A stretch of DNA of 64,000 bases, taken from assembly GCA_964019415.1 (NCBI GenBank), contig OZ025880.1, positions 2,554,813 to 2,618,812 on the forward strand, in the 5' to 3' direction. The stretch's first letter is position 1. Every line of letters starts with the position of its first letter. Positions 1 to 64,000 of this stretch are shown in pieces. A model generated the notes under the pieces. It was not told where the DNA came from. It ran no database searches and saw only the letters and a program-made list of their open reading frames with translations. The DNA comes from Ianthella basta (taxonomy: Eukaryota; Porifera; Demospongiae; Verongiida; Ianthellidae). The position numbers were made by a program, and so were the translations under genes.

Positions 1-985
1 ACCCGTGGTATTTCCTCTGAGTTCAATCTTGATGCTGGAATACGTAGTGGAGTCATTTGCAGGACTCTTGGTTATATTAGCGGAGCCTCGTAGCAATACC
101 TTGTAACCAAGCACTGCATCATGTAGAGCAATTGAGATGCCACTACCTCTGGTTGCTGCATTGACAATGACATTGGAAAGAGTAATCTCACCACCCTCTC
201 CGTCTCCCCTCACAGTAATGTTGATGCCTGTGAATGATGTGGTATATGTCCACTAGTTGATATTTCTCATGATTCCTTATTAGGGAAGCATCTGGATCTC
301 TTGTCTGGCCTGTAAAAACTTCAAAGTGTATCCCACTGGCATGGTTGCCAAAATGGTCTACTCTAACATACTCCAGCAAAACATCCCCATTTGTTATTGT
401 GATGCCATATTTAATGAAGGAAATTCCTCTGCCATAGGGGCCAATTATTGTAAGGAGAATGTATTGTATTATTACTTTCTTGCAGTCTTGAAAGTACAGG
501 GTTGAAAGATCCAAGAGAGAATCACTGTACTGCAGCTGTTCACCACAATCTTGGAATGCTACATTTTTAACTACAACTATCTGAATATTGTAAAATGCTA
601 AGTTTGCTCTGTTGGTGCACTGAATTTGTGATCCGCCATTTTCACAAGTACCCATTACTGCTATGGTTGCAACACTCATTAGTGGCATTCCATTTAGCAA
701 ACTGTCAACTGGCTCAAGTACATGGATGCCACAACCAATGACAATTGCATAATTTTTCCCAATGTGTGTAAGAGCGTAGTTCGGCGACCCACATGATTCA
801 TTAAGGTGCTGTGGATGATGTACTGGGTCACTTGTTGGTGTGTCATGTATACACTGTGGACTATCCTCTCCTGTTGTACTAACCCACATGGTTCTTGTGT
901 AGTCCTCAGAAACTGCTCCAGTGCAGCATGTGAGCAGCCACAGCACACACACCAGTAGGATGTGTTTGACTAGAACTGACTTCAT
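1..985 (-). pseudogene. Array gene A: N-terminal part of beta-helix/multi-TM receptor, frameshifted, cut by window edge
   Basis: The ATG at 983-985 opens a signal peptide (MKSVLVKH then a Leu/Val/Cys core) almost identical to that of gene C, followed by the family hallmark WVSTTGEDSPQCIHD. The reading frame matches the other array genes down to about position 265. It then leaves the family frame and stops at 188. Reading positions 1-240 on the minus strand in a different frame restores family sequence (GINITVRGDGEGGEI and onward to the window edge). Compared with B and C, about 15 residues are missing at the shift, so there is a small deletion plus a frame change near 245-275. The gene may be a pseudogene, an allele with a local lesion, or an assembly error. 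The rest of the gene lies outside the window. A reader using only the open frame would see an artificial 265-residue protein with a nonsense C-terminus. Confidence 0.75.
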
Positions 986-2529
986 TGTGTTGATGACTTC
1001 CTTTATAGGCTTGTAAGGTATGGTTGCGTAACCTATATGAAACCAACATCCTATATATATGTACATATGTGTAGATGAGGCATTGATCAGGAATGAACAA
1101 GGAAAGTGATAGAAGGTTCAAATATATTGAGAACAAGCATTTGATGAAGGGTGACTGTTGTACAGTTGACAGCTATGCACATGGTGTCATACAGAAATTC
1201 AAGAGGCAGAATAACTCATGCAAGGTTTATGCAGGGTCTATAATTATATATCGATAGAGAACTGTGAAGAATGATTAAGAGAAAGAATATACCATGCACT
1301 TTGCCCCAAAACTCACAGATGATATGTGACAGCTTCCCAATGTCTTGGCTGGCCTGGGTGTGTGGCAGCTAGTTATTCTGTCTGAATTGTTCAATGTGTA
1401 GATTCGACAGTCCCACCGTATTGCTGTTGAAGAATCTGACAATGCTGGGTGTATAACACCAACTTACATAGTGCACTCTGTTTCCACAGCTTGTCGAGGT
1501 TCTATCTAGGATACAATATAGGGGGAAGGTTTAGAGCACAAAAGTAGAAAGATGGTCTGGGATCCTGCCTCCCAGAAAAATTTTGGATTGAGAGTCTTTG
1601 AATTTGATTCTAATGCATTCTGGGAAGAAAATCACATTACTGCCATTTTCACTGGAATTGGCCAATTGTTCCTTCAATCAATGTTGTGTGTAATACTGGA
1701 TTGTGTCCATCTCTTAACCTATGACTGTAATTTTAGGAGTCCAACACTGAAACTGTTAAAAATAATAGATTTATTCATAATGAATGATCTGCACCGTGGT
1801 CAATCACACGTGATATATGCATATGGCTATAATGGAGTCACAAGTACACATGATCATCCATTGTTAGTTTATACAATATAAACCCTCTAATTGTTTATTG
1901 TCAATGCGAATATTCCGTGAATGACAATTTGATGAATTGAATCTGTTATATGTGGCATTTGTGTACTGCACTGTCTATTATTATGTTTTGGGAATCATTT
2001 AGCCACTTTCATATTGTGCTTATGTATTCTGGTCATGTGGCTCCATTTACGCATGTATACTGGATGGTTAATGGCTGAAGATATGACTGTAGGGAGCGTT
2101 AAGATGATTTCAGTGCATGATCAGTGAAGTGCTAGGTATCAGTCATGCATTCCTCATAGTTTCAAACAGTATGTACATTATTACATTAACCATTGGCAGA
2201 CACAACAATTAAAGATTGACTATCTTCTTCTGATGTACATACTTAATATATCTATAACCTATTGTATAACAATGGCCAATACAGATCGTATATGTGTATA
2301 TATGTGTGTACTTGAAGAGGCTTCATTGTGTTGGTGCATGCTTTCCATTGTAGACCTGCTGGTAAAGAAGCCTTAGGGCATCATGGCTTATGCCAGGAGT
2401 GCATGCATAGCATGACATCAAGCATATAATTATACTGGCGGTAGAAGAGAATAAATGAGAATAATTATATGTATTAATTACAGTATATGACAACTGCATA
2501 GGGTACAGCTAGTGTACGGTAAAATGTAA
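986..2529. other. 5' flank of gene A, partly duplicated upstream of gene C
   Basis: There is no convincing gene here. The block at about 1330-1495 resembles about 19270-19460 upstream of gene C, including the shared start TGTCTGAATT. A second block at about 1840-2150 resembles 20920-21230 (shared words include CATTGTTAGTTTA, TTTGGGAA and GGTCATGTGGC). These flanks therefore descend from one duplicated unit. An open frame at 1552-1881 has no recognisable features and is not called. Confidence 0.5.
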
Positions 2530-2532
2530 TGC

Positions 2533-2742
2533 TCAAACTACATAGAGAAGTGATGTTGTAGTACTAAACAATGAGAAACACTGAACAAAAATTGTAAGCA
2601 AGACATTAATTGTACAATTGTGAATAACTGTTTCTGTCTCTGTTCCAATCATCATCTTGATCTGTGTTGGGTAATCATCTATTATTTGAACAAGGTTCCC
2701 AAGACTAGCTCTCAGGTAGGGCACTATTGGGTCACTCATCAT
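2533..2742 (-). pseudogene. Decayed 3'-end relic of an array gene
   Basis: On the minus strand the open frame reads SLGNLVQIIDDYPTQIKMM followed by GTETETV. Intact genes end RLGNLVLITELRAGVPTSED with a DDDTVTETETET tail. On the plus strand the 16-base word GAACAAGGTTCCCAAG and the run GTTTCTGTCTCTGT match the 3' ends of genes C and D. Only about 90 bases (2630-2718) are clearly related, and nothing of the upstream coding sequence survives. This is best read as the remnant of a deleted array member between genes A and B. Confidence 0.6.
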
Positions 2743-3153
2743 TCCTCTTTTTTCTGGCAGTAGCTACTGCTGGCACATGTACTTCACACACACATATATA
2801 TAGTGCTGCGTATATATGCACCCAGAGTAACTGTCTTTGGTGGGCTATGCATGTGTGTACGATTCCAATTTGGCGGACAGTGATGAATTTGAAGGACATT
2901 ATACAATAAAATTAAGCAAAGAGCTTTGAGAAAGTTATGTAGATGATTACTGGCTACTTTCCTACAAGGTGAGGCTAATGGCAGAAATGTAATTCTGGTG
3001 TCTTATGCATACTTTCATATGTTTTTGTTTGAATGCTTATAAACAGGTATATAGTACAAAGCTTTGCTGCACCAATCTGTGCTGAATTGCACGTTATATA
3101 ATGTACGAAGTGTAACCAAAGTGTAATACACTGCTCTTCTTTTCTCTGCTCAT

Positions 3154-3387
3154 GTGAAGTTTGACGTTGAGCTACTGAGGCACATGGAAGGGTTGCTTCA
3201 AGACATACGTACAGTATACATACTCCAGTCTGTGTCCTGCAACGGAGTGGAAAGGGAGGCCATGCAAGGAGAGGCTGACACAAAGAAAGTGGAGGAAGGT
3301 GACCCCAACAGTGACGTGAGAAGGATAGCAAGCATTAATTTAATTATTATAGCTACTCGCAGAAAGCTAAGCATGAAGTTTTCTTAA
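3154..3387 (+). other. Exon-like ORF with a homologous broken copy near 13.5 kb
   Basis: The frame reads FDVELLRHMEGLLQD and then an acidic Glu/Asp/Lys stretch. A related sequence lies on the opposite strand at 13306-13600, where a TGA interrupts the corresponding upstream codons and the following residues are YMEKLLQD. The two share nucleotide identity across about 130 bases. I do not recognise the protein. It could be an exon fragment of an unrelated gene carried along by duplication of the array, now decaying. Confidence 0.35.
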
Positions 3388-3535
3388 TTGTAAATAAGTA
3401 ACTGATTGATATGATGATAAATCTAACACATGGGAATGTGAGTTAATGCATCTACAAATTACATTAAGGTATTGTACATTGCATTGAGTAGCATGTAGTG
3501 TGTATGATGACTCATAAATACACACTTAACTGCTC

Positions 3536-3540
<5 letters not shown>

Positions 3541-3596
<56 letters not shown>
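3541..3596. repeat. (GT)n microsatellite
   Basis: Uninterrupted GT dinucleotide run of 28 units. Confidence 0.98.
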
Positions 3597-3598
<2 letters not shown>

Positions 3599-3696
3599 AC
3601 ATGACTGAATATTTGCCTTACAAATGGCTAAACATTATCAATATCTATACTTGTTCTAACTGTCTATTTGCACTTAATTGCTATTCTATGTTATAA

Positions 3697-4011
3697 TTTT
3701 GGGTAGGACAGACAACGTTTAGAACTACACATGGTGAGGAAAGAAAGGGGGAAGGGAAAAATGGCAGTGAACTGTACCAGCACTGGCAACCTCCTGATCT
3801 TTAGCCGACCCTTTAGCAGCCGGGTCACTGGTCACCGCCAACAGCCACTGATCCATTCCCTCCTCATATACTGATGGGGCTTCTTTGGAGCAGGCTTGAA
3901 CAAGCTTCCCCCCTTCCCCCTTCTTTCCTTACCATGTGTAGTTCCGAACGTTGTCTTTCATTCGTGTCACCATGGTACCTAGACCATCTTAATTAACTTT
4001 GGGTAGGATAG
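3697..4011. mobile_element. Foldback/MITE-like element with terminal inverted repeats
   Basis: The bases near 3711-3757 (GACAACGTTTAGAACTACAC and onward through a GA/GGG-rich stretch) are repeated as their reverse complement near 3910-3955, ending GTAGTTCCGAACGTTGTC. The element spans about 250 bases and has no coding sequence. The words TTTTGGGTAGGACAG (3697-3711) and CTTTGGGTAGGATAG (3997-4011) flank it as an imperfect direct repeat, possibly a target-site duplication. No transposase is present, so it would be non-autonomous. Confidence 0.6.
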
Positions 4012-4687
4012 CTTCACAATTTACATTCACCTAGCTTCCTGTTGTTGTATTGTGTCAGCATGAATATACATAATTGCACAACACTGTATACTATGGTATA
4101 CAATATATGTCGTATGAATTATGATAAGCCCAAATTTTGAAGCCATAGAAAGGGCTGCATACATGGTTAAGGCAGTGAGAGCTTAGTAAAGTTGACTCAT
4201 TGTCAGTTGATTTGATAGACTATTTGTAGCAGAATGCAAAGATTTCTTCAAATCGGTTCATATAGACAAAAGCTTCGTTTGCCGGTTTTCGGCCATGTTC
4301 AGGAGTAGTGCGACTTTTCGTTTGTATTACAGCATACAAACAACCACTGCCATCCCTACATAGACAGCACTACTGTGCTGTCTGATAACCAGTTCATATT
4401 TATTACTGAAAATGTGAAGCATGTACAGTGTGAATATATGTATGTATTGCTACATTATTGGCTTCAGTCACAGTATCAGTAATATTATTATAATAGAACA
4501 TTCACAGTATATGTGTGATGCTGAAGTGCTAATGCAAACAAAATCATTGAGAGAGTTTGAAATCAGTAATGATGTGCATAATATAAAATGTAGGGAATAG
4601 TATGCAAAGAAAAGAATATAGCATTAATGGTGCGATTCTATGTACTGGATCATGTGTACATTGTTGACATATTACGTACAATTTGAT
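4012..4687. other. 3' flank of gene B, homologous to the 3' flank of gene C
   Basis: There is no gene. The segment 4141-4265 (with GATTTGATAGACTATTTGTA) aligns with 13828-13944, and AATGATGTGCATAA at about 4567 recurs at about 14162. The duplication that made B and C therefore carried their 3' flanks. Confidence 0.6.
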
Positions 4688-4693
4688 TTTATT
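4688..4693 (-). terminator. Candidate polyadenylation signal of gene B
   Basis: TTTATT on the plus strand reads AATAAA on the minus strand, about ten bases after the stop codon of gene B. This gives a very short 3'UTR. It is plausible but not proven. Confidence 0.35.
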
Positions 4694-4703
4694 ATTAAGC
4701 TAG

Positions 4704-7700
4704 CTAAGTTTCTGTTTCTGTCTCAGTCACTGTGTCATCATCCTCTGAGGTGGGCACTCCAGCACGCAGTTCTGTTATTAGAACAAGGTTTCCAAGTCTC
4801 TCTGCTGGTGCTTCCAACAGTGGCTCAGCATATTCCTCCCTTTCTTCTTCCTGTTTCTGGCAACAGCTCAACTGCCTGCACTTCAGGTACACCTTATTTC
4901 CCAGTAGAATGCCAGGATACAGGAGGGGTAGGTAGATGAGGATCATCTGGATGGAAGCAAAGAACTGTTTTGTCCCAATGGGTGTGTTGAGATCAGTTAT
5001 GTGTAGACTCAGGATGAGGATGAGGGCAAGGTTACCAAGGATGGCTGTATCCAAAGCGTTGAATTTGCGTGAGTTGTAGGGTTGCAAGGCGGCAATGAGT
5101 AGCAGCAAGGCCACAACAAGGAAGATCTGGATACGGAGAGCATCTTCTGCTCTGGGCGTGAACACAGCTACAAGGAGGTGGACAATGCGATGAATAAGGT
5201 AGAGTGAGGAGAAGCTTCTGAAGCGCTCCTTATAGCAGCCTTGAAAGACATTGACAAAGTGGTAGACCCATCTGTCAGTGTAGACATTGCTGCAGAATGT
5301 CTGAATCCTCTGCAGCTTCCTCAATGGTGGCACAGCTATGAGGAATCTACCAAACAGCTGAGGTCCAATGGGAAGAGTGAGGAGAACAAAGGATGGCAGA
5401 AGGACGAACACTAACAGTATGACAATGGCTGGTATGAAGTATGCAATGTGTTGTATGGAGCCATAGGGCACAGAGCCCTGCCACCACACCACCACCTTCC
5501 TCTCCCCATCCTCCCCTGTTATGGTCTGATGGACAAGGATGTAGAAGGAGCTGACCAGAAAGCGAGTGAATCCAAGAATGACAAAGGCAGGAAGTGCTCT
5601 GTCATATGACATGCCATCTGAGTACTTTGCCTTCCATCGTCGCATTCTCCTGAGACATTGGTCCACTCGGTGACAGCATATCCACTTCTCTGCTGACCTC
5701 TCCAGAACAGTGAGTGTGATGGCCACTGTCAGTGGGAACAGTCCAATGGAGTAGTGAAGAAGGAGTGTCTGTAGCAGGGTGAGGTTGGCATTTGGTGCAA
5801 GGCAGTATGGTGGGAGGAGTACTCCAAAGAAGTCCAGGTTCCACATGCCATACAGAAATCGGTATATCCTGACAAATGTATTGTGCACTGGTCCCAATTC
5901 AGCATCACCTCTGATAGTGGAAAAGGCCAGGAGTTGTGCAAACAGCAGAAATGAGTTGAACCGTCCTGACACTAGATCTATGTTGAAGAGCATCAAGACA
6001 AACATGAAGGCGAACATGGGCACCCACTCACTCAGGATCCACACAAGAATGCCCACTTTACTGAGCCCTTCCTCACAATTGACACAGACTGGTCTTATTC
6101 CATTAAAGTTCACTGCAGTTCCTTTTCCTTCCAGGCAGTCACCACAGAGAAGCCCTTTACGATTATTATATTTGCTACAGACTATTTCTTGAAGCTGTTC
6201 CTGGGAATTGTTCTGAGGAAGTGTAATTTGCTGTGTTTGACAATGTCCTGGAGGGCATTGTCCAGTGAAGAACTTCTGTCCATCACAGCTGTGTTGGTCA
6301 TTGGATAGCAGGTATCCAGCCCAGTGGTCTCTCTTCAAGACAGCGCCAATCACCTCAGGGTGACTCTCATTACAGTCTGCTATCCCAGTCACACTGAGCA
6401 CCCCACAGTGACATGTTCCCATATGTCCTGGGCCATATCGGAAGACATAGCCAGGAGGACAGCACTGGAGCTCTATGTTCATCACCAGGAGTAGGTCTGT
6501 GTTGTCCACTGACTGCAGAACCAGCTGCGGAGGTCTACCTACAGCAGATGTGTTGCTTGTGTTGCTAGGGAAGGAATGGTTGGCCATGCCATGTCGCTGT
6601 GGAATGCCATGGAGGATGACTGTAAAGTCAGCAGTGTACTTGGAGAAAGGATCTGGCTCAAAGTGTAATGTGTCATCCATCTTGTTAATCAGTACAGAGA
6701 ATATTGAACTGATGTTATGGCCAAAAACATCCTTTGCACGAGTATAGGGAAGTCTTTTCTGTTTGCCAGGGATGAAGTGCATGGTAAGTGGTTTCCTCAG
6801 GCCATTTATGGCACTATACATAGCAACATAGTTGGGACCTGAAACTATCTCTCTTTGGACTGCTCTCAGTCTCCAGTCCCTGCTAGATAACTGTGATTGA
6901 GAAATGTTCAATGATGGAGTATGCCCACCAGATGTAACATAACAGAATGTAAAGTTGACTTGCCCCTCAAATGATTGCAAGCTAGTAATATGAGCACAAT
7001 TTGCTGCATTTGCGGTAATATTCCCCAGTGTGCTTCCAGTGATGCAGTTTCGAACATCTGATACATAGAATGACTGACCGTCACCTTTGGCAGTGTTGTT
7101 AATGAAAAGGAATGTGACTGTACTGTTTTTCTCTTCCCACTCTTGGTCATACTGGAGAAAACAGTCTGACACTGGTATTGCACCAGGTGCAGAATTAACA
7201 TAAAGTGCACCTCCTCTTTGAAAGGCATAATTTGCAAGGAACTCTAATCTGGTATTTTTGCCAACTCTGATGTAGCTCTCTCCATGGAGAGCAATAGCAC
7301 CACCATGTGTGGCAACACAGAACATTGACACTACAGATGAATTTGTCTGGAGCACAATTTCTGAGTCTAACGCATAAATTCCCTGTGAAGATGCGGCACA
7401 ATTGATGGTTACTCTTTCTGTTGTTATTTGCACTGACTTTGCATAGATTAAATTTTTGTTGGTATCAACCTGAAGAGAAGGGATGATTTTATTAGACACG
7501 TGCTTTAGAAAACACATAAAGGAGTAATAGACTACTTCAAGAAATCGATAACAATTTGATAACATTTTCTGCAGTTGCTTGTATTTTGTCCAAACTCCTG
7601 AACTAACAAACATTACAGTTACATCTGTTAGTCGAATGCCTGTGAACAACCTCTTCCCATGAGTATTAAGTGACTGGAAGGCACATGCACTTCCACTTGC

Positions 7701-9614
7701 TGCCTCGCTGTATTCTATTTTGGCCGTATTCACAATCACTCTATCCCCACTGTTCCCTTGGTGACGTGGGTGTCTGTAGAACACTGATATTCCTCCACCA
7801 ACTCCTTGCCCAGCTGAGTTAAACGAAAGATCACACATTGCAAAATTGACAGTGTTATCAGTTCTGAAGGTGGCATTGACAGTGGAGAACTCTACTTGAG
7901 CACCTCCCCCCATCATGTCATATTGTTCTGATGGCACTAGAGAATTGTGCTCCACTCTACCCAATATGTTTACTGCATTTGCTGTTGCAGTATCAATAAA
8001 CTGAACAAACATGCCTCCTCCGCAATGTGCTTTGTTGTAGCCGAGATAAAGCATTGTGAAATTGAAGGTATTATTACATGAGGAATCCTGAAGGCCGAGA
8101 TAGAATCCACCACCCACTTCTGCAACATTGTGCTCTGCCTTCATTCCAAGTAGCTCGAGTGTATTCTGAGTAGCAAAGTCCATACATGCTACAGCAATAC
8201 CTCCACCCCTATGGGCACGATTATAAGCCAAAAGGCTGTCAAATGCGAAATTTACTGAACTCCCCTTGGCATGTCCACTGAATTCAACATACCCTCCAGC
8301 TCCCCAGTATGCACTGTGGTACAGAGATGTGATACGAGTCACTAGTATTACGTTTCTCCTTGCCCATCCTGTGATGAGAACTTGTAGTCCTCTGCTGTGT
8401 ACCTTTGTGCTACTTACTCCCATCAATTGCAAATCCTGAAGCAGGATGACATTTGCCTCTGAGTGATCTGTAACTTTGATGGAGAGTGCACTGCCTGGAG
8501 CTAGTCGGCACTTCATCACATTAACATATCCCATTTGTATCTGATTTCCAGTGGAATTGCCTCCAAGTTCAATCTTGATGTTGGAGTGCATAGTGGAGTT
8601 GTTTGCATCGCTCTTGATAACATTCGACAAATGATTGTGGCCCCCGCATTGTTCCACAACCATAATGGATATGAATGATACACTGTGACTGCGAAATGCA
8701 TCATGCAGAGCCAGTGAGATGCCATTACTTCTGGTTGACCTATCAACTGTGATATATATATATGAGACTGCAATCTCAGTGTCCTCCATGTCTCCCATCA
8801 CAGTGATGTTAATGGCTGTGAATGATGTGGTAAGGTTGTAATGAAATTCTGGCTGGATATTGATGTGGTTAATGTCTATATGCCTCAGTTTAATTGTCTC
8901 CCTTGCCATTGAAGCAACTCCTGTGCTACCTGTAAGAACTTCAAAGTGTACCCCACTACCGTGGATGGCAGAATGGTATATTCTCACACTCTCCATTAAT
9001 ACATCGCCACGTATAATTGTAGTATGATGTCTGATAAAGGAAATACCTGTTCCATAGGGGCCAACTATATCTATGACAAGATATTGTATCACCATTTCCT
9101 TGCAATTGTAAAAGTACAGGGTTGATGAATCTGAGATGGAATCACTGTACTGTAGCTGTTTTCCACAGCCATAAAATGCCAAGTGTTTAATAACAATTTT
9201 CTCAGCATTGTAAAATTCCAAGTTTGCTCCATTAGTGCACTGAATTGTTGGTACATCAATTTCACAATTGCCCTTTATTACTATGGCTGTAACATTCATC
9301 AGAGACATCCCATTTAAAATACTATCAAGGGGCTCAAGTCCATGGAAACCACAACCAATGAAAATCAATGTATCATTCCCAATGTGTGTAAGAGCATAGT
9401 TCAGTGACCCACATGATTCATTAAGGTGTTGTGGAGAGGGTACTGGGTCACTTGTTGGTGTGTCATGTATACACTGTGGACTATCCTCTCCTCTTGTACT
9501 AACCCATATGATTCTTCTGTAGTCCTCAGAAGCTGCTCCAGTGCAGCATGTGAGCAGCCACAGCACACACACCAGTAGGCTGTGTTTGGCTAGAGCTGGT
9601 TTCAGTTTGCTCAT
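4704..9614 (-). CDS. Array gene B: secreted-start beta-helix, Cys-rich, multi-TM surface receptor (1636 aa)
   Basis: A single open frame starts at MSKLKPALAKHS, just inside a 5'UTR acceptor (exon starts near 9629). Residues 1-28 form a signal peptide. WVSTRGEDSPQCIHD follows, then about 900 residues of short beta-strand repeats rich in N-glycosylation sites. Between about 465 and 615 several turns carry GGG (GGGIAV, GGGFYL, GGGMFV, GGGAQV, GGGISV), as expected for a pectin-lyase-like right-handed beta-helix. FIPGKQKRLPYT is near 948. A Cys-rich module follows (CCPPGYVF near 1053, GLLCGDC near 1158). From about 1183 to 1572 there are eight or nine hydrophobic helices, then an acidic tail (SEDDDTVTETETET). 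It is probably a plasma-membrane protein with an extracellular N-terminus. The ligand is unknown. The coding region has no introns, unlike gene G. Confidence 0.9.
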   Translation of the reverse strand: MSKLKPALAKHSLLVCVLWLLTCCTGAASEDYRRIIWVSTRGEDSPQCIHDTPTSDPVPSPQHLNESCGSLNYALTHIGNDTLIFIGCGFHGLEPLDSILNGMSLMNVTAIVIKGNCEIDVPTIQCTNGANLEFYNAEKIVIKHLAFYGCGKQLQYSDSISDSSTLYFYNCKEMVIQYLVIDIVGPYGTGISFIRHHTTIIRGDVLMESVRIYHSAIHGSGVHFEVLTGSTGVASMARETIKLRHIDINHINIQPEFHYNLTTSFTAINITVMGDMEDTEIAVSYIYITVDRSTRSNGISLALHDAFRSHSVSFISIMVVEQCGGHNHLSNVIKSDANNSTMHSNIKIELGGNSTGNQIQMGYVNVMKCRLAPGSALSIKVTDHSEANVILLQDLQLMGVSSTKVHSRGLQVLITGWARRNVILVTRITSLYHSAYWGAGGYVEFSGHAKGSSVNFAFDSLLAYNRAHRGGGIAVACMDFATQNTLELLGMKAEHNVAEVGGGFYLGLQDSSCNNTFNFTMLYLGYNKAHCGGGMFVQFIDTATANAVNILGRVEHNSLVPSEQYDMMGGGAQVEFSTVNATFRTDNTVNFAMCDLSFNSAGQGVGGGISVFYRHPRHQGNSGDRVIVNTAKIEYSEAASGSACAFQSLNTHGKRLFTGIRLTDVTVMFVSSGVWTKYKQLQKMLSNCYRFLEVVYYSFMCFLKHVSNKIIPSLQVDTNKNLIYAKSVQITTERVTINCAASSQGIYALDSEIVLQTNSSVVSMFCVATHGGAIALHGESYIRVGKNTRLEFLANYAFQRGGALYVNSAPGAIPVSDCFLQYDQEWEEKNSTVTFLFINNTAKGDGQSFYVSDVRNCITGSTLGNITANAANCAHITSLQSFEGQVNFTFCYVTSGGHTPSLNISQSQLSSRDWRLRAVQREIVSGPNYVAMYSAINGLRKPLTMHFIPGKQKRLPYTRAKDVFGHNISSIFSVLINKMDDTLHFEPDPFSKYTADFTVILHGIPQRHGMANHSFPSNTSNTSAVGRPPQLVLQSVDNTDLLLVMNIELQCCPPGYVFRYGPGHMGTCHCGVLSVTGIADCNESHPEVIGAVLKRDHWAGYLLSNDQHSCDGQKFFTGQCPPGHCQTQQITLPQNNSQEQLQEIVCSKYNNRKGLLCGDCLEGKGTAVNFNGIRPVCVNCEEGLSKVGILVWILSEWVPMFAFMFVLMLFNIDLVSGRFNSFLLFAQLLAFSTIRGDAELGPVHNTFVRIYRFLYGMWNLDFFGVLLPPYCLAPNANLTLLQTLLLHYSIGLFPLTVAITLTVLERSAEKWICCHRVDQCLRRMRRWKAKYSDGMSYDRALPAFVILGFTRFLVSSFYILVHQTITGEDGERKVVVWWQGSVPYGSIQHIAYFIPAIVILLVFVLLPSFVLLTLPIGPQLFGRFLIAVPPLRKLQRIQTFCSNVYTDRWVYHFVNVFQGCYKERFRSFSSLYLIHRIVHLLVAVFTPRAEDALRIQIFLVVALLLLIAALQPYNSRKFNALDTAILGNLALILILSLHITDLNTPIGTKQFFASIQMILIYLPLLYPGILLGNKVYLKCRQLSCCQKQEEEREEYAEPLLEAPAERLGNLVLITELRAGVPTSEDDDTVTETETET

Positions 9615-9628
9615 GTTTCCACTGCAGA

Positions 9629-10000
9629 CCTGTAGATCCGTTGGTTGAGAGAGGAAACCCAGTCACATTACTTAATTAACTAGCTGTTGTATGTTGATGT
9701 ATAGGCAAGCATTGACTGTGTGACATCAATTAAGATCCAATCAGGAAACATTATCCTGTGGATACATAATGGTACATATAATCAGAGTTATTGAAGAATT
9801 GTAATGGTAAATTAATGTAACTTACAACAGCTGTGATGATCCTTGCACTCTCAGGTTTTCTGTAAGAAGGCAAACACACTAGAACCGACAGTATGAGTTT
9901 ACTTGTCAGTTAGACTGCATAATACTGATGTTGCAGGAGTTTGTGGTAAAGGGACCACTTTTACTGTTATATTATACTTTGGCACAGCGGCTTTTATGGT
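9629..10000 (-). promoter_or_regulatory. Leader exon, 5'UTR intron and TATA-like box of gene B
   Basis: On the minus strand, CTACAG ending at 9630 is a good acceptor 15 bases before the ATG. GTAAGT (9820-9825) is a matching donor, giving a 5'UTR intron of about 196 bases. CCATAAAAGCC (about 9988-9998) occupies the place of the TATAAAAG boxes of genes D and F. The first exon would run from about 9960 to 9826. Confidence 0.5.
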
Positions 10001-11555
10001 GTTTGCTGCATGCAATGATTTTGAAACTGTTGCATGTTATGCTTCACCAGTGAATGTATATTAGCCCATGTGCTCATGCAAGATTCGCAGTGAGAGCATC
10101 AGTTGCTTGCATCTAATTTGCCATGTTACTAAACCAGCCTGTTAGCTACCTTGAACAGACGGTAGAAATGAACCAGAGCAGCTGACAGTCCTGCTGAACA
10201 CACTTGTATATATAATTTAAGCAGTATACTAACATATATTACTGATGGATCTGTCAGATGGATGAATGTGACTGACTGTATCCTTCTGTATCCTGATGCA
10301 CCAGTGCAAGCACCTGTGGTCCTACTTATAACCATACATACGTACATACGTACATTAATATACAGTACGAATTAATCAAGTCTGACTTCAGTTCACATTC
10401 ATGCAGGGCTGGTGCATGCATAATTATGCATATTAACAAGGCACACCTTTCATAGCATAAAATGTGCTTTCCTTGATGATCAGTAAATTTGAAATTGATG
10501 TGGTAGGGTAGTTGCCTCATGTAGAGTGTCCTCAAATTGCACAACAATCAAAATGGCTTCGTACATGATACAACTACGAATTCAAATGTCTCACGTAACA
10601 GTTACATGCATGTGTATAATGTGTGGTGTGGTGCGGTGTGGTGTGGGTGTTCATCAGTATGTAGGCAAGTGCAATGATGGAGGAGTGCAGATGTGAGTGG
10701 GTGCACATAGTTATGCTTATGCGTGTGGTGTATCTGCACATGTGTATGTATGTATGTGTGTGTGTATGTATGTGTGCAAGCACTAGTTTAGATCTGCATG
10801 ATCAGAAGCAGGTCTGTGAATGCAAACATGTCATGCAATAATTCCAGGTGACAAGAACCACTCGAGATATGTATATATATGCATGCATGATTGCCTGTAC
10901 ATACAGGGTGATATGTTGTAAATATACAATGTCATACATGCACTTTCATCGCTGTGTGAATCTGTATAAATAATAGTCTTGGACTATTGAATGTCCATGT
11001 GATTATGATATGAAAGACACATACACAATCATCCATTGTTATTGTGCACAAAGAAAGGTCTCTGTACTGAATGTGAACCCATGAATAGCCTATTGTGCTA
11101 ATTTTGTTTGTCACTATTGTGTGAATTGATGTTTGATTGCTTTGCTTGCAGATTTGATTCTATAGTACTGTTACCAGGTGCTTCACCTACACTACATGGG
11201 GTCTGCAGGCATATGCAAGGAAGACTGATTGACATAGGTATCATGCAGGTGACAATTAGTTCTATTGTTAGTGTGCACAAAGAAAGGTACTCCCCATCTG
11301 AGTGTGCACTATGATATCACAAAGAAAGGTCGCTGTACTGAATATGAAACCTAGTGCATTGTGCTGCATCATTCACTGTACATCAATACGCATTCACCCT
11401 TTGACGGTCATCTGATGTGTTGCACGTGCAGTTTACATATCGGTGAAAGCCAAAGGCACATTGTACAATTGTAGCCACCCAATTAAACTGATGGACTCAT
11501 GTACATACATACATGAACTCCTTGGATTAGTATGTACATAGGACATGGATACATG
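10001..11555. other. Intergenic region between genes B and C, proximal part
   Basis: I see no gene. There are GT/GTAT-rich stretches at about 10615-10770 and relics of the inverted-repeat element found intact at 30.4 and 47.3 kb. The short open frames here are low-complexity. Confidence 0.5.
11005..11380. repeat. Solo arms of the 30.4/47.3-kb inverted-repeat element
   Basis: GAAAGACACATACACAATCA followed by TCCATTGTTATTGTGCACAA occurs at about 11011-11050, and GTGCACAAAGAAAGGT recurs at about 11274-11289 with diverged sequence after it. Both match the terminal arms of the elements at 30390-31020 and 47292-47748. No opposing arm is present nearby, so these are fragments. Confidence 0.6.
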
Positions 11556-12121
11556 GATACTGAGTGAGCACAAACAAGCAGTACAGAGAGAGGACCCAAA
11601 GAATGGTATTGTGGTTCATGTGCAGAAGATCAACCACGGCATTAACTCGGGAGAAGCAACCATGAGGAGAAAGTAAGTAGGATTCTGGCAGAGGAGGACG
11701 GCAGAAGCTATCCAAATCAGGAAGAAGACCATAACATGAACCTCGACAGTGACCTTATACTCCCCATGGTATGGAACCCCATCCTAAACACACACTCCAC
11801 ATCCCCTACCTACGTAACACTGCTTAAGTGCAATTTGTTAATTTCATTTGTCTTTTTGTCTTATGTTGGTGTTAATCCCCACACAGACTATACTTAATTA
11901 CCCCCATTTCCTTTTTGCTGGTCACACCTCCTCTACATATAATTATGTAATTTGATTGGTTGTACCCTCATACACATAATTTTGGCATTTGACTGGTCAA
12001 ACACACTTACACATACGTAATTATAGAGTTTGATTGGTGACCATCAGTTATATTTACTGGTCCCACTTCTCTCAGTTCTTTATGCAGCTGACAAAGGCCT
12101 ATGTGGCCAAAATGTCCTGCA
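11556..12121 (+). mobile_element. Relic of a Penelope-like retroelement: ORF tail plus hammerhead-bearing 3' region
   Basis: From about 11563 a frame reads SEHKQAVQREDPKNGIVVHV and then KINHGINSGEATMRRK. After frame shifts another frame reads MNLDSDLILPMVWNPIL at about 11738-11790. The pattern (EHKxAV, NGIxVHV, a late Leu-Asp, then W-N-P) resembles the C-terminal GIY-YIG-associated tail of Penelope-like and related retroelement proteins. About 300 bases downstream is a degenerate hammerhead motif (12083-12121), a feature reported for Penelope-like elements. No reverse transcriptase domain remains. The assignment rests on my recognition of the pattern and needs a database search. Confidence 0.5.
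12083..12121 (+). ncRNA. Degenerate hammerhead ribozyme motif
   Basis: Stem I is TGCAG (12083-12087) paired with CTGCA (12117-12121). The core is CTGACAA in place of the consensus CTGANGA, followed by one A. Stem II is GGCC/GGCC with loop TATGT. Then comes AAAATGTC in place of GAAACGTC. Two consensus core bases are mutated, the G of the first core segment and the G of GAAA. The fold is preserved, but catalysis is doubtful. Confidence 0.5.
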
Positions 12122-12216
12122 ATCAGTACTTGATTGATTGATTTTTGCTACATTTTTGCTCATGATCTGTTCGCTCATACTGATCAGCATAGCATGAGCC
12201 TCTATGATAATCGTGC

Positions 12217-12486
12217 TTAATTCTCTATATGCCCAACTAGGGAGTTCCACATGGACTCATGGGGAACACCAAGTCCATGTTGTAGGTCTTTCTCTTCCTG
12301 GTATGTACTGTACACTCTCTTTGATCTCCATCCAATGTCCCTGTCCACCAGTGTCACTGCATTCTTTTCCATACTGTGGCTTGTCTTCATGCAGTACACT
12401 GTATTAGCATTCCTTATAATTCCCGAGCTTACTGCTCTCTTGTGCTCAGTAATCCTTGTCTTCAGTGATTCCCTATTTCTCTCCAT
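12217..12486 (-). mobile_element. Second Penelope-like ORF-tail relic, opposite strand
   Basis: The minus-strand frame contains LKTRITEHKRAVSSG and ends GVPHESMWNSLVGH. It shares the EHKxAV start and the W-containing end with the 11.56-kb relic but is clearly diverged from it. Only the C-terminal end is present. Two separate insertions in opposite orientation, or a rearranged one, are both possible. Confidence 0.45.
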
Positions 12487-12871
12487 TATAGACTAGTGTT
12501 TCCTGGTGTGCCCAATTATCCAAACGAAGGATCAAGCTACTATCATATCAGCATGCCTATTAACTTTCATGACAGTGCACTTGACTGAGTGTTGTAGTTT
12601 GTTAGACACTGCACATGGATGTACCAGGGTGATGGCTACTTGGCACTTCTATCATGCTTTCCTCTTCCCACCCTCACCAGAAAGCCTTCCTTGTCTTGGA
12701 GGGCCTGTTGAAGGAGGATGACGCTGTGGTGCTGGTATGTTATCTGATGGAATGGGCTGGATGCACTACCTCACCAAAGACAAAGACTCCTCTCAATTCT
12801 ACTTATATAGAATAGGAACAGGGGCCGGGGTGGGGAGCTGTTGTGTGTACGTATTACTGCGCATGATGTAT

Positions 12872-12911
<40 letters not shown>

Positions 12912-13305
12912 TGTGTGTATGCACACACCCACTTACAGAAAGCATGGATGTCTCATAATTGTTGTTTTTCTTGGTCCTGAATCTGAAAAGTGGGGGTACT
13001 TGAATTGTACATTATGGTAATGTAGTACATGTGTATTCCATAGTATTGCTGTGTCTATGACCACTCATCAGTGCACGATACCTGCACTGTATGTGTGTTA
13101 ATATGGTTGTCTATATTTGGTGTTCAATCAATCAATCAATCAATCATCATGAAGGATTTAATCCCCTATGTGGGAGGTCACCCTGAATACAAGCACATGT
13201 TTTAAAGGACAAAGCTAAATGTGTCTATACTAGCATACATAATAAGTGCTAATGTAGAGTTACTGTATTCATAGCTATTCAAAGTTATTAGTCCATCTAC
13301 TGGGT
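12487..13305. other. Intergenic region with (GT)n and (CAAT)n tracts
   Basis: A GT/GC run occupies 12873-12918 and a CAAT run about 13125-13146. Open frames at 12506-12721 and 12737-12958 are short and featureless, the second being largely microsatellite. No gene is seen. Confidence 0.5.
12873..12918. repeat. (GT)n microsatellite
   Basis: GT dinucleotide run with a small GC interruption at about 12907. Confidence 0.95.
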
Positions 13306-13572
13306 CTACCTTGAGTTACAGTTACATACGTATATTCGGTCACCTCCATATCTAAGGGTAGGGTGAATCGTGTTTTGGTTGTACATGAACTCCTCCTTCA
13401 GTTTCATATCAATGTATATCAAACATGAGCTGCTGCTACAGTTGCTATCCTCCCCACTATCACCATTGGTGCCATCTGCCACTACTCCACTTGTGTCAGT
13501 CTCTCCCCCAGCCTCCTCTTCTGCTCCTTTGGAGGACACTGTTGGGACCTTGTCTTGCAGCAACTTTTCCAT
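13306..13572 (-). pseudogene. Broken copy of the 3.2-kb exon-like ORF
   Basis: The open frame begins MEKLLQD and continues with a Glu/Gly/Ser-rich acidic stretch. Upstream in the same frame is PLRY preceded by a TGA, where the 3.2-kb copy has LLRH. The downstream part (LKEEFMYNQNTIHPTLRYGG) has no counterpart I could align. The protein is unrecognised. The in-frame stop suggests decay, though the part from the Met could still be an exon. Confidence 0.35.
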
Positions 13573-14257
13573 GTACCTCAGTGGTCACTTTATGACATCA
13601 ATCTGAGGAGTGACCTTAGGTGGTTGGTGCCTTTGCCAATGGACTCTGTTAGATGAAATAAATCAATAATATAGGAGATTCTGTGCCCATGGAGTTTTAC
13701 AGAGAGAGTCTATGGAAGGCTTCTGATTAAATAGAGTTTTTAATTGGTTAGCAAAATGATCAATTGCAAACAACAGAATCAGAACGCACCCGAAGAGCAG
13801 GTATTCATCTAGTAGGAGAGGCCCAAGTTAAGAGTTGCAAAATAGCTAGACTGCATAGTTAAAGTAGTGAGAGCTGGCATTGCTGCCTTAGTGCTGATTG
13901 ATTTGATAGACTATTTGTAACAGGCGGAGAGCTTCCTTCATATAGTTTATGGTAGGTGGACACGTGAACACTCACTTTGTATTAGAATTAGAATTGTGAT
14001 ACATGGAAAGTGCATGTGTTTATTGTAATAATATCTGCTTCATCACAATAGCAGTATTAATTAACACATTAAGCAGTAATGTCATATTGTAAGTCTGTAC
14101 TCAAATATGTCAACGCATGAACAAAATTAAATCACTGAAAGACAATTTTAATTGAGTGTTAAATGATGTGCATAAACTGAAGGGAAATGTAATGCAATGA
14201 ATTATATAATCATGTAGTAGCTACAGGGTCAGGTGTTCATTACTGGTACTAAGCTAG
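13573..14257. other. 3' flank of gene C
   Basis: No gene. The segment 13828-13944 matches the 3' flank of gene B. TTTATT at about 14027 reads AATAAA on the minus strand and could serve as a distant poly(A) signal. Confidence 0.45.
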
Positions 14258-17200
14258 CTATGTTTCAGTGTCTGTCATGGTCACAGTATCATCATCCTCT
14301 GAGGTGGGCACTCCAGCACGCAGCTCTGTAATTAGAACAAGGTTCCCAAGTCTCTCTGCTGGTGCTTCCAACAGTGGCTCAGCATTATCTTCCCTTTCGT
14401 CTTCCTGTTTCTGGCAGCATCTCAACTGCCTGCACTTGAGGTACACCTTTCTTCCCAGTAGAATGCCAGGATACAGGAGGGGTAGGTAGATGAAGATCAT
14501 CTGGAGGTAAGCATAGAACTGTCTTGTCCCAATGGGTGTGTTGAGATCAGTTATGTGAAGACTCAGGATGAGGATGAGGGCCAGGTTACCAAGGATGGCT
14601 GCATCCAAAGTGTTGAGTTTGTGTGAGTTGTAGGGTTGCAAGGCAGCAATGAGAAGCAGCAAGGCCACAGTGAGGAAGATCTGGATACGTAGAGCATCTT
14701 CTGCTCTTGGTATGAATACAGCCACTAAGAGGTGGACAATACGATGGAAGAAGTAGAAGGAAGATAAGCTTCTGAAGCATTCCTTATAGCAGCCTTGAAA
14801 GACATTGACGAAGTGGTAGACCCATCTGTCAGTGTAGACATTGCTGCAGAATGTCTGAATCCTCTGCAACTTCTTCAATGGTGGCACAGCTATGATGAGT
14901 CTACCAAACAGCTGGGGCCCAATGGGAAGAGTGAGGAGAAGAAAGGAAGGTAGAAGGACGAACACTAACAGTATGACAATGGCTGGTATGAAGTATGCAA
15001 TGTGTTGTATGGAGCCATAGGGCACAGAGCCCTGCCACCACACCACCACCTTCCTCTCCCCACCCTCCCCTGTTAAGGTATGGCTGACAAGGATGTAGGA
15101 GGAGCTGACAATGAAGCGAGTGAATCCAAGAATGACAAAGGCAGGAAGTGCTCTGTCATATGACATGCCATCTGAGTACTTTGCCTTCCATCGTCGCATT
15201 CTCCTGAGGCATTGGTCCACTCGGTGACAGCATATCCATTTCTCTGCTGACCTCTCCAGAACAATGAGTGTGATGGCCACTGTCAGTGGGAACAGTCCAA
15301 CGGTGTAGTGCAGAAGGAGTGTCTGTAGCAGGGTGAGGTGAGCATGTGGTGTGAGGCAGTATGGTGGGAGGAGTACTCCAAAGAAGTCCAGGTTCCACAT
15401 GCCATACAGAAATCGGTATATCCTGACAAATGCATTGTGCACTGATCCCAACTCAGCATCACCTCTGATAGTGGAGAAGGCCAAGAGTTGTGCAAACAGC
15501 AGAAATGAGCTGAACCGTCCTGAGACTAAGTCTATGTTGAAGAGCATCAAGACAAACATGAAGGCAAGCATGGGCACCCACTCACTCAGTATCCATACAA
15601 GAATGCCCACTTTACTGAGCCCTTCATCACAACTGATACACACTGGTCTTATCCCATTGAAGTTCACAGCAATGCTGTTCCCTTCAAGGCAGTCTCCACA
15701 GAGGAGTCCTTTGCGTTTAGACCCAGTGCACACAGCGTCTTGGAGCTCTTGCTGGGAGTTGTTTACAGGAAGTGTAATTGGTTGTGTTTGACAATAACCT
15801 GGAGGGCATTGTCCGGTGAAGAACTTCTGTCCATCACAGCTGTGTTGGTCATTGGATGGCAGGTATCCAGCCCAGTGGTCCCTCTTCAAAACAGCGCCAA
15901 TCTTCTCAGGGTGACTCTCATCACAGTCTGCTATCCCATTCACACTGGGCACCCCACAGTGACATGTTCCCATGTCTCCTGAGCCATATTGGAAGATGTA
16001 TCCAGGAGAACAGCACTGGAGTTCTATGTTCATCACTAGTAGTAGGTCTGTGTTGTCCACTGACTGCAGAACCAGCTGAGGAGGTCTAACTACTGCAGAC
16101 TTATTGCGTGCGTTGCTAGGGAAGGAATGGTTGGCCATGCCATGTTGCTGTGGAATGCCATGGAGGATGACTGTAAAGTCAGCAGTGTATTTGGAGAAAG
16201 AGTTCAGTTCCACAGGTAGTGAGTCCTCCATTTCGTTAATCAGTACTGCGAACACTGAACTGATTTTACTGCCAAACACATCATATACGTGAGTGTAAGG
16301 AAGTCTCTTCTGTTTGCCAGGGATGAAGTGCATGATCACTGCTTTGCTTATGTCAGTAGTGGCACCACCAATATAGTTGGGACCAGACACTATCTCTCGG
16401 TGGACTATACTTTGTCTGTATTCCCTGCTTGAAAAATGTGATATGTTTAATGAAAAGAATTGTTTGTCAATTGTACTATTTCCTGCATAAATGAATGTGA
16501 AGTTGACTTTCCTCATAAACATGATTATACTAATATCATACCCTGCAGGATACTTTGCTAGGTTTGTAGTAGTACTCTTCAGTGTGGTTCTTGAAATGCA
16601 ATCTCTAATATCTGATGTGTAAACTGATAGCCCTTCGTATTTGGCAGTGTTAGCATGGAACTGGAAGGTTACTGCATTTCTGTTCTCGTCCCAGTCTTGG
16701 TCATACTGGAGGAAACAATTTGATATTGGTACTACACCAGGGGCAGAGTCCACGTAAATGGCACCTCCTCGCTGAAAGGCATGGTTTGCAGTGAATGTTA
16801 ATGTGGTATCTCTGGCAACTCTGATGTGGCTCTCTCCATACAGAGCAATAGCACCACCATATGTAGCAACACAGAACACAAACAATGCCGATGTATTAGC
16901 TTGGAACATAATTACAGAATCTAGAGCATAAATTCCCTGTGAAGAAGCTCCACAAATAGCCTGTATGGCACTTGCTGTTATCTGTACTGACTTTGCAAAG
17001 ATTAAGTTTGTGTTGGTTTCTATCTGAAAAGATGGGATGATATTTTGTGCCAATTGCTTTTGTATTAGCATCACGGACTGAATGATCAGAACAGCTGAAA
17101 ACCCATTATACCCATTGGCATGGTCTGCAATTGTCCAATTGTTTGAAGCCAGGAGTTTAACGTTTGTCATTTTTACACCTGTGAACAACCTCTTCTCATG

Positions 17201-19096
17201 TGTAGGAAGTGACTGAAATGCACACGCACTTCCCCTTGCTGCTTTATTGAAGAGTAGTAGTACATTATCAACAATTGCACTATCCCCATTGCTGCCTTCA
17301 AGTTGGTAATGTGGGTGTCTGTAGAGCACAGAAATACCACCACCAACTCCTTGCCCTGCTGTGTTAAAGAGAAATGCACACCCTGAGACACTGACAGTGT
17401 TGTTTGTCCTGAGCACAGCACTGTCAGTAGAGAAATCCACATGAACACCTCCACCCATCATGTCATATTTTTCTGATGGGAATAAGGTATTGGACTCTAA
17501 GATACTTAATAATATTTCTACTGTATTTGCAACTGTTGTATCTTTAAACTGAATAAACATGCCTCCTCCACAGTGTGCTGTGTTGTTGACAAGTGTGATT
17601 TTTGAGAATTGAATAGTGTCATTGCTTGAGGAATCCTGTAGGGAAAGATAGACTCCTCCACCTAGTTCTGCAAAACTGTCATCAAAATGACTGTCGAGTG
17701 CTTTGAATATATTCTGATTAGCAAAGTCTCTGCAGACAACAGCAATACCTCCACCCCTGTGGGCATAGTTTTTCACCAATGAGCTGTTTCTGATTACCAC
17801 TGAATTCCCCATGGCATGCACACTGAATTCAATGTACACCCCAGCTCCCAAGTATGCTCTATGGAGTAATGACAGGACATCAGTCGCTTGTATTTCATTT
17901 CTCCTTGCCCATCCTGTAATGATTACTTGCAGTCCTCTCCTATGTACTTCTGATCTGTTTGCTCCATATAATCCTATTTCTTGAATCTGGACAACATTTT
18001 CCTCTGATTGATCAGTCACTTCAATGGAGAATACACTGCCTGGAGCTGCTTTGTCCTCTATCAAATGCACAGATCCTATTTGAATGTAGTTTCTATTGGA
18101 ATTGTCTTTGAGTTCAATCTGGATGTGTTTATAGTTCTCACCATCCTCTATGACACTAAAAATGTCACTTAATATTACATTGTAAGCATGAACTGTGTCA
18201 TGCAGAGCTACTGAGATGCTATTACCTCTGGTCGATTTCTCGACACCAACGTATGAGAGTGTAATCTCACCGCCCTCTCCATCTCCCATCACAGTGATGT
18301 TGATGCCTGTTAGTTCAAATGTTGTGGTAACGTTATAACTCAGGTGAGCATTTGGACTGTAAACATATATGTGCTTCAGGTGAATTTTCTCCTTTGCTGT
18401 GGAATTATCTCTTGTCTTACTTGTAAGAATTTCAAAGTGTATTCCACTGCCATGAATACCAAAATGGTGTATTTCAACACGCTCCATTACTACATTGCCA
18501 TGTGTGATTGAGGTGTCATATCTGACGAAGGAAACACCTCTTCCATAGGGGCCAGTGATATTTATTAAAGTGGCATATATGATTATTCTCTTACAGTCCT
18601 GAAAGTACAGGGTTGATGAATCTGAGAGAGAGTTACTGTACTGCAGCTGCTCACCACAGTCTTGAAATGCTAAATTATTAATCACAACTTTGTCAGAGTT
18701 GTAAAATGCCAAATTTGCTCTGTCTGTGCACTGAATCCATGCTCTACTACTTTCACAGTCACCCCTTAGTGCTATGGTAGTGACATTCATCAGTGGTGTC
18801 CCATCTAGCAAACTGCCAACTGGCTCAAGTACATGGATGCCACATGAAATGACAATCAATGTATCATTCCCAATGTGTGTAAGAGCATAGTTCAGTGACC
18901 CACATGATTCATTGAGTTGCCGAGGTTGGGGTACTGGGTCACTTGTTGGGGTGTCATGTATACACTGTGGACTATCCTCTCCTGTTGTACTAACCCACAT
19001 GATTCTTCTGTAGTTCTCAGAAGCTACTCCAGTGCAGCATGTGAGCAGCCACGGCACACACACCAGTAGGCTGTGTTTGACTAGAACTGACTTCAT
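14258..19096 (-). CDS. Array gene C: beta-helix, Cys-rich, multi-TM surface receptor (1612 aa)
   Basis: The open frame extends upstream to 19177, but the Met at 19096 (MKSVLVKHSLLVCVPWLL) is chosen. It starts the signal peptide, matches genes A and E, and lies 28 bases inside a probable 5'UTR acceptor. The ectodomain starts WVSTTGEDSPQCIHD and has GGG turns (GGGIAV, GGGVYL, GGGMFI, GGGVHV, GGGISV). CCSPGYIF is near residue 1030 and GLLCGDC near 1133. The multi-TM module starts near 1158, and the tail ends SEDDDTVTMTDTET. The membrane module is almost identical to that of B, D and F, while the first 600 residues differ much more. It is probably a plasma-membrane receptor with unknown ligand. 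It is intact, with no stops or frameshifts. Confidence 0.9.
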   Translation of the reverse strand: MKSVLVKHSLLVCVPWLLTCCTGVASENYRRIMWVSTTGEDSPQCIHDTPTSDPVPQPRQLNESCGSLNYALTHIGNDTLIVISCGIHVLEPVGSLLDGTPLMNVTTIALRGDCESSRAWIQCTDRANLAFYNSDKVVINNLAFQDCGEQLQYSNSLSDSSTLYFQDCKRIIIYATLINITGPYGRGVSFVRYDTSITHGNVVMERVEIHHFGIHGSGIHFEILTSKTRDNSTAKEKIHLKHIYVYSPNAHLSYNVTTTFELTGINITVMGDGEGGEITLSYVGVEKSTRGNSISVALHDTVHAYNVILSDIFSVIEDGENYKHIQIELKDNSNRNYIQIGSVHLIEDKAAPGSVFSIEVTDQSEENVVQIQEIGLYGANRSEVHRRGLQVIITGWARRNEIQATDVLSLLHRAYLGAGVYIEFSVHAMGNSVVIRNSSLVKNYAHRGGGIAVVCRDFANQNIFKALDSHFDDSFAELGGGVYLSLQDSSSNDTIQFSKITLVNNTAHCGGGMFIQFKDTTVANTVEILLSILESNTLFPSEKYDMMGGGVHVDFSTDSAVLRTNNTVSVSGCAFLFNTAGQGVGGGISVLYRHPHYQLEGSNGDSAIVDNVLLLFNKAARGSACAFQSLPTHEKRLFTGVKMTNVKLLASNNWTIADHANGYNGFSAVLIIQSVMLIQKQLAQNIIPSFQIETNTNLIFAKSVQITASAIQAICGASSQGIYALDSVIMFQANTSALFVFCVATYGGAIALYGESHIRVARDTTLTFTANHAFQRGGAIYVDSAPGVVPISNCFLQYDQDWDENRNAVTFQFHANTAKYEGLSVYTSDIRDCISRTTLKSTTTNLAKYPAGYDISIIMFMRKVNFTFIYAGNSTIDKQFFSLNISHFSSREYRQSIVHREIVSGPNYIGGATTDISKAVIMHFIPGKQKRLPYTHVYDVFGSKISSVFAVLINEMEDSLPVELNSFSKYTADFTVILHGIPQQHGMANHSFPSNARNKSAVVRPPQLVLQSVDNTDLLLVMNIELQCCSPGYIFQYGSGDMGTCHCGVPSVNGIADCDESHPEKIGAVLKRDHWAGYLPSNDQHSCDGQKFFTGQCPPGYCQTQPITLPVNNSQQELQDAVCTGSKRKGLLCGDCLEGNSIAVNFNGIRPVCISCDEGLSKVGILVWILSEWVPMLAFMFVLMLFNIDLVSGRFSSFLLFAQLLAFSTIRGDAELGSVHNAFVRIYRFLYGMWNLDFFGVLLPPYCLTPHAHLTLLQTLLLHYTVGLFPLTVAITLIVLERSAEKWICCHRVDQCLRRMRRWKAKYSDGMSYDRALPAFVILGFTRFIVSSSYILVSHTLTGEGGERKVVVWWQGSVPYGSIQHIAYFIPAIVILLVFVLLPSFLLLTLPIGPQLFGRLIIAVPPLKKLQRIQTFCSNVYTDRWVYHFVNVFQGCYKECFRSLSSFYFFHRIVHLLVAVFIPRAEDALRIQIFLTVALLLLIAALQPYNSHKLNTLDAAILGNLALILILSLHITDLNTPIGTRQFYAYLQMIFIYLPLLYPGILLGRKVYLKCRQLRCCQKQEDEREDNAEPLLEAPAERLGNLVLITELRAGVPTSEDDDTVTMTDTET

Positions 19097-19123
19097 TGTG
19101 TTGATGATGTCTTCCACTGTTGA

Positions 19124-19440
19124 CCTGAACGGTAAAGTTGCACAAAATATGAAAGGCAGAGTAACTCTGTTACTCAAGATCTATATACATATGTATATAG
19201 CACAATGCAGAATACGATTGACTCAGAGAGAAAGAATGCCACTTGCTGCAAAATTCACTGATATCATGTGGCAGGTTCCTCACTTGCTCCCTTCCTCCTT
19301 CTCAGCTGGACCGGGTCTGCAGATCTTCAAGTAGCTTCTGTCTGAATTTCAAATTCTCAAATGTATAGACTCCCCAATCCTACCCTCTTGCTGTGGCTGA
19401 ATTGGATAACCCTGGGTGCTATACCACCTCACTTATATAG
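19124..19440 (-). promoter_or_regulatory. TATA box and leader region of gene C
   Basis: CTATATAAGT on the minus strand (about 19431-19440) is a good TATA box. The acceptor GTTCAG ends at 19125. A possible donor GTGAGG is at about 19278-19283, but it is weaker than those of D and F. The region is homologous to that upstream of gene A. Confidence 0.45.
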
Positions 19441-21956
19441 TGTGCTCTCATTCCACTGTCAGCTACACAGTATATGGTAATAGCTTACAAGCACTTCCTC
19501 TGAAAGGGTATTATAATGAAAGTAGTATCCTCCACAATAGCTGGCAATGGTTATAATTTTTTGAGTGCCACTCCTCGAGCAAATTATGAGCACAGTCTTA
19601 TATGTGGAGCATGCATGTACAGGTTTTTGTACATCATTGAGTACTACCATCATTATATTGTAAATGATCAGGAAATTAAGAAACTGCCTTCACTAGGCAG
19701 GTTACAGCTTGTACACATTGTATGTATGTAGTTGTAACACAGTTGTTATTACTTCCTGTGCACCTGACTCTCCCATTAACTTACAGTAAGTGTGAGTTAT
19801 GCATACACATGACAAGCTTATGACTATTTATGTAATGCATTATACTTTATTACTATGAATATATTTACCTTAAGCAGGCCACTAGTGATGCATTGTTTTC
19901 TTTGTTGTATGCGCATGCTCTTCCTGTGATATACATATTTTCTGTACTGAGCTGGTTATCGTCTCCCTCTGATTTGAGTAATAGACTGAACAGTACTGGC
20001 GACCAGTTGCGTGCCTGAGGCGCATCTCTGTGTTACAGTGACTTCCAGCTAAGCTACACAGTCATGATTACATAGTCACTGATCACGACACAACATCACA
20101 TATATTATGTATACAGAACACATACCATTGAGACAGGAATGACCATAAAGTCATGTCCTAAACTGCTTCATTTCCATGCATTATAGCTGCTATATACGTG
20201 TATAAAGCTCTAGTCTGCTGGTTGATTGTATTAATAGTCATCTAAATGGGATATGACAAGTGTAATGAATGATAAAAGACAGTAAGTCTTGCATGGTTCA
20301 CTTACAATATTTACCTGTGAACAAAAGCAGTAATATTGCCAAATTGAATTCATACTGTAATGTATATACTATGCAGTCACTTTGAATCATTACACACACC
20401 TCCAGTGGACCTTTGCCAATGTCTAAAGGAGAGGTTTCTGTGGAGCAACAGTAATGTACATAGAAATGTTATTCATATACATGCAGGTTCAAGGTGAGGT
20501 GTTACTTGGTAGTTCACGCAATGTCCTATGTAACTATTGCCTACTAATCATGTATGGTGATCAAGCAAGTATATGGACTGCATGACTGATCGCTTAGACT
20601 AGCACACATATTGCATAGACATATATTGTGACCTAGTGTACAGTAAGTATCTATATAAATTCAGTCTGCCATATCTGCAGAGGCCATAATAGATCATTGG
20701 GTGGCACCTTGGGAAAAGATGGTATAAAATTATTCTAGGCTAAGTGTGTCTGTGCTTGTTATTCTGTGATCAATGTGTGTACTGCATTGATTCCCAAATC
20801 TTGACCTATGTAATATATGACTTTGGGACAATCAAACCTATATCTACAATTGATTGTGAAATGAAACTACTACAGTCACTCACTTGTGATATGGAATCAC
20901 ACGTACACAATCAATGACATCCATTGTTAGTTTACACAAAGAAAGGTCTTTAAATTTATTGTGAAAGTTACAACTCTGTGAATGATGATTTGACAGTCTT
21001 GAACTTGTTTCTGATTGTTGCATTGTCTATATTGTTGGTTTGGGAACTATTTTGGACCCTTGGTGCACTTTCATATTGGATCTATATATGGTCATGTGGC
21101 CTCACTTACTTGTACCTGATGGTTGCTGATCATGAAAAATGTTATAATTATGACTGTAGGATATAAATCAGATGATCTCCATGTGTCAGTAGAGTGTTAT
21201 GAGTGAGGACACTTTGTTATTGGCTCTTACATAATTAAGTTAACTGAATGATACAGCAACTAGAATTCCTTATGCTTAAAGTTTAAAACATGTGCATATA
21301 TTAACTGTGTGCAACATACGTATTCACCATTAGCCACCACAGTGGCCAGTACAGTCTACATGTGCTATAACACTCCATTATGTTGGAGCCTAGGTAGATT
21401 TCTTGGTGCAGAGAGGTATCAAGGTCCCCTGTAATGGCTGTGACATGTCCAGTTAGCATGTGTAAAATGATCAAATTGAAGATAGAAAATTTGTAGAACA
21501 GAACAATCATGCGTATGCTTTACATGCACATATTATTATAGTGGTATCATTAATATTAATGATAATGTACATACAATGATTAAGGGAAGCTGTTGGGCAT
21601 AAACACAGCAATCACTTCAGTGCAGGACTGGAAGTTTTGATCTGTGGAGTCCTCTACAGCCCTCAGTGCCTAGTGCTCAGTGGCTGAGATATATACCTCA
21701 AAGACTGCTGCTTGGTGAGTTGAGAGTATGAAATGGCACTGACCTATGTACTGTGTGGCAGTAAGCACACAATGTACTTTGTGATCTGGTAGAGGCTCAT
21801 ATAGCTGGATTGGTAGACTGACTATAATTTATATGCCTTGTATCTGCTTAAGGTGATATGAAGACTGTGTACTGTTTGTGAAGTGCTGAGGGATGGTGAG
21901 TTTTATTTACAGCTTACCCATGGCCACGGAGTATGAATGTGAGGACATGTTGCCAA
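19441..21956. other. Intergenic region between C and the D segment
   Basis: No gene is evident. The block 20920-21230 is homologous to 1840-2150 upstream of gene A. A fragment of the inverted-repeat element (CCATTGTTAGT...CACAAAGAAAGGTCT) is at about 20921-20952. Short open frames here have no family features. Confidence 0.45.
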
Positions 21957-22159
21957 CAGTAAACTGAATTAGAAAGGGTTGGTTCTCCAATACCAGCTTC
22001 ACAACAGGGTTGAAAACCTTGCTGATATTTCGACCAGATGCTCTGGTCTTCTTCGCTAAGCGTCGGCAAAGTTTTCTACCCTGTTGTGAAGCTGGCATTG
22101 GAGAACCAACCCTTTCTGATGCCTGAGCCAGCTGAGAAGGCCTCACTTCAGTAAACTGA
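21957..22159. mobile_element. Foldback element with about 11-bp target-site duplication
   Basis: GGTTGGTTCTCCAATACCAG at about 21978 reappears in reverse complement at about 22090-22120 (CATTGGAGAACCAACC), followed by a unique right tail, CTGATGCCTGAGCCAGCTGA. CAGTAAACTGA flanks both sides (21957-21967 and 22149-22159). The copy at 54.7 kb shares both arm and tail sequence. The open frame across it is an artefact of the repeat. Confidence 0.75.
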
Positions 22160-22760
22160 TTTATTACTATATATAGCATTGATCACATAAGTAATGAGTG
22201 GTTTGACTGTACATTTGTATCTTTATATATGTTGCTGTTCACCATCCCCTAGCTTCTTTCCATTCAACTAGTTTTCCATTATATTCCTCCTCTCTGTCCT
22301 CCAGTGATGGACAAAGACATGCACTTTCAACTACTACTGTGTGCACTGTAACAACCCTATATAGCTATTGCATTCAGTTGCAGTAAAATATGACAGATTG
22401 TGATTAGCTACAATCGCATTAGAGTCTATCATGCAAATCTAATTATTGCAATTGTGGGATTCATGATGATGCAACCACATATTGCATGGGAGTAAATTCA
22501 ATGCATGTAGTTTTATTACTGTATCCTCTGAGAACTTGCTTACACAATGTTGTGGCAACTAGAGCAAGAATCATGAGCCCCCACATTATTTAAAGGTGAA
22601 TGTGAACACTGATGCAAACCATTCGTAGCCTATACTATTCGAACATACTGGGAAAGTAAATTCAAAGTGAGCAATGATTCAAATCAACTGTGGGAAGTTA
22701 AATCAAATTATATTGTTGTCGATGTACTGAATCAGGAATATTTGGACACAGCAACTATAT
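22160..22760. other. Intergenic sequence with no features seen
   Basis: I find no coding, RNA or repeat structure that can be supported here. Confidence 0.4.
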
Positions 22761-22938
22761 GTTTCTGTCTCTGTCTCAGTGATATGGTTATGCACTCCAA
22801 CATGTATGCTCTTCTGCTATTAAAGCAAAGCATCCTGCATGTCTACCTGAGGTGCTTGTAGCAGTGGCTCAGCATTATCCTCCCTTTGTTCTTCCTGTTT
22901 CTGGCAGCATCTCAACTGCCTGCACTTCAGGTACACAG
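22761..22938 (-). pseudogene. 3'-end relic of an array gene next to the duplication breakpoint
   Basis: The minus strand reads VYLKCRQLRCCQKQEEQRED and then NAEPLLQAP, matching the cytosolic tail start of gene E, followed by unrelated codons and a stop. GTTTCTGTCTCTGTCTCAGT at 22761-22780 matches the TETET-coding 3' end. The middle of the tail is replaced or scrambled. The relic ends exactly where homology to 39886 onward begins (22939), so it marks a recombination or deletion junction. Confidence 0.7.
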
Positions 22939-22980
22939 GAACAGATCCAGATTCACGAATATAGCTGATTCAATTAGAAT

Positions 22981-23300
22981 TCATGGGAAATTCATCTGAT
23001 GGCAAGTTGTTTGTGGATCCCCAGTACCTGCAAAAGTGCACAGCTCCATTAAAGTGTACTGGTTTGGTGCATAAACTAAGCATGCTACTGTTTCTGTTCC
23101 CTTGGCCAGATACTGTAGAAGAAACAAGACTACAGAAACCACACAGATTATAGGACTATCACCAATTTCAGTGCTGGTGTTCTTGCTTGCCATGCAGGGG
23201 ATGATTCTATAAATCCTCGGTACAGTTTGGTGGCATTTGACAGTCTTCCAGTGGCTTCAACTCCAATAACATTATGCTGCAATCCAATTAAATATCAGAT
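22981..23300 (-). other. Exon-like block conserved in both duplicated 3' flanks
   Basis: Minus-strand frames read VIGVEATGRLSNATKLYRGF in one frame and EIGDSPIICVVSVVLFLLQY in another. The second copy near 39928-40235 keeps both blocks, but a 4-base deletion changes how they join. A possible acceptor (TTGCAG) precedes the first block. I do not recognise the protein. It may be a decayed exon captured in the duplicated unit. Confidence 0.25.
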
Positions 23301-23717
23301 CCAATTTAGAATACAAAATGGTGTTGTAAAGGTTGCAGAATGTCGTGGGTTATGTAGACAATTATAACTTAAATTTACAAAAGACAATGAAAAGAGCCTA
23401 CTAGGATCGCCCTATATAGTGGCAGCTAACAGACAGTCCCTAAAATCTGTTCTCTCCCAAGTCACGCCACGTGGTGGTTGTGACATCACACGAGTGATGT
23501 TGTGTGAAGTGACACTGCTGCTGTAACGTATATTGGCTGAATTGCATTTTCATTTCCAAATTAACTGTGTACATAGTTAAATGCAAATGGTAAAAGACCA
23601 TATTATAGCTAAACATATATACTTACATATTAATTAATTAAATTGCCAAACAATGGTATTTTTGTAACTTATTATGCACTCACTCAGATGTGAATCAATT
23701 AGTGCCACATTAGCTAA

Positions 23718-26700
23718 CTATGTCTCTGTCTCTGTCTCAGTCACTGTGTCATCATCCTCTGAGGTGGGCACTCCAGCACGCAGTTCTGTTATTAGAACAA
23801 GGTTCCCAAGTCTCTCTGCTGGAGCTTCCAACGGTGGTTCAAAACTATCCTCCCTTTGTTCTTCCTGTTTCTTGCAACATCTCCATTGCTTGCACTTCAG
23901 ATACACTTTCTTTCCTAGACGAATGCCAGGATACAGGAGGGGTAGGTAGATGAGGATCATCTGGAGGGAAGCATAGAACTGTCTTGTTCCCATGGGTTTG
24001 TTGAAGTCAGTTATGTAAAGACTCAGGATGAGGATGAGGGCCAAATTACCAAGGATGGCTGCATCCAAATTGTTGAGTTTGCATGAAGTGTAGGGTTGCA
24101 AGGCGGCAATGAGTAGTAGCAAGGCCACAGTAAGAAAGATCTGGATGCAAAGAGCATCTTCTGCTTTTGGTAATAACACAGCCACTAGGAGGTGGACAAT
24201 GCGATGAAAAAGGTAGAGGGAAGAGAAGCTTCTGAAGTGCTCCTTGTAGCAGCCTTGAAAGACATTGACGAAGTGGTAGACCCATCTGTCAGTGTAGACA
24301 TTGCTGCAGAATGTCTGAACCCTTTGCAGTTTCCTCAATGGTGGCACAGCTATGATGAGTCTACCAAACAGCTGAGGCCCAATGGGAAGAGTGAGGAGAA
24401 GAAAGGAGGGCAGAAGGACAAACACTAACAGTATGACAATGGCTGGTATGAAGTATGCAATGTGTTGTATGGAGCCATAGGGCACAGAGCCCTGCCACCA
24501 CACCACCACCTTCCTCTCCCCATCCTCTCCTGTTATGGTCTGGTTGACAAGGATGTAAGAGGAGCTGACAATGAAGCGAGTGAATCCAAGAATGACAAAG
24601 GCAGGAAGTGCTCTGTCATATGACATACCATCTGAGTACTTTGCTTTCAATTGTCGCATTCTCCTGAGACATTGGTCCACTCGGTGACAGCATATCCACT
24701 TCTCTGCTGACCTCTCCAGAACAGTGAGTGTGATGGCCACTGTCAGCGGGAACAGTCCAATGGAGTAGTGAAGAAGGAGTGTCTGTAGTAAGGTGAGGTT
24801 GGTATTCGGTGCAAGGCAGTATGGTGGGAGGAGCACTCCAAAGAAGTCCAGGTTCCACATGCCATACAGAAATCGGTATATCCTGACAAATGCATTGTGC
24901 ACTGGTCCCAACTCAGCATCACCTCTGATAGTGGAGAAGGCTAGGAGTTGTGCAAACAGCAGAAATGAGTTGAACCTTCCTGACACTAGATCTATGTTGA
25001 AGAGCATCAAGACAAACATGAAGGCAAACATGGGCACCCACTCACTCAGTATCCATACAAGAATGCCCACTTTACTGATCCCTTCCTCACAACTGACACA
25101 GACTGGTCTTATCCCATTGAAGTTCACTGCAGTTCCTTTTCCTTCCAGGCAGTCTCCACAGAGAAGCCCTTTACGATTAGATCCACTACAGACTACTTCT
25201 TGCAACCATTTCTCAGAATTGTTCTGTGGAAGTATGATTTGCTGTGATTGACAGTATCCTGGAGGGCATGGTCCAGTGAAGAACTTCTGGCCATCACAAC
25301 TGTTTTGATAACTGGATTGTAGGTATCCAGCCCAATGATCCCTCTCCAAGACAGCACCAATCACCTTGTGGTGTCCCTCCTTACATTCTGCTATCCCAGT
25401 TACACTTAACATCCCACAGTGACATGTTCCCATGTCTCCTGAACCATATCGGAAGATGTAGCCAGGAGGACAGCACTGGAGTACTATGTTCATCACCAGG
25501 AGTAGGTCTGTGTTGTCCATTGACTGCAGAACCAGCAGAGGAAGTCTAACTACAGCAGATGTGTTGCTTTTGTTGCTAGGGATGGAATGATTGGCCATGC
25601 CATGTTGCTGTGGAATTCCATGGAGGATGACTGTAAAGTCAGCAGTATAGATAGAGAGGGGATTCAGTTGAACAGGCATTGAGTCATCGATCGCGTAAAT
25701 TCTCACGTTGAATATGGAACTGATGTTACTTCCAAACACATCATACGCATGAGTATAGGGAAGTCTCTTCTGTTTGCCAGGGATGAAATGCACAATCAAT
25801 GGCTTGCAAATGTCAACACTAGCATCATCAGCGTGATCTGGACCAGACACTATCTCTCTTTGGACAACCTTTAGCCTGTACTGCCTGTTTGCTAATTGTG
25901 CAATGTAAATGGGAGAATCATGTTTATTATATAATTCATTCATAGCAACAGACATGTTATAAATGAAAGTCAATTGTATTTGCCTCACAGCTGAGCTGCT
26001 AACATGATACTCTTCATTGTGTATTTCCAAGTTTGTGATGATTGTCTTCGGAGGTGTGCTTCCAGCCTGACAGTTTCGCATATCTGTTACATAAACTGAT
26101 TGTCCTTCAGCTTTGGCAGTGTTTCCACTAAAGATGATTGCACAGCTGTTCTCTTCCCATTCTTGGTCATACTGGAGGAAGCAATCTGACACTGGTACTA
26201 GTCCAGGTGCAGAGCTGGCATAAATGGCACCTCCTCTTTGAAAGGCATGATTTGCAAAAAAGCGTACTGTCATATTTTTGGCAACTCTGATGTAGCTCTC
26301 TCCATACAGGGCAATGGCCCCACCATGTGTGGCTACACAATTCTGCAACACTGATTGTGCATTTGGCTGGAACACAATTTCTGAGTCTAGTGCATAAATT
26401 CCTTGTGAGGCGGCTCCACAAAGGATACTTACTTTGCCTGCAGTTAATTGCACTGAGTTTGCAAAGATTAAGTTAGTGTTGGTATCCTTCTGAAATGAAG
26501 GGTTGATAGTTTGTGATAGTTGCTCCTTTATGAGTGCCATGGACTCTTTTGATGAAGCAGCAACAAAGCTATTTCGACCGACAAGTAACTTTAGAAATTT
26601 TGCAAGGATGTACGTGTCCTCTTTTTGAAGTGCTGAATATGATGTTGAAGTAGCTGCACAAATATTTATTAGTCTGACACCTCTGAACAGCCTCTTCCCA

Positions 26701-28676
26701 TGAGTAGGAAGTGACTGGAAGGCACATGCACTTCCACTTGCTGCTGTGTTTCTGAAAAGCACTGCATCATTCACAATCACACTATCTCCACTGTTCCCTT
26801 GATAATGTGAGTGCTTGTAGAACACTGATATACCACCACCAACTCCTTGCTCTGCTTTGTTCGACCACATCATCCACTTTGTAAAATTGACAATGTTGTC
26901 TGTTCTGAAGGTGGCACTGACTGTGGAAAACTCTACATGAACACCTCCACCCATCATGTCATATTTCTCTGAAGGGAGTAGGGTATTGTTCGTAAATTGA
27001 GCATTGATTAATTCCATCTCACTCCTTTCTGTTCTATCTCGAATCCTAATGAACAGGCCTCCACCACTGTGTGCTATGTTGTGCAGAAAATGTATCTCAT
27101 ACATGTTAAAAGTGTTACCAATTGAGGAATCCTGAAGGATAATGTAAAGTCCGCCCCCAAGTTCTGCAGTATTTATGACATTACTAGTGAAAACTATCTT
27201 GAGTGTATTCTGCATGGCAAAGTCTTTGATTACAATAGCAATACCCCCACCCTTGAGGGCATGATTGTGTTGAATCATGCACTGGCTTAGTTTCACCAAA
27301 TTTCCCATTGCATGTCCACTGAGCTCAATGTACACTCCAGCTCCACACTGTGATCTGTGCCACTGAGAACGTAATTTATACACTAGTATTTCATTTCTCT
27401 TTGCCCACCCTGTGACTATAACTTGGAATCCTCTCCTGTATTCTTCTGGAATGTTTGATCCCTGTAGAACCAAGCCCTGAAGCCTGATGTGATTGTCCCT
27501 TGACTGATCTGTAACTTCAATGGTGAGTGCACTATTTAGAATTGCTGTAAGTGCAACCACTTTACCATTTCCAATTTGAATGTTGTTTCCTGAGGAGCTG
27601 CCTCTCAGTCCAATCTTGATGCTGGAATAATCGGTGGAGTTGTTTGTAGCATTCTTGTGACTGCTCAATGGCTGTTCATTTAATGTGATACCACTCTCTG
27701 TCATGTTTTCTTCACCTTCAAGCATTTCCCATCCTTCTAAGATAAGAAATTCTTTAAGTTGTATGTTAAAACCATGCACTCTGTCAAGCAGAGTTATTGA
27801 GATGCCACTACCTATGCTGGTAACTCTCACAGTAACATTTGAAACAGTAATCTCACCACCTTCTCCATTGCCCCTCACAGTGATGTTAATGCCTGTGAAT
27901 GACATGGAAGGGTGGGTAATCAGATGGCCAACAAATATGTTTGACATCTGAATACTCTCAGTTACTAGAGGAGCATCTCTTGTCCTACCTGTGAGGACTT
28001 CAATTTGTATCCCACTGCCATTAATACCAAAATGGTATATTGCAACATTGTCTATAGATAATACATCCCCATGTGTGATTGTGGTGTTATGCCTGAAGAC
28101 AGAAATGCCTCTTCCATAGGAGCCAATTATATGAATGAAGATAGTATGTAGGAATATTTGTCTGCACTCATGGAAATAGAGAGTTGATGAATCCAAGAGA
28201 GAATCACTGTAAAGCAGTTGTTCACCACAGGCATGGAATGCCAGGAAATTGATCTCAAGTGCCTCAGCATTTTGAAATACCAAGTTTGCTCCTTCGTAGC
28301 ACCAAATTTCTGGTAAATCTAGTGGACAATTTCCTTTTAGTCCCACATTTGCAACACCCAACAGTGGAGTGTGACGTGAAGAACTGTCAACAGGCACAAT
28401 CCCATAAGTACCACACCCAACGAAAACTAGGGTATCATTCCGAATGTGTTTAAGAGCATAGTTCAGTGACCTACACGCTTCATTAGAACGTCGTGGATGA
28501 GGTACTGGGCCACCTGCTAATGTGTCATGAATACACTGTGGACTATCCTCTCCTGTTGTACTAACCCACATGGTTCTTGTGTACTTCTTGGAAGCTGTTC
28601 CGGTGCAGCATGTGAGAAGTATCAGTGCACACGCCAGTAGGCTGCTCTGAATTGGAAACAGGGTCAGTGCGACCAT
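23718..28676 (-). CDS. Array gene D: beta-helix, Cys-rich, multi-TM surface receptor (1652 aa)
   Basis: The frame is open from 28763, but the Met at 28676 (MVALTLFPIQSSLLACALIL) is taken as start because a CATCAG acceptor ends at 28692 and the signal peptide begins here. WVSTTGEDSPQCIHD follows at about residue 40. The ectodomain has the usual GGG turns and an insertion-rich segment around 240-300 (repeated Asn/Ser/Thr) not found in B or C. CCPPGYIF is near 1069, GLLCGDC near 1172, and the multi-TM module starts near 1197. The tail ends SEDDDTVTETETET. It is the closest relative of gene F: the last 450 residues and the 3' flank are nearly identical, while the ectodomains differ at many positions. 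A receptor role is inferred from architecture only. Confidence 0.9.
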   Translation of the reverse strand: MVALTLFPIQSSLLACALILLTCCTGTASKKYTRTMWVSTTGEDSPQCIHDTLAGGPVPHPRRSNEACRSLNYALKHIRNDTLVFVGCGTYGIVPVDSSSRHTPLLGVANVGLKGNCPLDLPEIWCYEGANLVFQNAEALEINFLAFHACGEQLLYSDSLLDSSTLYFHECRQIFLHTIFIHIIGSYGRGISVFRHNTTITHGDVLSIDNVAIYHFGINGSGIQIEVLTGRTRDAPLVTESIQMSNIFVGHLITHPSMSFTGINITVRGNGEGGEITVSNVTVRVTSIGSGISITLLDRVHGFNIQLKEFLILEGWEMLEGEENMTESGITLNEQPLSSHKNATNNSTDYSSIKIGLRGSSSGNNIQIGNGKVVALTAILNSALTIEVTDQSRDNHIRLQGLVLQGSNIPEEYRRGFQVIVTGWAKRNEILVYKLRSQWHRSQCGAGVYIELSGHAMGNLVKLSQCMIQHNHALKGGGIAIVIKDFAMQNTLKIVFTSNVINTAELGGGLYIILQDSSIGNTFNMYEIHFLHNIAHSGGGLFIRIRDRTERSEMELINAQFTNNTLLPSEKYDMMGGGVHVEFSTVSATFRTDNIVNFTKWMMWSNKAEQGVGGGISVFYKHSHYQGNSGDSVIVNDAVLFRNTAASGSACAFQSLPTHGKRLFRGVRLINICAATSTSYSALQKEDTYILAKFLKLLVGRNSFVAASSKESMALIKEQLSQTINPSFQKDTNTNLIFANSVQLTAGKVSILCGAASQGIYALDSEIVFQPNAQSVLQNCVATHGGAIALYGESYIRVAKNMTVRFFANHAFQRGGAIYASSAPGLVPVSDCFLQYDQEWEENSCAIIFSGNTAKAEGQSVYVTDMRNCQAGSTPPKTIITNLEIHNEEYHVSSSAVRQIQLTFIYNMSVAMNELYNKHDSPIYIAQLANRQYRLKVVQREIVSGPDHADDASVDICKPLIVHFIPGKQKRLPYTHAYDVFGSNISSIFNVRIYAIDDSMPVQLNPLSIYTADFTVILHGIPQQHGMANHSIPSNKSNTSAVVRLPLLVLQSMDNTDLLLVMNIVLQCCPPGYIFRYGSGDMGTCHCGMLSVTGIAECKEGHHKVIGAVLERDHWAGYLQSSYQNSCDGQKFFTGPCPPGYCQSQQIILPQNNSEKWLQEVVCSGSNRKGLLCGDCLEGKGTAVNFNGIRPVCVSCEEGISKVGILVWILSEWVPMFAFMFVLMLFNIDLVSGRFNSFLLFAQLLAFSTIRGDAELGPVHNAFVRIYRFLYGMWNLDFFGVLLPPYCLAPNTNLTLLQTLLLHYSIGLFPLTVAITLTVLERSAEKWICCHRVDQCLRRMRQLKAKYSDGMSYDRALPAFVILGFTRFIVSSSYILVNQTITGEDGERKVVVWWQGSVPYGSIQHIAYFIPAIVILLVFVLLPSFLLLTLPIGPQLFGRLIIAVPPLRKLQRVQTFCSNVYTDRWVYHFVNVFQGCYKEHFRSFSSLYLFHRIVHLLVAVLLPKAEDALCIQIFLTVALLLLIAALQPYTSCKLNNLDAAILGNLALILILSLYITDFNKPMGTRQFYASLQMILIYLPLLYPGIRLGKKVYLKCKQWRCCKKQEEQREDSFEPPLEAPAERLGNLVLITELRAGVPTSEDDDTVTETETET

Positions 28677-28690
28677 GATTCTACCGGAGA

Positions 28691-29342
28691 CCTGATGGTT
28701 GATTTGAAAGGAAGAAAGCATATGGTACAAATGGCAGCAATAAAAATACATTATACATTGCAAAAGGAATACACGGTGTGATTTCTCATAACAGAACAGT
28801 TGAATTTGATTTACAATAAATGGGCTTCCTTTGAAAGGAGAATTTATGATAATTTATCACAGATATTGGCAAAACGCATGCGATTTATTAATGCCTGCCA
28901 ATTTAAGACTAAATACTTTAAAATCTGCAAGCATGCATAGAACGAGTCTGAGAAGATAACTTTCGCAAAGATATAAAATAGCAGCCATTTCAACCGGATC
29001 CAAGTTAACTACCTTGTGTTGGAGGACATGGGGGAACTTGCTTGTATGAATGTTGTAGTAATAGAAGCTACATGCACTGTGTTTACTCAGTGAATGATAA
29101 AATGTACAATGGTGGGATCAGAAAATAGTGAAGAAGAATTGAAATTAAGACTAAGACATGAAGCTACTGATTTGCTGAGCAACTTACAGATAATAGTTCT
29201 GATAATTGCAATTTCTTCTCAGTCAAGCTCTTGAGTGACAGCAGATACACAAGCACACTGCAAAATTGACAATATCACATTCTTGGGTGCTAGGCACAGA
29301 GCAAGTGTTACAATTGCACCATTAGTCACCTGGCTTTTATAT
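28691..29342 (-). promoter_or_regulatory. Leader exon, 5'UTR intron and TATA box of gene D
   Basis: On the minus strand ATATAAAAGC (29333-29342) is a TATA box. A first exon of about 115 bases would end ATTATCT at 29188 before the donor GTAAGT (29182-29187), and the acceptor lies at 28692-28694. The intron is about 496 bases. Gene F has the same motifs in the same order. Confidence 0.6.
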
Positions 29343-30389
29343 GCTTGCAATTAACATATGCATACATTGATTATGTAATTGGTACGTGTACAGTAGGGTT
29401 CCACCCCAGTAATTGGTTAACTATGAATGTGGTTAATATTGCTGACTGTGTGATGGTTGTATTAGTTGTTCAGGTTCTGACTCCTAGGAAAATCAGCTTG
29501 AAAAGGAGTAATTGTGAGCTTCGAGCACAGCATCAACTTCAATAGCTCTAGGTTACAGAATATTCCAATCTATTGATTTTATATCACAGCAAAAGCTAAG
29601 TACACATACTCAGCACTATAACATTTAGCGACAATAATTGGTGAGGAGCTCCTATGTCACTCAACTTGTCCATTGTAATTCGAAGCCACAGGTGGTTGTT
29701 TAGCCAACTGGGCTCATCAACCTGGGCCATGTACATGTGGCATACTAGGAATGTAGTTGATGAGTGACTGCATGTGTCTGAGGTGAATTCAAAACAGCTG
29801 TTCATATGGCTCTTCTACATACTGGCCACTGTGGCACTAACTCACTGTGAATGTCATAGCATACATTCTGTGATCCTCTGTTTTATACATATAGCATCAT
29901 TAGTAGCAACTATTGGTGCACCTGTACATAGGTATGAGTTATGAGTGCTGTGGACTGCTGTACCACCCATCAGGCATATAGTATGTCTATCAGGTGATCA
30001 TATTGTCACTGAGGAGGACTTTAACCTTGCAGATTATATACTAGTACTTCATATTAGCACCCAGAATAAGAAATACACACACAAACCAAAATTAAGAAGT
30101 GCATGAATATGATACAGCAGAACTAATGTATGTAGAGAGATATTGGCTGTGCAAGGTGTCATAATAATATGTAGATTAAAGTATTATATGGCATCAGTCT
30201 TTCACAAGTAAGCATGTGTGGCTGTCACTGTTATAAGCATGCATGTATCACATACATTGTATACTGTAATGCATTAGTCCTGAATAGTATATAGTGTACA
30301 CATGGTTGCTGCTGTAGTGATGTGCAGTGCATAATTATACTGCATATATTTCAGCATGTGCCTGACAGTGCCAATGATGACATTTACAG
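29343..30389. other. Upstream flank of gene D
   Basis: No gene. The patch around 29640-29760 (CACTCAACTTGT) is shared with about 46680-46800 upstream of gene F. Short open frames here are unsupported. Confidence 0.45.
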
Positions 30390-31020
30390 TACAATTATAC
30401 AACTCTGCTGAACCAAATGCATCAACATGATGTATATGAAAGACACATACACAATCATCCATTGTTAGTGCACACAAAGAAAGGTCTCTGCACTGAATGT
30501 GAACCCTAGTGCATTGTGCTATCTCATTCAGAGTATATGAAAGACACATACACAATCATCCATTGTTATTATTAACAAAACAAGGTCTCAGTATTGAATG
30601 TGAACCCTGGTGCATCCATTGTGCTGTAATTGAGTGATTAGGTGTGGGCTTGTTTGTCATGATCACTGCTGTGATTGCCTGCCCTATTGTATTGCTGGGA
30701 TTCAACCGGGTTCTATTCATTAATTCTATTCTGAACAGTGGAGCCATTGTGCGTAGGCATTCGTGAACCGGTTCACACCTGATGGTCAACAGGACAGATT
30801 AATTGTATTAATGCATGCCCATTGACTTATTCTTGTACTCTGAATGAGATAGCACAATGCACTAGGGTTCACATTCAGTACAGAGACCTTCTTTGTGCAC
30901 ATTAACAATGGATGATTGTGTACGTGTCTTTCATATACATCATGTGGGAATAGAGCATTCATGGACTGTACAGTTTCACTACATGTTGACACATTTGATT
31001 CAGTAGATATGTAATTATTG
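30390..31020. mobile_element. Inverted-repeat (MITE-like) element, copy 1
   Basis: CATGATGTATATGAAAGACA at about 30427 reappears in reverse complement at about 30925-30945 (TGTCTTTCATATACATCATG). Weaker arm homology continues outward to about 30395 (CTCTGCTGAACCAAATGC) and about 31015. The left arm is doubled, with a second start at about 30536. The core is shared, in opposite orientation, with the copy at 47.3 kb. There is no transposase, so it is a non-autonomous element. Confidence 0.7.
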
Positions 31021-31252
31021 CCACTGTTGAGAACATGATGGCGTACATATGCATGCCATAATATGCTGGATGCAGCATAATATATAGGACTAATGTATTT
31101 ATGTATGTATGATGCATGCTTGCAACAATGACAGCCACACATGCATACATTCTCGTGAAAGACCATATTTTGTTCTACATACGACCCTTTGCACAGGCAA
31201 TGTCTCTCGCTAGACTGTCTGGCTGAGGTAGACACCAGGAAACCTGACTCAC

Positions 31253-31469
31253 AGTGAACTGTTGAGTTGAGAAGGATCTATTCCAGGCAGGAGAAAATTT
31301 TCATTTGCAGGCAAGTCCAGCCTTTGGGTACCTCCTACAGGGCCAGGAGGGTGACAGATGTATTGATAACAATTGACACAAAGGAATTGATTGTAGGACC
31401 CACCCTCTGCCTCCAACACTTCGTAGACACAGTAACAATGACGGTGAGATCCAAGCAGGAAGCAGGCTT
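31253..31469 (-). other. Orphan exon-like ORF with splice signals
   Basis: The minus-strand segment is bounded by TTTGTATTTCAG (acceptor) and GTGAGT (donor). Between them is an open frame reading EACFLLGSHRHCYCVYEVLE and continuing with Cys pairs (LCVNCYQYIC) and PPGPVGGTQRLDLPANENF. It lies in a stretch absent from the duplicated copy near 48 kb. The Cys pattern suggests a small extracellular module, but I cannot name it. No partner exon was found, so it is either a relic or an exon of a gene not otherwise visible. Confidence 0.35.
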
Positions 31470-31710
31470 CTGAAATACAAAATGTCAAATATTACTATTA
31501 CAAATTTTATATCTCTCTACTATATAATATAATTATAAGTTCTACTGTATCACATTGCATGTACTTCTCCTATACATATACCTTATTCTTGGTGCCTATA
31601 TAAAAAGTAGTCTGTGAGGTTAAACGCCTCCTCAGTGGCAATATGATCACCAGAAACCTGTGCGATGCTTGATGTATACAAATATGGGGCACAGCAATTC
31701 CACAGCACTG

Positions 31711-31724
31711 CACACACACACACA

Positions 31725-31816
<92 letters not shown>
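31711..31816. repeat. (CA)n microsatellite
   Basis: CA dinucleotide run of about 53 units with two small interruptions. It produces artefactual open frames on both strands. Confidence 0.98.
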
Positions 31817-31818
<2 letters not shown>

Positions 31819-32109
31819 GCTAATGAACCAGATGGTGTGTGCTATTCCACATGTCTCTGACAATTCAGACACAACCATTGGATGCATGCTGTACGTATGA
31901 ATTAACTCAGACCCATGCAAGATCACATACATACACGTACACACAGTTACTGTACTGCCCATGGTACTGTAACACTCTTACTTACAGCATATCAGATACT
32001 ATACCTGTATTATATGCCCTCACACTGTGTACCCTTAGACATACCACTATTGTGAAACATCACCATAATATAGTAGATCAATTTCACAGTCAATTCAGTT
32101 AGCCTCATA

Positions 32110-32455
32110 CATGTATTTAAACCACTGACTGTAGGAGTACAGTAAGGTGAATATTACTGAAGGCGGCAATCATGTTGATTGGAGTAAGATTCATCATTCT
32201 TTAAGTGCTTCTTTTAACTGTGCTGAGTATAGTCTGAGTAGGGAATCATCGCAGTCCTCATCTGTATACTACAGTAGCAAACTGTGTGAGTTAGGTGCGA
32301 ACTGCGTGTGTTGCTAATTATAATTACCATGACCACTTCCATGTATGTAATTCTGTGCCCAATTTATGCTTAAAAAGAAAGCCTGTAATGGACAGTTTGC
32401 TACCAGGAACTTTACTATATTGTATTTGCAGCTTACAGTTGATGCCATCAACATT
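32110..32455 (+). promoter_or_regulatory. Probable leader exon and 5'UTR intron of gene E
   Basis: TATTTGCAG ending at 32431 is a good acceptor 24 bases before the ATG. GTGAGT (32286-32291) is a possible donor giving an intron of about 146 bases. TATTTAAAC at about 32114 is a weak TATA candidate. Confidence 0.4.
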
Positions 32456-35400
32456 ATGAAGCACCAGCTCTTCAAACACAGCCTACTGGTGTGTGTGCTG
32501 TGGCTGCTCACATGCTGCACTGGAGCAGCTTCTGAGGACTACAGAAGAACCATGTGGGTTAGTACAACAGGAGAGGATAGTCCACAGTGTATACATGACA
32601 CACCAACAAGTGACCCAGTGCCCCATCCACGGCACCTTAATGAATCATGTAGGTCACTGAACTATGCTCTTACACACATTCAGAATGTGACCTTCATTGT
32701 CATTGCATGTGGCACCTATGAACTCAAGCCAGTTAACAAGTTGCTAGATGGGGTTCAGCTGTTAAATATCACAGGCTCATGCTTTTATGAAGATTTACAC
32801 GATCAACCCAAAATTCAATGTACTGATGGAGCAAACTTGGAATTACATAACTTGCAAAGAGTTGTGTTCACTCACTTGGCATTCCAAGGATGTGGTAAAC
32901 AAATGCAGCAGAGAGATTCCAGCTTCTCAGCATCCACTCTCTATTTTCAAGACAGTCTAACAGTGACTATGTATCATGTTGATATTGATATAACTAGCTC
33001 TTATGGAACAGGAATTTCCTTAATTTATCGTGAGAGCACAACCACTAACAGAGAAGTAGTTTTGGACACTGTTAAAGTAGACCATCACGGCATCAATGGC
33101 AATGGCATTCACTTTGAACTTCACACAGACGAGAAAACCAATGTCAACCGGCTAGGTATGAAAATTCGATTAAATGATGTAAGGGTTAACGGTGAATTCA
33201 GCCCCCAAATTCTCAATCTTGCCCAGACATTCTCTGGAATCAATATCAGTGTGATGGGACATGGGGAGGGAGGTGAGATTGCACTAACCAAAGTCAATGT
33301 CAGGGACAGTGGCATTGTGTTGGCTTTGCTTGACACAGTGCATGATTGCAAGGTGTCACTCAGAGACTCGGTTGTTTCAGATACATTCTCAGACAGTTTT
33401 AGCACCATGCCCAAAAGTGGTAGTACAATCACTGAGTCACCATCAAATGGGTCCAAGTATGTTGCAAGAAGGTCTACTACGTACTCTAGAGTCAAAATTG
33501 AACTTAGAGATAAGTCAGTAGGCAATCACATACAAATTGAAAATGTCCTTGTGATCCAGAAAGATGAAATACCAGGGAGTGCAATCTCCATTAAAATCAC
33601 TGACCATTCAGAAAGCAACACTGTCCTGCTTGAAGAAGTAGAATTGCGGGGGCCAGAAGCCTTAAGTGAGAACAGCAGAGGACTACAAATAACAGTGACA
33701 GGGTGGGCAAGGAGGAATCAAATACTAGCAACTGATCTACAATCTTGGCGGCACAGAGCTGGTGTGGGTGCCGCAGCATACATTGAATTCAGTGGACATG
33801 CCATGAGGAATGTGGTGAGATTTAAAGATGGCATATTCTGCCAAAGCTTTGCTATTAGAGGTGGCGGGATTGCCATCGTGTACAGGGAATTTGCCACTCA
33901 CAATATCTTTAAGATGGACCATAGCCACATATATGACAATAATGCGGAACTGGGTGGTGGAGTTTACTTCAGGCAAGAGGATTCTTCAAACAACAACACT
34001 ATTTGGTTACAAGTCATTGTACTTCTTAACAACACTGCACATAGTGGAGGAGGCATGTTCATTCAGTTTCAAGATTCATCTATAGCAAATAGGATAGAAA
34101 TGGTCCTCAGTATGCTTGCACATAATGCACTGCTACCATCAAAGAAGTATGACATGATGGGTGGAGGTGTTCATGTGGACTTCTCCACTGTCAGTGCCAA
34201 TGTCAGGACAGACAATATTATCAGTTTTACAAGGTGTTTGCTTATGCTTAACAGAGCAGCACAAGGAGTAGGTGGGGGTATATCAGTGCTCTCCAAAACC
34301 TCACGCTACCAAGGTGACAATGGAAATGAAGTGATTTTATATGCTGTAGTATTCCTTAAAAACATGGCTGTAAGCGGAAGTGCATGTGCCTTCCAGTCAC
34401 TTCCTACTCATGGGAAGAGGCTGTTCAGAGGTGTCAGAGTAGTGCAATGTTATATGTTCCCACACCTATCTCTGTTTCAAATTGTGAACATTACTGACCC
34501 CTTCAGAATGCCAGATCAGTTCACAGAAGACTATCTCATTGCTTTCTTGCAAACATCAATTGAAATTATAAAGCAGCAGCTTCCACAAACCATCACCCCT
34601 TCTCTTCGGGTGGAAACAAACACGAACATGATATTTGCACAGTCAGTACAGATAACAGCAGGTAACTTAGACATCACTTGTGGAGCTTCTTCGCAGGGAA
34701 TGTATGCAATAGATACAGAAATTGTGTTACAGCCAAGTACACATTCAGTTTTTCAGCTCTGTGTTGCCACACATGGTGGTGCAATTGCCCTGTATGGAGA
34801 GAGCTACATCAGAGTTGCTGAAAATGCAATCCTTCAATTCCATCAAAACTATGCCTTTCAGAGAGGAGGTGCCATTTATGCTAGTTCTCCACCTTGTCTG
34901 GTACCAGTGCCAAACTGTTTCCTCCAGTTTGACGTCGACCAAGATTGGGAAAGGAAAAGAAGTTCATTTGTCTTTAGGAACAACTCTGCAAAGGCTGAAG
35001 GACAGTCAGTTTATGTTACTGACATTCGAAAGTGCCTCTCTCAAAGAATTATGAAGAATAATACCAGCATCTCACAACCACACCAGTACCCCCAAAAGCT
35101 AAGTTTAAGCCTGTTTGATGTACTTTACTTTAATTTTACAACTGCGTGTCAATCAAACAACTGTAGTGGCAGCAGTCCTTGGAAGGTATTGCGACATGAG
35201 ATAGTGTCTGGTCCCAGCCATGTAGGCAGTGAACCTGGTGACTTGGACAAACCTGTAGGCCCGCACTTCATCCCTGGCAAACAGAAGAGATTACCGTTCA
35301 CTCATGTATATGATGAGCTTGGCAGTACTGTCAGCACATTGTTCATTGCATTGATTAGCAAGATGGATCATTCAGTGCCTACACAACTGGATCCCCTCTC

Positions 35401-37342
35401 TATCTACACTACTGACTTTACAGTCATCCTCCATGGCATTCCAAAGCAACATGGCATGGCCAACCATTCCTTCCTTACCATCACAGCCAACACATCAAAT
35501 TCTGAAATAGTTCAATCTCCTCAGCTGGTACTGTGGTCAGTGGAGAACACACACATACTCCTGGTAATGAACATAGTGTTCCAGTGCTGTCCTCCTGGCT
35601 ACATCTTCCGATATGGCTCAGGAGACATGGGAACATGTCACTGTGGGAAACTCAGTATGCTTGGGATAGCAGACTGTAATGAGAGTCAACCTGAGGTGAT
35701 TGGTGCAGTCTTGGAGAGAGACCACTGGGCTGGATACGTGCCATCTAATGACCAGCACAGCTGTGATGAACAAAAGTTCTTCACTGGACCATGTCCTCCG
35801 GGATACTGTCAAACACAGCAAATCACCCTTCCTCAGAACAATTCCCAGCAAGCACTCCAGGAAGTAGTGTGCGCTGGGTCCAATCGTAAAGGGCTTCTCT
35901 GTGGAGACTGCCTGGAAGGAAAAGGAACTGCAGTGAACTTCAATGGGATAAGACCAGTCTGTGTCAATTGTGAGGAAGGCCTCAGTAAAGTGGGCATTCT
36001 TGTGTGGATCCTGAGTGAGTGGTTTCCCATGTTCGCCTTCATGTTTGTCTTGATGCTCTTCAACATAGATCTAGTGTCAGGAAGGTTCAACTCATTTCTG
36101 CTGTTTGCACAACTCTTGGCCTTCTCCTCTATCAGAGGTGATGCTGAGTTGGGAGCAGTGCACAATGCATTTGTCAGAATTTACCGATTTCTGTATGGCA
36201 TGTGGAACCTGGACTTCTTTGGAGTGCTCCTCCCACCATACTGCCTCACACCACATGCCCACCTCACACTGCTACAGACACTCCTTCTTCACTACTCCAT
36301 TGGACTGTTCCCACTGACAGTGGCCATCATATTCGTTGTTCTGGAGAGGTCAGCAGAGAAGTGGATATGCTGTTACCGAGTGGACCAATGCCTCAGGAGA
36401 ATGCGTCGATGGAAGGCAAAGTATTCTGGTGGCATATATTATGACAGATCACTTCCTGCTTTTGTCATCCTCACCTTCACCCGCTTTCTAGTTAGCTCCT
36501 CTTACATCCTTGTCAACCAGATCATCACAGGGGAGGATGGGGAGAGGAAGGTGGTGGTGTGGTGGCAGGGCTCTGTGCCCTATGGCTCCATACAACACAT
36601 TGCTTACTTCATACCAGCCATTGTCATACTGCTAGTGTTTGTCCTTCTACCCTCCTTTCTTCTCCTCACTCTTTCCATTGTACCTCAGCCATTTGATAGA
36701 CTCATCATAGCTGTACCACTACTGAGGAAGCTGCAGAGGATGCAAAACTTCTGCAACAATATCAACACTGAAAGATGGGTCTATCATTTTGTCAGCAACT
36801 TTCAAGGCTGCTACAAAATGTGTTTCCGAAGTTTCTCTTCCCTCTACCTCTTCCATCGCATTATCCACCTCCTTGTGGCAGTGTTCATACCCAGAACAGA
36901 AGATGCTCTGTGCGTCCAGATCATTCTTACTGTGGCCTTGTTGCTACTCATTGCCACCTGCCAGCCTTACAATTTATGCCAGCTCAACAATTTGGATGCA
37001 GCCATCCTAGGTAACCTGACTGTCATCCTCATTCTGGCTCTTCGTATAAATGATCTTAGCACCCCCTTCAGCACAAGACAGTTCTATGCTTCCATCCAGA
37101 TGATCCTCATCTACCTACCCCTCCTGTATCCGGGCATTCTACTGGGAAGAAAGTTGTACCTGAAGTGCAGGCAGTTGAAATGCTGCCAGAAACAGGAAGA
37201 ACAAAGGGAGGACAATGCTGAGCCACTGTTGGAAGCACCAGCAGAGAGACTTGGGAACCTTGTTCTACTAACAGAACTGCATGATGAAGAGCCCACTCCG
37301 GAGGATGAAGATGCTGTGTCTGAGACAGGGACCAAAATATAG
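32456..37342 (+). CDS. Array gene E: inverted member, beta-helix, Cys-rich, multi-TM surface receptor (1628 aa)
   Basis: This is the only array gene on the plus strand. The frame opens at 32366, but codons before 32432 fall in an apparent 5'UTR intron (TATTTGCAG acceptor), so the Met at 32456 (MKHQLFKHSLLVCVLWLL) is chosen. WVSTTGEDSPQCIHD follows the signal peptide. GGG turns (GGGIAI, GGGVYF, GGGMFI, GGGVHV, GGGISV) fill about 460-610. CCPPGYIF is near residue 1043, GLLCGDC near 1146, and the multi-TM module begins near 1173. The tail is the most diverged of the array (ELHDEEPTPEDEDAVSETGT) and lacks the TETETET end. The membrane module also has more substitutions than in B, C, D and F, as expected if its orientation reduced sequence exchange with them. 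No lesions are seen. Confidence 0.9.
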   Translation: MKHQLFKHSLLVCVLWLLTCCTGAASEDYRRTMWVSTTGEDSPQCIHDTPTSDPVPHPRHLNESCRSLNYALTHIQNVTFIVIACGTYELKPVNKLLDGVQLLNITGSCFYEDLHDQPKIQCTDGANLELHNLQRVVFTHLAFQGCGKQMQQRDSSFSASTLYFQDSLTVTMYHVDIDITSSYGTGISLIYRESTTTNREVVLDTVKVDHHGINGNGIHFELHTDEKTNVNRLGMKIRLNDVRVNGEFSPQILNLAQTFSGINISVMGHGEGGEIALTKVNVRDSGIVLALLDTVHDCKVSLRDSVVSDTFSDSFSTMPKSGSTITESPSNGSKYVARRSTTYSRVKIELRDKSVGNHIQIENVLVIQKDEIPGSAISIKITDHSESNTVLLEEVELRGPEALSENSRGLQITVTGWARRNQILATDLQSWRHRAGVGAAAYIEFSGHAMRNVVRFKDGIFCQSFAIRGGGIAIVYREFATHNIFKMDHSHIYDNNAELGGGVYFRQEDSSNNNTIWLQVIVLLNNTAHSGGGMFIQFQDSSIANRIEMVLSMLAHNALLPSKKYDMMGGGVHVDFSTVSANVRTDNIISFTRCLLMLNRAAQGVGGGISVLSKTSRYQGDNGNEVILYAVVFLKNMAVSGSACAFQSLPTHGKRLFRGVRVVQCYMFPHLSLFQIVNITDPFRMPDQFTEDYLIAFLQTSIEIIKQQLPQTITPSLRVETNTNMIFAQSVQITAGNLDITCGASSQGMYAIDTEIVLQPSTHSVFQLCVATHGGAIALYGESYIRVAENAILQFHQNYAFQRGGAIYASSPPCLVPVPNCFLQFDVDQDWERKRSSFVFRNNSAKAEGQSVYVTDIRKCLSQRIMKNNTSISQPHQYPQKLSLSLFDVLYFNFTTACQSNNCSGSSPWKVLRHEIVSGPSHVGSEPGDLDKPVGPHFIPGKQKRLPFTHVYDELGSTVSTLFIALISKMDHSVPTQLDPLSIYTTDFTVILHGIPKQHGMANHSFLTITANTSNSEIVQSPQLVLWSVENTHILLVMNIVFQCCPPGYIFRYGSGDMGTCHCGKLSMLGIADCNESQPEVIGAVLERDHWAGYVPSNDQHSCDEQKFFTGPCPPGYCQTQQITLPQNNSQQALQEVVCAGSNRKGLLCGDCLEGKGTAVNFNGIRPVCVNCEEGLSKVGILVWILSEWFPMFAFMFVLMLFNIDLVSGRFNSFLLFAQLLAFSSIRGDAELGAVHNAFVRIYRFLYGMWNLDFFGVLLPPYCLTPHAHLTLLQTLLLHYSIGLFPLTVAIIFVVLERSAEKWICCYRVDQCLRRMRRWKAKYSGGIYYDRSLPAFVILTFTRFLVSSSYILVNQIITGEDGERKVVVWWQGSVPYGSIQHIAYFIPAIVILLVFVLLPSFLLLTLSIVPQPFDRLIIAVPLLRKLQRMQNFCNNINTERWVYHFVSNFQGCYKMCFRSFSSLYLFHRIIHLLVAVFIPRTEDALCVQIILTVALLLLIATCQPYNLCQLNNLDAAILGNLTVILILALRINDLSTPFSTRQFYASIQMILIYLPLLYPGILLGRKLYLKCRQLKCCQKQEEQREDNAEPLLEAPAERLGNLVLLTELHDEEPTPEDEDAVSETGTKI

Positions 37343-39885
37343 TTAAGCAATGTGCCAAGACAGACACTCTTGACATAATATATTATAAAACATAATTTCT
37401 AACAAGCAAACACTTTCCTAGCTATGCATTTTGATCTCATTCTTAAGCCTTAATTAATTCACTTACTCTTCATCGTGGCAGCACATATAACCATACCTCT
37501 ATTAATAATGACTGTGTATAAAGTGATGTAAAATGACTGGAGTCAACTAACATAATTATATACCATATATGTACAGAATTCGTAGTAATGTTTGCAATTT
37601 TTGTGAAACTGTGGAGGTTTGTGAGAATAAAATTGCGAAAATTCTTACAGTTTCCCAGTGATACGTGTGAAGGCAACTACTTAGATGGAAGGAAGACATC
37701 AGTAAATGGTCGCAGTAACATGCGCAGCCTACATCCTCCAAGCAAGATGTAGTACTGATCGGAACCCAAACACGCCTCTAATCCATCCTTTCACGTCAGC
37801 GTCCATTTATCAGTCATATATCTCTGTCACCAAACTAATTGTCAATTAACTCATTTTGTCTTAGTTCATAAGCTTTTCACCTCTACCTTGTATTTGCTCA
37901 CAAGCTTGCCAGGCATCCCTTCCCAGCTGAATGCCGGTCTGGGTATACGGCTGTGTCCGAGTTTCTTCCATGCTGCATGCATGGTGTATGTTGCAGTCAT
38001 AATTACACTGTTTTCAACAACTCAAAGGCCATTAGAACGAACCAAAGAGTACAGCGATGTCTGAGCCACTCTAGGTGGTTATATTTTGCGCACAAAGGGA
38101 GCCATTTGTGACGTTTTCAGGACTTCGCGAAATTAAAATTGCAAAAATTGTCAAGTAAAGGGCATTTGCAAAATATACTTCCCGCGGAAATTTGTAGGTT
38201 TACGATATGTTATATTCACATGCACATTACCTGTCTTATTATACTTGCATGTCTTCCTTACCCATATATTTAATTATACTATCTATTGTACAGCCAGTCC
38301 TGCACCCTTTCAGCATAAATTTCATTCAAAAGTATGAACACATACATTCTATGCTAATTGAATGATGTCCTGTGACTGAAATGTAATACAATGTCATGCA
38401 TACAAAACATTTCTATTTGAACCATACAATGTCATACCATGATTCTAATTCTAATGATAGAGACAAAGACCAATTATTTGACATTAATCTAGCAAGCAGA
38501 ATGAACATATCAGTGTTATAAAATTATACTGTAGACAAACATTGCAGGCTAGCATGCCTATAATACTGCATGAACCTTCCACTGAATTGTTCCAGTGCAG
38601 GCAAGCTAATATGCCTTTCTATGTGTTTTGAATTAGTCTTGCTCTGAGAACTATTTATCTACTTGCAATTGCATGCTCCTTTCTATTCCAAATACAATCA
38701 TTTGTAATCTGTTTAGACCATATCAGTTTCTACTGATAGATTATGCCCTCCACCAACACAATGTCATTGTAAATGTATATCTTAAACTTGCTCTCCTGTA
38801 CGAAAGAATTACTCTTGGAGCTAAATCCTCACTCCTCCCTGTGAAAGCAAACACGTATACAATGCAACATTCTCAAGCAGTGATAAGTAATGTATAGTAA
38901 TACAATCTCAATATCGTATAATTCACTTTCCATTAATTTCACATAAGGCCTATAGCTATTGGCAAAGTACTGCTCAATAATCAGTTGTCGTCATGCATAA
39001 ACTGCACACATTCACTCCTGCACACACACACACATACGTACGTATATGTGCAAACACATGCACACATGCACGATCGCACCATTGCATGCATTGCGTGCAC
39101 GCACCCTCACAGCAATCCCAGGCCGTCGATCATCGGCCCACGATTACATTTGCATGCACGCGCACATACACAAACACAATCATGCACATGCATGCAGTGT
39201 GCTGATATAAATTACCAGTCATACATAGTGGGTGCATGTAGTGTAGATTCTATTGAAATCTTTAGATCCCATGCATATAAGTCATGCTCAGAAAGTCTGT
39301 ATGCATCCAATGTGCTGGTGAATCACATGCTTAAGTTGGAATGGGACAAGGAAGTAGTGGCCTTCATTAATTTGGTTTCAAGCACTAGAGACCATAGAGG
39401 ATTGGGTTCAGTTCCATATATAGCACGAGCTAGTAGGGATCAGGGATTATTATTTAGACTGGGGAGCCTTTAGCCTTAGGCTATAATAGGGTATTCTCCC
39501 AGGCGCCTAGTATCAAGCACTGAAAGATCAATCAATGCATTCTGTTACTGGTGGAGAGGACAATTCCAGTTACAATAATAATGTAATCTGTGATTCAATC
39601 GTTTAGTTTTGCACTCATGATATGGACTGCTATACACAGTTCATGGCCTTCTATGCACATCTGGAAACATTATAATTATGTGGCCGTGGATGATGTGATG
39701 CATATTTTGCATCAGGATAAGGTCAATGTGAGGCATATATTGTAAACAGAGCATGTATTGATTCTATTGCTAGATAAAGGAGGCACAAGAGGGAAAATGC
39801 AGCATGCATTGAGATAGTCTGAGCTTGCTCTTGCATTAAAATTGGCAGAATTGGTTTGTTGTATGGTAGCTGTACATACATAAGA
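37343..39885. other. Intergenic region between E and the second duplicated segment
   Basis: AATAAA at 37626-37631 may be the poly(A) signal of gene E. Around 37577-37640 and 38120-38195, A/T-rich words with GCGAAA or CGCGAAA appear in loosely inverted arrangement and may bound a decayed element, but I could not define its ends. The CA-rich stretch at 39000-39190 gives artefactual open frames. No gene is supported. Confidence 0.4.
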
Positions 39886-40659
39886 GAACAGATCCAGATT
39901 CACGAATATAGCTGATTCAATTAGAATTCATGGGAAAATCATCTGATGGCAAGTTGTTTGTGGATCCCCAGTACCTGCAAAAGTGCACAGCTCCATTAAA
40001 GTGTACTGGTTTGGTGCATAAACTAAGCATGCTACTGTTTCTGTTCCCTTGGCCAGATACTGTAGAAGAACCAAGATTACAAAAACCACACACATTATAG
40101 GGCTATCACCAATTTCAGTGCTGGTGTTCTTGCTTGCCAGGGGATGATTCTATAAATCCTCGGTACAGTTTGGTGGCATTTGACAGTTGTCCAGTGGCTT
40201 CAACTCCAATAACATTATGCTCTATGCAACCTAATTAAATATCAGATCCAATTTAGAATACAAAATGGTGTTGTAAAGGTTGCAGAATGTCGTGGGTTAT
40301 GTAGTCAATTACAACTTTACAAAAGACAATTAAAAGAGCCTACTAGGATCGTCTTATATAGTGGCAGCTAACAGACCGTCCCTACAATCTGTTCTCTCCC
40401 AAGTCACGCCACGTGGTGGTTGTGACATCACACAAGTGATGTTGTGTGAAGTGACACTGCTGCTGTAATGTATATTGGCTGAATTGCATTTTCATTTCTA
40501 AATTAACTGTGTACATAATTAAATGCAAATGGTAAAAGACCATATTATAGCTAAACATATATACTTACATATTAATTAACTAAATTGCCAAACAATGGTA
40601 TTTTTGTAACTTATTATGCACTCACTCAGATGTAAATCAATTAGTGCCACATTAGCTAA

Positions 40660-43600
40660 CTATGTCTCTGTCTCCGTCTCAGTCACTGTGTCATCATCCT
40701 CTGAGGTGGGCACTCCAGCACGCAGTTCTGTTATTAGAACAAGGTTCCCAAGTCTCTCTGCTGGAGCTTCCAACGGTGGCTCAAAACGATCCTCCCTTTG
40801 TTCTTCCTGTTTCTTGCAACATCTCCATTGCTTGCACTTCAGATACACTTTCTTTCCTAGACGAATGCCAGGATACAGGAGGGGTAGGTAGATGAGGATC
40901 ATCTGGACGGAAGCATAGAACTGTCTTGTTCCCATGGGTTTGTTGAAGTCAGTTATGTAAAGACTCAGGATGAGGATGAGGGCCATGTTACCAAGGATGG
41001 CTGCATCCAAATTGTTGAGTTTGCATGAAGTGTAGGGTTGCAAGGCGGCAATGAGTAGCAGCAAGGCTACAGTAAGAAAGATCTGGATGCAAAGAGCATC
41101 TTCTGCTTTTGGTAATAACACTGCCACAAGGAGGTGGACAATGCGATGAAAAAGGTAGAGGGAAGAGAAGCTTCTGAAGCGCTCCTTGTAGCAGCCTTGA
41201 AAGACATTGATGAAGTGGTAGACCCATCTGTCAGTGTAGACATTGCTGCAGAATGTCTGCATCCTCTGCAGCTTCCTCAATGGTGGCACAGCTATGATGA
41301 GTCTACCAAACAGCTGAGGTCCAATGGGAAGAGTGAGGAGAAGATAGGATGGCAGAAGGACGAACACTAGCAGTATGACAATGGCTGGTATGAAGTAAGC
41401 AATGTGTTGTATGGAGCCATAGGGCACAGAGCCCTGCCACCACACCACCACCTTCCTCTCCCCATCCTCTCCTGTGATGGTCTGGTTGACAAGGATGTAG
41501 GAGGAGCTGACCAGGAAGCGAGTGAATCCAAGAATGACAAAGGCAGGAAGTGCTCTGTCATATGACATGCCATCTGAGTACTTTGCCTTCAATCGTCGCA
41601 TTCTCCTGAGACATTGGTCCACTCGGTGACAGCATATCCACTTCTCTGCTGACCTCTCCAGAACAATGAGTGTGATGGCTACTGTCAGTGGAAACAGTCC
41701 AATACAGTAGTGCAGAAGGAGTGTCTGTAGCAGGGTGAGGTTGGCATTTGGTGCAAGGCAGTATGGTGGGAGGAGCACTCCAAAGAAGTCCAGGTTCCAC
41801 ATGCCATACAGAAATCGGTATATCCTGACAAATGCATTGTGCACTGGTCCTAATTCAGCATCACCTCTGATAGTGGAGAAGGCCAGGAGTTGTGCAAACA
41901 GCAGAAATGAGTTGAACCTTCCTGACACTAGGTCTATGTTGAATAGCATCAAGACAAACATGAAGGCAAGCATGGGCACCCACTCACTCAGAATCCACAC
42001 AAGAATACCCACTTTACTGAGCCCTTCCTCACAACTGGTGCAAACTGGTCTTATTCCATTGAAGTTGACTGCTATGCCTTTCCCTTCAAGGCAGTCTCCA
42101 CAGAGGAGTTCTCTACGATCAGACCCAGCACACACCATTTCGTCGAGCTTATGCTGAGAGTTGTTTTCTGGAAGTGTGATTTGCTGTGATTGACAGTATC
42201 CTGGAGGGCATTGTCCAGTGAAGAACTTCTGCCCATCACAGCTGTGTTGGTCATTAGATGGCAGGTATCCAGCCCAGTGATCTCTCTCCAAGACTGCACC
42301 AATCATCTCAGGGTGTTTCTCATTACATTTTGCTATTCCATTCACAGTTAACATCCCACATTGACATGTTCCCATGTTTCCTGAGCCATATTTGAAGACA
42401 TAGCCAGGAGGACAGCACTGGAGTACTATGTTCACCACCAGGAGTAGGTCTGTGTTGTCCACTGACTGTAGAACCAGCTGTGGAGGTCTAACTGCTGCAG
42501 TTATGTTGCTTGTGTTGCTAGGGATGGAATGGTTGGCCATGCCATGTCGCTGTGGAATGCCATGGAGGATGACTGTAAAGTCATCAGTGTACTTGGAGAA
42601 AGGATTCAGCTCCACTGGTATTGAGTCATCCATAGTGTTAATCAGTAATGCAAACATTGAATTGACAGTACTGCCAAACTCATCATATGCATGAGAATAA
42701 GGTAGTTTCTTCTGTTTACCTGGGATGAAATGTATGGTCATCAGTTTCCTCAAGTTAACTGTAGCACCACCAATGTGGTTGGGACCAGACACCATTTCTC
42801 TTTGGACAACATTTAGTCTGTATTCCTGGCTTGTTAATCGTGAAATGTATATTCGTGAAGTATGCATGCTATGTGATTCATTGACAGATACATTATAAAT
42901 GAAAGTCATTTTGACTTGCCTCACAAATGAACAGCTAACATGATACTCTTCAGGGAATATAACTAAGTCTGTACGTGTGGTGGTATTCTTCAATGTGGTT
43001 TCAGAGATACAGTTTCGTATATCTGATACATAAACTGATTTTCCTTCGGCTTTGGCAGTGTTGCCATTGAATATGAGTTCCCTGTTCTCTTCCCATTCTT
43101 GGTCATACTGGAGGAAACAGTCTGACACTGGTACCTCTCCATGGCCAGGTGGAGAGCTAACATAAATGGCACCTCCTCTCTGAAAAGCATGATTTGCTTT
43201 AAAGCGTATTGTTACATTTTTGGCAACTCTGATGTAGCTCTCTCCATACAGAGCAATAGCCCCACCATGTATGGCAACACAATTCTGTAGCAATGACTGT
43301 GTATTTTCTTGGAATACAATTTCTGAGTCTAGTACATAAATCCCCTGTGAAGAAGCTCCACAAATGATACCTACTTGGCACACTGTTATTTGTACTGACT
43401 TCGTAAAGATTAAGTTTGTGCTGGTGTCCATCTGGAAAGAAGGGTTGATGGATTGCAACAATTCCTGTTGTAAGCGGGCCATGGACTGTTTGGCTGATAT
43501 AGCAACATATTGACCTTGCTTGGTCAATAGCATTAGAAATTGCTGAAAATCATCCATTGTTTGTGATGCTGAAGTAGCTGCATTAACATTTTTCATTCTG

Positions 43601-45600
43601 ATACCTCTGAACAATTTCTTGTCACCAGTAGGAAGTGACTGGAAGGCACATGCACTTCCACTTGCTGCCCTGTTGTAGAATAGTGTTACAGCATCCATAA
43701 TCACACTATCTCCATTGTCTCCTTGGTAGTATGAGTGTTCGTAGAGCACAGATATACCTCCGCCAACTCCTTGTCTTGCTGTGTTTAGCCACATCATACA
43801 GCCTGTGAAATTGACAATGTTGGCTGTTCTGAAGGTGACACTGACAGTGGAGAACTCCACATGAACACCTCCACCCAGCATGTCATATTTCACCGATGGC
43901 AGCAATGTATTGTTGGTAATTTCCGCATTGAATAAATCCATCCTGCTCCTTTCTGTTCTATCTTGAATCCTAATGAACATACCCCCACCACTGTGTGCTG
44001 TGTTGTGCTGACTGAATATATCAACCATGTTAAATGTGTTACTGATTGATGAATCCTGAAGGATGATGTAAAGTCCGCCCCCAAGTTCTGCAGTATTTCT
44101 GAGCATAGCAGTGGCGATTATTTTAAGTACATTTTGCATGGCAAAGTCTTTGATTGAAACAGCAATGCCACCACCTCTAGAGGCATGATTATCATTAAAT
44201 TGGCTGGCTCTCACTTTCACTTCATTCCTAGTGGCATATCCACTGAATTCAATATACCCCCCAGCTCCACAATGTGCACTGTAAAGTCCAGAACGTAACT
44301 GAGACACTATAATTCTATTGTTCCTTGCCCATCCTGTAACCATTACTTGTACTCCACTCTCATGGGCAGCTGAGCTGTTTGAGCCCTGCAGAAACACATA
44401 TTGAATCTTAACATTATTGTCCCTTGATTGATCAGTAACGTCAATGGTGAGTGCACTACTTGGATGTGGTTTCAATGCAAGCATTGTACCATATCTAATT
44501 AGTATGTTGTTTTCTGCAGAGCTGCCCCTCAGTTCAATCTTAATGCTAGAATATGTTATGGAATTGTTTGTATCCAACTGTTGCTGATTCAGTGTGCTGG
44601 TACTCTCTGTCATGCTTGTACTGCCCTGTAATTGGTTCTCCCACCCTTCTATTACAGAAAATCTGATAAGTTGTACATTGAAACTGCGCACTCTGTCAAG
44701 TAGTGCTACTAATATGCCACTACCTCTTGATCTGGTGGGAGCTCTCTTAAGATCGACTTCTGAAAGAAAAATCTCATTGCCCTCTCCATCTCCTGTCACG
44801 GTAATGTTAATGCTTGTAATGTTACAACCAGGGTGGTCTTCTACAATGACAACAAGTATATTCTTCAGTTCAATTTTCTCTGTTACTGAAGGAGCATCTC
44901 TGGTCCTACTTGTGAAAACATCAAAGTGCATCCCACTGCCATGAATACCAAAATGATATATTTCAACAAAGTGCATGGAATATTCAGCCCCATGCGTGAC
45001 TGTGGTGTTTGGTCTGAATACAGAAATGCCACTTCCATAGGGGCCAACTATATAAATGACAATGGCGTGTAGAAATATTTGTCTGCAATCATGAAAATAG
45101 AGAGTTGATGAATCCAGGACAGAATCACTGTAAAGCAGTTGCTCACCACAGTCTCGGAATGCCAAAGACTCAATATCAAGTGCCTCAGCATTGTAGAATG
45201 CTAAGTTTGCTCTTTCAGTGCAGTGGATCACAGGGAAATACACACAATTTGGATGTCCCTTTATGCCTACATTTGCAATGCCCATCAGTGGAGTGTGATC
45301 TGAAGAACTGTCACCAGGCACAAGTGCATGGGTGCCACACCCAACGACAACTAAGGTATCATTCCCAATGTGTTTAAATGCATAGTTCAATGACCCACAT
45401 GTTTCATTAGCACCTCGTGGATGGGGTACTGAGCCTCCTGCTAATGTGTCATGTATACACTGTGGACTATCCTCTCCTGTTGTACTAACCCACATGATTC
45501 TTGTGTAGTTCTTGGAAGCTGTTGCATTGCAGCATGAGAGTAGCCATAGTACTGACAACAGTAGGCTGGGCTTGACTAGAGTCAGCTTCGATGCAATCAT
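40660..45600 (-). CDS. Array gene F: beta-helix, Cys-rich, multi-TM surface receptor (1646 aa)
   Basis: It starts at MIASKLTLVKPSLLLSVLWL, nine bases inside a 5'UTR acceptor (CTTTAG ending at 45610). A signal peptide is followed by WVSTTGEDSPQCIHD near residue 37. The GGG-turn beta-helix includes GGGIAV, GGGLYI, GGGMFI, GGGVHV and GGGISV, and a Ser/Thr/Asn-rich insertion near 320-345 resembles that of gene D. CCPPGYVF is near 1063. LLCGDC is near 1166 and is preceded by RRE rather than the RKG of the other genes. The multi-TM module starts near 1191, and the tail is identical to that of D at its end. The nucleotide sequence from the Cys-rich region to the stop is nearly that of D. Intact. Confidence 0.9.
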   Translation of the reverse strand: MIASKLTLVKPSLLLSVLWLLSCCNATASKNYTRIMWVSTTGEDSPQCIHDTLAGGSVPHPRGANETCGSLNYAFKHIGNDTLVVVGCGTHALVPGDSSSDHTPLMGIANVGIKGHPNCVYFPVIHCTERANLAFYNAEALDIESLAFRDCGEQLLYSDSVLDSSTLYFHDCRQIFLHAIVIYIVGPYGSGISVFRPNTTVTHGAEYSMHFVEIYHFGIHGSGMHFDVFTSRTRDAPSVTEKIELKNILVVIVEDHPGCNITSINITVTGDGEGNEIFLSEVDLKRAPTRSRGSGILVALLDRVRSFNVQLIRFSVIEGWENQLQGSTSMTESTSTLNQQQLDTNNSITYSSIKIELRGSSAENNILIRYGTMLALKPHPSSALTIDVTDQSRDNNVKIQYVFLQGSNSSAAHESGVQVMVTGWARNNRIIVSQLRSGLYSAHCGAGGYIEFSGYATRNEVKVRASQFNDNHASRGGGIAVSIKDFAMQNVLKIIATAMLRNTAELGGGLYIILQDSSISNTFNMVDIFSQHNTAHSGGGMFIRIQDRTERSRMDLFNAEITNNTLLPSVKYDMLGGGVHVEFSTVSVTFRTANIVNFTGCMMWLNTARQGVGGGISVLYEHSYYQGDNGDSVIMDAVTLFYNRAASGSACAFQSLPTGDKKLFRGIRMKNVNAATSASQTMDDFQQFLMLLTKQGQYVAISAKQSMARLQQELLQSINPSFQMDTSTNLIFTKSVQITVCQVGIICGASSQGIYVLDSEIVFQENTQSLLQNCVAIHGGAIALYGESYIRVAKNVTIRFKANHAFQRGGAIYVSSPPGHGEVPVSDCFLQYDQEWEENRELIFNGNTAKAEGKSVYVSDIRNCISETTLKNTTTRTDLVIFPEEYHVSCSFVRQVKMTFIYNVSVNESHSMHTSRIYISRLTSQEYRLNVVQREMVSGPNHIGGATVNLRKLMTIHFIPGKQKKLPYSHAYDEFGSTVNSMFALLINTMDDSIPVELNPFSKYTDDFTVILHGIPQRHGMANHSIPSNTSNITAAVRPPQLVLQSVDNTDLLLVVNIVLQCCPPGYVFKYGSGNMGTCQCGMLTVNGIAKCNEKHPEMIGAVLERDHWAGYLPSNDQHSCDGQKFFTGQCPPGYCQSQQITLPENNSQHKLDEMVCAGSDRRELLCGDCLEGKGIAVNFNGIRPVCTSCEEGLSKVGILVWILSEWVPMLAFMFVLMLFNIDLVSGRFNSFLLFAQLLAFSTIRGDAELGPVHNAFVRIYRFLYGMWNLDFFGVLLPPYCLAPNANLTLLQTLLLHYCIGLFPLTVAITLIVLERSAEKWICCHRVDQCLRRMRRLKAKYSDGMSYDRALPAFVILGFTRFLVSSSYILVNQTITGEDGERKVVVWWQGSVPYGSIQHIAYFIPAIVILLVFVLLPSYLLLTLPIGPQLFGRLIIAVPPLRKLQRMQTFCSNVYTDRWVYHFINVFQGCYKERFRSFSSLYLFHRIVHLLVAVLLPKAEDALCIQIFLTVALLLLIAALQPYTSCKLNNLDAAILGNMALILILSLYITDFNKPMGTRQFYASVQMILIYLPLLYPGIRLGKKVYLKCKQWRCCKKQEEQREDRFEPPLEAPAERLGNLVLITELRAGVPTSEDDDTVTETETET

Positions 45601-45608
45601 GATTTCAC

Positions 45609-46443
45609 TCTAAAGACTGGTTGGTTTAGAGAGGAATATAGAAATGTCAAGCACCATTTGTATAATTTTATAGTAACAATTATTACAAAAGTACTTCTAA
45701 TGTGAGGTAATATGTTGCTATTATACAGACCAAAGCAGCATAAGAAATCAAATATGCATGTATGGGCTTCATGTACATAGCTTGCAGTGCAAATAGGACC
45801 TTTTTGTATATAAAGTGTTACCTTTTCTGTCATAACTACCATATGAGATGCACCAACTGAATGTACCAAATGAATTACTCCTAATAAATGCAGCATTCAT
45901 TTTCTTCTTGATTTTCATGATATCCAGCAAATATTAATGAAGCACCATTTTCAGAAATTTAGATATAATTTTATACTCATTTCTCCTATGACCATCATAA
46001 ATGCATAACAGGTACTGCAATCCAGCTTTAACATGTTGCTATTTAATCACACCTGCTACAAAACAAGGTAACAATGCCATGTGTCTCTGATTGGTGTGCA
46101 TTCTACTGCAGATCACAATGATATTGAATTGTGGCATAACAACAAATTTAAATCAAGCTAGTTTTTGTCATTAATTTAGGGAACTTGCTTATAAGGAGGC
46201 TGCACAGAAGTCACTTGATTGCATTCAATTAGTGCATGATAAATTGTAGCAAGGCATCAGAAAGTAGTCAGGAAGATGATGATTCAGACAAAAAGTCACT
46301 GTAATTGCTATGATACTTACAGATAATTGCAGTGGTAGTGACTCCTCATTCAAGCTCTTTGAACAGACAGCAGGTGCACGCCACAGAAACTGACAGTGAT
46401 GTATTTCCACTAGCTGTCATACTGGCACATTTGCTTTTATAAT
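45609..46443 (-). promoter_or_regulatory. Leader exon, 5'UTR intron and TATA box of gene F
   Basis: ATTATAAAAG on the minus strand (46434-46443) is the TATA box. The donor GTAAGT (46315-46320) follows ATTATCT as in gene D, and the acceptor ends at 45610. The 5'UTR intron is about 711 bases. Confidence 0.6.
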
Positions 46444-47291
46444 GGTGACTGTCAGTGACTTGATTGTGAAACTACTGCATTGTTATACTGACTTACTCCT
46501 GGATCTGATCACTCTCTAGTGAACATTATTGCACTTCCATTCTGTATGAATATCACTATTCAATCACAGAAATAGTGTACTATATCAGCTTACTACCAGA
46601 AATAGTGTCAAAGTGAGCTTGAGGTTAGCGATGTCATGTACCCAGACCTATTGAGTGACAACTGGCAATTATACTCCACCACTCACTCAACTTGTGCATT
46701 GGAAGAGCCACATGTGCATGCATATGGTTGCTGTCTGATGACTGACTTCTGAGCTCTACTTAAAGGTGAAATGCTACTCTGTGCACTTCTGTCATCGAAT
46801 GCCACTCAGTAAGGCCAACATGCAGGGTCTGTGACCACTAGTTCCATGTTCACTGCATGTGACTCCCTCAGCTGTATAAAATAAGTATACGAAGTGAGTA
46901 TACGATCAATCAGTCAATCAAGCAATAAGATCACAACAGCATATATACAGTATAATAATCCATGAATGGCATATACCTAGCTCTTAACATTTAATAATCT
47001 CTGAATTGTGCGCATGTGTGAGTGCATGCGTGTGCGTGTGTATAAATATTGCTGTGTGAATGAAAAACTGCTTGGTACATGTCTGTAACCTGTTCTTCCA
47101 TTTACAGGCAGGTGGTTGTCATTGTCACAACAATCATGTTGTACCATCACATAATCAGTATTATATAGAAACATCAATTATAATTTAACAGTGTACATGA
47201 TTGCTAATTTATAGTGATGCTGCATGCCCTATTAGCAGCAACAACAGTTCCTACCAATCTACCATGTAGCACAAATTAAAGTGTGTCAACA
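46444..47291. other. Upstream flank of gene F
   Basis: No gene. The patch near 46680-46800 is shared with the flank of gene D. Nothing else can be supported. Confidence 0.4.
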
Positions 47292-47748
47292 AGTAGTGAA
47301 ACTGCAGTTCATGAATACTCTATTCACACATGATGTATATGAAAGACACATACACAATCATCCATTGTCAGTGTGCACAAAGAAAGGTCTCTGTACTGAA
47401 TGAGAACCCTAGTGCATTGTGCTATCTCATTCAGGGTACAACAATAAGTCAATGGGCATGCACTAATACAATTAATCTGTCCTGATGACCATCAGCTCCA
47501 CTGTGAAGAATAGAATTAATGTACAGAATCTGGTTGGATCCCAGTAATTTGTTACAGCAGGCAATCACAGCAGTGATCATGACAAACAAGCCCACACCCA
47601 ATCATTCATTACAGCACAATGGCTGCACTAGGGTTCACATTCAATGCTGAGACCTTGTTTTGTTAATAATAACAATGGATGATTGTGTATGTGTCTTTCA
47701 TATACATCATGTGTGAATAGAGTATTCATGAGCTGCAGTTTCACTACT
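47292..47748. mobile_element. Inverted-repeat (MITE-like) element, copy 2
   Basis: AGTAGTGAAACTGCAGTTCA at 47292 pairs with TGAGCTGCAGTTTCACTACT ending at 47748. The inner part of the arm (GATGTATATGAAAGACACAT) is also inverted, giving arms of about 90-100 bases. The core (about 47400-47650) is the reverse complement of the core at 30.54-30.94 kb. It contains no coding sequence. Confidence 0.75.
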
Positions 47749-48617
47749 GTTTTCACATTTGGTTCAGCAGAGTTATATAATTATACTGGAAATATCACCA
47801 CTGCCACTGTTGGGAACATGCTGAAATAGTTATAAATACAGCATATTATGCAATGCACATCACAATACAGCAGCAACCATGTGTACACTATAAGACTTAG
47901 TAAAGGACTAATGTATTACCGTATACAATGTATGAGACACATACATGCTTATAACAATGACAGCCACACATGGCTTACTTGTGAATAAAAGACCGTTGTC
48001 ATACTTTATTCTATGTACATGTTATGACTCCTTGCACAGCCAATAATTATCTCTTTACATACATTAGTTCTACCGTATCACATGACATTGTATTTCTCCT
48101 ATAATTATAGCTTTCGTTTTGTATGTGTATTTCTTGTTCAGGGTGCCTATATGAAGTAGTTATCTGTGCACACGAGGTTATAATTAATGGCCTGCTCAAG
48201 TCAGTGAGCTTGCACTATTGCTCGCACCAATACATCTGTGAGACGTCTACTAGCTATCTTATATACTATGTAAATCAGATATGTGTGCTATATTGACAAC
48301 ACACTTAGTTAGTTACTTTCAGACAATGACAGTGACTGAACTACACATGCAGACATGCTTGGACTAAATTCACTGTATAATGTTGTAATACAATAAATTC
48401 ATGAACAAATATTTACATAACATACACATCATAAAAGAATTAATATTTTACTATTAGAGACTATTAGAGCAGATTACATAATTATGTAAGTCACTGCTAC
48501 ACATGTTAATCTGATGAGGTAGTACAGTAGAAAGAACTTAAAGTAATTATAGGTTCTAGTACGTATAATAATATATTATAGCATAGTGAAACTACAATAT
48601 TCTTCTATGAGTGACAT
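47749..48617. other. 3' flank of gene G and end of duplicated segment
   Basis: About 47755-48200 matches 30990-31640 in patches. The rest up to the stop of gene G at 48618 is AT-rich with no features I can support. Confidence 0.4.
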
Positions 48618-49051
48618 CTATTTCTTTCTTCCCCTGTGTAAGGGCACTCCACTGAAGGTCAGGATGTCTCGATTAGACTTGATTTGCACCTCAGTCATGT
48701 TAAATGGATCCACTGCAGAGCCTGCCTGCCCGATTACGTCATGTCCTGCAGCAACTGTTGCTCTTCCTGGTGCTAGTGTTGCTGCTGGGTCTGCCGCTGT
48801 TGGTTGTACAGTTATTGCTTCTGCTCCTGTCCCTGGTGTCATGTCCCCTTCACCATGAAGAGCAGTCGGGTTAGCTAGGGCTACCATTTGTATTGCATTC
48901 TCATTCTCATCATTGTTTGCAGCAGCTGCATCTGATGGGCTGTATTTCTTCTTACGATACCTCTTGTGTCTAGAGAGATTGGGACAGCAGAACAGCTAGA
49001 GGTGTGTGCATGGTTGCACTCTACTGTACAACTGTATGTACAAACACACAC

Positions 49052-49082
<31 letters not shown>

Positions 49083-51978
49083 TTGCCTGATCATCTTGGA
49101 GACAATTGATACATGCATCACTAATCATTATACTCACATGGAGTTAATGATAGCATATTCAGGTCATGCATTCAATGACATTCCGAATATTCTACAAGCA
49201 TAAGTACAGTATATATACATTGTACTAGATATACATGTATGTATTATATATGTATGTATACTGTGCCCGTGTGTCTCACATTCTCTTGCCAATGACTATA
49301 GCAATGTATACCACTGCATAGAAGTATGGTAGCAGTGTGAGGATGACAACCAGCACAGTCGCTACTATTGTTTCAGGGGATTTGAGGTAGCTTGCTGCCA
49401 CTAGAAGCAAGTTTAGCAAGATTGCTGTCTCAATGATGTTGTTGTGGGCCTTCTTATACGGCTTGGCAAAGACATGCACCAGGAGAACCACAAAGGCAGC
49501 AAGAAAGTTGCCCATCTGCAATTATCAGTGCAAGGGAAAGAAAGGAATCATCTATGGAAGCTGCATTCATTAATTAAAAATGCCCAAAAATCTGGTGACA
49601 TGAATATACACATTCAAAGCCATGAGGTGTACATACTTTGTATATTATAGCAGATGTTGCCGTAAGTCCATATGCATAAACTATATATCATGGTATACAA
49701 CCATTGTACTAACTCCAGAAAACTGCAAAATACTGACTAATTTGCAGTGAGGAAGAACTCTCGTATTCGTATGGTAACATGCCTGCTCTTATGGCAGCTT
49801 GGCAGCTTATAACTAGTTAAACAAAATGGCATATAGCTAGTTGGAATAATTATGTTTTACCAATAATCTTTGATGCAAATGGCACACAACAATTTGGCTA
49901 AGCTAGTGACCTTCTTTAATCGTACGGTAACTACTAAATTAATTTCAATTTCATGCATAAAGCATGTGCACATTAATATTAGCACTTGTGATACCTTGGT
50001 CTGTAATGTAAGTGCATGTCACATACGTACTGCAAATAGAGAGACATCCGCATAGCTGCCGAGGTAGTAGACGAGAACAAAAAGGAGTCTCCGACCAACA
50101 TCCCATCCTGCATACCAGTGTTGTGACTGGTGCATGTCCTTTGACACTTCGTCAGTGAAGTGATACATGTCACATACCTATGTGCACAAAAAGTATATAA
50201 GGTGGTGCTGCATGATGGCATATAATCATTGCATAATGTAAGAGAATCTCATGTGACAAGTATACATTTTGTATGCTAGAGTAAACTAAAATGAGTGAAT
50301 TTGGTCAAGTATAATTCTATAACGCTAATAAGAAGAGAACTTCAAAGACATGAATTAATGAAGCACACACACAATGCAGCCTATACACATGCACTGCATT
50401 TCCATAAAATGGAATTTTCCTCACAGTGCAGTTGGTACACACTATACTTACAACCATCATCACATCATGTGCATGTGAGTACTTTTGTAGTTGCTATACT
50501 GTCATTATACTACTCTAATCAGTACACACAATGTGTGAAATGTATTCACCAATTGCTTTTTTGTAGCGAACATGAGAGTGCAAAGAACTCACCTTCCACC
50601 TTTTCTTTGTGAGAATGCATAGCAAGAATGGTGCTACGAACACAAATCCAACGATGACCAGCACACTCAAGACTAGGAACGGTACAAAGTTGGCTGCTTG
50701 GCATGACTGAGTGCCATCGTACAAGTAGACCTGGTCAGGGTGCAGGCCATGAGGGTGGGAGTGGAGAGAAGGTGAGACAGAGAGCGGAGTTGGAGCAAAG
50801 AAGGAGAGGTGGAGGGAGCCGAGGGGCACTTAATATGCTATACCATATGTTGTTAATCTCACAGTGCACTTTGCTTGCACTGTACACACACATACATACA
50901 CACACACACACACACACGTGAGCGTGCACATACATACATGTATGTGCAAATGCACATGTGCAGCACATGCATACAATACACAGAAGGCAGAGAGCATTAG
51001 TGTAATATCCATTTCTTTGCTGGTGTTGTGGTAGTCCTTACAATGCCACTGCTTGTCACTTGACAGCTAGCAATGCGAAAACTGGCATCTGCAAAGTATG
51101 TGTAGATGAAGAGTCCAAGGAGAGAAAGGCCATGGAGCGCACTTCTGGAGCTGATGGCACTGATGTAGCGAGCACTAGTAAAGGAGAAAACAAGTTGTGT
51201 GACACTGCAACTAAGGGTAGTTCACAATCATACACACACCTTAACCATTGCACAACTATAGAAAGTGCAGGTATATGCGTGTATGCATCACTGCACATGC
51301 TACGGCTCACCAGATGATGTAAATGATGATAGTGCCCAGAATAAGTATTGGAGGGATATAACTGAAGAGGGCAACAATGTGAGCTGGAAGGGTCTGGGAG
51401 ACACAAAATGAAATGGGGATACTGAAGGATAAGAGATTGAGAAAGTAGCCAAGGCCCTGCAGTGGAACAGAACAGCAGTACAGTTAAACAGTGAACATCA
51501 CATACTGCAGTTAGAATGCAAGTATGATGAAAACCATGCTGAATAGCTGTGTACATGAACATGCACAAATACAACACCCACACACATGCAACACAAAGTC
51601 ACACAATTACCGGAAATGTTAAGTAGGTGTCGATGACACTAAAGGGAATGAATAAAAAGCCAATGACCTGCACATAGACAGCAATAAGGTGGAACAAGAC
51701 TAAATTAAACAACAGTAGCAAACAAGCAGCAGAAAGTACATTAGTTGGTGTTATATAGTACATTCCAAAAGTAATAAAACATAGGTTGTACATGTACATA
51801 TGCAACTGAAATCACTGCATACTACAATATGGACATGCACACACATGCAGTCAAGTACAATACACTGCTCACATGCACATCATACATACCTCTGCATAGA
51901 ACACAAATGCTCTCAACTCTGCAGGGTGTCCAATGTCCAGAATCAAGACAAACAAAGATGCTACTATCACAGCAGCAC
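48618..51978 (-). other. Gene G exons 13-20: membrane module and cytosolic tail
   Basis: Exon 13 51890-51978, exon 14 51611-51667, exon 15 51311-51456, exon 16 51042-51174, exon 17 50593-50730, exon 18 50031-50177, exon 19 49280-49515, exon 20 48618-48969. Helices include AAVIVASLFVLILDI (13), VIGFLFIPFSVI (14), PPILILGTIIIYIIW (15), FVPFLVLSVLVIVGFVFV (17), GRRLLFVLVYYLG (18) and two in exon 19. Exon boundaries fall mostly between helices. Exon 20 encodes the tail after a basic KRYRKKK stop-transfer cluster. Introns 17 and 18 (about 415 and 515 bases) and intron 19 (310 bases, with a TA repeat) are otherwise empty. Confidence 0.8.
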
Positions 51979-54900
51979 CTGTAGAAGTGGACATGTGTAC
52001 ACATTAAGACAGTGCACATGAGTTCAGGAGAGTACATGTAGACACACTAATACAGTGCATATCAGTGCAGGAGAGTGCACATGGACACACAGTACATTAC
52101 TGCACACTTACACCAGAGGAACAATAATCCTATGCCGACATCACAATTGTTACTACAGAACAGCAAGTCCAGAGACACCCAGCTACCACTGGGACAGGAA
52201 CCACACAAGAAACCTGTACAAATGGGGAAGAAGACAATGTTGATATAATGATATGTGAAGAGGTTGTGTTGGTCTTGATAAGTACCCTTTTCTCAATGCA
52301 TGAATGCAGGGTCCATTAAAGTTCTCACCATTTACATGCCATCTTACACTACCTTACTTCTTACAAGATGTGATATAATATACCCAAGTCAAGGAAGTAA
52401 GGTAGAGAAATAGACAAAGCAAGTTTCTACAATCAACATACAGGTTTATACACTAGTCTAGAGGCGTTATAAAAAGTAGTAATTGTTGAGATTTTGAGTT
52501 TACAGAGTCATACACAAAACATATGACATTGACATGAAGAGATAATGTACTTATACTACAGAAAGAAGGATGTGTAGTCTGGTGGATTTTAAGACCTACA
52601 TACCTGACCTCCCTGAACTGCACTGTGCATCCGGATCATCAAACTTGAAGAGGCATCCCGGAAGTCTTCCCACACTGTCACATGCTGTAAACCCAGGAGG
52701 TGCACCATTTATCACTACCAGCTCCTTGCTCTTGTTTAAGACATAAGCATATGCGCCATTCTGTAATCAACCAGGAGAGAGTGTCACAAAGACAAAGAAA
52801 AGAGATAACTACAGAATGGCTAAAGGCGAGAAGGAGTAAAATCAGTCATCAGGATCAAACTCAGGTATGTAATCCGGCCCAGAATGCCAGCCACAATGTG
52901 CTATAGTTTTACGTATGCACATGCATAGGTATAGTTTGCTAACCATAGTACAGGTATGAGCAGCTGTGCATGGTGGACTCACATTAATGAACACGTATCG
53001 GCCATCAGGTTCACACCTCAAGATATCATTGTTATCAGTGTCACACTCACAGAGGCCTCCCCTACCACGCTTGTACCCTGGATGACAGGAAGTCACATCT
53101 AAACTGATGTATGATGATTCTCCCTGTGCAAAAAGAAACAGTGCAGAATAAAAGCAAAATATAACGTGGAAGACTGCATTGTGTACAATTACTATATACT
53201 GTGGTTAGTAGTGCTTAGTACAGACATCACCCTATATACACTGAATAAATTTTGCTATAATTATATAATATATCATTATGGCCTTCATCGCTGCTATATA
53301 GGTATCACCCAATCACTCCAACTTCTGTAATGTCCGCTCAGACACTGTCACACCACAGATAGTACTATATACAGTACCTATCTTCAAACTAACCTCTGTC
53401 AGTGGTAGTCCTAACTCCAGTTGCAGCTGTGTTAGGGTTGCTGGTCCAGTTGACATTGAGCCATTATCAGGGACAACAGCAGGTACTCTGAAGGGGATGC
53501 TACGCACCTCATCATTAAGTACTATTTGGCGACTCTGAATGAAGTCAAACAATGCAGACACTACAACAACTACTACATGGACTGTTCACTGAGAAAGGCA
53601 CGCACTTGACATGCAGTGAATCATGTGGCGTTGGTGTTCTAGGCAGTATGTATGCAATCTAAAACTAGGCAAATGCAGAGAATTGTAGGGTCATGCCTCA
53701 CTGTGTGTTTGTGTATCACCTTATTGACTCATGCAATCAAACCATGTCAAAGGCATCAATGAATGACAGTGTAGTCAATATGTATTATGATACACATATG
53801 GACATTTTACTACATGTGTGACATGCTAATACTGTACATTGTAATGTGGTTTGATGAACGTGGAAGAGAGAGGTTAGTGAAGAGAATGAGAGCTAGAAGC
53901 GGATTGATTGGCATGAGGGAAGTGGAAGGCATGCTGGTAGAGTATAATGGTGTGTTCACTTTGAATTGCTATAGAACTGGTACGTAAATAGCATACGCAC
54001 AGCCACTCATACTACTATATAATAGTCTGCGCATACTGCGGAATATGAATAAACAAGGGACGTGTGATATGCTACACATGCAGTGAGACTGCTCACAGAC
54101 ACTGAAGATCTATGTATTGGAGTATTCTGACTACAAAGTAGTAACCACCTCCCTCTGCACCAAATAAGCCACAAATGTTTGAGACTTCATTACATTTATC
54201 ATGCACATCCCTGCCATATGTACCTCAATCTTTTGGTTAGCTTCGTTGACACTCATCAGACATGTCTGACTGTTGTTGAAAAAGTCCTTGCACAGAACAT
54301 TGAACAAAATGTCTTCCCCAGACTGGGCAAATTTAATCTGCAGCAAGTTGGAGTGAGGCAATGCTTTGTAATGGGAAGGGATTTGTATGTATATAACTGA
54401 TGCTGCATAGCATGAGAAGTAAGCCTGCACACACATCTCACACCTGTATGACCAGTTAACATGTCAGTAGGAGCATGCACATGTGCACACGCACATGCAC
54501 ATGCACACAGTACATATACATTATGTGACTGTTGAGAGGCACTACATGCACAGGCATATGGTCTTGCAGCTAGCTAGTTGGCCAACTAAATAGGTTATGA
54601 GTATATATATAGTTACACACAGGTAATCACTGGTTGCTATACCTACCAGCCATAATAGGTTTCAGCTCTGCACCCTCCGTGTGATGCCTTCACTGTACCA
54701 GGCAAGTAGGTCTACAGAATACCTGAAATGGTTGGTTCTCTAATACCAGCTTCACAACAGGGTTTAAAACCCTGCCAAGGCACCTTGCCATCTTGCCTTG
54801 GCAAGGTTTTAAACCCTGTTGTGAAGCTGGTATTAGAGAACCAACCCTTTCTGATGCCTGAGCCAGCTGAGAAGCCCTCACTTCATACAGAATACCTGTT

Positions 54901-56491
54901 ATTCTATCAACTCTAGCCTCTGCATGGAAATGTACCTGCGGTCCCAGTCAACAACTCACACCAATCATGCATGCACACTAACTGCATCTATGTGTCTGTT
55001 TGGATCTAGCTGCATTGATACAGTACCAGCCAGTCATCCAGAATTGATCAGCTAATCATCTACACCACACTAATGAACCCCAACTATAAGTTAAGTATGT
55101 TAAAACAATTGTTGCAGTTCTTTTATCTTTCAAACAACAGTGAGAGGGATCATCAGTGGCTATATGCCATTAATATGACATTTGTCCCCACTTTCATTGA
55201 GGCCTTAGTGCAGCTAGCTAGTGCACCAGGATGGTAAGCATAATACCATGTGATTAACTGCCAACCAACATAGCTGTCTGGATCACATGTACACCTGCAT
55301 ACCTCACATGGGATTTCACAACCAACACACCTCACATGCACAATGTGGTTCACACCCACCCACCTCACCCGGTGTGGTTCATATATACCTACATGCCTCA
55401 CACAGTGTGGTTCACACCCACACACCTCACACATTGTGGTTCACACCCACACACCTCACACATTGTGGTTCACACCCACACACCTCACACAGTGTGGTTC
55501 ACACCCACACACCTCACACATTGTGGTTCACACCCACACACCTCACACAGTGTGGTTCACACCCACACACCTCACACAGTGTGGTTCACACCCACACACC
55601 TCACACATTGTGGTTCACACCCACACACCTCACACATTGTGGTTCACACCCACACACCTCACACATTGTGGTTCACACCCACACACCTCACACATTGTGG
55701 TTCACACCCACACACCTCACACATTGTGATTCACACCCACACCTCACACAGTGTGGTTCACACCCACACACCTCACACAGTGTGTTTCACACCCACACAC
55801 CTCACACAGTGTGGTTCACACCCACACACCTCACACATTGTGGTTCACACCCACACCTCACACAGTGTGGTTCACACCCACACCTCACACATTGTGGTTC
55901 ACACCCACACACCTCACACAGTGTGGTTCACACCCACACACCTAACACAGTGTGGCTCACACGCACACACCTCACACAGTGTGGTTCACACCCACACCTC
56001 ACACATTGTGGTTCACACCCACACACCTCACACATTGTGGTTCACACCCACACAGTGTGGTTTACACCCACACACCTCACACATTGTGGTTCACACCCAC
56101 ACACCTCACACATTGTGGTTCACACCCACACACCTCATACTCACCTGTCCACTTGCAAACTCAATATCAATGGACAGGGAAGCAGATGCCAATGCCTCAT
56201 TGTCCACAATGTGTACCCCAGCTCTGCTGTCACTCAGTACTTGGTTACCACTGAAGAAAAAAGACTGCATTTAGCAGATGTATCATCAAATTCTTCTATA
56301 TGCATACATATAGAGGCCAAGAAAGCGATGGAGCGATGCTTACTGATTGATGCCATGATGTAGACATTCCAGTATTAGTAATCTTTAGAATACTCTATAG
56401 TATCTAACCTATGACAATATAATTATACTAAAAGCTCAATTTTCATTTGTATGTATGAACGACCCCCATGTGTTTCGGGGATTGTGTTCTA

Positions 56492-56524
<33 letters not shown>

Positions 56525-59500
56525 CATACATATGTACGTATGTAGGTCTGAGCGGTTTGTAGGTATAATATAATATAGATAGAGAGATAACTTAATTCAT
56601 TGTTAATGGATGTTAATGTAGGTATTTGTGGTATAATATGGATACATAAGTTGAAAATTCTTATGAATAAATAATAAAGTGAACATTTCCACTTTTCCTT
56701 TTAATTTACCGTAAGGTCTGGGTCTTAGCACTCTATTCCATTCCTTGTTTGCCCTAATGTTAAATGATTTACAATTTATTTAAATAGTTCTTACTTTCAG
56801 AATTATTCAGAATGTCGTCTGATAGAGGCTCAAGATTGTTTATGATGCTGTGAGCTGATTAATTCAGCATGGGAGTCCCTCATAGTCATACTGGCAGCAC
56901 TTATGATGCTTTCTCGCATATATTCATACCCTACTATAATAGCTACACGAGGAGCTATTGACCTTCTTTCCTGGCAGACATTTGTAAAGCTGGGACTGGC
57001 AATGGCTAAAACAGCCTATGCGTAAAAGGGAAGAATGTCAGCATTTAATACTTAACAATTTGAGCCAGATGGCCTTAAAACGCAATAATCGCTTACTGAC
57101 AAATTTGCTAAGTGGTGGGCTGACCTTCCTACATTATTGGGGTTGTATTAGCTAATGTGTCAGTCCTGTCTCCAGGTAGACAGCTGCAGAGACTGCAAAA
57201 TGGCGGCCGGCTACATGCACGAGATTATAGCATCCAAGCACATCTAATACATACCCAACGCTCACCTGTCCACAACATGTTGGTACAGTTCTCCATTACT
57301 AATTCACTTCCCCAGCACACAAACACACACAAAATTTAAGCTGCCAGCCTTACCTGAAAGTGAATGGAGTCGTTGCATTAAGAGGTGGTGTGAAAATAGT
57401 GTAGCGATCATCGACATTATAGGATGAATCAAACCAAAAGCAACCTCTGATGTCACTGATGTACAAAGCAGCACCTCCAATGTTTGCAACATTGTCGACA
57501 AAGACTATACTCACATTCTGTATATAAGGAAATGGCAATGAACTACACATTGAGGGAGCAACCAGAAAATGGTTCTGAGCTTGAAAGTGAACACACCTGC
57601 CATTTCTCTGTCGGTACATCTTCCTGATCAGGGACAAAGTATTGGATGCTACAATGCCTGTTCCATATGTAGTTCGAGAACACCACTGGCATGGAGAAGG
57701 CATAGATCCCACCACCAAGGACAGCCCGGTTCCTAGTGAAGTTCACCATAGCTCCAGGAGTCAAAATTAGCTGCTCAGAATCAAGAACAGTAGAAGAGAT
57801 AGAATAAATACTGTATAATATGACGCTAAATACATGCAACAGCCTGTATTGTGAATGTGCATAATTATGCATAAGAGTGGATGTAAATTGTAACAAAACA
57901 TGTACAGAATAATAATACATTTAATGCCTCTTCCCATTGGTGGAATTCACTTGCTCACATAAGATCAATGTTAAATCAATACAGGCGTTTCCAAGCTACC
58001 AGTTCACATTATTAATTAAATAATTAAAATTCCTGCATGTCCAACACACAGCACATATAGGCATAACACACAGAGCATGAATAATACATGTATGGGCATA
58101 AGAAGCTCATTGTTGCAGAAACCTCTAGTTCAGCACACAGCATGGAAACACTACACACAGATCATGAACAATACAGACTTACCCTACAATTTTCTTCCAT
58201 CTGAATGCCTCCACCGAAGATGGCTTTATTCTCTTGAAACAGCACCTGTGCATTCTTTTCCACACCAACTTCCGTATTGATCACACTCAGACCACCACCA
58301 ATATTCTGTGTGAAATTTGTTACACCTAAAAGACTTATTGGGTATCTGAAGGAGGACAAAGCACCTCCAGGATCACGTTGAAACTCATTCACTTTAGCAA
58401 AAGCTGCCATTCCCCTGAGATTGTTGGCATGAAATGAACTGTGTGCAAAACAGTAAGAAAAGTACAAGGTAGTACATAGGTCATACACAGCATGAATAGT
58501 AGACATAATTAGTGCACAGCCCGGACTGGGAGTTGCATATATATGTGCAAAAAGATAAAGACACAGGACTGTTTTACCCTTCTTTATCTTTCTGTAACAT
58601 ACCTTCCACACAACTGACCACACCATTAATTATCTAAGGCCTGTACGTAAGTGCATGCAAGGTACCGCGTAATACTGAATACATAAGCTACTATATCTAA
58701 TTATAAATTATAATTAAGAGCAACCAAGTTTTGCCATCAACAGGCAGCTATACTGAGTGTGTGGAGGTGGAAAGCACAGAAACTTATGTGGAAAGATGGA
58801 CAAAGCATGGCTTAATGGGCTTCAGGCAATGTCATTTGAATCCTTGGTGAACATGCATTAATTGCATTCTTTCATACATACACTGTTTACGTTCAATCAA
58901 CAACTGAAAACGCATGCAATCACCACAATTCCAGACACTACAACTCACCAGTTAATGAACCTGGCTGGACGTGGTTGCAAATCAGTGTGCAGCAGAGCAA
59001 ACATTCCAACAGCTGATCCCTCCCTCTCAGCTGTGTTGAGTTCAAACAGGCAATTTTCAAACACCACCACATCAGGGAATTCAATCAAATGGATGTCATA
59101 TTGAATCACAGCAACTGCTCCACCTCCCACAGCTGAGTTTCCTCTGAATGTGCTGCCACGTATCACAAATGTGTTACTTAGAGTTTCATTGAAGAGCACT
59201 ATTGCCAAGGCTCCCCCTGCCCTTGTCTCTGCAGTGTTGTCAGTGAAGGTGCAGTCCTCCACTGTGAAACTGCCGTTAGCTGTTTCACTAGAGATTCTCA
59301 TATACACAGCACCACCCTGAATCTGGGCATGGTTTGAGTCAAATCTGCTATTTCTGATTAACACATTTGATCCACTAGCTCCATCAAGACGAATATACAT
59401 GGCACCTCCATGGCCATCAAGCTGTAGGAGAGGAGGTCGTCTATCATCTATGGCATTATCATTGGCTGAGTTATTGCAGAAGGTACAGTTATCAATCTCA

Positions 59501-62500
59501 AGGTTCATAGGAATGTTGGAAAACACAGTAACAGCACCACCAGGACTATAGCTAGAAAGGTAGTTGAGATCATTCAGATTAATTGAGTTTCTGTTGCTGA
59601 AGGGTCCATCTGTGGTAGCATTATTGAAGTTTGCTTCAAAAATGCAGTTACGAAGTATAAAGTTATCACTTTCCATGACTTGAAGGGATGATCCAGAAGT
59701 ATTCCTACAAAGTAAGAAAAGACACTAACAGAATCAGCAAGTCATGTAGGTATTGAGTATAATACTTTATAGTTAGATCGTGGTCTGTCTGTATATATTT
59801 GTGCAGACTCATTACTGTGTAGAGTAATTGACACATCAATAGGGTCCTATATATATAGCGTAAAGCTAAAAGACAGTTTATTAAGGAAAAACAAATTTAC
59901 TTCTTATTAACAAAGGCCTCTAACACAAAAAAGTTCTGGAAAGAATACCACTCAATTGGAATAAATACTGATAAGTGCAACACTACTGACCTGCCTAGTT
60001 TCATTATAAAAGAAGATGACACACTGACTACCAGCAGTGAGGAAACCATGAGGACCTGGAGAAAGCATTTTGAGTCCCTCCTAAATCCCCATGACACAGA
60101 ATTTAGCAATTTAGGATCACAATCTAGCAATAGTTATACCCCATTTGATGATGAAGTACTGAATAGAGCTATTGATCTGGAAGAAGTGTATCAGGCCATA
60201 GCACAACTAGAGGAAAATAAAGCACCTGGTCCTGATTACATATGCCCAAGCATTATTAAGGATGACAAAGTCATCCAATACCTCCATAAATTATTCCAGA
60301 AGTGTTTTGAAACAGGAATTGTGCCCCCAGCATGGCTGAATAGCACTATCCAGCCAATCTATAAAGGAAAAGGTGATAAAAATGATCCAAATAACTATAG
60401 AGGCATTACACTGCAATCGTGCATAGCTAAGGCATTTGCTAAAATTATTAATAACAGGCTATCCAACTACCTAGAATCTAACAGTCTCTTACATGATGAA
60501 CAGAATGGGTTCCGTAAGGGTCGCTGCTGTCAGGACCACATATCTTCCTTATACTTCATAATTGAAAATAGGAAATTGAGCAAGCAAGACACTTATGCAT
60601 GTTTCGTTGACTTTAGAAAGGCCTTTGACTCTGTTCCTAGGGAACTGCTTTGGAATAAATTATCACATATAGGAATTAATAATAACATTCATGCTAGTAT
60701 AAAGGCATTATATACGAATACCAGAAGCTCCATAAAAATTGATAACAACCTCTCCTCCCCCATTATTATTAAGCGTGGAGTGAAGCAAGGCTGCCCTCTC
60801 TCCCCTACCCTGTTTAATATTTTTATAAACGACTTGATTGGATATTTGAATGAAAAAGCTGAGGGGATTTCCTTTGGATCATGCCAATTGAATGCCCTCA
60901 TGTATGCAGACGATCTTGTACTAGTAGCAGATAAGCCTGACTCACTCAATAATTTGTTACAGGCACTTAATCAGTGGTGCACTGACAATGGAATGTGCAT
61001 AAATCCAGACAAAACCAAGATTATTCATTTCAGACATCCGAAGAAACAAATTTCAAATTTTCTCTTTACATGCGGAGAATATCGTATTTATTATACAGAC
61101 ATTTACAGATACCTAGGAGTAGAATTTACGGAACATCTTAGCTGGGCACAACAAATTGAGAGCACATCAATATCAGCAAACAGAGCAGCAAACTACTTAA
61201 TCGCAAAAACTAGAAGCAGCGGAGCGCTAGTATTCGAAGTTTATACTCACCTGTATAACACACTTGTCTTACCTATCATTGGATATAGCAGTTTCTTGTG
61301 GGGTTATAAGGGATATAGTGATATAATGAAGATACAGAATAATTTAATGAGAAGCTTCCTAGGTGTAGGCAGAAATGCCCCGATTGTAGCTCTTCTAGGT
61401 GATTTAGGCTGGCTCCCCATTACGACAATCACTAAGATCTCATGCATAGGATTCTGGTTCAGATTAAGCAAAATGGCTGAAGGTAGATTAAATAAGCAGA
61501 TATTTATTGAAGCAAGTAATCTAGCATCTGATAAAGGGTATAAGAATTGAATTGCCCATATCCATGACATTTTTAAAAACGACCACTCCAATGAATATTC
61601 AGCACCAACATCATGCATCAATCAAAGTCTACAATACTATAGGGAATATCTAATCAGATGCTCAATAGATAAATGGAAGTCAGAGGTTAGCGAAATTCCA
61701 GTAGGCTCTGATTCAGGTGGTAGACTAGTGTTATATAGGCAAATTAAACATGGTCCAGGTACAGAGGACTATCTATTCACTATGAGATCACTGGGGGGTA
61801 GGAGAGTTATGGCGGGCCTCCGAGCGGGATGCCTGCCCCTGGCGGTGGAGGTGGGGAGGTACACTGGGACACCCTGTAGTGATAGGGTGTGTAGACTGTG
61901 TAATTGTGGGGAGGTGGAGGATCAGCATCACTTTTTAATCATCTGCCACACTCTTAGCTCTGTTAGACAAAAATTATTTTCTCATTGCCTAACTCTATCA
62001 AACTCATTTACAAATCTTTCTTCTTATGACAAATGTAAGTTCCTCTTAACGAATACTGATAATACAACCATATCCCTTATTCTTCAAATGTACCATTTAA
62101 GGCAATCACTTTTATGCATCAATTAGTGTATAGTCACTATATATACTCACCTATCCACTTTCACCTGCAAGCTAATTTTTGTAAAAATTATTCAGTGACC
62201 AGTAAGCCAACCTTGGCTGAGCAGCCTCTGATTCTCATGCTGCGGTCACTCTAATAATCATTCTATATATAGCAAACAAGTGCACAGAGTGCACTAATTG
62301 ATAAGATGACAGCCTATATAAAATGCACATAAATTGGCATACATGATGTTGGTTTGCTGACAAGCTGGCAGTAATATAGTTTTCAACTAATGATATGTTT
62401 GGCAACCTTACAATGTTATACATTAATGAAAAGTGCAAGTACCCGGATGCAGCTAAGAACCTGTATTTAAGAATTTGATTCTTAGACTAATATTCCAGTT

Positions 62501-63542
62501 CTGCGAGTCCGGTCGGTCGGCACGGACGGCGTACGGGTATGCAGACGGTGGATCTATGTGGCTCAGGGTGATGGCCTCATCTGATTAAGATGCCTCTGAA
62601 TCAAGTACTGGCGACATTTCCAGGCTCTTGCCTCTTGGTCTGTATGCACTTCTCCCCGTCCGCCGCGCCTTTTCCTCTCTCTCGTCTTCGCTCTAAAGCA
62701 GTCCATTTGAATTAGCAGGCTGTCTGGCAACCCAGTTGGTCTGACTTACCTTCTACCTGTATACTGTCTGACTCGCTTTCAGTATCGTTAGCTTCCAAAA
62801 CCTCATGCACTATCAGCTCCTTTCGATGTCCGCAATTTAGGAGTAAATTGGTCGCTAAATGCAGTTCCTATATCTTTCGTATGCGTCCGCGTCCGTGCGG
62901 ACCGTCCGCAGAATAGAAAGTGCCGTATTTCTCTGCGGCAGCGTCACAACATATACTCACATCATTTGAACTGTGACTAGCAGCATATCACATCACTTCA
63001 CTTCCACTGAGGACATGCACTCACCTAAAGACGGTGTCCTCAACAGTCACGCCATCACTGGCATACACAAACACTCCAGAGCTCACTGGTCCACACTGCT
63101 CCACTACCACGCCAGACAGAGTCACATTGCGAGAGCAGTAGAACGCCAAGTCATCATATACGTTGGGCTCCACGCTGGGGAATGATCCGCAGCGGATATG
63201 TGCTTCTCCCGAGTTCACTGCCTCCACTATGAGGTTGGACACGTTCGTCACTTGTAGCTCTCCCGAAATCCGATGCACACCATCCTCCAACCGAACGCAC
63301 AGGTTGTCCGGTCCACTGGAGTAGTTGCAGAAGTCCGGATACTGCTGTCCTTCGATGTCTTGAGCAAGAAGAGCATACGGGAGAGATCGGCAAGGCGATT
63401 GTCTGGGCTCCGTCGAGTTTAAACATTCAGGGGAGTTGGTGCCGTTCGTAGATACATAGCGGATCAAATGGTGCCCTGGATCGCACGAAGCCCAGCAGGC
63501 AAGTGGTAGAAGAGAGAGGAAGACTATAGCAGGCAGAGGCAT
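48618..63542 (-). CDS. Gene G: intron-rich relative of the array genes, beta-helix/Cys-rich/multi-TM receptor (about 1365 aa, 20 exons)
   Basis: Twenty minus-strand exons were joined by hand from GT-AG signals. All phases fit and the summed length is 4098 bases, divisible by three. The start at 63542 (MPLPAIVFLSLLPLACWAS) gives a signal peptide and follows a TATA box. The order matches the array genes: N-terminal VSTNGTNSPECLN, beta-helix with GGA/GGG turns, a Cys-rich module with FLCGSC (array genes GLLCGDC), eight or so membrane helices split over several exons, and a cytosolic tail. Sequence identity to the array genes is low outside key motifs. The protein is shorter, mainly in the ectodomain. 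The tail (about 120 residues) starts IHKRYRKKKYSPSD, is Ala/Thr/Pro-rich, and is unrelated to the TETETET tail. Exon 8 is the least certain join. Exon coordinates are in the next four entries. Confidence 0.8.
49052..49074. repeat. (TA)n microsatellite in intron 19 of gene G
   Basis: Run of about eleven TA units. Confidence 0.9.
52112..53123 (-). other. Gene G exons 10-12: Cys-rich module
   Basis: Exon 10 52983-53123 (SLDVTSCHPGYKRGRGGLCE), exon 11 52604-52760 (NGAYAYVLNKSKELVVINGA then PPGFTAC), exon 12 52112-52213 (GFLCGSCPSGSWVSLDLLFC). These correspond to the CCPPGYVF...CHCG, WAGY and GLLCGDC parts of the array genes. All junctions are in phase and all donors and acceptors are canonical. 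Confidence 0.8.
53394..54711 (-). other. Gene G exons 7-9: stalk between beta-helix and Cys-rich module (exon 8 uncertain)
   Basis: Exon 7 is 54647-54711 (TYLPGTVKASHGG...ETYYG) and fits the PG-containing stalk of the family. Exon 9 is 53394-53534 (SRQIVLNDEVRSIPF to LGLPLTE). Exon 8 is best placed at 54224-54443, which keeps the phase and reads FAQSGEDILFNVLCKDFF. Its acceptor (CATACAG) has a weak pyrimidine tract, and its first 30 residues look unlike a stalk. A different acceptor or an extra small exon is possible. Intron 8 (about 690 bases) has no other features. Confidence 0.5.
54713..54898. mobile_element. Foldback element with 13-bp target-site duplication beside a splice acceptor
   Basis: Two arms of about 50 bases (GGTTGGTTCTCTAATACCAG onward to AAAACC) are inverted with a single mismatch around a short centre. 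The same right tail as in the 21.97-kb copy follows (CTGATGCCTGAGCCAGCTGA). TACAGAATACCTG flanks both ends (54713-54725 and 54886-54898). The near-perfect arms suggest a recent insertion. The element lies in intron 6 of gene G, and the left duplicate contains the acceptor of exon 7. Confidence 0.8.
55341..56137. repeat. 29-bp minisatellite in intron 6 of gene G
   Basis: The unit is CCTCACACATTGTGGTTCAC plus ACCCACACA, 29 bases, present about 26-28 times with degenerate units at the left edge. Two unit types alternate (CATTGTGG and CAGTGTGG), and some units lack two bases. The unit has no stop in any plus-strand frame and its length shifts frame each time, so long but meaningless open frames (up to 358 codons) cross it. 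Confidence 0.97.
56492..56523. repeat. (GAT)n microsatellite in intron 5 of gene G
   Basis: About ten GAT units. Confidence 0.95.
59859..62126 (+). pseudogene. LINE reverse transcriptase ORF with one in-frame stop
   Basis: The frame is open from 59859 (an upstream TAG precedes it), with a Met at 60048. It contains KAPGPD, FVDFRKAFDSVPRELLW (about residue 185 from that Met), KQGCPLSPTLFNIFINDL, and the catalytic YADD near residues 286-289. A TGA at 61548-61550 interrupts it, but the same frame then stays open to 62126 and ends with a zinc-knuckle-like pattern CRLCNCGEVEDQHHFLIIC. One change, plausibly TGG to TGA, would account for the break. The element is also 5'-truncated and so not autonomous. 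Confidence 0.8.
59860..62262 (+). mobile_element. 5'-truncated non-LTR retrotransposon (LINE) in intron 1 of gene G, antisense to it
   Basis: Coding sequence for the reverse transcriptase and C-terminal region runs from 59859 to 62126. The endonuclease domain is missing. CTATATATATAGC (59847-59859) and CTATATATAGC (62263-62273) may be the target-site duplication, but the sequence is low in complexity. The 3' end has no poly(A) tail. The clade cannot be assigned by eye. Confidence 0.75.
62501..62911. mobile_element. GC-rich inverted-repeat element in intron 1 of gene G
   Basis: CTGCGAGTCCGGTCGGTCGG then CACGGACGGCGTACG at 62501-62535 is roughly mirrored by TGCGTCCGCGTCCGTGCGGA then CCGTCCGCAG at 62882-62911. 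The segment is GC- and CpG-rich, unlike its surroundings. It may be a MITE or a decayed repeat. A regulatory CpG-rich segment is an alternative. Confidence 0.4.
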
Positions 63543-63583
63543 TTTGTGCCGAGTCAGGCACATCGTACAGCTCCTCCACACAC

Positions 63584-63594
63584 CATATATAGAG
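63584..63594 (-). promoter_or_regulatory. TATA box of gene G
   Basis: CTCTATATATGG on the minus strand lies about 45 bases upstream of the ATG at 63542. Transcription would start near 63560, excluding the two upstream in-frame Met codons and favouring 63542. Confidence 0.5.
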
Positions 63595-63599
63595 CCTAT

Positions 63600-64000
63600 A
63601 CCTCAAATGCAAGTCACGCGATTGCTTTATTACATTAGACAGCAATATTATGTACATTTGTGTGCACAACACAAGACCGTACTTATAAGCCCAACACACC
63701 CTCTAAGTAAACTATACTATAATATGTGACAAGACTTTGCTCTGTTTATCTTTTGATGCATGTCACACAGTATCCATGTGGCTTTAAATTGCAGGTACAT
63801 TATAATTTTATGCTGTGGGTATGGGACCATGTCAAAATGTGCATGATTGTGCATGACTGCATTATGCCACTTCCACTGCCAGCTGTGTGGAGTAGCCGTC
63901 TATTTAATACAGACTTCTCACCTTGTGTACTCTGATGAAGGCCACAGCATGTGGCTGAAACATTAGTATTGATCTATTATAATCTTGTGGTTGGAACAGA
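63600..64000. other. Upstream flank of gene G with the end of a Penelope-like element
   Basis: No gene is seen. The last 75 bases contain a hammerhead-like motif. An open frame at 63726-63935 is featureless. Confidence 0.4.
63927..63969 (+). ncRNA. Hammerhead ribozyme-like motif with intact core
   Basis: Stem I is GTACT (63927-63931) with AGTAT (63965-63969), including one G-T pair. The core CTGATGA (63932-63938) matches the consensus and is followed by one extra A. Stem II is GGCCAC/GTGGCT around AGCAT. GAAA (63957-63960) follows, then CATT with a minimal stem III and cleavage expected after the last T. The layout is the same as the degenerate motif at 12083, including the extra A. Penelope-like elements are known to carry such motifs. 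Confidence 0.6.

Follow-up and report, generated by a model that had tools for sequence, protein, structure and literature searches.

Which molecules sponges use to distinguish self, symbionts and pathogens is a long-standing question. Among the described systems closest to the genes analysed here are the LRR receptors of plants, for which passages of PMC8226289 report that variable residues cluster on the LRR surfaces, and the chlamydial Pmp proteins, characterised in extracts from two papers as a beta-helix with FxxN and GGA[ILV] repeats (PMC10715098, PMC11166332). Receptor expansion has its own precedents: the SRCR receptors have undergone massive expansion in the sponge Amphimedon (as stated in an excerpt of PMC10855680), and the sea urchin Sp185/333 genes are presented in part of PMC5103432 as a clustered, diverse and unstable immune gene family. 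The extracts returned by a limited search of open-licence papers, PMC4302439 on sponge GPCRs among them, contained no description of the receptor family considered below, which we regard as probably a large family of cell-surface recognition receptors in which a homogenised anchor carries a hypervariable beta-helix face.

Genes of the window and their family

The window, i.e., the whole stretch of 64,000 nucleotides that was analysed (G000:C13:2554813-2618812), lies on contig C13 of a 209 Mb assembly of 96 contigs. It contains five intronless ORFs of 1,636–1,681 aa (genes B, C, D, F and the inverted E) that have a common architecture, in which the signal peptide is followed by a long ectodomain made up in part of repeated N-x-A-x-x-GGG coils, then by a Cys-rich stretch and a hydrophobic module, and finally by a tail that is acidic and TETETET-like. 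The features of the window are as follows.

1..1066, minus strand: gene A, the 5' end of a further copy, which runs off the window
4704-9614, minus strand: gene B, intronless ORF of 1,636 aa, with signal peptide, predicted beta-helix ectodomain (about residues 27-1020), Cys-rich juxtamembrane part, multi-pass module and acidic tail
5262..5936, minus strand: gene B, membrane core K (residues 1227-1451), where silent divergence is lowest
7128..8411, minus strand: part of the gene B ectodomain with the coils used for the stripe test, residues 402-829; rule-found coil anchors at residues 433, 465, 496, 527, 599, 766 and 795
14258-19177, minus strand: gene C, architecture as in B
22760..22936, minus strand: relic of another copy's C-terminal part, lying between genes C and D
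23718-28763, minus strand: gene D, intronless ORF, mosaic partner of F
32366-37342, plus strand: gene E, inverted, a more diverged member
40660-45600, minus strand: gene F, architecture as in B, mosaic partner of D
49279..63602, minus strand: distant relative, apparently with introns, present as exon-like pieces

The ORF of gene C is listed from a TTG, its likely start being the internal Met at residue 28; the membrane module of gene E is 83% identical to that of B, and the homology of gene A changes frame near position 250. Across the 26 copies with an unbroken frame, mean pairwise protein identity per 50 alignment columns is 0.90–0.95 in columns 1351–1650 and 0.82–0.87 from column 1651 on, vs. 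0.29–0.75 in columns 1–1200, and gaps per 50 columns reach 38% in the variable N-terminal part as against 0–3% in columns 1351–1800. This profile, together with the presence of QGSVPYGSIQHIAYFIPA in all five genes (E included), bears out an earlier sequence-only reading of the locus, which had described a near-constant membrane module and tail joined to a variable ectodomain; that reading had placed the variation in the first 600 residues, where variability is indeed found, but the variable part extends over about the first 1,000–1,050 residues.

Domain searches assigned the proteins to no described family. A Pfam scan of B–F gave no family over its cut-off; Chlam_PMP (PF02415) scored 19.8 bits on D and 14.3 on F, below the cut-off of 20.6, and had no match in the other three. 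Gene B had no match at E 1 among PDB sequences. As regards a seven-transmembrane receptor topology, the hydropathy of B has seven peaks after the signal peptide, and the structural model of the membrane module is worthless (mean pLDDT 30). Six membrane modules searched against Pfam matched three families at E 0.1–0.97, none of them credible, and hence gave no credible match to a GPCR or other multi-pass family; a PDB profile search with the module gave one match at E 1.1. A bacterial relative of the module was sought with two peptide patterns in bacterial and archaeal contigs and was rejected, 0 of 79 candidates being confirmed by tblastn. The membrane module thus appears to have no recognisable relative among the Pfam families, PDB entries and bacterial and archaeal contigs searched.

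The distant relative at 49.3–63.6 kb has four main pieces, at 63024-63602, 58948-59724, 57353-57742 and 49279-49521. Along the family profile they correspond, in this order, to positions 13-73, 418-539, 840-881 and 1498-1574, with weak matches for the first piece (E 0.002) and the last (E 0.04). One of its exons contains a Chlam_PMP repeat (58945-59676) that passes the Pfam cut-off of 20.6 with 42.4 bits (E 4e-11). The intronless family may have been derived by retroposition from a gene like this one. A reverse-transcriptase ORF lies at 60048-61550 on the plus strand (RVT_1, E 7e-46) and is apparently a retroelement within an intron of the relative; a repeat stretch at 55287-56363, with repeats such as HTHTPHTVWF, gives overlapping ORFs that are probably spurious.

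Genome searches scored the best candidates only, so that the family counts are lower bounds: full protein B gave 29 scored matches, the membrane module of B 88, and the module of a member on contig C4 100, at 99 places. These places are distributed over C4 (36), C13 (31), C15 (13), C86 (11) and C7 (3), with one each on C1, C3, C6, C11 and C21, and a family of at least 99 places is far beyond chance. At 70 of the 99 places (63 of 88 without C86) the match is free of stops and the open frame is 1,600 aa or longer, the copies at the other 29 being broken or shortened. Contig C86 is, by hit spacing, colinear with C4:10.861-10.953 Mb and repeats that part of C4, with 1 difference in the one 3,851-base stretch compared; it is a near-identical second copy, a haplotype or an assembly duplicate, and is uninformative on polymorphism. 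Several genes of the family may have been duplicated very recently as a 53-kb block, to judge from equal-scoring hits 52,877 bases apart in C4:10.873-10.953 Mb, which are also present on C86.

Mosaic copies and the form of exchange

Codon analyses used a set of 29 genes, made up of 25 of the 29 protein-B loci, E and three fetched copies, with dS calculated by Nei-Gojobori; four loci with interrupted frames (L012, L021, L023, and L031) were left out of all codon work. The trees of five segments of the gene all conflict with one another (AU p<0.004 for the 29 genes, p<0.002 for the 20 genes on C13), and the two halves of the ectodomain reject each other's trees with delta lnL of 278 and 303. In the collar and in each half of the ectodomain, none of 200 simulations without recombination reaches the observed homoplasy, which exceeds the simulated mean by 2.2 s.d. 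in the core and 1.5 s.d. in the tail, a test to be taken as indicative since the simulated sets have fewer informative sites than the real ones (e.g., 167 vs. 218). Exchange among copies is well supported.

Two gene pairs illustrate its products. Between D and F, pS is 0.22–0.49 over the first 1,200 codons and 0.05–0.15 thereafter, and the 3' flanks diverge by 1–5% for about 750 bp, beyond which they cannot be aligned. In L011 and L013, the 1.5 kb upstream of the gene differ by 0–2%; pS is 0 for codons 1–75 and 0.07–0.23 thereafter, and the 3' flanks are unalignable, so that near-identity is confined to the promoter region and the first 75 codons. A common end of the gene with its flank, beside an unalignable flank at the other end, is what an intragenic crossover leaves, and both pairs, like the segmental duplication on C4 that hits of equal score some 53 kb from each other suggest, speak for an origin of the mosaics in unequal crossing-over and segmental duplication within tandem arrays rather than in conversion. 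We regard this as a distinct possibility, the likeliest of the alternatives, and one to which the detection tests lend some weight, short conversion tracts not being clearly detected. In nine runs of a GENECONV-like permutation run test no pair reached global significance, and the 3' part showed a mild excess of single-pair signals (p<0.01 in 10 of 210 C13+E pairs vs. 2.1 expected); PHI, for which L029 and L033 (loci that contain Ns) were left out as well, fell below 0.05 in 1 of 30 tests and showed no clear tracts; and the core alone rejected none of seven single clades tested, among them a young clade of five on C13 (L011, L013, L017, L020, and L022; p=0.34). The earlier claim of conversion as such is therefore not upheld by the GENECONV-like and PHI results, crossover explaining some pairs equally well.

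The distribution of the core speaks against simple crossover, which would need rearrangement for the inverted copies L007, L008, and L010 to share the core fully, as they do, and for copies on other contigs to share it in part; moreover, most C13 flanks are unalignable straight after the stop codon, the first 100 bp being aligned in 27 of 210 pairs (E included). Core pS is 0.129 between copies of opposite orientation (51 pairs) vs. 0.143 between copies of the same orientation (139 pairs), and since inverted copies share the core as fully, conversion is favoured. On these sequence comparisons, conversion and unequal crossover are both candidate forms of the exchange.

Selection on the predicted beta-helix ectodomain

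An AF2 model of the ectodomain based on the five window sequences consists of repeated strands (whole-model mean pLDDT 56.9, pTM 0.62); ten-residue blocks are mostly at pLDDT 70–91 over model residues 141–540 (about B residues 165–564), with four dips to 34–58. The 50 matches listed by Foldseek against the PDB are weak (best E 0.015; TM on query 0.08–0.29) and, judged by their names, are presumably for the most part beta-helix proteins. From this modelling, the ectodomain is likely to include a region with a right-handed beta-helix fold.

Site models M1a and M2a were fitted with home-made likelihood code, the IQ-TREE branch lengths being scaled by one factor, on gap-free alignment columns at least one column away from any gap. 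M2a was preferred over M1a in all six ectodomain tests, with omega 3.2–7.4 on 8–14% of codons beside 39–51% of codons at omega 0.00–0.16. In the two halves of the ectodomain, 2dL was 77.3 and 96.7 for the clade of five, 19.3 and 117.9 for C15, and 199.4 and 301.5 for C13; the clade of five belongs to the C13 set and hence is not independent of it, and C15 is independent. The core yielded no positive-selection class (2dL 0.0, 0.3, and 0.0 for the clade of five, C15 and C13). In 20 data sets simulated for the second half of the C13 ectodomain with no positive selection and a random segment tree per 40 codons, 2dL reached at most 7.8, with 2 of 20 above the usual limit of 5.99, as against 301.5 observed; recombination as the source of the ectodomain omega signal is therefore rejected. 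In the same order of data sets, 2dL was 0.0, 3.6, and 5.1 in the tail and 0.0, 0.0, and 10.2 in the collar, of which the last is slightly beyond the null and, like other such values, deserves caution. The diversification that the sequence-only reading had attributed to the ectodomain is confirmed in the form of very strong diversifying selection on part of it (2dL 19.3–301.5).

The selected sites follow the coils. Anchors, defined as the first residue (often N) of the xxA...GG motif, lie 31–32 residues apart in B at residues 433, 465, 496, and 527, which makes a coil of about 31 residues; in the autocorrelation of the selection posterior over residues 380–620, lag 31 ranks top in C13 and in the clade of five and second in C15. 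The stripe was defined as the six residues before an anchor. Hand-chosen anchors were picked after the selected sites were known, and rule-found anchors come from a sequence rule on B that was written once the motif had been noticed and is thus not fully blind. With hand-chosen anchors, the mean posterior in C13 at offsets −6 to −1 is 0.62, 0.04, 0.90, 0.20, 0.87, and 0.67, and no other offset from −16 to +15 exceeds 0.10. With rule-found anchors, 15 of 36 stripe sites vs. 16 of 325 outside sites are selected in C13 (p=5e-9), 8 of 36 vs. 5 of 334 in the clade of five (p=3e-6) and, more weakly, 5 of 34 vs. 16 of 328 in C15 (p=0.037), contrasts by which chance placement of the selected sites is rejected. 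C15 and the clade of five, which lie on different contigs, have four selected sites in common vs. 0.84 expected (p=0.008).

Silent change is itself somewhat raised at offsets −6 to 0 (0.39–0.66 vs. 0.22–0.48 elsewhere); the contrast is therefore one of omega and does not come from a low silent background. By direct counting, the clade of five has a stripe dN/dS of 4.98 (95% 2.83–11.43); the excess over 1 is marginal in C15 (1.92, 0.98–4.05; with hand-chosen anchors 1.31, 0.76–2.19) and absent from the single pairs L015/L019 (0.96) and D/F (0.68). Amino-acid identity in the stripe is 0.13 vs. 0.59 in the rest for C13+E and 0.35 vs. 0.77 for C15; in three C4/C11 genes it is 0.23 vs. 0.46, with residues −3 and −5 as variable as the stripe. 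The selected sites are alternating residues, one strand per coil, that recur coil after coil as a stripe. Because they alternate within the strand, their side chains should lie on one side of the sheet, a side presumed to face outward in view of the conservation of the positions in between, and the stripe sites would then form one exposed surface; at the level of sequence, positive selection is concentrated on what would be one solenoid surface, less strongly in C15 and not in the two single pairs.

In the mechanism that we propose, copies in arrays would exchange segments and the membrane module would be kept alike by exchange together with purifying selection, and the ectodomain would be under positive selection at alternating positions, one strand per coil; both steps have computational support. 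The stripe, if exposed, would be the ligand-contacting face; recombination might both spread a working anchor and shuffle ectodomain segments; and the homogenised module could couple every variant to one common signalling or trafficking partner, signalling being pure conjecture. Our guess at the ligand class puts microbial surfaces first and self-markers next. That these are self-recognition molecules (for allorecognition or cell adhesion) rather than microbe sensors is rather unlikely: large predicted surface proteins with a selected series of strands in a sponge would suit that role, for which polymorphic arrays are expected. The results do not discriminate between the two roles, the one comparison of near-copies having given 1 difference in 3,851 bases.

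Silent divergence, constraint and comparison with known systems

The recognition-receptor reading takes the membrane part as homogenised by exchange, and silent divergence bears on this directly. Median dS in the ectodomain and the membrane part is 0.624 and 0.199 for C13 pairs (190 pairs), 0.704 and 0.316 for C13 × C15 (100 pairs), 1.84 and 0.66 for C13 × C4/C11 (60 pairs) and 1.21 and 0.45 for C4/C11 among themselves (three pairs); in the 26-gene set, membrane dS is below ectodomain dS in 207 of 210 C13+E pairs, all 105 C13 × C15 pairs and all 10 C15 pairs. Uniform silent divergence along the gene, which the sequence-only reading had set against itself, is absent, the value falling about threefold in the membrane half. 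In the core (B residues 1227–1451), whose three windows have silent divergences of 0.14, 0.16, and 0.17 in C13 pairs, dS within the young clade is 0.142, close to the 0.157 and 0.188 of its two ectodomain halves, yet for the other C13 gene pairs it is 0.167, four times less than their ectodomain halves (0.652 and 0.676). Over six bins of ectodomain dS from <0.25 to >0.8 (190 pairs), mean core dS is 0.142, 0.155, 0.144, 0.148, 0.192, and 0.193. When the ectodomain tree is scaled and site rates are allowed to vary, the within/between ratio expected for the young clade is near 0.37; the observed ratios are 0.678 in the collar, 0.884 in the core and 0.803 in the tail, each of them reached by 0 of 500 no-recombination simulations.

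Since core divergence is about the same whether the ectodomains of a pair are young or old, and the simulations fail, exchange is implied and not purifying selection alone, and constraint alone, or uniform constraint, is rejected on the plateau of core dS and the 0 of 500 simulations. Of the proposal that gene conversion acts on one half of the gene, exchange in the 3' half survives with this plateau; its confinement to that half does not, given the conflict between the ectodomain-half trees and the 5' near-identity of L011 and L013.

It is accordingly improbable that purifying selection acts without exchange, the membrane half being slower at synonymous sites as well through constraint at the codon or RNA level, although several observations point that way. 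Core omega is 0.19–0.22, which indicates strong purifying selection on the membrane part; core dS is low even for C13 × C4/C11 (0.32–0.48); and fourfold-site GC in C13 genes is 0.52–0.57 in the membrane part vs. 0.30–0.33 in the ectodomain, a rise that is also seen in C15 and C4/C11 and could be codon bias or GC-biased conversion. The 3' part is also unevenly low, with silent peaks of 0.41–0.49 (columns 1261–1380) and 0.42 (columns 1621–1680) that recur between groups and hint at position effects, so that a further contribution from silent constraint or from an interchromosomal effect is possible. Against constraint alone, pairs with ectodomain dS of 0.65–0.70 differ in core dS according to whether both genes lie on C13 (0.167, other C13 pairs) or one lies on C15 (0.275). 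Core and ectodomain divergence retain a residual correlation (Mantel rho 0.34 and 0.37, p 0.04 and 0.02), and purifying constraint may add to exchange in the membrane part.

Fourfold-site GC of C13 genes drops to about 0.27 in the last 36 residues. At the signal-peptide end of these genes, median silent divergence is 0.28 over the first 60 columns, and pS in the first 60–75 codons is 0.00 in L011/L013 and 0.04 in B/L007; this end is perhaps a second homogenised island.

Least credible of all is relaxed, non-adaptive constraint in a decaying family, in keeping with the 29 broken or shortened places and the frame-shifted copy and relic of the window, but opposed by an omega 3–7 class that lies beyond the recombinant null beside codons at 0.00–0.16, by the phase-locked selected sites and by the long open frames at 70 of 99 places.

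Taken as a recognition-receptor family with an exchanged anchor and a selected stripe, these genes can be set beside the systems described above. Chlamydial Pmp proteins have repeats that resemble the N-x-A-x-x-GGG coils of B–F, and an exon of the neighbouring relative passes the Chlam_PMP cut-off; Pmp proteins, however, are bacterial autotransporters, whereas B–F score below the Pfam cut-off and have a hydrophobic module of the multi-pass kind towards the C-terminus. The expanded SRCR families of sponge and sea urchin are alike as receptor expansions and differ in having an unrelated domain; this genome itself has at least 150 scored SRCR matches (of 1,173 first-look candidates), with clusters on C2, C6, C8, C16, and C21, a very large expansion that agrees with the one published for Amphimedon and points to a sponge. 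Sp185/333 is likewise a clustered, diverse family, but of different proteins, with an instability tied to repeats. The lamprey VLRs and other LRR receptors (TLR, plant NLR) share with the sponge family solenoid repeats, variable surface residues and exchange between sequences; their fold is the LRR, whereas the sponge family has a predicted beta-helix, a multi-pass module and complete germline genes. By analogy, the sponge family, which was placed in none of the families tested, would work like the LRR-based recognition families.

The family is a concrete candidate for sponge recognition, with named residues of B to test as a putative exposed stripe, namely 461/464, 492/495, 521/523/525, 553/555/556, 760/762/764 and 791/793, and, if the reading is true, would extend to the beta-helix the range of folds on which hypervariable surfaces for recognition are known to have arisen. 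We advance only tentatively, at somewhat less than an even chance, the fuller proposal of a germline-encoded hypervariable beta-helix receptor system in an early-branching animal, with tens of copies, an exchanged anchor and a selected stripe, perhaps serving allorecognition or symbiont discrimination in the sponge, in which the stripe would play the part taken in VLRs by the concave LRR face.
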